Source of the DNA: Sphingopyxis sp. RIFCSPHIGHO2_12_FULL_65_19
Lineage (GTDB): Bacteria; Pseudomonadota; Alphaproteobacteria; Sphingomonadales; Sphingomonadaceae
Direction: 5' to 3'
Assembly (NCBI RefSeq): GCF_001830555.1
Contig: NZ_MIAM01000023.1
Location: forward strand, 56,143 to 97,008
Length of the DNA: 40,866 nucleotides
Part shown: piece after piece, positions 1 to 40,866 of the stretch
Layout of the letters: the number at the start of each line of letters is the position of its first letter
Numbering within the stretch: position 1 is the stretch's first letter
Translations under genes and position numbers: made by a program
Notes under the pieces: generated by a model
Databases searched by the model: none
What the model saw: the letters and a program-made list of their open reading frames with translations, nothing else
Told to the model about the DNA's origin: nothing

Positions 1-629
1 CCGTGGTCGCGGGCGTGTGCGACGGCTTCATCGGCAACCGGATGCTCAAGCCGCGCCAGGTCGAGGCGATGAAGCTGCTGCTCGAAGGCGCGACGCCGGC
101 GCAGGTCGACAAGGTGCATGTCGAATTCGGGATGCCGATGGGGCCGTTCCAGATGAGCGACCTTGCCGGCGTCGATATCGGCTGGCACCGCGACCCCAAC
201 CGCATCGAAAGCATCCGCGACGCGCTCGCCGCCGAAGGCCGCTGGGGACAGAAGAAGCAGGCGGGCTTTTACGATTATGACGAGAAGCGCCAGCCGTCGG
301 AAAGCCCGCGCGTCGCCGAGATCATCGAGGAATTCCGGACGAAGGAAGGCGTCGAAAAACGCGAGATCACCGATCAGGAGATTATTGAGCGCACGCTTTA
401 TCCGATGGTCAACGAAGGCGCGCTGATCCTGTCCGAAGGCAAGGCGCAGCGCGCGTCGGACATCGATGTCGTGTGGATCTATGGCTATGGCTGGCCGGTC
501 TATCGCGGCGGCCCGATGTTCTGGGCCGGACTGGAAGGCACCGACAAGATCGTCACGGCGCTGGAAAAGCACGGGTTCGAGATCGCGCCGTTGCTGAAAG
601 AGAAAGCAGAGGCGAAGTCGGGCTTCTAA
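1..629 (+). CDS. 3-hydroxyacyl-CoA dehydrogenase, C-terminal part (5' truncated by window edge)
   Basis: This is the last 208 or so residues of a fatty-acid beta-oxidation multifunctional protein (FadB/FadJ type) that oxidises 3-hydroxyacyl-CoA to 3-ketoacyl-CoA with NAD. The reading frame is already open at base 3 and the real start lies upstream. [10 protein letters not shown] near the left edge matches the hinge after the NAD-binding domain, where the family has a GFIxNR motif. Two helical C-terminal dehydrogenase domains follow: the first around [17 protein letters not shown], the second around [15 protein letters not shown] and [14 protein letters not shown]. The gene ends in TAA and is followed by a strong intrinsic terminator. 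Whether a crotonase domain is fused at the N-terminus cannot be seen. Confidence in the family is high; exact subfamily is uncertain. Confidence 0.9.
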
Positions 630-651
630 GCCCCGTCCGCTTACGAAAAGC

Positions 652-690
652 AGGCCGTCTGTCCCAGCGCGGGGCAGGCGGCCTTTCTTT
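652..690 (+). terminator. Rho-independent terminator after the hydroxyacyl-CoA dehydrogenase gene
   Basis: A 14-bp stem (652-665 pairing with 671-684, including two G-U pairs) encloses a five-base loop and is followed by a T-rich run (TTTCTTTT). It starts 22 bases after the stop codon of the upstream gene. Confidence 0.85.
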
Positions 691-772
691 TGCTTCGCGA
701 CCGCCACAGGTGCGACCGGAAACTTGCGATACAGGGTTAAAGCGGTGGCAACACCTGCCGTTACGGCAGAAT

Positions 773-1009
773 ATGAACGCCATGTCCCTCCTCGCCGTCC
801 TTCTGCTTTCCGGCAGCGTGCCGACATCGGCCCCGGTGGCGACGCCGAAAGCGACGGCGGTCGGGATTGCGCGGGCGCGCATCCTGTCACCCGCCGAGGT
901 GCGGCGTGTCGGGGACCGGATCGAGGTGAGGACGGGCGAGCGCAAGGCCCCGACGCAGGTGCATCGCACCGAACGCCGCGAGGGCGGCGAGACGGCGGAC
1001 TTTTACTAG
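773..1009 (+). CDS. Small exported protein of unknown function (78 aa)
   Basis: I do not recognise this protein. It begins with a short hydrophobic stretch (MNAMSLLAVLLLSGSVPTSA) that looks like a signal peptide. A charged remainder follows, rich in Arg, Glu and Thr, with ARILSPAEVRRVGDRIEVR in the middle. I chose the ATG at 773 because the longer in-frame extension reads back through the terminator and into the previous gene. It lies between the terminator at 652-690 and a large inverted repeat at 1027-1098, so it is probably a single-gene transcript convergent with mmsB. Signal peptide and good spacing favour a real gene; there is no homology evidence. Confidence 0.55.
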   Translation: MNAMSLLAVLLLSGSVPTSAPVATPKATAVGIARARILSPAEVRRVGDRIEVRTGERKAPTQVHRTERREGGETADFY

Positions 1010-1026
1010 CGGACCACGCCAACGCC

Positions 1027-1098
1027 CGTTCGTGTCGAGCGAAGTCGACACACACCAGAACAGCGCCAGACGCATCTCGACGTCGCTCGATGCGAACG
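1027..1098. repeat. Large imperfect inverted repeat between convergent genes
   Basis: Bases 1027-1048 (CGTTCGTGTCGAGCGAAGTC and two more bases) are nearly the reverse complement of 1077-1098 (19 of 22 positions), separated by 28 bases. It sits exactly between the + strand small gene and the - strand mmsB, so the hairpin could terminate both. I recall repeats with the TCGAGCGAAGTCGA core as a common dispersed intergenic element of sphingomonads; that part is from memory, not seen here, since only one copy is in the window. Confidence 0.75.
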
Positions 1099-1115
1099 GC
1101 GTTGGGTGTAATGCG

Positions 1116-1991
1116 TCAACCCTGCAACGTCTGGATAATCGCCGAGAAGTCGCGGCCATGCTTGTCGGCCTCCACAAAGGCCTCATAGAGTTCGCGTGCC
1201 TTCGATCCCATCGGGACGTCGGCGTCGACGCTTGCCGCGGCCTCCATCGCGAGCCGGAGATCCTTGAGCATCAGCGCCGCGGCAAACCCGCCCTTATAGT
1301 CATTGTCGGCGGGCGTCGTCGGGCCGACACCGGGCAGCGGCGCGTAGCTGGTCAGCGACCAGCATTGCCCCGACGACACGCTGGCGATGTCGAAGAATTT
1401 CTGGGGGTCGAGCCCGAGCTTCTGCGCGAGCGCGAGCGTTTCGCACGTCGCGACCATCGACGCGCCGAGGAGCATGTTGTTGCATATTTTCGCGCCCTGC
1501 CCCGCACCGGCATCGCCGGCGTGGATCACCGCCTTGCCCATTTTCGCGAGGATGGGCTCGGCGCGCGCAAAACCCTCGTCGGTGCCGCCGACCATGAAGG
1601 TCAGCGTTCCGGCATTGGCGGCGGCGATGCCGCCCGACACCGGCGCGTCGACGGCAACGAGGCCCTTGGCGGTCGCGGCCTCGATATTCGCGCGCGCGGT
1701 GGCGACGTCGATCGTCGAGCAGTCGAGGAGCAAGGTCCCCGGTGCGGCGTTCAGGAAAACATCGGCTTCATAGACCGAGGCGACATGCTTGCCCGCGGGG
1801 AGCATGGTGACGATGGCTTCGGCACCGGTCACCGCTTCGGCGGCGGATGCGGCGCGGGTGCAGCCTGCCTCAACAGCGCGCACGAGCGCGTCTTCGCTAA
1901 GGTCGAAAGCGCGCACCTCATGGCCCGCCTTCGCGAGATTTGCGGCCATGCCGCCGCCCATGTTGCCGAGTCCGATAAAGGCGATTTTCAT
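1116..1991 (-). CDS. mmsB: 3-hydroxyisobutyrate dehydrogenase
   Basis: This 291-residue enzyme oxidises 3-hydroxyisobutyrate to methylmalonate semialdehyde with NAD, the fifth step of valine breakdown after the keto acid. The N-terminal Rossmann fold shows GLGNMGGGMAANL at residues 7-19 and an acidic D30 that favours NAD. The substrate-binding motif DAPVSGG is at 115-121, and the catalytic lysine is K168 in GAKICNNMLLG. Length is normal for the family. Its ATG overlaps the stop of the 89-residue membrane-protein gene (ATGA), so it is translated as the last gene of the minus-strand valine operon. The pathway genes around it strongly support the assignment over other beta-hydroxyacid dehydrogenases. 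Confidence 0.93.
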   Translation of the reverse strand: MKIAFIGLGNMGGGMAANLAKAGHEVRAFDLSEDALVRAVEAGCTRAASAAEAVTGAEAIVTMLPAGKHVASVYEADVFLNAAPGTLLLDCSTIDVATARANIEAATAKGLVAVDAPVSGGIAAANAGTLTFMVGGTDEGFARAEPILAKMGKAVIHAGDAGAGQGAKICNNMLLGASMVATCETLALAQKLGLDPQKFFDIASVSSGQCWSLTSYAPLPGVGPTTPADNDYKGGFAAALMLKDLRLAMEAAASVDADVPMGSKARELYEAFVEADKHGRDFSAIIQTLQG

Positions 1992-2257
1992 AACATTTCC
2001 AATTCACCGAGAATGACAATGATGCCGAGAAAGGCAAAGATGGGGCCAAGTATGAAACCGAGAATGGCCTGAAGATATTTGAGGAACCAATCAATCCTTG
2101 TCGTGGGCAGCGGCTCCTCGCCCGTTGCCTTAACAATGGCCGCCTCGAGAATGCTGATCGTCTCTTCTTTCCGGTATCGCCAGTGATTCCACCCGACCCA
2201 TAAGAGCAGCAGGCCCATCGCCAGATAACCGATACCGGCGATCACCGCCCCTTCCAC
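1988..2257 (-). CDS. Small two-helix membrane protein of unknown function (89 aa)
   Basis: Two hydrophobic segments (about residues 5-22, [14 protein letters not shown], and about 61-87, [24 protein letters not shown]) flank a charged central loop with [19 protein letters not shown]. It therefore looks like a hairpin inner-membrane protein. I do not recognise the family. It overlaps the enoyl-CoA hydratase gene by 16 bases upstream and mmsB by 4 bases downstream, which makes translation as part of the operon very likely and argues against a spurious reading frame. A role in valine catabolism is not indicated by its sequence. Confidence 0.75.
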
Positions 2258-3024
2258 ACGCCCTCGCGTTTCTCGATGAACGCGGCCATGCCCTCGGCCT
2301 TGTCCTCGGTCGCCGCCAAAATCTGGAACAGGCGGCGTTCGTAGATCAGCCCCTGATCGAGCGTCGTTTCGAACGCGGCGTTGACCATGTCCTTGTTCAC
2401 CATCGCGGCCATCGGCGGCATCGCGGCGATGACGGTTGCGGTCTTCACCGCTTCGTCGACCAGCGACTCATGCGGCACGACGCGCGCGACGAGACCCGAA
2501 CGCTCGGCTTCGGCGGCGTCCATCATCCGGCCGGTGAGGCACATTTCCATCGCCTTCGCCTTGCCGATCGCGCGGGTCAAGCGCTGCGACCCGCCCATGC
2601 CGGGGGCAACGCCGAGCTTGATTTCGGGCTGGCCGAATTTCGCCTTGTCCGACGCGATGATGAAGTCGGCCATCATCGCCAGCTCGCAGCCGCCGCCGAG
2701 CGCGAAGCCGCCCACCGCAGCGATCCACGGCTTGCGCACCTTTTTCACGAAATCGCTCGTCCATTTCGAGAAGAAGTCCTCGAGGTAGAAATCGGACGCG
2801 GGCTTGTCGGCCATTTCCTTGATGTCGGCGCCCGCGGCGAACGCCTTGTCGCCCGCGCCGGTGAGCACGGCGCAGCGCTGGCCGGGGTCGGCTTCATAGG
2901 CGGCGAAGGCGCCGATCAGATCGTCGAGAACGCTGGAATTGAGCGCATTCAGCGCCTGCGGGCGGTTGAGCGTCACGAGCGTGACGGCGCCGCGCGTTTC
3001 GACAAGGAGGGTTTCGTAGGTCAT
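2242..3024 (-). CDS. Enoyl-CoA hydratase (probable methacrylyl-CoA hydratase)
   Basis: This 260-residue crotonase-family enzyme adds water to enoyl-CoA; in this operon the expected substrate is methacrylyl-CoA, giving 3-hydroxyisobutyryl-CoA. The oxyanion-hole segment AAGADIKEM is at about 63-71. Both catalytic glutamates of true hydratases are present: E114 in [12 protein letters not shown] and E134 in [16 protein letters not shown]. That pattern separates it from isomerases and from the neighbouring hydrolase. The ATG at 3024 has a GGAG about 9 bases upstream. It is preceded by a palindromic repeat (3053-3109) within the operon. Broad acyl specificity is possible; the valine assignment rests on context. 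Confidence 0.9.
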
Positions 3025-3052
3025 TCTCTTAGTCTCCAGATAATCGTAGCCG

Positions 3053-3109
3053 CGGACTTGATCAGGTATCCATGACCGCGTGGCTCCCGGATCAAGTCCG
3101 GGGTGACGA
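3053..3109. repeat. Palindromic intergenic repeat, copy 1
   Basis: One of three related elements in the window (others at 23203-23280 and 35926-36003). The shared parts are GGACTTGATC-x-GG-x-ATCCA on the left and CCCGGATCAAGTCCGGGGTG on the right, which pair imperfectly. This copy lacks the leading CCTTCGTCCTGCC of the others. It sits inside the valine operon, between the hydrolase and hydratase genes. Confidence 0.8.
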
Positions 3110-3111
3110 AG

Positions 3112-4158
3112 TCAGGGGAGCGGGGTCCATTTCTCGTTTTCAGGCAGCGGCGCGAAGATCGCGTCGATCCAGTCTTCGGTCACCGCCTCAGGCGTCGGCG
3201 GGTCCCATTTCGGGCTGTTGTCCTTGTCGACAATCAGCGCGCGGACGCCCTCGATAAAATCGTGCATCTGAACGACGCGGCTGCCGATCGCATATTCCTG
3301 GCGCATCTGCTCGGCGAAGTCGTGCATCTCGCCGCCTTCCTTGAGCTGGCGGAGCGCCACCTTGCACGTCTGCGGGCTTTTGGTTCGCAGCGTCGCGAGT
3401 TCCTTTGCGGCCCACTCACCGCCGTCGGCTTCGAGCGCGGCGAGAATATCCTCATAGGTATCGCTCGCGAACAGGCGGTTGATCCGTTCGATATGCTGGG
3501 TGATCGCGGCGGGCGGCGCGGTGACCGACAGCTCGCCCAAGATGCCGCCGATGCGGCCCGGATCGACCGCGATCCGCGCCTTGGCATCGTCGAGATTTTC
3601 AGACGGCAGATAATGCGTCGCGAGACCAAGCGCCAAACACTCCGCGCCGTCGAGCCGCGCGCCGGTAAGCGCGAGATAGACGCCGACGCGCCCCTCGAGT
3701 CGCGGCAGATACCAGCCGCCGCCCACGTCGGGGAACAGGCCGATCCCCGTCTCGGGCATGGCGAAGCGCGTATGTTCGGTCGCGACGCGGTATTTCGCCG
3801 GCTGGGAAATCCCGACCCCGCCGCCCATGGTGATGCCGTCCATGAAAGCGACGACGGGCTTCGGATAGGTGAACAGCAGGTGGTTGAGGCGATATTCGGT
3901 GTGGAAGAAAGCGCGCGCCTCCTTGCCGTCCTTCGCGCCGCTTTCCGCGAGCATGCGGATGTCGCCGCCGGCGCAGAAGCCGCGCCCTTCGCTGTGGTCG
4001 ATCGTCACCGCGTCGACCGCATCATCGCCGCGCCATTTGACGAGCGCGTCGATCATCGCGTCGCACATGGCGAGATTGAGCGCGTGGATCGCCTTGGGGC
4101 GATTGACCGAAATGCAGCCGACGCGAACGTCGGTCGAAATCAGGACGTCTTCGGTCAT
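3112..4158 (-). CDS. 3-hydroxyisobutyryl-CoA hydrolase
   Basis: This 348-residue member of the crotonase superfamily cleaves 3-hydroxyisobutyryl-CoA to free 3-hydroxyisobutyrate and CoA. It is longer than the true hydratase next door, as expected for HIBCH-type enzymes. GGDIRMLAESG at about 64-74 and MGGGVGISQPAKYRVA at about 111-126 form the CoA/oxyanion region. The hydrolase-specific residues E136 (AMPETGIG) and D144 (FPDVGGG) are present. Its start overlaps the upstream acyl-CoA dehydrogenase stop by 4 bases (ATGA). Together with that gene, the hydratase, mmsB and mmsA it completes the valine pathway. Confidence 0.92.
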   Translation of the reverse strand: MTEDVLISTDVRVGCISVNRPKAIHALNLAMCDAMIDALVKWRGDDAVDAVTIDHSEGRGFCAGGDIRMLAESGAKDGKEARAFFHTEYRLNHLLFTYPKPVVAFMDGITMGGGVGISQPAKYRVATEHTRFAMPETGIGLFPDVGGGWYLPRLEGRVGVYLALTGARLDGAECLALGLATHYLPSENLDDAKARIAVDPGRIGGILGELSVTAPPAAITQHIERINRLFASDTYEDILAALEADGGEWAAKELATLRTKSPQTCKVALRQLKEGGEMHDFAEQMRQEYAIGSRVVQMHDFIEGVRALIVDKDNSPKWDPPTPEAVTEDWIDAIFAPLPENEKWTPLP

Positions 4159-5300
4159 TGGCGCAGCAGGTCCCTTCCGACAATCATCCGCATCACCTGG
4201 TTGGTGCCCTCAAGGATCGAATGGACGCGCAGGTCGCGCCAGAACCGCTCGATCGGATAGTCGCGCAGATAGCCATAGCCGCCGAACAATTGCAGCGCGT
4301 CGTTGACGATCTTGCTGCCATTGTCGGTCGCGAGGCGCTTTGCCATCGCCGAGAAGCGCGACTTGTCGGGGGCGTTAGCGGTGACCTTGGCCGCAGCCAT
4401 ATAGAGCAGCGCCCGCGCGGCTTCGAGGTCGGTCGCCATGTCGGCGAGCATGAACTGGGTGTTCTGGAAATCGGCGATCGGCTGGCCGAACTGCTGGCGA
4501 TCCTTGGTATAGGCGACCGCCTCGTCCAGGCAGCGCTGCGCGCCGCCGAGCGAGCAGGCGCCGATGTTCAAACGCCCGCCGTCGAGCCCGGCCATCGCAA
4601 AGCGGAAGCCGTCGCCTTCGGCGCCGACGAGATTTTCGGCGGGCACGCGGCAATCCTCGAAGATCACCTGGGCGGTCGGCGAAGCATTCCAGCCGAGTTT
4701 TTTCTCGGGCGCCCCGAAGCTCAGACCCGGCGTGTCCTTTTCGATGACCAGACAGCTGATCCCTTTGGATTTTTCCTCGCTGGTGCGGACCATGCAGACA
4801 TAGATGTCGTTATAACCCGCGCCCGAGATGAACTGCTTCGTGCCATTGAGCACATAATGGTCGCCGTCCTTCTTCGCCGTGGTCTTGAGCGCCGCGGCGT
4901 CGGAGCCCGAGCCGGGTTCGGTCAGGCAATAGCTCGCGATCTTTTCCATGCTGACGAGGTCGGGCAGGAAGCGATCCTTGATCGCGGCGCCGCCGAAGCG
5001 GTCGATCATCCACGCCGCCATATTGTGGATCGAGATATAGGCGCTGGTCGCGGGGCAGCCATAGGCCATCGCCTCCATGATCAGCGCCGCCTCCATCCGG
5101 CCGAGCCCGATCCCGCCCGATTCCTCGACAACGTAAATCGCGCCGAAGCCCAGCTCGCCCGCCGCCTTCCACACGTCGACGGGATAATGATGTTTCTCGT
5201 CCCATTCGGCCGCGAACGGCGTGATGCGATCGGCGGTGAATTTGCGCGCCATATCCTGGATGGCGAGCTGGTCGTCGGTAAGCTGGAACTGGTCGGTCAT
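4155..5300 (-). CDS. Acyl-CoA dehydrogenase (probable isobutyryl-CoA dehydrogenase)
   Basis: FAD-dependent enzyme of about 381 residues that would oxidise isobutyryl-CoA to methacrylyl-CoA and pass electrons to ETF. The N-terminal helical domain starts at FQLTDDQLAIQDMARKF. The flavin/substrate region reads YCLTEPGSGSDAAALKT and NGTKQFISGAGYNDIY. The C-terminal catalytic-base segment is ILEGTNQVMR with E364. I chose the ATG at 5300 because GAGA lies about 7 bases ahead of it; the in-frame ATG at 5306 overlaps the upstream stop but has its GAGAA too close. A further upstream start would run through the RidA gene. Specificity for isobutyryl-CoA is inferred from the operon. Confidence 0.9.
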   Translation of the reverse strand: MTDQFQLTDDQLAIQDMARKFTADRITPFAAEWDEKHHYPVDVWKAAGELGFGAIYVVEESGGIGLGRMEAALIMEAMAYGCPATSAYISIHNMAAWMIDRFGGAAIKDRFLPDLVSMEKIASYCLTEPGSGSDAAALKTTAKKDGDHYVLNGTKQFISGAGYNDIYVCMVRTSEEKSKGISCLVIEKDTPGLSFGAPEKKLGWNASPTAQVIFEDCRVPAENLVGAEGDGFRFAMAGLDGGRLNIGACSLGGAQRCLDEAVAYTKDRQQFGQPIADFQNTQFMLADMATDLEAARALLYMAAAKVTANAPDKSRFSAMAKRLATDNGSKIVNDALQLFGGYGYLRDYPIERFWRDLRVHSILEGTNQVMRMIVGRDLLRQ

Positions 5301-5302
5301 GG

Positions 5303-5698
5303 TCATTTCTCGATAATGGCTTCGGCTTCGATTTCGACTTTCCATTCGGGGCGGATCAGCGCGGGCACAACCAGCATTGTCGATGCCGGTCGGATATTTT
5401 TGAATGCCGATCCATGCGCCTGCCCCACCAGATCGGCGTCGGCGGCGTCGGTGATATACATGCGCGTGCGCACGACATCGGCGAAGCTGCCGCCGAGCGC
5501 CTCAAGCGCCTCGCCGATGATCGCGATGCAGCGCGCCGCCTGTGCCCCGGCGTCGCCGGGGGTCGAGCTGCCGTCGGACTCGATCGGTGCGCAGCCCGCG
5601 ACGTCGATGCGGTTTCCAATGCGAACCGCACGGCTGTAGCCGTAGACGGGTTCGAACGGGGACGCCGAGCTGTGGTTGCGGCGGCTGGAATCAGCCAC
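5303..5698 (-). CDS. RidA/YjgF-family protein
   Basis: About 131 residues with the RidA fold: YSRAVRIGNRIDVAG at the N-terminal strand, ALGGSFADVVRTRMYITD in the middle, and the C-terminal signature RPASTMLVVPALIRPEWKVEIEAEAI. RidA proteins hydrolyse reactive enamine/imine intermediates, but this belongs to a wider family and its substrate is unknown. No ATG fits well: the track ATG at 5740 would overlap the upstream gene by 50 bases. A GTG at 5698 overlaps the upstream stop by only 8 bases (GTGGCTGA) and gives a normal length, so I chose it. It is immediately upstream of the acyl-CoA dehydrogenase gene, so it is cotranscribed with valine catabolism. Confidence 0.82.
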   Translation of the reverse strand: MADSSRRNHSSASPFEPVYGYSRAVRIGNRIDVAGCAPIESDGSSTPGDAGAQAARCIAIIGEALEALGGSFADVVRTRMYITDAADADLVGQAHGSAFKNIRPASTMLVVPALIRPEWKVEIEAEAIIEK

Positions 5699-5996
5699 AG
5701 CTGACCTGCGTGATCGTGTAGGCGTCATCGTAGAGGACATTCACGCGGTCCTGGCGATAATCCATCGTCATCGCCGAGCGCGGCGGGCCCCAGCGCAGCG
5801 TGCGTGCGCCCGCGGCCTTCAGGATCGCGCCGCCGATGTCGGGCGTCGCTTTCTGACCGACATAGGATTGCGCGGCGTCGGCCTTGCACGTCATTTCGGC
5901 AGGGGGCGGCGGGGTCGAATCGACGGGCGGGCGCTCTTGCGAACAGGCAGCGAGCGGCAGGACGGCGGCAATTGCCAGAATGCGGATGTCCATCAT
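5691..5996 (-). CDS. I78-type peptidase inhibitor lipoprotein
   Basis: This is a 101-residue precursor with a lipoprotein signal (LAIAAVLPLAAC, cysteine as the lipid site) and a proline-rich linker. The C-terminal domain matches the I78 inhibitor family: CKADAAQSYVGQKATPDIGG, then GARTLRWGPP, MTMDYRQDRVNV and a terminal ITQVSCG. The two domain cysteines probably form a disulfide. The family inhibits serine proteases; a periplasmic or outer-membrane-anchored protective role is inferred. The ATG at 5996 (or the adjacent one at 5993) is preceded by AGGGAG at suitable distance. It lies between a lipoprotein gene and the RidA gene in the same minus-strand run. Confidence 0.85.
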   Translation of the reverse strand: MMDIRILAIAAVLPLAACSQERPPVDSTPPPPAEMTCKADAAQSYVGQKATPDIGGAILKAAGARTLRWGPPRSAMTMDYRQDRVNVLYDDAYTITQVSCG

Positions 5997-6018
5997 GTGT
6001 CTCCCTTTCAAAAAACGA

Positions 6019-6555
6019 TCAACCGGCGCAGCGCGTATAGCGCATCGCACCCGCCGCGGCACCCTCGCCCGAATCGCGGCGGACGAGCGTCTTGCCGCCG
6101 TCCGCAAGATTGAGCTGCATCCGCCGGTCCCATTCGACGCCCTCGCCGCTGAACTTATAGTCCGCGACGATCCGGTTCGCGTCGCTGTCGCGAACGCGCG
6201 CCAGTTCGCCGTGCGATTCATAAAAGCGCAGGTTCGTCGCATCGATCGTCAGCGCGGTGAGGTCAGTGCCCTTCTTCGCGGTGCAATCGGCCGCCTTGAG
6301 CGCCCACCGGCCGCGGATCGCAGGGGGAATGGCCTTGCCATCGCCGATCGTGTCGGTTTCGGGCGCCGGCGACGTTTTGTCGGTTGTATCGGGCAGGTCC
6401 GCATCGACCGTCGCGGGTGCTTCGGCGCGCGCGGACGGCCGGGACGGTTCCGGCGCTCCGATCGAAGCGCTGGCTTCGGGGCCCGCTTCCTCATCCTTGC
6501 CGCCACTGCACGCGGCGAGCAGCAGCAAAGTGGCGAGCGGCATCAAGCGGGTCAT
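6019..6555 (-). CDS. Lipoprotein of unknown function
   Basis: About 178 residues. The N-terminus is a lipoprotein signal (LMPLATLLLLAAC followed by SGGKDEE). A low-complexity Pro/Ala/Glu/Asp-rich linker extends to about residue 95. The folded C-terminal part starts at AIPPAIRGRWALKAADCT and ends MRYTRCAG, with two cysteines that may pair. I do not recognise a named domain. The ATG at 6555 has GGAG 7 bases upstream, which decides against the in-frame TTG at 6561. It is 22 bases upstream of the I78 inhibitor gene, and the two may be a functional pair of envelope proteins, which is a guess from adjacency. Confidence 0.75.
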   Translation of the reverse strand: MTRLMPLATLLLLAACSGGKDEEAGPEASASIGAPEPSRPSARAEAPATVDADLPDTTDKTSPAPETDTIGDGKAIPPAIRGRWALKAADCTAKKGTDLTALTIDATNLRFYESHGELARVRDSDANRIVADYKFSGEGVEWDRRMQLNLADGGKTLVRRDSGEGAAAGAMRYTRCAG

Positions 6556-6616
6556 CGACAATCTCCTTCGAGAGGAGAAATGCCCGGCGCGGCGGCGGGT
6601 TTCATCGCGCGCATCA

Positions 6617-7555
6617 TCATTCGGCGCCGCTTTCGCCCAGCACCTTGTCGCGGAACAGTGCGGTCGCGAGATCGGTCTGGTTATACCGATACCAGCGCGG
6701 CGCGGGCACCCCCGCCTGCCAAGCCAGCGCCTCGGTCAGCGTCCCTTGCGCCGATGGCACGTCAGGCATCGCCCGCCCGATCGGGTCGGCATAAGCCGTA
6801 TCGGCGCTGACGACGGTCCAGCCGGCCTTGCGCAGCGCGCGAACGAGGTCGGCGATATAAAGCGCGGCGAGGTCGGTTTCGTGGAGCAGCATCACCTGCA
6901 CCGGCTGGCGGCCGGTAACACGCTGCATCATCGCGTCGGCGAAATCGGCCGCCTCGACATGCCAGGTCACATAGAGCTGGCCGAGCGCCTTGCGGTCGAT
7001 CGCCTTGCCGGCGCGCACCGCTTCACGCGTCAGGCTTTCGAGATGCCAGTCCGAGGATTCCGCAGTTACATATCCGTTGCGCAATCCGCGTTCGGTGAGA
7101 CCCGCGCGCAGGGCGTCGCGCTTTGCCTTGTCCTTCCCGCCTTCGTCGAGGAAGGGAAAGCGGAACCAGGGACGATAGCCGGGACGCCCCTTCAGCCACG
7201 CCTCCGCCGCGTCAACGTCGGCGAGATAGGCGGCGGTGTCGGTGGTGCCCAGCCTTTTGTGGCCGTAGCCATGATTCGCGATCACATGCCCCGCGGCGAC
7301 ATAGGCCGCGATGCGCTGTTCGCCGCCAATCCCGTCGCCCTGCCCGATCGCGCCCGGGTTGACGAAGAAGACCGCCTGGGGCGCTTTCGCCTTTTTCAGC
7401 TCGGCGATGATGCGCCGGGTGCGCTCGTCGGGCGTAAAAAAGGCGCCGCGCCCACGCGGGACGTCGTCGAACGACAGCGCGATCATCTTCTGCGCCGCCG
7501 CCGGAACCGGCAGCAGCAACAGCAGCATCAGGGGAAGAAGCAGCCGGCGCAGCAA
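6617..7555 (-). CDS. Exported polysaccharide deacetylase (NodB homology domain)
   Basis: This 312-residue protein with an N-terminal signal peptide (LLLPLMLLLLLPVPAAAQ) belongs to the CE4 deacetylase family. Motif 1 is ALSFDDVP with D30 and D31. The metal-binding histidines are H95 and H99 in NHGYGHK, and motif 3 is FRFPF. CE4 enzymes remove N- or O-acetyl groups from peptidoglycan, chitin or xylan; the substrate here is unknown. The best start is TTG at 7555, 7 bases after the mmsA stop, because it keeps an Arg-Arg n-region; an ATG at 7528 would leave a very short signal. It is cotranscribed with mmsA. Confidence 0.85.
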   Translation of the reverse strand: MLRRLLLPLMLLLLLPVPAAAQKMIALSFDDVPRGRGAFFTPDERTRRIIAELKKAKAPQAVFFVNPGAIGQGDGIGGEQRIAAYVAAGHVIANHGYGHKRLGTTDTAAYLADVDAAEAWLKGRPGYRPWFRFPFLDEGGKDKAKRDALRAGLTERGLRNGYVTAESSDWHLESLTREAVRAGKAIDRKALGQLYVTWHVEAADFADAMMQRVTGRQPVQVMLLHETDLAALYIADLVRALRKAGWTVVSADTAYADPIGRAMPDVPSAQGTLTEALAWQAGVPAPRWYRYNQTDLATALFRDKVLGESGAE

Positions 7556-7562
7556 CGCCGGC

Positions 7563-9056
7563 TTATCCCATCGTCGGAATGACGAAGGCGTTACCGCCGT
7601 CGGGCGAGCCGTCGGGCCAGCGCTGGGTGATCGTCTTGACCTTGGTCCAGAATTTCACCCCTTCCATGCCGTGCTGGTTGGTGTCGCCGAACGCCGAGCG
7701 CTTCCAGCCGCCAAAGCTGTGATAGGCGACGGGCACCGGGATCGGCACGTTGATGCCGACCATGCCGACATTGACGCGCGCGGCGAATTCGCGCGCGGCG
7801 TGGCCATTGCGCGTGAAGATCGCGACGCCGTTGCCGTACTGATGCTTCGACGGCAGTTCGAGCGCTTCTTCGAAATTGGCGGCGCGGACGATCTGGAGCA
7901 CGGGGCCGAAAATCTCTTCCTTGTAAGATTCCATGTCGGTGGTGACGTGGTCGAACAGGGTCGGGCCGATGAAGAAGCCCTTTTCATGGCCCTGAAGACT
8001 GAAGCCGCGGCCGTCGACGACGAGTTCGGCGCCTTCGTCGGCGCATTTCTGGATCCAGCCTTCGACCTTTTCCTTGTGCGCCTGCGTCACCACCGGGCCG
8101 TAATGCGCCTCGGCATCGGTCGATACGCCGACGCGCAGCGCCGCGATCGCGGGAATCAGCTTTTCCTTGAGGCGCTTGGCGGTCTCGTCGCCGACCGGGA
8201 CGACGACGGGCAGCGCCATGCAGCGTTCACCCGCCGACCCGAAGGCGGCGCCGGTGAGGTCATTGACGACCTGATCGAGGTCGGCGTCGGGCATGACGAT
8301 ACCGTGGTTCTTCGCGCCGCCCATCGCCTGCACGCGCTTGCCGTTGGCGACGCCGCGGTTGTAGACATAATGCGCAATGTCGGACGAACCGACGAAGCTG
8401 ACCGCGCCGATGTCGGGATGGTCGAGGATCGCGTCGACCATTTCCTTGTCGCCGTGGACGACCTGGCAGATGCCTTCGGGCAGGCCGGCTTCAAGGAAGA
8501 GTTCGGCGAGACGGACGGGGACCGACGGGTCGCGCTCGCTGGGCTTGATGATGAAGGCGTTGCCGGTCGCGATGGCAACACCCGACATCCACAGCGGGAT
8601 CATCGCCGGGAAGTTGAACGGGGTGATGCCCGCACCGATGCCGATCGGCTGGCGCATCGAATAGACGTCGATGCCCGGACCCGCGCCCTGCGTATATTCG
8701 CCCTTGAGCACATGCGGGATGCCGCAGCAGAATTCGATGACTTCCAGCCCGCGCTGAATGTCGCCCTTGGAATCGGCGATCACCTTGCCATGTTCGCTCG
8801 ACAGCATGTGCGCCAGGCTGTCCATATTCGCCTCGACCAGGCGCTTGAATTCAAACATGACGCGCGCGCGGCGTTGCGGGTTGGTGGCCGCCCAGCCGGG
8901 CTGCGCTTTCTTCGCCGCGGCGACCGCGCGTTCGAGAAGCGCGGCATCGCCAAGCGCGACCTGCGCCTGCACGCCGCCGTTGTTGGGATCAAAGACGTCG
9001 CCGTGGCGGACGCTGCCGCCGGCACCGCCGACGATGTGGTGGTCGATCTGTCGCAT
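7563..9056 (-). CDS. mmsA: Methylmalonate-semialdehyde dehydrogenase (CoA-acylating)
   Basis: This 497-residue aldehyde dehydrogenase oxidises methylmalonate semialdehyde to propionyl-CoA with CoA and NAD, the last step of valine breakdown. The oxyanion asparagine is N148 in TPFNFPAMIP, the nucleotide loop is FVGSSDIAHYVYNRG, and the catalytic cysteine is C279 in GSAGERCMA. The C-terminal region YHSFGGWKRSAFGD is typical. I chose the ATG at 9056 (MRQIDHHIVGG), which has GGGAG about 9 bases upstream; earlier in-frame codons read into the regulatory region. It is probably the first gene of the minus-strand operon and faces a divergent LysR gene. Confidence 0.95.
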   Translation of the reverse strand: MRQIDHHIVGGAGGSVRHGDVFDPNNGGVQAQVALGDAALLERAVAAAKKAQPGWAATNPQRRARVMFEFKRLVEANMDSLAHMLSSEHGKVIADSKGDIQRGLEVIEFCCGIPHVLKGEYTQGAGPGIDVYSMRQPIGIGAGITPFNFPAMIPLWMSGVAIATGNAFIIKPSERDPSVPVRLAELFLEAGLPEGICQVVHGDKEMVDAILDHPDIGAVSFVGSSDIAHYVYNRGVANGKRVQAMGGAKNHGIVMPDADLDQVVNDLTGAAFGSAGERCMALPVVVPVGDETAKRLKEKLIPAIAALRVGVSTDAEAHYGPVVTQAHKEKVEGWIQKCADEGAELVVDGRGFSLQGHEKGFFIGPTLFDHVTTDMESYKEEIFGPVLQIVRAANFEEALELPSKHQYGNGVAIFTRNGHAAREFAARVNVGMVGINVPIPVPVAYHSFGGWKRSAFGDTNQHGMEGVKFWTKVKTITQRWPDGSPDGGNAFVIPTMG

Positions 9057-9110
9057 GGCATCGCTCTCCCGGTAAATCCTGTCGCTGCCACAGCCCAGTT
9101 GCGCAGTGAT

Positions 9111-9151
9111 TGCAAGGGATAGACTTGCAGGACCAACCTGCATATTTGCAG
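9111..9151. promoter_or_regulatory. Chain of TGCA half-sites between mmsA and the LysR gene (likely LysR operator)
   Basis: Three overlapping perfect inverted repeats are visible: TGCAAG-N7-CTTGCA (9111-9129), TGCAGG-N5-CCTGCA (9126-9142) and CTGCA-N4-TGCAG (9138-9151). The four TGCA elements start at 9111, 9126, 9139 and 9147. LysR regulators usually bind two adjacent palindromic sites in a divergent promoter, so this is a strong candidate for the operator of the gene starting at 9155. Binding is inferred. Confidence 0.7.
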
Positions 9152-9154
9152 CAG

Positions 9155-10042
9155 ATGGACTGGGACAAGCTGCAATATTTCCTGTTTGTCGCGCGCCACG
9201 GCACGCTCGCGCGCGCCAGCGCGGCGCTGCACGTCGATGCCACGACGGTGAGCCGACAGGTGGGGGCTTTGGAAGCCGCGCTGGGCCAGACGCTGTTTGA
9301 ACGCGCGCCGACGGGATTTGTTCTGACCGCAGCAGGCCGGTCGCTCGTTCCGCACGCCGAAGCGATGGCGGCCGCGGCGGCCCGCATTCACAAGGCTGAC
9401 GAGGGCGGGTCGGCGCTGTCGGGGCAATTGCGGGTCAGCGTGTCCGAAGGTTTCGGCAACAGCTTCATCGCCCCGCGCCTCGCGTCGTTCGTCGCCGCGC
9501 ATCCGGAGCTGGAGATCGACCTTGTCGCCTCGTCGGGTTTCCTCAACCCGTCGCGGCGCGAGGCCGACATGGCGGTGCTGCTCGCGCGGCCCAGGAAAGG
9601 CCCGCTGATCACGCGCAAGCTGGCCGATTACAGCCTGGGCATCTATGCCCCCGCCAACCGGCCCGACTGGCAGGACGCGGTCGCCGCCGCGCCGCTATCG
9701 CGCACCGGCATCCCCGTGATCGGCTATATGCCCGACATACTCTATGCGCCCGAACTTGATTATCTGGGCGAGATCGAGCCGGGGCTGCGCGCCACGGTGC
9801 GCTCGTCGTCGATCCTGGCGCAGCGGCGCATGATCGCGGGCGGCGCGGGGGTCGGCGTGCTGCCCTGCTTCCTCGCGAGCGGCGATCCGGCACTGGTGCG
9901 CGTGCGCCCCGATCAGGCGATCGCACGCGCCTTCTGGCTTGCCCTCCACCGCGACGTCGCGCCGCAGCCGCGCATTCGCGCCTTCATCGACTGGCTCGAC
10001 GGCGAAGTGCGCGACGCGCGCGGATTGCTGGTGCCCGGCTGA
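9155..10042 (+). CDS. LysR-family transcriptional regulator
   Basis: 295 residues. The N-terminal winged helix-turn-helix reads LQYFLFVARHGTLARASAALHVDATTVSRQVGALEAALGQ (about residues 6-45), followed by LFERAPTGFVLTAAG, which is classic for the family. The remainder is the periplasmic-binding-like effector domain, starting near LSGQLRVSVSEGFGNSFIAPRL. I chose the ATG at 9155 because the domain begins directly after it; the longer frame from 9110 reads through the palindromes. It is divergent from mmsA, so it probably controls the valine operon and itself. The effector is unknown. Confidence 0.9.
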   Translation: MDWDKLQYFLFVARHGTLARASAALHVDATTVSRQVGALEAALGQTLFERAPTGFVLTAAGRSLVPHAEAMAAAAARIHKADEGGSALSGQLRVSVSEGFGNSFIAPRLASFVAAHPELEIDLVASSGFLNPSRREADMAVLLARPRKGPLITRKLADYSLGIYAPANRPDWQDAVAAAPLSRTGIPVIGYMPDILYAPELDYLGEIEPGLRATVRSSSILAQRRMIAGGAGVGVLPCFLASGDPALVRVRPDQAIARAFWLALHRDVAPQPRIRAFIDWLDGEVRDARGLLVPG

Positions 10043-10052
10043 CCGCGCGCGA

Positions 10053-11360
10053 TCAGGCCTTAGCCTCCACCGTGACCGGCGCGAGGCGCGGGCTCAAGAT
10101 ATGGATCGCGAGCACGGCGAGGAAATAGACAATTGTGCAGGCCGCGAAGATGAGCGTGTAATTGCCGCCGGTCGCGTCGAGCACCAGCCCGGTCGATTTT
10201 GCCATAATCATGCCGCCGACGCCGCCCGCAAAGCCGCCGAGCCCGATCACCGATCCGACCGCGCGTTTCGGGAACATGTCCGGCGGGATCGACAGGATTG
10301 TCGACGAAAAGGCCTGGTGCCCCGCGAGCGCAATTCCGATCAACACGACCGCAAGCCACATATTCTCGAGTCCTGAGACGAAGAGCAGGGGCAGCACACA
10401 ACAGCCCGCGCCCAGCATCGTTGCCTTGCGCGCAAAATTGACGCTGTGCCCGGTCTGGATCAGCTTTGACGACACCCAGCCGCCGAGGATGCTGCCGACG
10501 TCGGACAGCAGATACATGATGATCATCGGCAGCAGTACCACCTTCAGGTCGACATTATAGGTCGTGCTGAAATATTTGGGCAGCCAGAAGAGCATCAGGA
10601 ACCACACCGGGTCGGTCAGGAACTTGCCGGTCGCATAGGCCCAGGCTTCGCGCTTGGTGACGATCGCTCCCCAGCCGAGACGCTCGATCTTTTCGGGCGG
10701 GTCATGCTCGATCCAGGCCAGCTCGGCCTCGGTGACCTTCCCGCTTTCGCGCGGGTTGCTGTAAAGCCAGAGCCAGAGGATCAACAGCAGCACGCCGAAG
10801 ATGCCGGTGTAGATGAAGGTTTCGCGCCAGTCGAAACCCATCCAGACCATGAACAGCCAGATCGTCGGCGCCGTCAGGATGACCCCGATCGTCGTTGCGC
10901 TATTGACCCAGCCGATCGCATAGGACCGCTCCTTTTGCGGGAACCATTCGCTCGATGCGCGCACCACGGACGGGAAATGCCCCGCCTCGCCAACGCCGAG
11001 GATGACGCGCGCCAGCATGAACGAGACGACCGAAGAGGCGAAGCCGTGCGCGACATGGCCGACGGTCCAGATGCTGATCGCGATCGCATAGCCGACCTTT
11101 GGCCCGAAACGGTCGATCAGCCAGCCCATGAGGAGGAAGCCGAGCGCATAGGCGGCCTGGAAGGCGGTGACGATGTTGCCATAGTCATTCTCGCTCCAGC
11201 CGAGCTCGTCGCCGAGGGTCGGCGCGAGCAGGCCGAGCATGGTGCGGTCGATATAATTGACCGTGGTTGCGGCAAACAGCACCGCGACGATCAGCCAGCG
11301 GTATCGCCCCGACTTGGGCACTGGCGCCGCCGTCCCTCCGTCCGCGAATGCCTGTGCCAT
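10053..11360 (-). CDS. MFS transporter, anion:cation symporter type (probable uronate/sugar-acid carrier)
   Basis: This 435-residue polytopic protein carries many hydrophobic helices in two halves, as in the 12-helix MFS. The first loop and helix read TTVNYIDRTMLGLLAPTLGDELGW, the pattern seen in hexuronate, galactonate and phthalate symporters. The second shows GFLLMGWLIDRFGPKVGY, the MFS loop 2-3 motif. Its start (11360) has GGGAGAGG just upstream. It is 21 bases downstream of the FAH-family gene on the same strand, behind the operator at 12201-12212. Import of galacturonate, glucuronate or unsaturated oligouronide products is inferred from the family and the locus. Confidence 0.88.
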   Translation of the reverse strand: MAQAFADGGTAAPVPKSGRYRWLIVAVLFAATTVNYIDRTMLGLLAPTLGDELGWSENDYGNIVTAFQAAYALGFLLMGWLIDRFGPKVGYAIAISIWTVGHVAHGFASSVVSFMLARVILGVGEAGHFPSVVRASSEWFPQKERSYAIGWVNSATTIGVILTAPTIWLFMVWMGFDWRETFIYTGIFGVLLLILWLWLYSNPRESGKVTEAELAWIEHDPPEKIERLGWGAIVTKREAWAYATGKFLTDPVWFLMLFWLPKYFSTTYNVDLKVVLLPMIIMYLLSDVGSILGGWVSSKLIQTGHSVNFARKATMLGAGCCVLPLLFVSGLENMWLAVVLIGIALAGHQAFSSTILSIPPDMFPKRAVGSVIGLGGFAGGVGGMIMAKSTGLVLDATGGNYTLIFAACTIVYFLAVLAIHILSPRLAPVTVEAKA

Positions 11361-11381
11361 AAACCTCTCCCGTTTCTTGCT

Positions 11382-12173
11382 TTAATAGCTCTTGATCGAG
11401 CAGCCGACGCGGATTTTTCCGTCAAACAGCGCTTCGGCCCGCTGGCCGGGCCTGATTTCATGGATTCCCGTGATCGCACCCGCCGAAACCCAGGTGCCGG
11501 GCGCGATCGCGATGTCGCGCGCGCGCAGGATGTTGATCAGGAACAGCGCCGACCCGAACGGACCGTCGAGCATTCCCTCCATCGTCGCCGCGCCGACCGT
11601 TTCGCCGTCGATCGCCATTTCGACCGGCATATGAATCAGGTCGGCGTCCTGCCAACCCGCAATGGGCGGCCCCAGGATCAACCCCTTGTTGTTGCCATAA
11701 TCCGATGCGGTCACCGCCGGACCATGAAGGTTGATTTCGGCGAAAGGCGAACTCGCAATCTCGATCCCTGTCCGCACATCAGCGATGCAGGAGCGGACGC
11801 TGTCGATATCGTAATCACGCGTCCCGACCGCGCCGAAACAGAGCAGCACTTCGGCTTCAGCGGCAGCGAAGCCGTCGGCATAGACCGGCATCGTCGGCAG
11901 TGCGACGCCACCGAAAATCTCGTCGACAAAAATCGGGCCGGTCAGGCGGTTGCCGCCATAGCGTTCGACAAGGTCGGGCGCGATCCGTCCGACCTTCCAC
12001 CCGCCGACGCGGCGCCCGTCGAGTGCGATCGCGCGATCCTGGATCGTATAGGCCTCGGCCATCGTTTGCGGCATCGGGCCGGGATAGGCGGTAAGCGGTG
12101 TCTTTCCCGCACGCGCGTCGATTAATGCGCGCGCCACATTGTCTTGATCGCTTGTCGCCAGCATCTTTCTCAT
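11382..12173 (-). CDS. Fumarylacetoacetate-hydrolase family enzyme (2-keto-4-pentenoate hydratase-like)
   Basis: About 263 residues. Family features include AYTIQDRAIALDGRRVGGWKVG near residues 50-70, ADGFAAAEAEVLLCFG with the metal-binding acidic cluster, IEIASSPF, and the C-terminal GTWVSAGAITGIHEIRPGQRAEALFDG. Related enzymes hydrate 2-keto-4-pentenoates or cleave C-C bonds of diketo acids. In a uronate locus it may act on a keto-deoxy sugar acid, but no standard step of the KduI-KduD-KdgK route needs it. I chose the ATG at 12173 with GGAAG upstream; an ATG at 12164 is also possible. It heads the operon with the MFS gene, 28 bases after a perfect palindromic operator. Confidence 0.82.
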   Translation of the reverse strand: MRKMLATSDQDNVARALIDARAGKTPLTAYPGPMPQTMAEAYTIQDRAIALDGRRVGGWKVGRIAPDLVERYGGNRLTGPIFVDEIFGGVALPTMPVYADGFAAAEAEVLLCFGAVGTRDYDIDSVRSCIADVRTGIEIASSPFAEINLHGPAVTASDYGNNKGLILGPPIAGWQDADLIHMPVEMAIDGETVGAATMEGMLDGPFGSALFLINILRARDIAIAPGTWVSAGAITGIHEIRPGQRAEALFDGKIRVGCSIKSY

Positions 12174-12200
12174 TTCCCTCTTCCGCCATGCGGTGTAAGA

Positions 12201-12212
12201 GACACCGGTGTC
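12201..12212. promoter_or_regulatory. LacI-type operator, copy A (FAH-family gene and transporter)
   Basis: GACACCGGTGTC is a perfect 12-bp palindrome, with CTTTT-x-GACACCGGTGTC in the minus-strand orientation. The core ACCGGT and flanking TGACA are shared with four other sites in the window (16844, 16988, 24181, 29883). It ends 28 bases upstream of the start at 12173. Confidence 0.75.
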
Positions 12213-12299
12213 AAAAGCAAGCAAATATCGGACAGGCCCCGGCACGTTGCATGAGCCGCCCCGCCGGACGCGGCGCCGCAAACGGCGCGGATCGTCATC

Positions 12300-13916
12300 C
12301 TAGCCGAGCGCGCGAAAGCTGAAATTGCGGAAGCGCGCTTCGCCCTGCCCCGCCGAATAGAGTCCGGGGCGCAGCATCAGGAACCCGCCACGCACATTAT
12401 GGTGGTATCCCGACACCTCCATACCGCGGTCGAAACGCACCCAGGTCTTTCCGCCGTCGCCGCTGGTGTCATAAGTGACGATGTGGCGGTCGTTGGTGAC
12501 GCGCATCCGCAGACGCCCGCCATGCGGATTGACCGGCCGGGCGCGCTCGATCCCATATTGGTGCGTGACGAACCGCGCGCCATCGAAGCCGAGCCCGCAA
12601 TAGAGTTTCTCGTCGTAAAAGAGGATCAGCCCCGCAGTGCCGCCGGGCCCAACCTCGATATCGCATTCAAACCGATAGGCCTGGTCGCCCGCGATCAGCA
12701 GCAGCGGCGATGAATCGGCGGGCGCCTTGCCGCGGGCCGCCAGCACCAGCGCGCCATCCTCGACGCGCGCGCGGCGCTGTTCGTCGGGCGCTGGCTTGAA
12801 GAAATTCCATTTCGCGCCGAGCGCGAGTGTCGAGAAATCGTCCGACAGCGCCATGCCGTGCGGCCCCGCGAGCGCGCCGCCCTTCGGCTTCGCGATCGAC
12901 GCCGACAAGTCGCCCCCCGTCATGCGGAACCAGCCGTCGTCGGTCCATTCGATCGGATCGAGCAGCGCCTGGCGGCCCAAGGTCCAATAGCCATTTTCAT
13001 ATCCGTGATAGACGCTCCACCAGTCGCCCGCCGGGCCCTCGACCAGCGTCGCATGGCCGCGCGACCACCATTTTTCGGCGGCCGATCTGGTGCGGACAAG
13101 CGGATTGGCGGGACAATTTTCCCATGGTCCGTGGATCGACTTCGACCGCGCCGCGATCACCATATGCCCCGTCGGTGGCCCAGCGGTGCCGCCCACCGCC
13201 GTCACCATATAATAATAGTCGCCGTGGCGGATAATCTTCGGCCCCTCGGGCGCGAAGCCTTCGACGACCCAATCGGACGGATAGCGCCAGGGATCATAGA
13301 CATGTTCGGGCTCGCCGATGCGCTTGCACCCATCGTCGGACAGGCGGACACGGTCGCCGCCCGACAGGAACAGCCAGCGCGACCCGTCCTCGCCAACCGC
13401 ATGACCGGGGTCGATATGGTTCGGCAGGTTAAGGTCGATGGGTTCGCTCCACGGCCCCTCGATCCGGTCGGCCCAGATCACCCAGCTCGTGTTCGGGCCC
13501 TTGGTCGGGATGTAGAGATAATAGCGGCCCTGGTGCTTCACGAGTTCGGGCGCCCAGACCGACCCGATATTCTTGTGGAGCGCGGGCCCGATCGGGCGCC
13601 AGTTCACCAGATCGCGCGAATGCCAGATGACCAGCCCAGGATAGGAGTCAAAGGTCGAGAAGGTCATATAATAATCGGCGCCGTCCTTCAGGATCGACGG
13701 ATCGGGATGGTCGCCGGCCATGATCGGGTTGAGGAAACGCCCGTCACCAAGATCCGCCTTGCGCTGCCCGTCGAAACCCGTGGCCCATGTCGGCGTCGAG
13801 CCGGATGCTGCGGGTGCCGTCGCCGCCCATGCGGCCGCGGTTGTGCCAAGCCCCGACAGGCCGGTTGCCAACAGCCCGGTCCCGGCGAATTTGAGCATGT
13901 CGCGGCGATCGGTCAC
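12300..13916 (-). CDS. Glycoside hydrolase family 43 enzyme, Tat-exported
   Basis: This 538-residue protein has a twin-arginine signal (DRRDMLKFAGTGLLATG) and a five-bladed propeller catalytic domain. The GH43 residues are visible: base D72 in GDHPDPSIL, middle Asp D169 in NHIDPGHA, and acid E219 in WVVEGFAPEGP. A C-terminal beta-sandwich of about 190 residues starts near SDDFSTLALGAKWNFF and resembles the concanavalin-like domain attached to many GH43 xylosidases/arabinofuranosidases. It would release arabinose or xylose from side chains of pectin or xylan in the periplasm. It follows the first receptor gene, with a hairpin between them, so expression is probably tied to operator B. Exact subfamily cannot be read by eye. 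Confidence 0.9.
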   Translation of the reverse strand: MTDRRDMLKFAGTGLLATGLSGLGTTAAAWAATAPAASGSTPTWATGFDGQRKADLGDGRFLNPIMAGDHPDPSILKDGADYYMTFSTFDSYPGLVIWHSRDLVNWRPIGPALHKNIGSVWAPELVKHQGRYYLYIPTKGPNTSWVIWADRIEGPWSEPIDLNLPNHIDPGHAVGEDGSRWLFLSGGDRVRLSDDGCKRIGEPEHVYDPWRYPSDWVVEGFAPEGPKIIRHGDYYYMVTAVGGTAGPPTGHMVIAARSKSIHGPWENCPANPLVRTRSAAEKWWSRGHATLVEGPAGDWWSVYHGYENGYWTLGRQALLDPIEWTDDGWFRMTGGDLSASIAKPKGGALAGPHGMALSDDFSTLALGAKWNFFKPAPDEQRRARVEDGALVLAARGKAPADSSPLLLIAGDQAYRFECDIEVGPGGTAGLILFYDEKLYCGLGFDGARFVTHQYGIERARPVNPHGGRLRMRVTNDRHIVTYDTSGDGGKTWVRFDRGMEVSGYHHNVRGGFLMLRPGLYSAGQGEARFRNFSFRALG

Positions 13917-13930
13917 TTTGCTCTCCTTGG

Positions 13931-13971
13931 AAAAAGAAAGGCCCGGCTCCCTGAAATCGGAAACCGGGCCT
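13931..13971 (-). terminator. Intrinsic terminator or attenuator between the receptor and GH43 genes
   Basis: On the minus strand an 8-bp stem (AGGCCCGG at 13971-13964 pairing with CCGGGCCT at 13946-13939) encloses 17 bases and runs into TTTCTTTTT. It is placed 22 bases past the TonB-dependent receptor stop. It would cut transcription before the GH43 gene, at least partly. Confidence 0.7.
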
Positions 13972-13993
13972 CACCGGGACAAACCCGTTTGCG

Positions 13994-16798
13994 TCAGATC
14001 TTGACGCGCGCGCCGAACAGGAAGGTACGGCCGTAATGGTTGTTTTCGTAATTTCGGCCGGCAAAAATATCGTTGAAGCGATACCGATAATCGTCGGTCA
14101 AATTGGTGCCCTCGATCGACACTTCGATCTGTTCGGTCACCTGATAGCGGATCGAGGCATCGACGTTGAACGAGCTGCCATAGCCTTCAAAGATATTATT
14201 GTTGCCACTGGTGCTGTCATTATAGCCGCTGCGCCACGCCGCCGAGGAGCGGATCGAGAATTTGCCGTCGTCATAATAGACCGTCGCATTCCAAGCGCGC
14301 TTGGCGAGTCCGAGAAGCGGCTGGGTATAGGTGCCCGCGGGCTGCGATTCGAGGCGGTTATCGGCCGGATCATAAGCGAGCGGGCCGGCCACCGTATAGT
14401 CGACGTCGCTCTTCACGAAGGTCGCGTTGCCGAGGACGCCGAAATGGCGCAGCGAGTCCGAGAAGACCGAGAAAGGCAATTGCAGCGACAGTTCCACCCC
14501 CTTCAGATTTGCGCCGGGGCCGTTGCCCGTGGTGCGGAACTCGAACTGGCGATTGGGATCGTCGCCATCGACGACGGCAACATAGGCCGGCGTGCCGGGT
14601 GTCAGCAGCGACAGCGGCAAGCCGCTCGACGCATAGGTGCCCTGCAACGACGTCGAAATCGGGAAGCTTTCGATGTCCTTGGCGAACAGCGCGACCGACG
14701 CGATGGCACCCGGCGCGAAATACCATTCGGCCGCGAGGTCGAACGTCGTCGCACGATAGGGATCGAGGAACGGGTTGCCCGATGTGATGCGGAAGTTGAA
14801 CTGGTCGACAGTGCCGCCCGGCGACAGGCTGCCCAGCGTCGGCCGGGTGATCACTTTCGCGATCGCGCCGCGCAGGATCAGATTTTCGGTCGGGTGCAGG
14901 TTGACGTTGAACGACGGCAGCCAATCGTCATAGGTCCGGTCGACCGTGACGAAGGTCCCGCTGGCAAAGCCCGACGATGACTGATCGGTCTTGACGTAGC
15001 GCACCCCGGCGTTGCCCGTCAGGCGCATGCCGAGCACGTCGGTTTCAAACTCGGTCATGAACCAGCCGCCATAGGTTTTTTCGGTGACGGCGCGCTGCTG
15101 GCCCTGCTGGAGCACGGCGGGACGATTATACAGATCGATCAACGCCGTACCCGCGTCGAGATCGGGAACGATCCAGGCGTTGGTGTTGCCCGCGGGCTGC
15201 CCGGCATCGCCGAGGTTGAAGAGTTCGGCGATGTCCGATGTCACCGGCAGGCCGTTGGTGCCCGGCGCGCAGGTGAAGGCCGCGCAATAGGTGCTGTCGC
15301 GGCTGAACTGGACGGTATCAAAGTCGAATTGGCGATAGAAACCGCCGGCGAGCAGCTTGAACCGATCGGCAACCTGCCAGTCGAAATCGGCGGCGAAGGT
15401 CTTGAACTTGTTCGTCTGATACGACGGGCGATCGCGAAATTCCGCGAGTTGGAACGCCGTGGGATCTTCGATGCCGGGGCCGAAGCTGAGCACCGGATAT
15501 TTCATGTCGGTGTAGTCGAAACGATATCCGGTCGCATCGCGATCGTCGAAGGCGAGCGTCGTTTCAACCGGGATATCGGCCTGCGACTTGGAAAAGCCCG
15601 CGATCAGCTTCACCCCCAGCGCGTCGGTCAACCGCTGTTCGAGCCGGCCCGAAAGCTGGTAGAATTCGGTTTCGCTCTGGCGCGAATAGCGTTCGGTGCG
15701 GACATAGACATTGTCGAGGTCGGCGGCGATCAGATTATTGTTCGCGTCGATCGTGTAGTTCGACAGGTCGATCGAGCGTTCGTTGCTGCGCAGCAACACC
15801 TCGCCCCAATATTCGTCGCGCGTTTCCTTGAATTTGGAATAGAGACCGTCGATCGAAATCTTGGTATTTTCGCTCGGCTCGAACTGGATCGAGGCGGTGG
15901 CGCCGAGGCGCGAACGATCGTGGCTGACAAGGCCATAGCGCGGAATACGCGGATGGAAGGCTTCGGCGACCTCGACGCAGCCCGCCGACGGACTGGCGAC
16001 GAAGTTCGACCCCGCAAGACAGGTCACGCCATCGACGCTGCGGAACGGGGCCTGCGCCCAGCGCACGGTGTTGTTGCCCAGCTCATCGGTGCCATAGTCG
16101 GACCAGGCGACCGACGCCGACACCCCAAAGGTGCGATCGACATTGGTCCAGGCGATCAGCCCGGCGAGGCGCGGATCGACATCCTTGGTCAGGTCATTGT
16201 AGCGCGCCTGCGCCGATGCGACGAGCGTCAGCCCCTCCTTGCCACCGAGCGGATTGCCGGTGTTGAGATCGACGACCGCGCCGAGCGAGCCTTCATCGAG
16301 CGAAGCAGACGCCGTCTTGTGGACGACGAGCGAGGTGAAAAGCTCGGACGCAAAGACGTTGAAGTCGAAGGCGCGGTCGCGGTTCGCCGACGCGCCGTCG
16401 GTCGAGGTCGCGATCGTTTCCATGCCGTTGAGGCGGACGCGCGTGAACTGCGCACCCAGCCCGCGCACGGTGATCGCGCGGCCTTCGCCGGCGTCGCGCT
16501 GGATCGAGATGCCCGGAATACGCTGGAGCGATTCGGCAAGATTCTGGTCGGGGAATTTCGCGATATCTTCCGCGACGATGACGTCGACCGCCGAAATCGA
16601 GTCGCGTTTTTGGCCCAGCGCCTTGTCGAGCGATGCCCGAAAGCCGGTGACGACGATTTCGTCCTCGCTCGCGACCGGATCAGCCGAGTCCTGCACCGCA
16701 TCCTGCGCCCAGGCCGGCGACACCGCCAGCACGGCAAGCGAAGCGCCGCACGCCAGTCGGGTCAAAGTGCGAATGCTCCGCATTGCATGAATAGCCAT
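13994..16798 (-). CDS. TonB-dependent receptor 1 (oligosaccharide type)
   Basis: About 934 residues. A signal peptide (LTRLACGASLAVLAVSPAWAQ) is followed by a TonB-box-like segment DEIVVTGFRASLDKALGQKRD. The plug domain then reads AVDVIVAEDIAKFPDQNLAESL, IPGISIQRDAGEGRAITVRGLG and VRLNGMETIA. That plug is typical of the long Xanthomonas/Caulobacter-type receptors for plant polysaccharide fragments. The rest is the beta-barrel; it ends in GARVKI, with Ile rather than the usual aromatic residue. I chose ATG 16798 because GGAGG lies 6 bases ahead; the in-frame ATG at 16804 abuts the ribosome site. It is divergent from the pectate lyase gene and lies behind operator B. Confidence 0.92.
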   Translation of the reverse strand: MAIHAMRSIRTLTRLACGASLAVLAVSPAWAQDAVQDSADPVASEDEIVVTGFRASLDKALGQKRDSISAVDVIVAEDIAKFPDQNLAESLQRIPGISIQRDAGEGRAITVRGLGAQFTRVRLNGMETIATSTDGASANRDRAFDFNVFASELFTSLVVHKTASASLDEGSLGAVVDLNTGNPLGGKEGLTLVASAQARYNDLTKDVDPRLAGLIAWTNVDRTFGVSASVAWSDYGTDELGNNTVRWAQAPFRSVDGVTCLAGSNFVASPSAGCVEVAEAFHPRIPRYGLVSHDRSRLGATASIQFEPSENTKISIDGLYSKFKETRDEYWGEVLLRSNERSIDLSNYTIDANNNLIAADLDNVYVRTERYSRQSETEFYQLSGRLEQRLTDALGVKLIAGFSKSQADIPVETTLAFDDRDATGYRFDYTDMKYPVLSFGPGIEDPTAFQLAEFRDRPSYQTNKFKTFAADFDWQVADRFKLLAGGFYRQFDFDTVQFSRDSTYCAAFTCAPGTNGLPVTSDIAELFNLGDAGQPAGNTNAWIVPDLDAGTALIDLYNRPAVLQQGQQRAVTEKTYGGWFMTEFETDVLGMRLTGNAGVRYVKTDQSSSGFASGTFVTVDRTYDDWLPSFNVNLHPTENLILRGAIAKVITRPTLGSLSPGGTVDQFNFRITSGNPFLDPYRATTFDLAAEWYFAPGAIASVALFAKDIESFPISTSLQGTYASSGLPLSLLTPGTPAYVAVVDGDDPNRQFEFRTTGNGPGANLKGVELSLQLPFSVFSDSLRHFGVLGNATFVKSDVDYTVAGPLAYDPADNRLESQPAGTYTQPLLGLAKRAWNATVYYDDGKFSIRSSAAWRSGYNDSTSGNNNIFEGYGSSFNVDASIRYQVTEQIEVSIEGTNLTDDYRYRFNDIFAGRNYENNHYGRTFLFGARVKI

Positions 16799-16843
16799 TA
16801 TCATCCTCCCATATCGCCCCGTTGCCCCCGCTCGCGCAAGGAA

Positions 16844-16856
16844 TGACACCGGTTAC
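16844..16856. promoter_or_regulatory. LacI-type operator, copy B (receptor 1)
   Basis: TGACACCGGTTAC on the + strand (the minus strand reads GTAACCGGTGTCA). It ends 45 bases upstream of the receptor 1 start and has the same core as copies A, C, D and E. A weak look-alike, GGCTAACCGTTTCA, occurs at 16877-16890. Confidence 0.75.
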
Positions 16857-16987
16857 TTTGCTGAACAAAACGATTTGGCTAACCGTTTCATCCGTCGATT
16901 TTTCAGAGGTTGATGGCGGTCGCCGTCACATGCAGCGAACCGGATCAGACCCTCTCCCTTGGAAATATTTTCTCGTTGACCGATTGG

Positions 16988-17001
16988 GGTAACCGGTGTC
17001 A
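16988..17001. promoter_or_regulatory. LacI-type operator, copy C (pectate lyase operon)
   Basis: GGTAACCGGTGTCA, ending 56 bases before the pectate lyase start at 17058. A possible -35 (TTGACC at 16976-16981) lies just upstream, which would place the operator in the promoter spacer; the -10 is not clear. Confidence 0.75.
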
Positions 17002-17057
17002 GAAAGATTGCGGATTGCGACGAACATGTCAATACCCCAATGAACAGGAGAGATAGG

Positions 17058-18431
17058 ATGCCCAAAAAGCTTTGGATAACCGCGCTTTTTCTGGCCCTTA
17101 CCCTGCCATCGGATATGGCAATGGCGGCCGATACGACGCCGCTCGCCTTCCCCGGCGCGGTCGGTCCGGCGGCACAGACTCCGGGTGGCCGCGGCGGGCA
17201 GATCTTGCGCGTGACGACGCTTGCGCCCGACGGGCCGGGGTCGCTGAAGGCGGCGATCGACACGCCGGGGCCGCGCATCATTGTGTTCGAGGTCGGCGGC
17301 GTGATCGACATGGGGCGCCAGTCGATCGAGATCAAACATCCCTATCTCACCATCGCGGGGCAAACCGCGCCGGGTCCAGGCATCACCCTGATCCGGACGG
17401 GCATCGACGTGAAGACGCACGATGTCATCCTGCGCCACCTGCGCGTCTACACCGGCGTCGACGGCCAGCCGAAGCGCAGCGGGTGGGAGGCCGATACTTT
17501 TTCGACCGTGGCGGCGCATAATGTCATCATCGACCATTGCACTTTGATGTGGGGGATCGACGAGAATATGTCGGCGTCGGGGCCGCGCTTCACCGGCAAG
17601 AGCGTCGAGGAATGGCGCAAGGGCACGAGCCACAACATCACCTTTTCGAACAATCTTGCCGCCGAAGGACTCGCGGACGCAAGCCACCCCAAGGGCGAGC
17701 ACAGCAAGGGATCGCTGATCCACGACAATGCCACGGGCATCGTCTTTTACCGCAATGTCTGGGCGCATAATGTCGAGCGCAACCCGTTGATCAAGGGCGG
17801 CGGGCAGGCGCTGATGATCAACAATCTGATCTACAACCCGCAACACCGCGCGGTGCATTACAACCTGATGAACCTCGAATGGGTCGGGCACGACTATGTG
17901 ACGGGCCAGATCACCGCGGTCGGCAATGTGATGCGCGGCGGCAACGACACCGACAAGGACCTGCCATTCCTGATGCTGGGCGGCGACGGCGACCTCGCCT
18001 ATTATGGCAAGGACAATCTGCACGTCGATCGCCACGGCGCGGCGCTGCCCGAATTCGGCCGCTATGGCGAAACGCAGGCAAAGCTGATCAGCGCCAAGGC
18101 GCCGCTCGCGCCGCTGGGCGGTTATCATATCCTGCCGGTGCGCGATGTCGAAACATCGGTGCTGTCTACCGCGGGCGCACGCCCCTGGGCGCGCGATGCT
18201 GAGGAAATTCGCGTGCTCTTCTTCGTCGCCGAAGGGCGCGGCGACGTGATCGACGACGAGAAGGAAGTGAGCGGTTATCCCAAGGTCAAGGAAGTGCGCG
18301 CGCCCTTTGTCGACGCGGCGTGGGACCTCGCGACGATGGAACCGAAATCGGGGGTCTATCCGGGTCAGTCGACGCCCTTGCCGCAGGAAAATCTGTCGCA
18401 GCGCGACCGCGCATCACGGACGGGCAATTGA
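17058..18431 (+). CDS. Exported pectate lyase, PL1-like
   Basis: This 457-residue protein has a signal peptide (LWITALFLALTLPSDMAMAA). It has the parallel beta-helix lyase pattern: GGRGGQILRVTTL, GSLKAAIDTPGPRIIVFEVGG, YLTIAGQTAPGPGITL and the Ca-binding-site segment VIIDHCTLMWGIDENMS (about 156-172). The catalytic segment is RNPLIKGGGQALMINN (241-256); the family consensus is R-x-P-x-x-R-x-G-x-x-H, so the second Arg is Lys and the His is absent here. It would cleave homogalacturonan by beta-elimination in the periplasm or outside. The ATG at 17058 has AGGAG at good spacing. It leads an operon with a cupin and an esterase, behind operator C. Confidence 0.88.
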   Translation: MPKKLWITALFLALTLPSDMAMAADTTPLAFPGAVGPAAQTPGGRGGQILRVTTLAPDGPGSLKAAIDTPGPRIIVFEVGGVIDMGRQSIEIKHPYLTIAGQTAPGPGITLIRTGIDVKTHDVILRHLRVYTGVDGQPKRSGWEADTFSTVAAHNVIIDHCTLMWGIDENMSASGPRFTGKSVEEWRKGTSHNITFSNNLAAEGLADASHPKGEHSKGSLIHDNATGIVFYRNVWAHNVERNPLIKGGGQALMINNLIYNPQHRAVHYNLMNLEWVGHDYVTGQITAVGNVMRGGNDTDKDLPFLMLGGDGDLAYYGKDNLHVDRHGAALPEFGRYGETQAKLISAKAPLAPLGGYHILPVRDVETSVLSTAGARPWARDAEEIRVLFFVAEGRGDVIDDEKEVSGYPKVKEVRAPFVDAAWDLATMEPKSGVYPGQSTPLPQENLSQRDRASRTGN

Positions 18432-18433
18432 CG

Positions 18434-18835
18434 ATGAGCGCGCTCCTCGCGCTCCTTCTTGCCGGCAGCGGCGCCCCGGCGATGGTCGTGATCGACGAAG
18501 CCGCGACGGTGCGCGAAGAAGCGCCGCCGCATGGCGCCATCGGCCTGTCCACAGCCTGGCGGATCAGCGACGCCGCCCCCGCCCCGCGCAGCTTCGAGTT
18601 CCGCAAGCGCGCGCTGCATGTCGGCGCGGCGATCGGCGTGCATCCGATCGACCATGACGAAATTTATTATGTGCTGTCGGGCACCGGCGTCGTTCATTCG
18701 GATGGCGAGGAGAAAGCTTTGACGGCGGGCACTGCGGCATGGCTCTACAAGGGCGCCAAGGTGGGTATTCGCCAGACGGGACACGCGCCGCTGGTGCTGA
18801 TCATCGCATATCCGAACAAGGCGCCTGCGCCATGA
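18434..18835 (+). CDS. Exported cupin-domain protein (possible KdgF-like)
   Basis: This 133-residue protein has a short signal-like start (MSALLALLLAGSGAPA). A single cupin domain follows, with candidate metal ligands H-x3-H-x-E in GVHPIDHDEIYYVLSGTG and a later His in TGHAPLVLII. In pectin-using bacteria, KdgF cupins convert 4,5-unsaturated uronate to the linear keto form. That is a plausible role given the adjacent lyase, but the export signal would put it in the periplasm, and the second cupin motif is not canonical. The start at 18434 is three bases after the lyase stop, and its stop overlaps the next start (ATGA), so it is in the operon. A sugar-binding or storage-type cupin remains possible. 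Confidence 0.75.
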   Translation: MSALLALLLAGSGAPAMVVIDEAATVREEAPPHGAIGLSTAWRISDAAPAPRSFEFRKRALHVGAAIGVHPIDHDEIYYVLSGTGVVHSDGEEKALTAGTAAWLYKGAKVGIRQTGHAPLVLIIAYPNKAPAP

Positions 18836-19803
18836 CGCTCGATCGCCGCGCGCTGCTGGCGGCCAGCCTTGCGCTGCCCTTTGCGAGCACGGCGGCGCAG
18901 GCCGCATGGACCCGCCCTGCGGGCCTTGCCCCCGACGCAAGCATCGCGCTGTGGCCCGAAGGCCATATCAAGCCGCCGCCGGGGCTTTCCGAACAAGTCG
19001 TGCAGCGCAGCGACGATCCGGACGCCAGCGACCGGATGCTGCAAGCGATCACCCGGCCGCGGCTGGACATCTTCCGCCCGGCGAAGCCTAATGGCGCGGC
19101 GGTGATCCTCGCGCCCGGTGGCGGCTATCGTTACGTGGTGATCGACAAGGAAGGTTATGAGCTGGCGCGCTGGCTGAAGGAGCGCGGCGTGACCGTTTAT
19201 GTGCTCTTCTACCGCTTGCCCGGCGACGGCTGGGCGCATGGCGCCGATGTGCCGCTGGCCGATGCGCAGCGGGTGGTGCGACTGGTGCGCAGCCGCGCGC
19301 CTGTCGATGGTATTGACCCCGCGCGCGTCGTCTTTGGCGGCTTTTCGGCAGGCGGTCAGGTCGCCACGAGCCTGCTCACGCGCTTCGATGTCCGGGTTTA
19401 CGACCGGGTCGATGCTGCCGACGCCGTGTCGGCGCGGCCTGACGCGCTCGCCGCTATCTATCCCGTCGTGTCGATGGACCCGGCGATCAGCCATGCGGTG
19501 AGCCGCGAAAAACTGATCGGCGCGAATGCCGACGCGTCGCGCGAGGAACGCTATTCGCCCGAACGCAACGTCCGCGCCGACCAGCCGCCGCTGTGGCTGC
19601 TCCACGCCGAGGATGATCAGGTGGTGAAGGTAGAAAACAGCGTCCGGCTGCGCGCCGCGACGCGCACCATGGGCGCCCCGGTCGAAGCGCATTTCTTCGA
19701 GCGCGGCGGGCATGGTTTCGGGCTGATGAAGACCGCGGGGCTGCCCGTTGCGATCTGGCCCGAGCTGCTGTGGAACTGGCTGGGGTCGCACGGGATCGTA
19801 TGA
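18832..19803 (+). CDS. Exported alpha/beta-hydrolase, probable acetylesterase
   Basis: 323 residues with a twin-arginine-like signal (DRRALLAASLALPFASTAAQA). The catalytic triad can be read: S172 in GGFSAGGQ, D262 in HAEDDQVV, H294 in RGGHGFG. The oxyanion loop is APGGGYRY. This arrangement matches the esterase/lipase family that includes xylan and pectin acetylesterases. In this operon it would strip acetyl groups from oligouronides before lyase action; the substrate is inferred. The start overlaps the cupin stop (ATGA). A hairpin (19816-19831) lies after the gene, between it and a convergent carboxylesterase gene. Confidence 0.85.
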   Translation: MTLDRRALLAASLALPFASTAAQAAWTRPAGLAPDASIALWPEGHIKPPPGLSEQVVQRSDDPDASDRMLQAITRPRLDIFRPAKPNGAAVILAPGGGYRYVVIDKEGYELARWLKERGVTVYVLFYRLPGDGWAHGADVPLADAQRVVRLVRSRAPVDGIDPARVVFGGFSAGGQVATSLLTRFDVRVYDRVDAADAVSARPDALAAIYPVVSMDPAISHAVSREKLIGANADASREERYSPERNVRADQPPLWLLHAEDDQVVKVENSVRLRAATRTMGAPVEAHFFERGGHGFGLMKTAGLPVAIWPELLWNWLGSHGIV

Positions 19804-19815
19804 CCGCCCCCTCAT

Positions 19816-19831
19816 CCCGGCAAAGGCCGGG
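19816..19831. repeat. Short intergenic hairpin between convergent genes
   Basis: CCCGGC-AAAG-GCCGGG is a perfect 6-bp stem in the 54-base gap between the two convergent esterase genes. There is no T-run on either side, so it is at best a weak terminator. It looks like the core of a dispersed palindrome. Confidence 0.5.
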
Positions 19832-19857
19832 CTGACCATATTGGGGAACGCGAGCCT

Positions 19858-21396
19858 TCAGCTTCCCGGCTGGATATAGGGCACGCGCGCGAACAATTGG
19901 CGTTCCCATCGGCGGGGGTCATTTTCGACGCGACTTGTCGTATCGAAAATCATCGTCTGCCGCTTCGCCAGATCATAGGCGGGCCAGCCCGGATCGCCGG
20001 TGCGCGCAAAGCGGACGAATGCGTCCATCATGCGGTCGCTCATCGCCTGCTGCGACGAGGTGGGGTCGGCAAGGGTTCCGAAACTGAGGCCGATATCGTC
20101 GGTGTGCTTCGCATCCTCGAAATCGAGCTGGTAGACGAAGGCGGGCGCCCCGGCGCGCGCGCGCGCTTCGGCTTCCTCGACCTGCCCGCGCCAGCTGCGC
20201 GCGGCGGTGACGATACGGTGGAACAGATCGCCCGCCGCGGCCTGCGGATAGCGGGTGCGAAATTGCCCGACGATCCATTCCGGGTGCGCGTCGATCTTGA
20301 TCTCCGACGCGATACGCTGCGCCAGATTGTCGAAGGTCAGCCCTGCAAGCTGCTTTCCTTCCGGCGCATAAAAGGCACGCGTTTCCATCACCGTGTTGCC
20401 GAGCATCATCGGAATGTCCAGCGATTGCGGCGCAGCGTCGGGCCAGAAAGGGTGGCGCGACAGGTGCGTCATGTCGAGCACCGGCCCCATATAGACAGAG
20501 CCGCCGAGGATCGGATCGGTCGCCGAAAGCGCCGCGACCAATTGCTCAACCGGCGCGGTCGCCGGGTCGACACCCGGGCCCAGCCTGTCCAGAAAAGCCT
20601 GCGCACGCTTTGTCGCGTTGAGCGGGCCCGACGCCGTGACCTGCTGCCCGCTCATCGTGATCGCCTTGTGGAACAGCCCCTTCGCCGCGGGCATCGCCAT
20701 CAGGGTCGCGATCTTCGCGCCGCCGCCCGACTGGCCGAACAGGGTGACATTGCCTGGATCGCCGCCGAAAGCCGCGATGTTCCGCTGGACCCATTGCAGC
20801 GCGGCGATCAGGTCGAGCTGCCCCGCATTGCCGCTGTCGGGAAGCCGCGGGTCGAGCCGGGCGAGGTAGAGATAGCCAAGCGCGTTGAGGCGGTGGTTGA
20901 CGGTGACGACGACGACATCGCCGCGTGCCGCGAGTTTCGCGCCGTCGTTCAACGGATCGGTGACGCTGCCGGTCGAATAAGCGCCACCGTGGAAATAGAC
21001 CATCACCGGGCGCTTGCGCTTCTCCTCTATGTCGGGTGTCCAGACATTGAGGAACAGGCAATCCTCGCTCTGCGGCCGATAGCCGTCGCCTTTTTGCGGG
21101 CAGACCGGGCCGAAGATGTCGCCGCGCAATTGTTCGGCCTCGACTACCGCCACGGGTGCCGAAAAGCGCGCTGCCCGGGCGTAGCGAATGCCGGTAAACG
21201 CCCAAGCCACCCCGTCGCCGGTGCTCCGCCTTTGCTCCGACCGATAGACGCCGTCGCGCGCCTCCACGCCACCGACATGGTGTATCGGCGTAAAAATTTC
21301 GGCCCTGACCGCTGCGGGCAGCAGCAGCGACGCCGCGCCGGCAGCGAGCAGCCCGCGCCGCGTCACCCCTTTGCCGGACACCCTATCGCCGGACAT
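19858..21396 (-). CDS. Type-B carboxylesterase, Tat-type export signal
   Basis: About 512 residues. The N-terminus carries a twin-arginine-like signal (VTRRGLLAAGAASLLLPAAVRA). Family signatures are EDCLFLNVWTPD at 111-122, the oxyanion loop YFHGGAY at 134-140 and the nucleophile S223 in LFGQSGGGAK. The later KHTDDIGLSFGT holds the likely catalytic His. The family includes p-nitrobenzyl esterase and feruloyl/acetyl esterases. It differs in fold class from the smaller esterase next door. I chose ATG 21396, which overlaps the KDG kinase gene by 14 bases; ATGs at 21411 and 21420 are possible but would lengthen the n-region. It is the last gene of the kduI-kduD-kdgK transcript. Confidence 0.87.
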   Translation of the reverse strand: MSGDRVSGKGVTRRGLLAAGAASLLLPAAVRAEIFTPIHHVGGVEARDGVYRSEQRRSTGDGVAWAFTGIRYARAARFSAPVAVVEAEQLRGDIFGPVCPQKGDGYRPQSEDCLFLNVWTPDIEEKRKRPVMVYFHGGAYSTGSVTDPLNDGAKLAARGDVVVVTVNHRLNALGYLYLARLDPRLPDSGNAGQLDLIAALQWVQRNIAAFGGDPGNVTLFGQSGGGAKIATLMAMPAAKGLFHKAITMSGQQVTASGPLNATKRAQAFLDRLGPGVDPATAPVEQLVAALSATDPILGGSVYMGPVLDMTHLSRHPFWPDAAPQSLDIPMMLGNTVMETRAFYAPEGKQLAGLTFDNLAQRIASEIKIDAHPEWIVGQFRTRYPQAAAGDLFHRIVTAARSWRGQVEEAEARARAGAPAFVYQLDFEDAKHTDDIGLSFGTLADPTSSQQAMSDRMMDAFVRFARTGDPGWPAYDLAKRQTMIFDTTSRVENDPRRWERQLFARVPYIQPGS

Positions 21397-22396
21397 CCAG
21401 CCCACCGCCATGAAAGGCATCGATGTCCGCTTGCCCGAAACGGCTCGCGTCGCCGGGGAGCGAATGTTTGAGCGCGGTCAGCGCGAGCCCCGATTCGGCC
21501 ATCATCCGCGCATCGCCGCCCGAAAGATGCGCGTGGAGCACGCCCGCGGCGAAAGCATCCCCCGCACCGATGCGGTCGACGATGCCGGTGACATCGACAT
21601 CGGGGGTCTGATGGCAATTTTCACGCAGGTCGACCCGTGCCGCGATGCGGTGATGATCGGCGGTGAGCGTATGGCGCGCGGTCGAGGCGATCAGCTTGAG
21701 GCCTGGGAAAGCGGCGAAGCCCGCTTCAGCGCCCTCGCGGCGCCGGTCTTCGCCCTCGCCGCTGAATTCTCGCCCCAATACCAGCGACAGGTCACGGTGA
21801 TTGCCGAAGAGGATGTCGGCCGACCCGATCAGTTCGGAGAGGATCGTGCGCGGGTCGCTGTCCCACGCTTCCCACAGCATCGCACGATAATTGCCGTCGA
21901 AGCTGACGGGCACGCCGCGCCGCTTCGCCGCGCGCGCGGCGGCGAGCGCGGCCTCGGCCGAGCGCGGCCCGAGCGCAGGGGTAATGCCCGACAGGTGGAG
22001 CAATTGCGCGCCGCTCAGCAGCGCATCCCAGTCATAATCCTCCACGCCGGTCGCCGCGAAGCTGGAACCCGCGCGGTCATAGACGATTTCCGACGCACGC
22101 AGCCCGGCGCCGACACTGAGGAAATAGAGCCCCATGCGGCCCGCGCCGTCGGTAATCGCGGCGCAATCGACACCGCCGCCGCGCACCGCGGCCACAGCGC
22201 CGCGGCCGAGCGCATTCGCCGGAACGCGGCTGACCATCGCGCAATCATGCCCAAGATGTGCGAGGCCGATCGCGACATTGGCTTCGGCACCGCCAACGTG
22301 AAGCGCAAGCGACGGCGATTGCATCAACAGCTCGTTGCCCGGCGCGGTCAGGCGTATCAGCAATTCGCCGAAAAAGACTAAGCGGCCGTCGGTCAT
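21383..22396 (-). CDS. kdgK: 2-keto-3-deoxygluconate kinase
   Basis: This 337-residue PfkB-family sugar kinase would phosphorylate KDG to KDPG, the entry to the aldolase step. The N-terminus reads LVFFGELLIRLTAPG and then LHVGGAEANVAIGLAHLG, the substrate-binding glycine motif. The PfkB signature is DRIGAGDAFAAG, with catalytic base D280. FDGNYRAMLW and ADILFGNHRDL are typical of KDG kinases. A GGGGAG lies 4 bases ahead of the ATG. It is downstream of kduD on the same strand, after a 45-base gap with a small hairpin (22408-22434). Ribokinase-like alternatives are less likely given KduI and KduD next to it. Confidence 0.9.
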   Translation of the reverse strand: MTDGRLVFFGELLIRLTAPGNELLMQSPSLALHVGGAEANVAIGLAHLGHDCAMVSRVPANALGRGAVAAVRGGGVDCAAITDGAGRMGLYFLSVGAGLRASEIVYDRAGSSFAATGVEDYDWDALLSGAQLLHLSGITPALGPRSAEAALAAARAAKRRGVPVSFDGNYRAMLWEAWDSDPRTILSELIGSADILFGNHRDLSLVLGREFSGEGEDRRREGAEAGFAAFPGLKLIASTARHTLTADHHRIAARVDLRENCHQTPDVDVTGIVDRIGAGDAFAAGVLHAHLSGGDARMMAESGLALTALKHSLPGDASRFGQADIDAFHGGGLDVRR

Positions 22397-22407
22397 CTCA
22401 CTCCCCG

Positions 22408-22434
22408 CTCACCCTACCCGCACGGGAGGGCGAG
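22408..22434. repeat. Small bulged hairpin between kdgK and kduD
   Basis: CTC-A-CCCT-AC-CCG pairs with CGG-G-AGGG-C-GAG around a two-base loop. It fills most of the 45-base intergenic gap and lies just upstream of the kdgK ribosome site. It looks like a short dispersed palindrome, not a terminator. Confidence 0.45.
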
Positions 22435-22441
22435 TTTCTTG

Positions 22442-23188
22442 TTATCGCGCGAGCCAGCCGCCGTCGACCGCGAGGATATGGCCCTGCACATAGTCCGATG
22501 CCGAGGACGCAAGGAATATGGCGGCCCCGCCGATATCCTTGGGATCGCCCCAGCGGCCCGCCGGGATGCGCTCCATGATCTGACGGTTGCGCGTCTCGTC
22601 GCCCTGTAGCGCGGCGGTGTTGTTCGTCGCGATATAGCCGGGCGCGATCGCATTGACCTGCACGCCTTTTGCCGCCCATTCGTTGGCGAGCAGCTTGGTG
22701 AGTCCGCCCACGCCCGATTTCGACGCGGTATAGCTCGGCACCCGGATGCCGCCCTGAAAGGTCAGCATCGAGGCGATGTTGATGATCTTGCCGCTGCCCC
22801 GCGCGATCATGTGGCGCCCCACGCTCTGGCAGAGGAAGAAGAGCGTCTTCAAATTGGTGTCCATCACCGCGTCCCAGTCGGCCTCGGTGAAGTCGACCGC
22901 ATCGGCGCGGCGGATGATCCCGGCATTGTTGACGAGAATGTCGATGCGTCCGAACTCGGCGAGCACCGCGTCGACGAGCGGCTGGACCGCACCGACGCTC
23001 GACAGGTCGGCGGCGAAATTCTCGGCCCGGCGGCCGAGCCCGCGCACCTTGCCGACGGTCTCATCGGCGGGCGAGCGCCCCGCGGCAGCGATATCGGCCC
23101 CCGCTTCGGCGAGCGCGAGCGCGATCCCCTGTCCGATGCCGGTGTTCGCGCCGGTGACCAGCGCGACTTTTCCTGTGAGATCGAACAT
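22442..23188 (-). CDS. kduD: 2-dehydro-3-deoxy-D-gluconate 5-dehydrogenase
   Basis: This 248-residue short-chain dehydrogenase reduces 3-deoxy-D-glycero-2,5-hexodiulosonate to KDG with NAD(P)H. It shows TGANTGIGQG (cofactor loop), NNAG, a Ser in INIASML and the YTASK catalytic pair (Y153, K157). Length and neighbours (kduI upstream, kdgK downstream) make KduD the best call within a large superfamily. The ATG at 23188 has AGGAAG 6 bases ahead, preferred over the ATG at 23194, which abuts it. It is separated from kduI by a palindromic repeat (23203-23280) but remains on the same strand. Confidence 0.9.
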   Translation of the reverse strand: MFDLTGKVALVTGANTGIGQGIALALAEAGADIAAAGRSPADETVGKVRGLGRRAENFAADLSSVGAVQPLVDAVLAEFGRIDILVNNAGIIRRADAVDFTEADWDAVMDTNLKTLFFLCQSVGRHMIARGSGKIINIASMLTFQGGIRVPSYTASKSGVGGLTKLLANEWAAKGVQVNAIAPGYIATNNTAALQGDETRNRQIMERIPAGRWGDPKDIGGAAIFLASSASDYVQGHILAVDGGWLAR

Positions 23189-23202
23189 CGTCATCTTCCT
23201 AC

Positions 23203-23280
23203 CCTTCGTCCTGCCGGACTCGATCCGGCATCCATTTCCGCCATGTCGCCTGGACCCCGGACCAAGTCCGGGGTGACGAT
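23203..23280. repeat. Palindromic intergenic repeat, copy 2
   Basis: It begins CCTTCGTCCTGCCGGACT and ends GGACCAAGTCCGGGGTGACG. It closely resembles the copy at 35926-36003 and the shortened copy at 3053-3109. It occupies the gap between kduI and kduD. Confidence 0.85.
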
Positions 23281-23287
23281 AAGAGGA

Positions 23288-24130
23288 TTACGACAACTGG
23301 CAGATGTCGAGGACGTTCATGTCGGTATAGTCCTGATTCTCGCCCGCCATCGCCCAGATGAAGGCATAGGATTTGGTGCCGGCGCCCATGTGGATCGACC
23401 AGGGCGGGCTGATCACCGCTTCCTCATTCTGCATGACGATGTGGCGGGTCGCTTCGCCTTCGCCCATGAAGTGCATGACGCGGTCGGTATCGACATTGTC
23501 GAGCTCGAAATAGAAATAAATCTCGCTGCGACGCTCATGGATATGCGGGGGCATGGTGTTCCACACGCTGCCTTCCTTGAGCACGGTCAGCCCCATGACG
23601 AGCTGCGCGCTGTCGCAGACGCCGGGGATAGCGAGCTGGAAAATCGTGCGCTCGTTCGATTCGGCAAGGCTGCCACGGTCGAGCGCATTGGCGTCGGCAA
23701 TGCCGAGCTTGCGCGTCGTGAACGCCTTGTGCGCCGGACAAGAGGCCAGATAATAACGCGCGCCTTCGCCCGCGAACTCGACGTCGGCCGCCCCCATCGT
23801 GACATAGAGGCAATCCTTGTTGCCGAGCGTGAAGCTTTCGCCGTCGACGGTGACGGTGCCTTCCACCGCCGAAACATTGACGATCGCAAGTTCGCGGCGT
23901 TCGAGGAACGGATGCCCCACAGCCGAGGGCGGCTCGCTCTGCGCGGGCAGCTTGACCGGCGCCGAACCGACGGCGACCCCGCCGATCACGAAGCGGTCGG
24001 CGTGGGTGTAGTTGAGGACGCACTCGCCCGTCCGGAACAGATTCTGGATCAGATAGCGGTCGCGCAATTCCGCGTTCGACACCTGATCCATCATCACGGG
24101 ATGGGTGGCGTAATAGGTCTTGGAAAACAT
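23288..24130 (-). CDS. kduI: 5-keto-4-deoxyuronate isomerase
   Basis: This 280-residue cupin-fold isomerase converts 5-keto-4-deoxyuronate, formed from unsaturated uronates, to 3-deoxy-D-glycero-2,5-hexodiulosonate. The zinc site is visible as H196 and H198 in PPHIHER, E203 in RRSEIYFYF and H247 in WSIHMGAG, in the same order as in the E. coli enzyme. The start and length agree with the family ([16 protein letters not shown]). A GAGG lies about 8 bases upstream of the ATG. It is the first gene of the minus-strand kdu operon, 50 bases downstream of operator D, whose TGACA half overlaps a possible -35 TTGACA. Confidence 0.95.
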
Positions 24131-24180
24131 GGGGGCATCCTCGCTCGATATTTCTGGCTTGCCGCCTTGCTAGATTTGAT

Positions 24181-24194
24181 GGTAACCGGTGTCA
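24181..24194. promoter_or_regulatory. LacI-type operator, copy D (kduI and the LacI gene)
   Basis: GGTAACCGGTGTCA on the + strand. On the minus strand the site reads TTGACACCGGTTACC, so its TTGACA could be the -35 of the kduI promoter, with a weak -10 (TAGCAA) 17 bases on. It lies between divergent kduI and the regulator gene, so autoregulation is also possible. Confidence 0.78.
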
Positions 24195-24300
24195 AGAGGC
24201 GATGACGCCCCCGCCGGACAGTTGATTTTACGCTTTCGAGCGCCCATCAGACAGAAAAGGCGAGCTCGGCTCCGGCCGGACTTGCAGGGGAAAGAAGAAT

Positions 24301-25356
24301 ATGGCGGCACAAAGCAAGGGGCCGGGGGGCAAGCAGCCGACGATCAACGACGTAGCGGCGCTCGCGGGCGTTTCAAAAAAAACCGTCAGCCGGGTGATCA
24401 ACCGATCCGAATTTCTGACCGACAAGACCCGCGCCGCGGTCGAACAGGCAATCGAAAGGCTGGGGTTCGTTCCCAATCCGCAGGCACGGGCGCTGGCTTT
24501 TCGCCGCAACTTCCTGATCGCGCTGCTTCACGACAATCCGAACGCGCAGACCGTGCTCAATTTCCAGCGTGGGGTGCTCGACGCGATCAAGGACAGCGAC
24601 CTGGCCCTGCTCGTCCGTCCGGTCGATCGCGGGTCCGACAAGCTGCTCGACGATGTACGCACCTTTCTTGAAAAACAGCGCCCGATCGGCGCGATGCTGC
24701 TCCCCCCGATTTCGGAGAATGACGACCTTGCCGCGCTCTGCGAGGATCTCGGCGTGCGCTATGTACGCATCGGGTCGGCGCCGCTCGACGATGCCAAACA
24801 TTGCATCTCGTCGAACGACCGCGAAGTCGTCGCCGACGCGGTGCGGGGGCTGGTTGCGCTCGGTCATCGCCGCATCGGTTTCGTGCGCGGCCCCGTCGGC
24901 TTTCGTTCGGCGGCCGAACGCGAGAAGGGTTTTCTCGAGGCGCTGGCCGAGGCGGGGATCGACCTTCCCGCCGAATTGAACGCACCCGGCAATTATCGCT
25001 ACACGGCGGGAATCGAAGCCGGCGAAGACCTGCTTTCGCTGGCCGCCCCGCCGACCGCGATCTTCTGCTCGAACGACGAAATGGCGGCAGGCGTGATGAG
25101 CGTCGCGCACAGCAAGGGCATCGGCGTGCCGGGCGAGCTGTCGATCATCGGTTTCGATGACAGTCCGACCGCGACGCATATCTGGCCGGCCCTCAGCACC
25201 GTCCGTTGGCCGATCCGCGAAATGGGCGTTCGCGCCGCGCAGACGCTCGTCCCCGATTTCCTCGGTCCCGGCGCCAAGGGCGGCGAGGATGAAGGTACGG
25301 TCCTCGCCTCGACCTTTATCGAGCGCCAGTCGGTCGCGCCGCCACCCGCGCGCTGA
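24301..25356 (+). CDS. LacI-family transcriptional regulator of the uronate locus
   Basis: 351 residues. The N-terminal helix-turn-helix reads TINDVAALAGVSKKTVSRVINRSEFLTDKTRAAVEQAI (about residues 14-51), followed by the hinge GFVPNPQARALA. The periplasmic-binding-like effector domain contains FCSNDEMAAGVM and IIGFDDSPTATHIWPALSTV, typical of the family. It sits between kduI and a secreted beta-helix gene and is the only LacI regulator in the window, so it is the natural binder of the five ACCGGT-core operators. The effector is probably a KDG-type intermediate, by analogy with uronate regulators. It ends 3 bases before a convergent gene. Confidence 0.93.
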   Translation: MAAQSKGPGGKQPTINDVAALAGVSKKTVSRVINRSEFLTDKTRAAVEQAIERLGFVPNPQARALAFRRNFLIALLHDNPNAQTVLNFQRGVLDAIKDSDLALLVRPVDRGSDKLLDDVRTFLEKQRPIGAMLLPPISENDDLAALCEDLGVRYVRIGSAPLDDAKHCISSNDREVVADAVRGLVALGHRRIGFVRGPVGFRSAAEREKGFLEALAEAGIDLPAELNAPGNYRYTAGIEAGEDLLSLAAPPTAIFCSNDEMAAGVMSVAHSKGIGVPGELSIIGFDDSPTATHIWPALSTVRWPIREMGVRAAQTLVPDFLGPGAKGGEDEGTVLASTFIERQSVAPPPAR

Positions 25357-25359
25357 CCC

Positions 25360-27039
25360 TCAACGCCGCCGACGGGCGAGCTGATAGTCGTAGAGCGAGG
25401 GCGCGGCATCGATCGCTTGCCCCGTCGCCTCGATATAGGGCGCGGGGGTATAATCGACCCGGATCTTGCGATTGGCATGGAGCCCGACGATCCGCTCGCC
25501 CGGCCCTTCCAGCCCGCTCGTGATCGCGACGACGGCATCGTCGGGAATGCTCTCGGGCATCACCAGCCGCGCGTTCCACAATGTGTTGTAAAGCCCATGC
25601 CCCGGCTTCCAGTATGGCGCGCCGCCGCCGACCCAGAGCTGGTAGTGCCAGCCGTCCGTCCCCCGTTTCGGGTCGATATGCATTTCGATCTGGTCGAACA
25701 AATTCTGGTGGTTCGATCCGCTGTGCTGGTCGATGATCGCATCCCGGTCGACGACCGCGCGCTGGAAGACCGAACGCGTCGAGCGCGTGTTGATGCTGAC
25801 CGGGTGGATGACCGGATTTTCGACCTTCAGATCCTTTACCAGAACATTATGCACTGCGCCGACATGGACCGAATAGTGCGCGCGCCGCGTGCCCGTCGTG
25901 GTGATGTCGGCGATCGTCAGGCTCGCCGCATTGTCGGTCAGGATGCCGCTGTCCGAACTGTCGATCGTCAGCTTCCGCACCCAGCCATCGAACACGCCGG
26001 TCATGTAGATGCCATTATAGCCCTGTTCGAGATGATGGCCGAAGGATGGCGCATCGGGAAATTGCAGCCGCAGATTCTGGATGCCCACATTGGCAAGATG
26101 GGTCCAGTCGGCGACCACCGCGGGCTGGTCGGCGCGGATGTCATGGAGCAGCGGATCGCCGAGCGTCACCGTCCGCCCGCGCACCGCCGCGACCCGCGTC
26201 GCCTGCACGACGACCGGACGGTTGGGAGAGGTCCAGTGATGCGATCCGATCGGCAGGTCGGTGTCGCCGTAAAGCGATTTCAATATCTGGCTTTTCGGCC
26301 CATCGACCGAAAACCATTGCAGCTGTACGACGTCACCGACCCGAAGCTTTGCCGCATCGTCAACCGTCAACGTGCGCGAGAATTGCCTGCCCGCGACGCC
26401 ATTTGCGAGCACCGGATCGCGGACGTCCTTGCTGCCGTCATAGGAAACCGGTCGGCTGTTTTCGGGCGCGACGAGGATCATCCCGCCGGCCCAGCTATAT
26501 TCTGTGAACAGATAGTCGATATTATGTTCGGGTTCGACCTGCTGCTTCTTTTCGCGCACCAGATATTCGCGCAGCTCGTCATAATCGCTGCTCTGGTCGA
26601 TCAGCTTCAGCGGGCGCGGGAACCAGAGCTCGCTGCCGCCAGGGCCATTGCCTGCGCCGTCGAGGGTGATGTCGCTGCGCGTGATTCGCAGCACTTCGGT
26701 GATCTGCGTCCGCCCCTTGGGAAAACGCAGCGTCACCTTACCCTGCACGGCATTGGCGGCAGCCAGCGCGCGGAGCACCGCCTTCGTATCGTCGAGCCCG
26801 TCGTCGGGAATCGCACCATAGGCTGTGACGTCGATCGTCGTAGCCGCGTCGGTGGGGAGCGTCGCAAGGCCGAAGCCATAGCCGGCATAGCTGAAATCGG
26901 GCAGCGGGTGCGCCTTCATCGTCGCCCGATCGGCAAGGATTTTGGGCAGGTCCGTCGGCTGCGCCTGCGACGGGAAACTCAGCGCCGCACCGAACGCCAG
27001 AACCGAAACGAGGCGCGCACGCCGATTACCCGAAATCAT
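25360..27039 (-). CDS. Exported right-handed beta-helix protein, candidate polysaccharide-active enzyme
   Basis: 559 residues with a signal peptide (ARLVSVLAFGAALSFPSQAQ). After about 45 residues it shows the N-terminal pattern of pectate-lyase-superfamily beta-helices: IDVTAYGAIPDDGLDDTKAV, then VTLRFPKGRTQITEVLRI and DITLDGAG. Later repeats (VGIQNLRLQF, VRKLTIDSSDSGILTDNAASLTIADI, VLVKDLKVENPVIHPVS) form further coils. I see neither the GH28 aspartates nor the R-x-P-x-x-R lyase motif. Conserved-looking HSGSNHQN and HYQLWVGGG may be in an active cleft. It follows receptor 2, behind operator E. I chose ATG 27039 for the signal peptide. Its activity is unknown; a lyase or hydrolase on pectin-type glycans is inferred. 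Confidence 0.8.
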   Translation of the reverse strand: MISGNRRARLVSVLAFGAALSFPSQAQPTDLPKILADRATMKAHPLPDFSYAGYGFGLATLPTDAATTIDVTAYGAIPDDGLDDTKAVLRALAAANAVQGKVTLRFPKGRTQITEVLRITRSDITLDGAGNGPGGSELWFPRPLKLIDQSSDYDELREYLVREKKQQVEPEHNIDYLFTEYSWAGGMILVAPENSRPVSYDGSKDVRDPVLANGVAGRQFSRTLTVDDAAKLRVGDVVQLQWFSVDGPKSQILKSLYGDTDLPIGSHHWTSPNRPVVVQATRVAAVRGRTVTLGDPLLHDIRADQPAVVADWTHLANVGIQNLRLQFPDAPSFGHHLEQGYNGIYMTGVFDGWVRKLTIDSSDSGILTDNAASLTIADITTTGTRRAHYSVHVGAVHNVLVKDLKVENPVIHPVSINTRSTRSVFQRAVVDRDAIIDQHSGSNHQNLFDQIEMHIDPKRGTDGWHYQLWVGGGAPYWKPGHGLYNTLWNARLVMPESIPDDAVVAITSGLEGPGERIVGLHANRKIRVDYTPAPYIEATGQAIDAAPSLYDYQLARRRR

Positions 27040-27067
27040 GAACCGATAACTCCCTGCGGTCCCATTT

Positions 27068-27114
27068 GGCATGGCGGCGCGTGACCCGTGAAAGGCCGAA
27101 GGCGCCGCCATGCC
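27068..27114 (-). repeat. Long perfect hairpin between receptor 2 and the beta-helix gene
   Basis: GGCATGGCGGCGC (27068-27080) is the exact reverse complement of 27102-27114, with a 21-base loop. No T-run follows on the minus strand, so it is more likely a processing or stabilising hairpin than a terminator. It lies 13 bases past the receptor stop. Confidence 0.7.
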
Positions 27115-27127
27115 GGGGACCTGTCAA

Positions 27128-29752
27128 TCAAAACTTCGCGCGGACGCCGACCGAGAAGCGCCGTTCGGACAAGGCGTAGCTGTTGAGCGCCGTCGGGTTG
27201 AAATTGCTATACTCGCTCGTCGCCGATTTTTTCGGCAGCAGATTCTGCGCCTGGAGCGACAGCGCGATATTCTTCGTGATGTCGACCCCGACCTGCGCGT
27301 CGAGTTGCGAACGCGAGCCAACAAAACTGGGACGCCCCTGCGAAAATTCAAACACCGCCTCGTCGCGGTAATTATAGGCGATGCGCGCCGAAAATGGTCC
27401 TTTCTCGTAAAGACCGACCAGATTGTAACTGTTCTTCGACACCGCAACGAGCGGAAAGCCTGCATTATCCTCGGCGTCCGAATAGGTGTAGTTCGCGATG
27501 ACGCCAAAGCCGTCGAGCGGCGAGGGCAGGAAGTCCATGAACTGCTGGATGCCGATCTCGAACCCCTTGATCTTTGCGCTGGCAAGATTTTCGGGGCGCG
27601 AGAAGGTCAGTTCGCGGCCCTGCGGATCGAGCGTCGTGTCGATACCACTGGTGACGAAACTCGCGATGAAGTTCTTGACATCCTTGTAAAAGAGCGCGCC
27701 CGAAATCAGCGAGCTTTTTCCCGTATAATATTCAAAGCTGACATCGGCCTGCGTTGCGATCGGCGGTTCGAGATTCACGTTGCCGCCGGTGACCGACAGG
27801 TTCGTTGCGTTGAAGAAGGTCGAGGGCGCGAGGTCGGCGATCGACGCGCGTTGCATCGTCTGCGAGGCCGATACGCGAATCAGGAAATCGTCACTGACGT
27901 TGAACGCGATATTCGCGCTGGGCAGGATGTTGGTATAGCGGTTCTTGTCGTTGCGCAGCGTGCTGATCGCGCCGACATTGACATAGGAGTCGACCGAAAG
28001 GCGCGTCGATGCGATTCGTACGCCCGCATTGGCCTTGTACGGGACGCCCGCAATTTCCCCCTCGCCCGATACCATCAGATAAGCCGCGAGCGTCTTTTCG
28101 CTGAAGTCATAGTCGCGCTGGAGGTTGGGCAGCAGAGTCGAGCGGCCGTTCGGATCGGGGTTCGGCTGAGCCCCCTGCGCGCGGTCGAAGACATAATCGA
28201 AGGTCGGCGCGGTGCTTAAAAAGCTGCGCGGAAAAGTGCCGGGCAGGTCGGACAGGAAATCGCCCGCATCGACAAGCTTCAGATAGGGCTCAATCTCTTC
28301 GCGGGTCGGGGTGACCTGGCTGCGAAAGGCGTTCGAGCGCGCGTGGAGATCGGTGTAGCGCACGCCCGCTGCGATCGTCACCCCACCGGCGGTCTCGTAA
28401 CTGACGTCGAGCTTGCCCGTCCATTCTTCGAGCAGGCCGAGCAGCCGGTTGCTGCGCACGCCGTTGTTCGCGGGGTTGTAGGAGGCGTAATCGGTCGGAT
28501 CGAACGTCCCGCCCAGCGTCAGCGACGGAACCGTCTGGTCGCGAAAGTCGAACGCGCCGGGGACCGTCGCGGTGCCTTGCAGCGTGATGATCTGGATCGT
28601 CTGGTCGATCGTGCCCTTGCTGTAATAACCGTCGGCCTCGATCGTCAGCCCATTGTCGCCCTCATATTTGCCGTTCAGGCCATAAAGGAAGCTTTCGGTC
28701 GGTTCGTTGCGGATCTGCCCGGCGGTGGTGACGGTGCCGTTGGCGTTGCCTGCGACGACCATCCCGTCCTCGACGACGCGGCCGGTCACGGGATTGCTGC
28801 CCGTCGGAAGACGGAACGCAAAGAAATCCTGCCGCCGGCCGGTCTTGAGCTTTGAATAAAGCGCGTCGGCGGTGATCGTGAATTCGGGCGTCACCTCGAA
28901 CTGGATCGATCCGTTGAGGCCGAGGCGCGAGCGGTCGACGGTGAACTGCTCATATTGCAGCAGCACCGGGGTCTGGAAAGACCCACCGCCGGTGCCGGTG
29001 TAAGTGCGATTCAGGAAATTGTTGCGCTCGAACGTCTGCGTCATCGAGGTGCGCTTTTGATATTCGCCCGCGATCATGACGCCGATACGCCCGTCGGCGA
29101 ATTTGGTCGTTGCAAAGCCCGTGATCGCGGGCTCGAACTTTTTCGAGTTTTCGGAATAGACGCCCTGCGCGCGGACCGAGATCGTCGGCTCCTTGAAGCT
29201 CAGCGGCTTGGGCGTGACAAGATTGACGGTGCCACCGAGCCCGCCCTCGGCATTGCTCGCGAGCGGGGACTTGCGCACTTCGAGGCGGCCAAACAGGCTG
29301 GACGGAACCAAGTCGAGCCCCGACGAGCGGCCGAGCTGGTCGTTCTCGGGCGGCGACAGCCGCGCCGACCAGCCGAGCAAGGTGCGACCATCGACTTCGA
29401 CGCGCACTTGTTGCAGCCCGCGCACCGATACCGACTGGCCTTCACCGAAGACGCGGGTGATCTGGACCCCGGTAACGCGTTGCAGCGCTTCAGCGACGTT
29501 GGCGTCGGGCAGTTTGCCGACGTCCTCGGCGGTGATGACGTCCATCACCTGTTCGGCGTCGCGCTTGATCTCGGCCGCCTGTTCGAGCGAGGCGCGGATC
29601 CCGGTGACGACGATCGCGTCTTCTTCCGTCGGGGCCGATCCATCCTGAGCATGGGCCGGCACCATCGCCAGCGCCGCGAGCGATGCCCCGCCGGCCAGCC
29701 TTGCCCCCAGGCCCGTCAATCTCCGAAAGTCCCGGTTTACATGAATCGCCAT
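27128..29752 (-). CDS. TonB-dependent receptor 2 (oligosaccharide type)
   Basis: About 874 residues. A signal peptide (LAGGASLAALAMVPAHAQ) and TonB-box-like DAIVVTGIRASLEQAAEIKRD are followed by a plug domain. The plug reads MDVITAEDVGKLPDANVAEAL, VTGVQITRVFGEGQSVSVRGL and GGLGGTVNLVTPKPL. The barrel ends in GVRAKF with the usual terminal Phe. It is the same long receptor class as receptor 1 but clearly diverged. ATG 29752 has GGAGG 6 bases ahead; the ATG at 29758 abuts it, exactly the layout seen in receptor 1. It is behind operator E and a tandem TTGTATGACAACT repeat, and upstream of the beta-helix gene. Confidence 0.92.
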   Translation of the reverse strand: MAIHVNRDFRRLTGLGARLAGGASLAALAMVPAHAQDGSAPTEEDAIVVTGIRASLEQAAEIKRDAEQVMDVITAEDVGKLPDANVAEALQRVTGVQITRVFGEGQSVSVRGLQQVRVEVDGRTLLGWSARLSPPENDQLGRSSGLDLVPSSLFGRLEVRKSPLASNAEGGLGGTVNLVTPKPLSFKEPTISVRAQGVYSENSKKFEPAITGFATTKFADGRIGVMIAGEYQKRTSMTQTFERNNFLNRTYTGTGGGSFQTPVLLQYEQFTVDRSRLGLNGSIQFEVTPEFTITADALYSKLKTGRRQDFFAFRLPTGSNPVTGRVVEDGMVVAGNANGTVTTAGQIRNEPTESFLYGLNGKYEGDNGLTIEADGYYSKGTIDQTIQIITLQGTATVPGAFDFRDQTVPSLTLGGTFDPTDYASYNPANNGVRSNRLLGLLEEWTGKLDVSYETAGGVTIAAGVRYTDLHARSNAFRSQVTPTREEIEPYLKLVDAGDFLSDLPGTFPRSFLSTAPTFDYVFDRAQGAQPNPDPNGRSTLLPNLQRDYDFSEKTLAAYLMVSGEGEIAGVPYKANAGVRIASTRLSVDSYVNVGAISTLRNDKNRYTNILPSANIAFNVSDDFLIRVSASQTMQRASIADLAPSTFFNATNLSVTGGNVNLEPPIATQADVSFEYYTGKSSLISGALFYKDVKNFIASFVTSGIDTTLDPQGRELTFSRPENLASAKIKGFEIGIQQFMDFLPSPLDGFGVIANYTYSDAEDNAGFPLVAVSKNSYNLVGLYEKGPFSARIAYNYRDEAVFEFSQGRPSFVGSRSQLDAQVGVDITKNIALSLQAQNLLPKKSATSEYSNFNPTALNSYALSERRFSVGVRAKF

Positions 29753-29882
29753 CTTCATCCTCCCACGCCGACGGCGGACCTTTTGCCCGCTCGCCCATGA
29801 TTCCCCTCGAAGATGCTCCGGCAACCCAGCCTTTCGGCGCGCCCGGTGCCTCTCTTCGTCTTCGCTATCGTTGCCCGGCAAA

Positions 29883-29896
29883 GGTAACCGGTGTCA
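29883..29896. promoter_or_regulatory. LacI-type operator, copy E (receptor 2 operon)
   Basis: GGTAACCGGTGTCA, identical to copies C and D over 14 bases. It is 130 bases upstream of the receptor 2 start, further than the other copies, so the leader is longer or the promoter is further away. Confidence 0.75.
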
Positions 29897-29936
29897 CGAA
29901 TGATGCGGGATTTGCCAAGCTCGTGTCAAGCAAAAA

Positions 29937-29969
29937 TTGTATGACAACTGATGCCTTTGTATGACAACT
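29937..29969. promoter_or_regulatory. Tandem operator-like repeat upstream of receptor 2
   Basis: TTGTATGACAACT occurs twice (29937-29949 and 29957-29969), with a period of 20 bases, i.e. about two helical turns. Each copy contains the inverted repeat TTGT-ATG-ACAA. The layout suggests a second transcription factor, of a type such as GntR, binding the same face of the DNA. I saw no other copies in the window. Confidence 0.55.
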
Positions 29970-30030
29970 ATCCGCCGGCCGGTCCCGTGACCCGTGCGAC
30001 GGAAAAATTGTCGTAATTTGTCGCATCGCG

Positions 30031-30068
30031 CCCATTGGGCTTGCCAGCGGCGGGCCAATGGGTTGAAT
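30031..30068 (+). promoter_or_regulatory. Inverted repeat and possible promoter of the RND efflux operon
   Basis: CCCATTGG (30031-30038) and CCAATGGG (30055-30062) are perfect inverted arms with a 16-base spacer. TTGCCA (30041-30046) and TTGAAT (30063-30068), 16 bases apart, resemble -35 and -10 elements. The right arm lies between them, as expected for a repressor site. The transcript would start about 45 bases before the adaptor ATG. Confidence 0.5.
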
Positions 30069-30118
30069 AGGCGCAAAACCTCCCTCCCCCGTTGCGACTT
30101 GAAACGAGATTGACCTTG

Positions 30119-31312
30119 ATGCTGGACAAGTGGCCGCTGCTCCGCGCCGGAGCCCTCTGCGCCATGGCCCTGTCGCTGGCCGCCTGCTCGGCCGAAGAAG
30201 AAAAGGGCGGCCGCGGCGCCCCCGAAGTCGGCTATGTCGCCGTCGCGGTGCAGCCGGTGCCCGTCACAACGTCGCTCGGCGGGCGCACGGTCGCTTATGA
30301 AACGAGCGAGGTGCGGCCCCAGGTGAACGGCCTGATCCGCCGCCGATTGTTTACCGAGGGCGGTTTCGTGCGCGCCGGGCAGCCGCTCTACCAGATCGAC
30401 GCCAGCCTCTATCAGGCGGCGGTCGACCAGGCCGCGGCGAACCTTGCGAGCGCGCGCGCGAGCGCCCAGGCGGCCGAGGAACGCGCGCGGCGGCTTGAAC
30501 CGCTCGCGAAGATGCAGGCCGTCGCCGAACAGGATTATACCGACGCGCTGGCACAGGCGCGGATGGCGCGCGCCGCCGTCGCGCAGAATGGCGCCGCGCT
30601 CGAAACCGCGCGGATCAACTTGCGCTTTGCCACGATCACCGCCCCGATCAGCGGCCGCATCGGCCGCAGCATCGCCACCCCCGGTGCGCTGGTCAGCGCC
30701 AGCCAGGCAACCCCGCTTGCCGTGATTCAGCAGACCGACCCGATGTATGTCGATATGCAGCAGTCGAGCGCGGAACTGACCGCGCTGCGCCAGGCGATCG
30801 AAAGTGGCGGGGTGGCGGCGGGCAGCACGTCGGTACGCCTGCGTCTGGAAGACGGCAGCACCTATGGCTTTGCCGGGACGGTCCAGTTTTCGGACATCAC
30901 AGTCAATGAGGCGACCGGCACCGTCACGCTGCGCGCGCGCTTTCCCAACCCCAAAGGGATATTGCTGCCCGGCATGTTCGTCACCGCGCTGTTCGACCAG
31001 GTGGTGAACCCGTCGGCGATCCTGCTGCCGCAGGCCGCGGTCCAGCGCGATTTCGACGGGTCGGCCTTTGTCTATCTGGTCGGCAAGGACAATAAGGCGG
31101 CGCGGCGCAAGATCGTCGCCGACCGCACCGTCGGCGCCAACTGGGTCGTCACCGACGGTCTTAAACCCGGAGAGCGCGTGATTACGCAGGGGATCGGCAA
31201 TCTGCGACAGGGCGCGCCGATCCGTCCGGTTCCCGCGAGCAGCGCCCAGCGCGTCGGCGCGCAGGCCAAGGGGGCGGCGCAGGGCGGCGACGCCCCGGCA
31301 AAGGGCAAGTAA
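30119..31312 (+). CDS. RND efflux periplasmic adaptor, lipoprotein
   Basis: 397 residues. A lipoprotein signal ends in LSLAAC. The barrel-sandwich/lipoyl half follows: TSLGGRTVAYETSEVRPQVNGLIRRRLFTEGGFVRAGQPLYQID. The coiled-coil hairpin is AAVDQAAANLASARASAQAAEERARRLEPL to ARMARAAVAQNGAALETARINL, and the second lipoyl half is ATITAPISGRIGRSIATPGALV. It links the inner-membrane pump to the outer-membrane channel. The start is the ATG at 30119; a weak ribosome site and in-frame TTG codons just upstream leave some doubt. It is followed after 6 bases by the pump gene. Confidence 0.93.
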   Translation: MLDKWPLLRAGALCAMALSLAACSAEEEKGGRGAPEVGYVAVAVQPVPVTTSLGGRTVAYETSEVRPQVNGLIRRRLFTEGGFVRAGQPLYQIDASLYQAAVDQAAANLASARASAQAAEERARRLEPLAKMQAVAEQDYTDALAQARMARAAVAQNGAALETARINLRFATITAPISGRIGRSIATPGALVSASQATPLAVIQQTDPMYVDMQQSSAELTALRQAIESGGVAAGSTSVRLRLEDGSTYGFAGTVQFSDITVNEATGTVTLRARFPNPKGILLPGMFVTALFDQVVNPSAILLPQAAVQRDFDGSAFVYLVGKDNKAARRKIVADRTVGANWVVTDGLKPGERVITQGIGNLRQGAPIRPVPASSAQRVGAQAKGAAQGGDAPAKGK

Positions 31313-31318
31313 CCGCCC

Positions 31319-34300
31319 ATGTCACGCCTTTTCATCGACCGGCCGATTTTTGCCTGGGTGCTGTCGATCATCGTCATGCTGGGCGGGGTGGGCGCGCTGT
31401 TCTCGTTGCCGATCGAGCAATATCCCGACATCGCGCCGACACAGGTCAACATCCGCGCGACCTATCCGGGCGCATCGGCCGAAACGATCGAAAACAGCGT
31501 TACACAGGTGCTGGAACAACAGCTGACCGGGATCGACGGGCTGCTCTATTTCAGCTCGCAGTCGAGTTCGCGCGGCCAGGCAAGCATCACCGCGATCTTC
31601 GAGAAGGGCACGGACCCGGACATCGCGCAGGTGCAGGTCCAGAACAAGATCCAGTCGGCAGTCTCTCGCCTGCCGCAGCAGGTGCAGGCGCAGGGCGTGC
31701 GCGTGACCAAGTCCAACTCGGACTCGCTGCTGCTCGTCGGTGTCTATGACACCACCGACACGCGCTCGAACCAGGACGTGTCCGACTATTTGTCCTCGAA
31801 TATCCAGGACCCGCTGTCGCGCGTCGAAGGCGTCGGCGACGTCAACGTCTTTGGGTCGCCGCACGCGATGCGTATCTGGCTGAACCCACAGCGGCTCGCC
31901 GGCGTATCGCTGATGCCCAGCGATGTCGTCGCAGCGATCACCGCGCAGAACAGCGAAGTCGCGGCGGGCGAGGTCGGCGGCCTGCCCGCTCCGCAAGGCC
32001 AGATGCTCAACGCGACGGTCACCGCCCAGTCGCGGATGCAAACGGTCGAACAGTTCGAGAATATCGTGCTGAAGACGCTGCCCGACGGCGCCACGGTGCG
32101 GATCAAGGATATTGCGCGCGTCGAGGTCGGCGCCGAAAACTACAGCACGATCGTCCGCATCAACGGCCACCCCGGATCGGGCATGTCGATCTCGCTGTCG
32201 CCGGGCGCCGACGCGCTCGAAACCGCCGACCGCGTCAAGGCGCGGATGACCGAACTCGCCGCCGACTTCCCCGACGGCCTGACCTACAGCTACGCCAATG
32301 ATTCGACCGCCTTCATCAAATTGTCGGTCAGCGAGGTGCAGAAATCGCTGTTCGAGGCGATCCTGCTCGTCATTCTGGTGATGTTCGTTTTCCTGCAAAG
32401 CTGGCGCGCGGTGCTGATCCCCGCGATCGCGGTGCCCGTCGTGCTGCTCGGCACCTTTGGCATATTCTATATGCTGGGCTTCAGCATCAACACGCTGACC
32501 CTGTTCGGGTTGACGCTGGCGATCGGACTGCTCGTCGACGATGCGATCGTCGTCGTCGAGAATGTGGAACGATTGATGGAAGAAAATCCGGGGATGTCGG
32601 CGCGCGAAGCGACGATCCAGTCGATGAAGGAATTGCAGGTCGCGCTGATCGCAATCGCACTCGTGCTGTCGGCGGTGTTCCTGCCGATGGCGTTTTTCGG
32701 CGGTTCGACCGGCGTCATCTATCGCCAGTTTTCGGTCACGATCGTTTCGGCGATGGCGCTGTCGGTGCTCGTCGCGCTGATCCTGAGCCCCGCGCTGACA
32801 TCGACCTTGCTGAAACCCAAGGATCATGGCGGCGCCACGGACGGCGGCGGACGCTTTGCGCGCGCCCACGCATTCCTCGAACGCGCCAAGACCGGCTTCA
32901 ACACGCGTTTCGACCGCTCGGTCGACCGCTATGTCGGCAGTGTCACCAAGGTCGTCGATCGCAAATGGCTGTTCCTCGGCATCTATGCGGTGCTGCTCGT
33001 CGCGCTCGCCCTTCTCTTCCTTCGCCTGCCGAGCGGTTTCCTGCCCAATGAGGACCAGGGCCGCGTTTCGGTCCAGTTCCGCCTGCCGGCGGGCGCGACG
33101 CAAGCGCGCACGCTCGAGGTGCGCGATATGGTCGAAAAATATATGCTGACCGAAGAAAAGGCCAATGTCGGGGCGCTGTTCCTGGTCGCCGGCGGCGGCG
33201 GTGGCGGCGCGGTGGGCCAGAACACCGGCCAAGGTTTCGTCAACCTCGTCCATTGGGACGAGCGGCCCGGCGAGGAACGCAGCGCCGAAGCCATTGCGAC
33301 GCGCGCCCGCGCCGCGCTGGCCGGGGTACGCGATGCGCAGGTGTTTGCGCTTGTCCCCGGCGCCGTGCGCGGACTCGGCGATTCGGCGGGCTTCACGATG
33401 CAGTTCCAGAATCGCAGCGGGATGAGCCGCGACGAATTTGTCGCCGCGCGCGAGAGGCTGCTGGCGATGGCGAACGAGAATCCCAAGCTGACCTCGGTGC
33501 GCCTGTCCGACCTGCCCGACGTATCGACGCTGAAAATCGACGTCGATACCCAGCGGCTGACGGCTTATGGCATCGACAATGGCGATGTGAACAACACGCT
33601 CGCGACCGCCTGGGGCGGGCGTTACGTCAACGACTTCATCGACAAGGGACGCGTCAAGCGTGTCTATGTCCAGGGCGATGCCCCCTATCGTGCCAAACCC
33701 GAAGACCTCAGCCAGTGGTTCGTTCGCTCGACCGACGGGCAAATGTCGCCTTTCTCGGCCTTTGCCACCGTCGGCTGGTCGACAACGCCAAGCAGCAGCT
33801 CGCGCTTCCAGGGCGTTCCCGCTTTTGAAATTTCGGGCCAGCCCACCCCCGGCACCAGTTCGGGCGAAGCGATGGATGAAATGGAGCGCATGGCAAACGA
33901 AATACCGGGAACCAGCGTCGCCTGGTCGGGCTCTTCCTATGAAGAGCGGCTCTCCTCGGGGCAGGCACCTTTGCTCTATGGCTTGTCCTTGCTTGTCGTC
34001 TTCCTCTGCCTCGCCGCGCTCTACGAAAGCTGGTCGATCCCGCTCGCGGTGCTGCTCGTCATTCCCCTGGGATTGATCGGCGCGGTGTTCGCGGTGAATT
34101 TGCGCGGGCTCGAAAACGACGTCTATCTCCAGATCGGGCTGCTCACGACGATGGGGCTTGCAGCGAAGAATGCGATCCTGATGATCGAGTTCGCCGAGCA
34201 GGAGGAACGCAAGGGCAAGCGCGTGATCGAGGCCGCGATCGCCGCCGCACGCATTCGCCTGCGCCCGATCCTGATGACCAGCTTCGCCTTCATCTTCGGC

Positions 34301-34519
34301 GTGCTGCCGCTCGCGATCGCGACCGGCGCGGGGGCGAACAGCCGCGTCGCGATCGGCACATCGGTGATCGGCGGGATGCTCACCGCCGCCTTCCTCGCGA
34401 TCTTCTTCATCCCGCTCTTCTTTGTCCTCGTCCGCCGCGGCGTGCGCGACGGCCTCGCCGCGGCGCGCAGCCGCTTCGGCAAGAAAAAGGATGACGGCGC
34501 GGCGGAGGTTCCGGCGTGA
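31319..34519 (+). CDS. RND efflux inner-membrane pump, hydrophobe/amphiphile (AcrB) type
   Basis: This 1066-residue protein exports drugs or other amphiphiles using proton influx. The first helix reads FIDRPIFAWVLSIIVMLGG and the porter domain starts PIEQYPDIAPTQVNIRATYPGA. The proton-relay aspartates are in GLLVDDAIVVVENVERLM and the matching lysine is in MGLAAKNAILMIEFAEQEE. Two large periplasmic loops and two helix bundles give the usual length. The C-terminal tail is basic (SRFGKKKDD). Its stop overlaps the next start by GTGA, so the three genes form one operon. Substrate cannot be told from sequence. Confidence 0.95.
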   Translation: MSRLFIDRPIFAWVLSIIVMLGGVGALFSLPIEQYPDIAPTQVNIRATYPGASAETIENSVTQVLEQQLTGIDGLLYFSSQSSSRGQASITAIFEKGTDPDIAQVQVQNKIQSAVSRLPQQVQAQGVRVTKSNSDSLLLVGVYDTTDTRSNQDVSDYLSSNIQDPLSRVEGVGDVNVFGSPHAMRIWLNPQRLAGVSLMPSDVVAAITAQNSEVAAGEVGGLPAPQGQMLNATVTAQSRMQTVEQFENIVLKTLPDGATVRIKDIARVEVGAENYSTIVRINGHPGSGMSISLSPGADALETADRVKARMTELAADFPDGLTYSYANDSTAFIKLSVSEVQKSLFEAILLVILVMFVFLQSWRAVLIPAIAVPVVLLGTFGIFYMLGFSINTLTLFGLTLAIGLLVDDAIVVVENVERLMEENPGMSAREATIQSMKELQVALIAIALVLSAVFLPMAFFGGSTGVIYRQFSVTIVSAMALSVLVALILSPALTSTLLKPKDHGGATDGGGRFARAHAFLERAKTGFNTRFDRSVDRYVGSVTKVVDRKWLFLGIYAVLLVALALLFLRLPSGFLPNEDQGRVSVQFRLPAGATQARTLEVRDMVEKYMLTEEKANVGALFLVAGGGGGGAVGQNTGQGFVNLVHWDERPGEERSAEAIATRARAALAGVRDAQVFALVPGAVRGLGDSAGFTMQFQNRSGMSRDEFVAARERLLAMANENPKLTSVRLSDLPDVSTLKIDVDTQRLTAYGIDNGDVNNTLATAWGGRYVNDFIDKGRVKRVYVQGDAPYRAKPEDLSQWFVRSTDGQMSPFSAFATVGWSTTPSSSSRFQGVPAFEISGQPTPGTSSGEAMDEMERMANEIPGTSVAWSGSSYEERLSSGQAPLLYGLSLLVVFLCLAALYESWSIPLAVLLVIPLGLIGAVFAVNLRGLENDVYLQIGLLTTMGLAAKNAILMIEFAEQEERKGKRVIEAAIAAARIRLRPILMTSFAFIFGVLPLAIATGAGANSRVAIGTSVIGGMLTAAFLAIFFIPLFFVLVRRGVRDGLAAARSRFGKKKDDGAAEVPA

Positions 34520-35925
34520 TCGGGACGCGCTCGCTGCTGTTCGTCGGCACGCTCGCACTCGCCGGCTGCTCCTTGGCACCGAAGACGGTGTTGCCGACCC
34601 CGCCGGTTCCGCAAAGCTGGCCCGTCGGCGACGCCTATCTGCTGCAAAGCGAGGCGGCGCTGCCGGTCCTTTCGTACAAGAGCATCTTCACCGATGCGCG
34701 GCTGCAATCGCTGATCGATCAGGCGCTTTCGGGCAATCGTGACCTGCGCGTCGCTTACGCCAATGTGGCCGCCGCGCGGGCGCAGGTGCGCGTGACGCGG
34801 TCGGGGCAATTCCCCGAACTCGGCGTCAGCGCCGGGGCAGGGTATTCGGACGGCGGCACCGGCGGGGGAAGCGGGGGAGGAAGCGGCGATTTCTCGCTTC
34901 GCGGCGGTATCACGGCCTTTGAACTCGACCTGTTCGGCAAGCTCGCCAATGCGACCGAAGCCGACCGCAACCGCGCGCTCGGCACCGAGGCCGCGTCGCG
35001 CACCGTGCGGCTCGCGCTGATCGCCGATCTGGCCGATGCATGGGCGACCTATGGCGCCGACCGCGACCTGCTGAAGATTGCCGAGGACACCGCCGCCAAT
35101 GCGCGCGAAAGTGTGCGGCTGACCAAGGCGCGGCTCGACGGCGGCGTCGCGCCGCGCACCGATCTGCGTCAGGCCGAACAGATCCTCGCCACCGCCGAGG
35201 ATTCGATCGCGCAGCAAAGGACCGCGCTCGCGCAGGATGAGAATCTCATCCGCCTGCTCGTCGGCGGCGATGTCGATCGCACACTGCTTCCTGCGAGTCT
35301 GACCGAAGTGACGCCGTCGGTGGTGGCGCTGCCCGCCGGGGTCAGCTCCGAAATCCTGCTGCGCCGCCCCGATGTGATCGAGGCCGAATATGGCCTGCGC
35401 GCGGCCAACGCCGACATCGGGGTCGCACGCGCGCAGCTTTTCCCGTCGATATCGCTCACCGGGCTGCTCGGCTTTGCCAGCAATGCACTTGGCAGCCTGT
35501 TCGACAGCGGATCGTTCAGCTGGTCGGCGGGCGGCGACGCGACCGCGCCGATCTTCGACGCCGGCGGCCGCCGCGCGGGGGTCGCGGTCAGCGAGGCGCA
35601 GCGTGACGCCGCGCTCGCGGGCTATGAAGGCGCGATCCAGACCGCCTTTCGCGAGGTCGCCGACGCGCTCGCGGTGCAGGGCACGATATCCGAGCGCGTC
35701 CGCGCCGCCGCCGCGAACAGCGAAGCCGCGGCTGACACCGCGACCCTCACCGACGCGCGCTACAAGGGCGGGGTCGACAGCTTCCTCGCAAGTCTCGACG
35801 CGCAACGCAGCCTTTATTCGGCGCGGCGAAGCGAGATCGGGACGCAATTGCTGCTCGTCAGCACGCGAATTGCGCTGTTCCGGGCGCTGGGCGGCGACAG
35901 CGGCGCGGGAACCGCAACCCCCTAA
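34516..35925 (+). CDS. RND efflux outer-membrane factor, NodT-type lipoprotein
   Basis: 469 residues starting at a GTG that overlaps the pump stop. A lipobox LALAGC places the acylated Cys at about residue 18. Two repeated halves of the TolC fold are seen. The first contains LIDQALSGNRDLRVAYANVAAARAQ and FELDLFGKL, and the second LLRRPDVIEAEYGLRAANADIGVARAQLFPSISLTG and AGGRRAGVAVSEAQRDAALAGYE. A Gly/Ser-rich insert (GGTGGGSGGGSGD) lies in the first half. It forms the outer-membrane channel of the tripartite pump. A palindromic repeat starts immediately after its stop. Confidence 0.93.
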   Translation: MIGTRSLLFVGTLALAGCSLAPKTVLPTPPVPQSWPVGDAYLLQSEAALPVLSYKSIFTDARLQSLIDQALSGNRDLRVAYANVAAARAQVRVTRSGQFPELGVSAGAGYSDGGTGGGSGGGSGDFSLRGGITAFELDLFGKLANATEADRNRALGTEAASRTVRLALIADLADAWATYGADRDLLKIAEDTAANARESVRLTKARLDGGVAPRTDLRQAEQILATAEDSIAQQRTALAQDENLIRLLVGGDVDRTLLPASLTEVTPSVVALPAGVSSEILLRRPDVIEAEYGLRAANADIGVARAQLFPSISLTGLLGFASNALGSLFDSGSFSWSAGGDATAPIFDAGGRRAGVAVSEAQRDAALAGYEGAIQTAFREVADALAVQGTISERVRAAAANSEAAADTATLTDARYKGGVDSFLASLDAQRSLYSARRSEIGTQLLLVSTRIALFRALGGDSGAGTATP

Positions 35926-36003
35926 CCTTCGTCCTGCCGAACTTGATCCGGCATCCATGACAACGTCGGCAAGATGGGTCCCGGATCAAGTTCGGGGTGA
36001 CAA
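35926..36003. repeat. Palindromic intergenic repeat, copy 3
   Basis: It begins CCTTCGTCCTGCCGAACTTG directly after the stop of the outer-membrane factor gene and ends CCCGGATCAAGTTCGGGGTG. The two compensating changes relative to copy 2 (GGACT to GAACT, AGTCC to AGTTC) keep the arms complementary. Confidence 0.85.
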
Positions 36004-36024
36004 AGAAGGCATAGCCGACTCATC

Positions 36025-36053
36025 TTGACAATCGCCCCCGCTCGCGCGCTAAT
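36025..36053 (+). promoter_or_regulatory. Likely promoter of the imuA-imuB-dnaE2 operon
   Basis: A perfect -35 (TTGACA, 36025-36030) and a -10-like GCTAAT (36048-36053) are separated by 17 bases. The predicted start site, about 36060, falls inside the LexA box. Confidence 0.6.
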
Positions 36054-36054
36054 G

Positions 36055-36069
36055 GAACATATCAGGAAC
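36055..36069 (+). promoter_or_regulatory. LexA box of the imuA operon
   Basis: GAAC-ATATCAG-GAAC is the reverse complement of the alphaproteobacterial LexA site GTTC-N7-GTTC, a direct repeat with exact spacing. It lies 5 bases before the imuA ATG, overlapping the predicted transcription start and the AGGA ribosome site. This fits SOS induction of the mutasome. Confidence 0.8.
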
Positions 36070-36074
36070 AGATT

Positions 36075-36875
36075 ATGCGCGAGTCGTCTTACCCTCTCGC
36101 CGGGCTGCGCCAACGCATCGCCCGGATCGCCGCCAGTGACGGCGCGGAAAGCCGCCCGGCCGAGGGTTGGCTGGCGAGCGGCCACGCGCGCTTCGACGAG
36201 GCGCTTGGCGGCGGGCTCGCGACCGGGCGCACCCATGAATTTTTCGCCGCCGACGCGCTCGACGCGACGAGCGCCGCCGCCTTCGCCGCGCTCATTGCGC
36301 TGCGCACGCCGGGCAAGGCGCCACTAATCTGGCTGCGCCCCGCCGACGCCGGCAAGCGGGGCGGCCATATCTATGCCCCCGGCATCGCCGAACTCGGCGG
36401 CGATCCCGACCGGCTGCTGCTCGTCGAGACCGCCGATCCCAAAATGCTGCTCGCTTGCGCCAATGACGCAATCCGCTGCGCCGGATCGGCGGCGGTGATT
36501 GTCGAAAGCTGGGGCAAATTCCCTTTGCTCGACCTCACCGCCGGACGCCGCCTCGCGCTCGGCGCGCGCGATGCCGGCACGACCTTGCTGATGCTGCGAC
36601 TTAATGCCCTGCCCGCGCCGAGCGTCGCCGAAACGCGCTGGGCCGTTGCCGCCGCCGCCTCGCGCGCATTGGAGGCCAACGCCCCCGGCGCCCCCGCTTT
36701 CGACCTTGAACTGCTGCGCTGGCGCGGTGGTCCCGCGGGCGCGCGCTGGCGACTGGACTGGAACCATGACGAAAAATGCTTCGGACCAACCCCTGAAGAA
36801 GCAACGCTATCTGGCGCTTTTCTTCCCTCTCCTGCCCGCCGAGCGATGGCTTCGCACGGCGCCGAAGCGGCCTGA
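36075..36875 (+). CDS. imuA: ImuA, RecA-like accessory protein of the mutasome
   Basis: 266 residues, related to the RecA/SulA fold without a recognisable Walker A. The N-terminus includes GWLASGHARFDEALGGGLATGRTHEFFA. Central strands are PLIWLRPADAGKRGGHIYAPGIAELG and LLLVETADPKMLLACANDAIRCAGSAAVIVESWG. The C-terminal DLELLRWRGGPAGARWRLDW is characteristic of ImuA proteins. ImuA stimulates ImuB and DnaE2 in damage-induced mutagenesis. The start is fixed by AGGA 7 bases ahead and by the LexA box. It overlaps imuB by 110 bases. Confidence 0.9.
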   Translation: MRESSYPLAGLRQRIARIAASDGAESRPAEGWLASGHARFDEALGGGLATGRTHEFFAADALDATSAAAFAALIALRTPGKAPLIWLRPADAGKRGGHIYAPGIAELGGDPDRLLLVETADPKMLLACANDAIRCAGSAAVIVESWGKFPLLDLTAGRRLALGARDAGTTLLMLRLNALPAPSVAETRWAVAAAASRALEANAPGAPAFDLELLRWRGGPAGARWRLDWNHDEKCFGPTPEEATLSGAFLPSPARRAMASHGAEAA

Positions 36876-38316
36876 CGCCCCGCTCATCTTCGCCGCGAAA
36901 CAGCGCGGCGCGATGCGGGTCGCGAGCGTCGATGCGGCGGCGCTTGCGGTCGGGCTGCGCCCCGGGATGCCGCTCGCCGATGCGCGCGCGCAGGTCGGCA
37001 ATGTCATCGTCGTTCCGCACGATCCGGTGCTCGATCAGGACTGGCTCGACCGGCTCGCCCAGGGCTGCGCGCGCTATACCCCGCTCGTCGCGCTCGACGC
37101 CCCCGACGGGCTGATCCTCGACATTGCGGGCGCAGTGCATCTGTTCGGCGGCGAGGCGGGGCTGGTCGCCGATATCGAGATGCGCCTGGCGCGCCTCGAC
37201 ATCACGCTGCGCCATGCGCTGGGTCCGACCGCCGATGCCGCGCGGGCGCTTGCGCGCTATCAGACGCGCCCCGCGCCTGACGAAGCGCAGGCCATCCGCC
37301 GCCTGCCCGTCGCCGCACTCGAACTCGAAGCCGAAGCGACCACCGCGCTCGTCCGCGCCGGGCTGAAAACGATCGGCGACCTTGCAAGCCGCCCGATGGC
37401 GAATATCGCCGCACGCTTCGGCGCCGACGCCGCGACCGCGCTGCACCGCATCCTCGGCGATGCGCCCAGCCCGCTCGACCCGCGCATCGCGCCGCCGCCG
37501 GTGATTGCCGAACGCCGCTTTGCCGAGCCGCTCGGCAGCACCGTTCATGCGACAAAGATCCTCGCCGAGCTCGTCGGCGAAGCGATCGAAGACCTTCGGA
37601 AACGCGGCAAGGGCGGGCGTCATTTCCGCGCCACCTTTTTTCGCAGCGACGGCCTTGCGCGGGCGATCGCGATCGAAACCGGCCATCCGACCCGCGACAC
37701 CAGCCTTGTCATGCGCCTGTTCGCCGAACGGATGGACAGTTTGCGCGACCCGCTCGACCCCGGTTTCGGTTTCGACATGATCCGCCTTGCGGTGCCGCGG
37801 CTCGAAACGCTCGGCGCCAGCCAGCTCCGCCTGGAGGGTGGCGCGGTGCGCGAGGCGGAAGCCGACGAGCTTGTCGATCGGCTCACCGTCCGGCTCGGCC
37901 GCGGCCGCGTGCGGCGGCTGCGCCCTGCCGACACCCACATCCCCGAACAGGCGCAGCTCGAACTGCCCGCGATCGAAGCGCCCGCGCCCCAGCCCTGGCA
38001 AGGCCCCGAACCCGGCGAACCGCCAACGCGCCCCTTTCACCTTTTTGACCCGCCGCAACCGATCGAGGTGATTGCCGAGGTGCCCGACGGCCCGCCGCAC
38101 CATTTCCGCTGGCGCCGCGCAACGCACGCGGTGCGCCGCTACGAAGGCCCCGAACGCATCGCCGCCGAATGGTGGCGCCGCCGCGACAATGGCGGGCTGA
38201 CGCGCGACTATTACCGCGTCGAGGATGCCCAGGGGCGCCGTTTCTGGCTCTTCCGCCACGGGCTTTACGACGAAAAGCCCGACCCGCGCTGGTATATCCA
38301 CGGGGTCTTCGCATGA
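36766..38316 (+). CDS. imuB: ImuB, Y-family polymerase homologue without the catalytic acids
   Basis: 516 residues. The N-terminal segment YLALFFPLLPAERWLR occupies the place of the first catalytic Asp of DinB polymerases but has no Asp. YTPLVALDAPDGLILDIAGAVHLFGGE is the palm region, and AALVRAGLKTIGDLASRP-type sequence is the helix-hairpin region. ImuB acts as the scaffold joining DnaE2, ImuA and the beta clamp; QLELP near residue 395 is a candidate clamp-binding motif. The C-terminal 100 residues end RDYYRVEDAQGRRFWLFRHG. ATG 36766 gives the natural start; the frame further upstream is inside imuA. Its stop overlaps dnaE2 (ATGA). Confidence 0.92.
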   Translation: MTKNASDQPLKKQRYLALFFPLLPAERWLRTAPKRPDAPLIFAAKQRGAMRVASVDAAALAVGLRPGMPLADARAQVGNVIVVPHDPVLDQDWLDRLAQGCARYTPLVALDAPDGLILDIAGAVHLFGGEAGLVADIEMRLARLDITLRHALGPTADAARALARYQTRPAPDEAQAIRRLPVAALELEAEATTALVRAGLKTIGDLASRPMANIAARFGADAATALHRILGDAPSPLDPRIAPPPVIAERRFAEPLGSTVHATKILAELVGEAIEDLRKRGKGGRHFRATFFRSDGLARAIAIETGHPTRDTSLVMRLFAERMDSLRDPLDPGFGFDMIRLAVPRLETLGASQLRLEGGAVREAEADELVDRLTVRLGRGRVRRLRPADTHIPEQAQLELPAIEAPAPQPWQGPEPGEPPTRPFHLFDPPQPIEVIAEVPDGPPHHFRWRRATHAVRRYEGPERIAAEWWRRRDNGGLTRDYYRVEDAQGRRFWLFRHGLYDEKPDPRWYIHGVFA

Positions 38317-40866
38317 GCGATACGCCCGATCCCGGCTTTGCCGAACTGGTCGCCGCGACCAACTACAGCTTCCTGCGCGGCGCCTCGCATCCCGCCGAGA
38401 TGGTCGCCGAGGCGATCGCTCTCGGCATGACCGGCATCGGCATCGCCGACCGCAACAGCGTCGCGGGGGTGGTGCGGGCGCTGACTGGGCTGCGCAAGCT
38501 CCACGAAGACGCCGCAGAAGAGGGAATGGAACTGCCCCCCTTCAAACTCGTCGTCGGCGCCCGGCTGGTCTTCGACGACGGCACCCCCGACATTGTCGCC
38601 TATCCGACCACGCGTCATGGCTGGGGCCGACTGACGCGGATGCTGACCATTGGCAATCGCCGCACCACAAAGGGCGACTGCGTGATGAAACTCAAGAATC
38701 TGCTGATTCACTGCGAGGATATGATCCTGATCGCGATGGCGGCCGAAAAGGATGAACGCATCCTGCGCCGCATCGCCGAGGTCGCACCGGACTCGCTTTG
38801 GCTGGGCGCAACGATGCCGAGAGGCGGCCGCGATCGACGCCGTCTTGCCCGGCTGGAATCGCTGGCGGACCGGGTCGGCATTCCGATGCTCGCCACCAAC
38901 GACGCGCTTTACGCGACGCGCGAGCAACGGCCGCTTCACGATGTCATCACCTGCATCCGCGAAGGCACGAACCTCCATGATGCCGGCCGCTTGCTGCGCG
39001 CCAATGGCGAACGTCATCTGAAGTCGCCGCACGAAATGCGCCGCCTGTTCCGCTCCTGCCCCGAAGCGGTCGACGAGAGCGGAAAGATTCTCGATCGCAT
39101 CACCTTTTCGCTGCGCGACCTGGAATATGAATATCCGCACGAGCCGGTTCCCGAAGGCTGGGAGCCCCAAAGCTGGCTCGAACATATGGTGATGGAGGCG
39201 GCCAACAAACTCCATCCGGGCGGATTGCCCTACCGTTGGCAGGAGGTGCTCGACGAGGAACTCTCCCTCATCCGCAAATGCAGATTCGCCTGCTACTTCC
39301 TGACCGTCCACGACATCGTCAATTTCGCGCGCACGCGTGACCCGCCCATCCTTTGTCAGGGACGCGGTTCGGCAGCCAATTCGCTCGTCTGCTATCTGCT
39401 CGAAATCACCTCCATCGACCCCATTGCGAACAATCTGCTTTTCACCCGCTTTCTGTCCGAAGAACGGCGCGAGCCACCCGACATCGACGTCGATTTCGAG
39501 CACGAGCGACGCGAAGAGGTGATGCAATATATCTATCGCCGTTACACGCGGCGGCGCGCCGGCATCGCCGCGACGGTGATCCATTACCGACCGCGCAGCG
39601 CAGTGCGCGAGGTCGGTAAGGTGCTTGGGCTCAGCGAGGACATAACCCAGCGACTCGCCGATACGACCTGGGGCAGCTGGGGCAGCGAAATGCCGGTCGA
39701 ACGCTTTGTCGAAGCGGGCCTCGATCCTGAGCTGGACGATATCGCGCGGCTGCAATGGATCGTCGCGCAGCTACTCACCTTTCCGCGCCACCTGTCGCAG
39801 CATGTCGGTGGCTATGTGTTGACCGAGGACCGGCTCGACGAGACGGTGCCGATCCACAATGCCGCAATGGAGGACCGCACCTTCATCGAATGGGACAAGG
39901 ACGATATCGACGAACTGCGACTGATGAAGGTCGATGTGCTTGCGCTCGGGATGCTCACTTGCATCCGCAAATGTTTCGATCTCATGCGGCTGCACGATCT
40001 GGGCGATCATGACCTCCGCAACGTTCCGGCGGAAGATTCGGACGTTTACGATATGCTGTGCAAGGGAGACAGCGTGGGCGTTTTTCAGGTCGAAAGCCGC
40101 GCCCAAATAAACATGCTGCCACGCCTGCGCCCAAGGGAACTCTACGATTTGGTCATCCAGGTGGCGATCGTCCGTCCCGGCCCGATCGAGGGGGATATGG
40201 TCCACCCCTATCTGAAGCGTCGCAGCGGGGAAGAGGCAGTCGACTATCCTTCGCCTGCGCCGCCACATGATCCGCAGGAACTGTTCAATCTGCTCCGCAG
40301 GACATGTGGCGTTCCCCTTTTTCAGGAACAGGCGATGAAACTCGCCATCGTCGCCGCGGAGTTCACCCCCGACGAAGCCAACGGCCTGCGGCGCGCGATG
40401 GCGACCTTTCGCAATGCCGGAACGATCCATCAATATAAGGAGAAGATGATCGGCGGGATGGTCCGCCGCGGATACGAGGCCGATTTCGCAGCCCGATGTT
40501 TCAAACAGATCGAGGGCTTTGGCAGCTATGGCTTTCCCGAAAGCCATGCCCAGTCGTTCGCCAAGCTCGTCTATGTGTCGTCGTGGCTGAAATGCCACCA
40601 CCCCGCCGTCTTCGCGTGCGGCATCCTCAATTCGCAGCCGATGGGTTTTTATGCCCCCGCGCAGCTCGTGCGCGATGCGCAGGAGCATGGGGTCGAGGTG
40701 CGCGAGGTCGATGTGAACGCCAGCTGTTGGGACAACAGCCTGGAACGGAAAGACGACGGCAGTCTCGCGCTGCGGCTCGGTTTCCGGCAGGTTGACGGGT
40801 TTCGCGAGGAGTGGGCGCGGCAGATCGTCGCGGCGCAGCGCGCGCCCTTTGCGCCGGTCGAAGAAC
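38313..40866 (+). CDS. dnaE2: Error-prone DNA polymerase III alpha DnaE2 (3' truncated by window edge)
   Basis: The frame is open from ATG 38313 to the last base (851 codons, roughly three quarters to four fifths of the usual length). The N-terminal PHP-like domain opens ELVAATNYSFLRGASHPAEM. The polymerase active site is clear: LCQGRGSAANSLVCYLLEIT, then D390 and D392 in PPDIDVDFEHERREE, and the third acid in LMKVDVLALGML. FQVESRAQINMLPRLRP and VQVAIVRPGPIEGDMVHPY-type segments follow, then IEGFGSYGFPESHAQSFAKL. It performs translesion synthesis after DNA damage. The 4-base overlap with imuB shows one SOS operon. Confidence 0.96.
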   Translation, partial: MSDTPDPGFAELVAATNYSFLRGASHPAEMVAEAIALGMTGIGIADRNSVAGVVRALTGLRKLHEDAAEEGMELPPFKLVVGARLVFDDGTPDIVAYPTTRHGWGRLTRMLTIGNRRTTKGDCVMKLKNLLIHCEDMILIAMAAEKDERILRRIAEVAPDSLWLGATMPRGGRDRRRLARLESLADRVGIPMLATNDALYATREQRPLHDVITCIREGTNLHDAGRLLRANGERHLKSPHEMRRLFRSCPEAVDESGKILDRITFSLRDLEYEYPHEPVPEGWEPQSWLEHMVMEAANKLHPGGLPYRWQEVLDEELSLIRKCRFACYFLTVHDIVNFARTRDPPILCQGRGSAANSLVCYLLEITSIDPIANNLLFTRFLSEERREPPDIDVDFEHERREEVMQYIYRRYTRRRAGIAATVIHYRPRSAVREVGKVLGLSEDITQRLADTTWGSWGSEMPVERFVEAGLDPELDDIARLQWIVAQLLTFPRHLSQHVGGYVLTEDRLDETVPIHNAAMEDRTFIEWDKDDIDELRLMKVDVLALGMLTCIRKCFDLMRLHDLGDHDLRNVPAEDSDVYDMLCKGDSVGVFQVESRAQINMLPRLRPRELYDLVIQVAIVRPGPIEGDMVHPYLKRRSGEEAVDYPSPAPPHDPQELFNLLRRTCGVPLFQEQAMKLAIVAAEFTPDEANGLRRAMATFRNAGTIHQYKEKMIGGMVRRGYEADFAARCFKQIEGFGSYGFPESHAQSFAKLVYVSSWLKCHHPAVFACGILNSQPMGFYAPAQLVRDAQEHGVEVREVDVNASCWDNSLERKDDGSLALRLGFRQVDGFREEWARQIVAAQRAPFAPVEE

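Follow-up and report, generated by a model that had tools for sequence, protein, structure and literature searches.

Pectin use in Dickeya and Erwinia is governed by KdgR, a single repressor that joins the pectate lyases to kdu/kdg catabolism and has 2-keto-3-deoxygluconate (KDG) as its inducer. KdgR belongs to the IclR family, and its operator is unrelated to the one that we describe below. In other lineages, the regulators listed for galacturonate and glucuronate in the portions of Ravcheev et al. (2014) on which we draw are ExuR, KdgR, UxaR and UxuR (PMC4052901). The same portions place fewer than 1% of LacI-family sites in coding regions (PMC4052901), and the words 'sphingomonadales' and 'pectin' occur 0 times in the main text of that paper.

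The locus considered here lies in a 40,866-nucleotide stretch of the genome of Sphingopyxis sp. RIFCSPHIGHO2_12_FULL_65_19, hereafter the window. It carries a gene for a LacI-family protein at 24301, and the predicted target set of that protein includes pectate lyase, kduI, kduD and KDG kinase, the lyase and the kinase being named by resemblance below cut-off (Table 1).

Predicted operators lie in the gaps between genes

An earlier note on this DNA had claimed five near-identical sites with an ACCGGT core, and the window scan confirmed all five at their positions. Three are exact copies of TGACACCGGTTACC on the minus strand; the site upstream of receptor 1, TGACACCGGTTACT on the plus strand, ends in ACT and differs from TGACACCGGTTACC by one mismatch (13/14); and the fifth is the palindrome GACACCGGTGTC at 12201-12212, which sits on the minus strand inside TGACACCGGTGTCT. 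At three or fewer mismatches to TGACACCGGTTACC, 8 matches occur in the window where 1.41 would be expected, and 0/100 shuffles reach 8. All five sites (5/5) fall between genes, where gaps make up 8.3% of positions 12174-30091 (chance ~4e-6). The note's further statement that the sites lie only in gaps is correct for these five, but it omits a sixth, operator-like and apparently functional one within the coding sequence of the FAH gene. The FAH reading frame is open from its start in Table 1; the mechanical list of open reading frames gives the wrong frame.

We scanned the whole genome for the motif (3,874,067 bases in 73 contigs, with the window at C23:56143-97008). The exact TGACACCGGTTACC is present in three copies, every one in the window and nowhere outside it, rather than in many copies at unrelated positions. 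The sole one-mismatch copy in the genome is also in the window, and 12 further places appear at two mismatches. With no mismatches allowed, the relaxed palindrome DGWMACCGGTKWCH marks 8 places in the genome, namely the five window sites together with C2:1197, C23:133994 and C54:13153.

Each half of the predicted operator has a G at NT-6, and the two meet at a central CG. The halves are unequal in a conserved fashion (TGACACC vs GGTAACC), differing at NT-5/4, where one half has AC and the other TA. This asymmetry may perhaps stem from promoter hexamers that overlap the operator, as at kduI, where it contains TTGACA.

Table 1. Predicted regulatory sites and genes of the window (positions counted from its first base)
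Feature	Positions	Strand	Remark
Predicted LacI operator TGACACCGGTGTCT	12200..12213	-	27 bases upstream of FAH start (12173)
Sixth, intragenic operator-like site AGACACCGCTTACC	12090..12103	-	FAH codons 24-28, 110 bp from promoter operator
Predicted LacI operator TGACACCGGTTACT	16844..16857	+	upstream of receptor 1
Predicted LacI operator TGACACCGGTTACC	16988..17001	-	upstream of pectate lyase gene
Predicted LacI operator TGACACCGGTTACC	24181..24194	-	kduI/lacI gap; overlaps TTGACA hexamer of kduI
Predicted LacI operator TGACACCGGTTACC	29883..29896	-	directly downstream of putative -10 of receptor 2
Putative GntR/FadR-type box TTGTATGACAA, proximal	29937..29947	+	
Putative GntR/FadR-type box TTGTATGACAA, distal	29957..29967	+	
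LacI-family regulator, 351 aa, recognition pair Lys-Lys	24301..25356	+	
FAH-superfamily protein, 2-keto-4-pentenoate hydratase-like	11382..12173	-	below NCBIfam cut-offs
MFS transporter, gene 2 of FAH unit	10053..11360	-	
TonB-dependent receptor 1	13994..16801	-	
GH43, gene 2 of receptor 1 unit	12300..13916	-	
Pectate lyase, PelZ-like	17058..18431	+	below cut-off
Pectin acetylesterase-like protein, PaeX-like	18739..19803	+	below cut-off
KduI, first gene of kdu unit	23288..24130	-	over NCBIfam cut-off
KduD	22442..23194	-	over NCBIfam cut-off
PfkB-family kinase, KDG kinase-like	21383..22396	-	below NCBIfam cut-offs
Carboxylesterase-family protein, last gene of kdu unit	19858..21420	-	
TonB-dependent receptor 2	27128..29752	-	
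Beta-helix protein, in receptor 2 unit	25360..27111	-	

The sites stay with the first genes of units in related loci

A contig search with the LacI protein yielded 171 confirmed loci, of which the best 80 were used; the nearest named LacI loci to the source genome are those of Sphingopyxis. For 15 window proteins we identified the orthologs in these loci and sought the operator within 300 bases upstream of every ortholog gene. It stands ahead of the first genes of units, as the earlier note had described for this one locus: FAH in 55/57, KduI in 26/40, receptor 2 in 14/18, and receptor 1 and pectate lyase in 42/45 and 41/43, two counts that are not independent because these genes are often divergent and partly share their upstream stretches. 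For lacI itself, an operator lies within the same 300 bases in 71/80 loci. None precedes the internal genes (0/256), which comprise KduD (0/64), KDG kinase (0/55), EstA (0/40), MFS (0/36), carboxylesterase (0/30), beta-helix (0/17) and GH43 (0/14). A strict rule of one mismatch retains 152/203 first genes and again 0/256 internal genes; FAH falls to 31/57 under this rule because its palindromic form is three mismatches off. With sixty scrambled motifs that kept the central CG, first genes had 0 hits and internal genes no more than one.

Outside the Sphingopyxis-like loci the result goes against this pattern for two units, with a site for KduI in 8/22 and for receptor 2 in 1/5. In two examples from outside that group (L078 and L100), kduI lies ~1.5 kb past the site, and another gene may perhaps intervene between the two. 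HlyD of the neighbouring efflux operon has a site in 14/22, but this gene and receptor 2 are divergently arranged, and the site is missing upstream of HlyD in L024 and L060, two loci in which receptor 2 was not found.

The gene divergent from lacI varies among Sphingopyxis loci and is either kduI, as here, or FAH. Nevertheless, TGACACCGGTGTCT is upstream of 19/20 Sphingopyxis-like FAH genes, whether they lie 12 kb from lacI or adjoin it, and pectate lyase retains TGACACCGGTTACC in 27/28. The sites thus stay with their genes through rearrangement of the locus, which speaks for gene-specific operators and not for a property of one gap. Across 28 receptor 1/pectate lyase pairs in Sphingopyxis-like loci, the spacing between the two operators is 133-138 in 5 and 143-146 in 23. 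A fixed helical phase between these divergent operators was dropped as an idea, since other genera differ in spacing.

The LacI protein at 24301 is the best candidate regulator

The 24301 protein scores over cut-off for PF00356 (64.6 bits) and for PF13377 (119.9 bits) and so combines a LacI HTH with a periplasmic-binding-like effector domain. We compared the distribution of the motif with that of this protein in 298 family genomes, telling LacI orthologs from paralogs by score (at least 359.7 bits vs at most 314). The exact motif occurs in 83 of these genomes and its backward-read control in 4. Motif and LacI ortholog are found together in 77 genomes, the motif only in 6, LacI only in 8 and neither in 207 (Fisher p 3e-54, a value that is indicative only because the genomes share ancestry). 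One of the motif-only genomes, G052, has a partial LacI match covering residues 11-234.

Seven LacI-type genes are present in the source genome, with the recognition pairs KK (24301), VA, IK, IR, LQ, QS and QP. The sequence KKTVSR is the same in 80/80 orthologs (75 parsed by pattern, the other 5 showing SKKTVSRV), and the KK pair is unique in the genome. A palindrome scan around the LacI paralogs (L148 and L149 left out) gave no clear operator. In the sections of Camas et al. consulted here, LacI-family contacts run from AA-15/16 to NT-5/4, from Arg at AA-20 to a G at NT-6 and from the hinge Leu to the central CG (PMC2978694). The 24301 protein and the predicted operator agree with two of these published contacts, pairing Arg AA-20 with G NT-6 and a hinge Leu with the central CG; the latter is the feature of LacI palindromes to which the earlier note had appealed.

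Taken together, co-occurrence, recognition residues and placement support the LacI gene at 24301 as the best candidate regulator of the predicted operators. We consider it very likely that the sites are operators of this protein, most likely a repressor of unsaturated-uronate catabolism and, in function, most likely the counterpart of KdgR. The site in the lacI gap lies ~107-125 bp from lacI and is placed for the divergent neighbour, so that autoregulation of lacI is not supported by the site alone; the excerpted survey reports autoregulation for 72% of LacI-TFs (PMC4052901).

Promoter layouts fit steric repression

We read promoters as consensus-like hexamers in aligned Sphingopyxis-like ortholog promoters, and not from mapped starts. 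On this reading the kduI promoter is TTGACA-N17-TAGCAA, and the operator covers the -35 and the spacer. The FAH operator lies between a conserved GCTTGC and TTA, that of pectate lyase in the spacer after TTGACC, and that of receptor 2 follows TTGACA-N18-CATCAT. Promoter hexamers could not be assigned for receptor 1 in these alignments.

The four layouts at kduI, FAH, pectate lyase and receptor 2 are compatible with steric repression, and from them we infer the following scheme. Without inducer, a LacI dimer would occupy each operator and block RNA polymerase, over the -35 or spacer at kduI, FAH and pectate lyase and just past the -10 at receptor 2. Once pectin products enter the cell, the LacI protein would be freed from its operators by an early intermediate. 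The candidate inducers are 2-keto-3-deoxygluconate, to which we give about an even chance, and the keto-uronate just before it. Release of the LacI protein would then induce the receptor, lyase, esterase, FAH/MFS and kdu genes together.

A sixth, operator-like site lies in invariant codons of the FAH coding sequence

The sixth site, AGACACCGCTTACC, has two mismatches to TGACACCGGTTACC. Among 58 FAH genes examined, 20 have a site of this kind at base 71; in the 20 Sphingopyxis-like FAH loci it is exact in 18 and one base off in L058 and L059. Its distance to the promoter operator is 110 bp in 17, 111 in two and 112 in one, and thus 110-112 in 20/20. Both halves resemble operator halves: AGACACC is as in the promoter site, and GGTAAGC compares with GGTAACC. 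The site of L059, TGACACCGCTTACC, is closer to the consensus.

We also examined codon usage across 18 near-complete FAH genes. Of 78 columns with an invariant residue and at least four codons, only 7 are codon-invariant, and 4 of those 7 are the consecutive codons 25-28, ACA CCG CTT ACC. Two of these are rare in 13 genes of the window, where ACA accounts for 4.9% of the Thr codons and CTT for 9.5% of those for Leu. Plain protein conservation was set aside as the cause of the coding site on this codon-constraint test. No similar intragenic site was found at one conserved position in the first ~450 bases of KduI, LacI, pectate lyase or the receptors.

The best explanation for the intragenic site is an auxiliary operator. 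At this distance, a weaker second operator could strengthen repression of the FAH unit by forming a loop or as a roadblock. The 24301 protein has no LacI-type C-terminal tetramerization repeat, its effector domain ending at 345 of 351, and this absence speaks against a simple loop at FAH.

The regulon probably reaches a second uronan locus

A second locus lies 34-43 kb to the right of the window. It has the relaxed palindrome at C23:133994, in the gap between the ManD and GH88 genes; a near match to it, at C23:135416, lies ~50 bases ahead of the gene for a third TonB receptor (receptor 3). Among the products of this locus are a GntR/FCD regulator, a D-mannonate dehydratase (ManD, over cut-off), a DUF4861 protein and a PF05426 lyase, which among solved structures is best matched by 3nfv and 8bdq of the alginate lyase family. 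The sites of this locus depart from the window consensus in having TGTCACC or TGATACC halves. Across the genus, 30/30 fetched GH88 loci have an ACCGGT-core site of the relaxed form, and 18 have two; the other 63 palindromic cores, put to the same test on the 30 loci, gave a mean of 0.98 and a highest value of 20 (CAGCTG).

GH88 is present in 35/80 genus genomes, and all 35 have the LacI ortholog; in the 16/80 genomes without LacI, GH88 is present in none. The set of 35/80 genomes with GH88 is identical to the set with the beta-helix gene of the receptor 2 unit; the two genes are 5.9-10.5 kb apart in nine, ~51-57 kb apart in 20 and on separate contigs in 6. Because the genomes of the genus share ancestry, the statistics carry less weight, but the identity of the beta-helix and GH88 genome sets is unaffected. 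This joint inheritance places receptor 2 and its beta-helix protein with the second uronan system, which is probably of glucuronate type. Judged by its sites, the LacI regulon probably extends to this second locus outside the window.

The receptor 2 promoter also has boxes for a probable second regulator

The exact TTGTATGACAA occurs only twice in the genome, both times upstream of the receptor 2 promoter. Its window count alone is at chance level (70/100 shuffles at two or fewer mismatches), so the weight rests on conservation. The box lies 53-54 bases from the LacI site in 12/14 Sphingopyxis-like receptor 2 promoter sites; L035 is without it. The composite of box and LacI site is found in 28/80 genus genomes, all within the 35 that have GH88, and its backward control in 0. 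Boxes of the same kind precede GH88 and receptor 3.

The GntR protein of the second locus (C23:131079-131783) matches PF00392 and PF07729 over cut-off, which correspond to the GntR HTH and the FCD domain, and its gene is present in all 35 GH88 genomes and two more. According to the passages of PMC4494728 used here, FadR-subfamily boxes have the form TKGT/ACMA with 3 nt between GT and AC, and the TTGTATGACAA-type boxes fit that consensus. They probably serve the GntR/FCD regulator of the second locus. At receptor 2 the boxes stop shortly before the -35, a position that could allow activation. The promoters of receptor 2, GH88 and receptor 3 would thereby combine the LacI operator class with GntR/FCD boxes.

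The earlier note had put all units of the window under the one LacI protein at 24301. Co-occurrence, the invariant KK pair and the placement of sites at unit heads bear out much of this assignment, but it left out the intragenic sixth site, the probable second locus and the second operator class at receptor 2. Given that putative second class, one LacI protein is probably not the whole of the control.

Alternative explanations

Repeats that arose by chance, or a family-wide dispersed repeat devoid of regulatory meaning, would be the simplest account of the sites, and ACACCGGT indeed occurs at 39 places in the genome, its backward form at only 10. However, the exact 14-mer is confined to the window, the five sites fall in gaps only with a scrambled-motif control near zero, and the motif is co-inherited with LacI. 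We rejected this account on the window shuffles, genome counts, gap placement and scrambled motifs, and we attach next to no probability to it. Another LacI paralog, for example C14:96900 or C54:12924, could instead bind some or all of the sites, alone or in competition with the 24301 protein. The number of LacI-type genes in the genome leaves room for this; the C14:96900 protein (recognition pair Ile-Lys) likewise has Lys at AA-16, and C54:12924 has TGTAACCGGTTACC upstream, with the same ACCGGT core. Such binding nonetheless seems very improbable, as the motif tracks the 24301 ortholog in the 298 genomes (the 24301 ortholog alone was tallied there) and the KK pair is both invariant among orthologs and unique in the genome.

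The 24301 protein thus remains our preferred regulator, and two narrower alternatives concern how far its role extends. At receptor 2 and the second locus, the GntR/FCD protein might be the real regulator and the ACCGGT sites minor, the LacI regulon then comprising pectin and kdu only. The constant spacing of the TTGTATGACAA boxes to the LacI site, the composite and the presence of the GntR gene wherever GH88 is found all favor this idea, which we nevertheless regard as unlikely: the LacI site is exact at receptor 2, including the composite-matching ones of nine genomes with the operon near GH88, and an ACCGGT site is retained in every fetched GH88 locus. About equally improbable, in our estimate, is that the constraint on FAH codons 25-28 serves another role, in RNA structure, translation or the binding of another protein. 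In its favor, the FAH site is mismatched at NT-2 (GCT for GGT), its operator role is a prediction, and FAH genes from beyond the Sphingopyxis-like group lack it; against the idea stand the match of its halves to operator halves, the L059 form nearer the consensus and the nearly constant distance to the promoter operator.

Discussion

The system is an ordinary LacI regulon for uronates; among the matches listed, none in the open literature contained a recognisable description of the present operator. For pectin and uronan use in Sphingomonadales, it supplies a candidate regulator with its operator and a list of targets that can be tested; what the analysis adds to the five operators is the intragenic site, the second locus and the probable GntR layer. 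The FAH site illustrates that regulatory elements can be detected through frozen rare codons, and co-inheritance of the receptor 2 operon with the GH88-lyase locus shows which genes make one uptake system. A more ambitious reading, which we offer tentatively and hold to be doubtful as a whole, is that one LacI protein senses a uronate intermediate common to two systems and licenses both, pectin through LacI only and a glucuronate-type uronan through LacI plus GntR/FadR boxes in activating position, and that the promoter and intragenic operators of FAH, 110 bp apart and held by rare invariant codons, loop without a LacI tetramer tail.

The 24301 protein differs from KdgR of Dickeya, an IclR-family protein, in belonging to the LacI family, whereas its predicted targets (pectate lyase, kduI, kduD and KDG kinase) are of the same kind. 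In the gal operon, GalR acts at two operators ~11 helical turns apart, one of them within the first gene. The FAH pair is similarly spaced and also has one intragenic site; a loop, an accessory protein and a tetramer interface are at most conjectural for FAH. The CUT loci of Xanthomonas, in the parts of PMC1790865 considered here, likewise assemble a TonB receptor, an inner-membrane transporter, an enzyme and a LacI-type regulator per locus; the SuxR locus serves sucrose, not uronates, and an operator of the present sequence is not given in those parts (PMC1790865). FadR-subfamily GntR regulators, as presented in the cited passages of PMC4494728, resemble our second layer in boxes and GntR/FCD domains, whereas here the boxes adjoin a LacI operator and the protein-box link is one that we infer. 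With the local sugar regulons of the LacI family, as covered in the excerpts of PMC4052901, this system shares the even palindrome, the central CG, sites before catabolic and transport units and a regulator within the locus; in contrast to them, its operator halves differ in a conserved fashion and one of its predicted sites is intragenic.

Operator arrangement across the compared loci

The operator ahead of the gene for the FAH-family protein (11382–12173) is present in 55 of 57 cases, which makes this gene one of the regulon's most constant members. To our knowledge, the kdu pathway holds no obvious step for such a protein, and the one encoded here may be a uronate enzyme yet to be assigned. 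Receptor 1 and the pectate lyase gene have divergent operators (16844–17001 in the window), and among the Sphingopyxis-like loci L024–L061 the distance between these two sites falls into two classes, 133–138 in 5 loci and 143–146 in 23, that differ by about one helical turn. In the locus of Sphingopyxis sp. PET50 (L058), the FAH, KduI, carboxylesterase and beta-helix matches are each split into two pieces and the LacI match begins only at residue 23; these are frameshifts or sequencing errors.

Further candidate sites and a second uronan locus

The two boxes upstream of the receptor 2 promoter are the only exact copies of TTGTATGACAA in a whole-genome count. TTGTCGTAATTTGTCGC, which has a similar counterpart in two other loci (L053 and L054), may be an operator of the RND efflux operon. 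To the right of that operon lies a Y-family polymerase-like gene (36604–38316; Pfam IMS and IMS_C, with a weak DUF6504 match).

Elsewhere in the genome, TGTAACCGGTTACC, a candidate sister operator, has the ACCGGT core common to the regulon sites; the LacI paralog near it carries the recognition pair VA, TASR.

Further sites and loci (G000, source genome; C, its contigs; other positions, window)
Feature	Position	Context
Two TTGTATGACAA boxes, 20 bp apart	29937–29967	5′ of receptor 2 promoter
TTGTCGTAATTTGTCGC	30000–30030	Gap separating receptor 2 from RND efflux operon
TGTAACCGGTTACC	G000 C54:13153 (L143)	5′ of HTH of VA/TASR LacI paralog
Variant of TGTAACCGGTTACC	G000 C54:15724	
TGTAACCGGTTTCA	G000 C2:1197 (L142)	~120 bases 5′ of GH3 gene
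Second uronan locus	G000 C23:126000–141000 (L141)	GntR/FCD regulator, ManD, DUF4861, GH88, TonB receptor, PF05426 lyase

The beta-helix gene of the window and the GH88 gene of the second uronan locus occur in an identical set of genus genomes (35 of 80).
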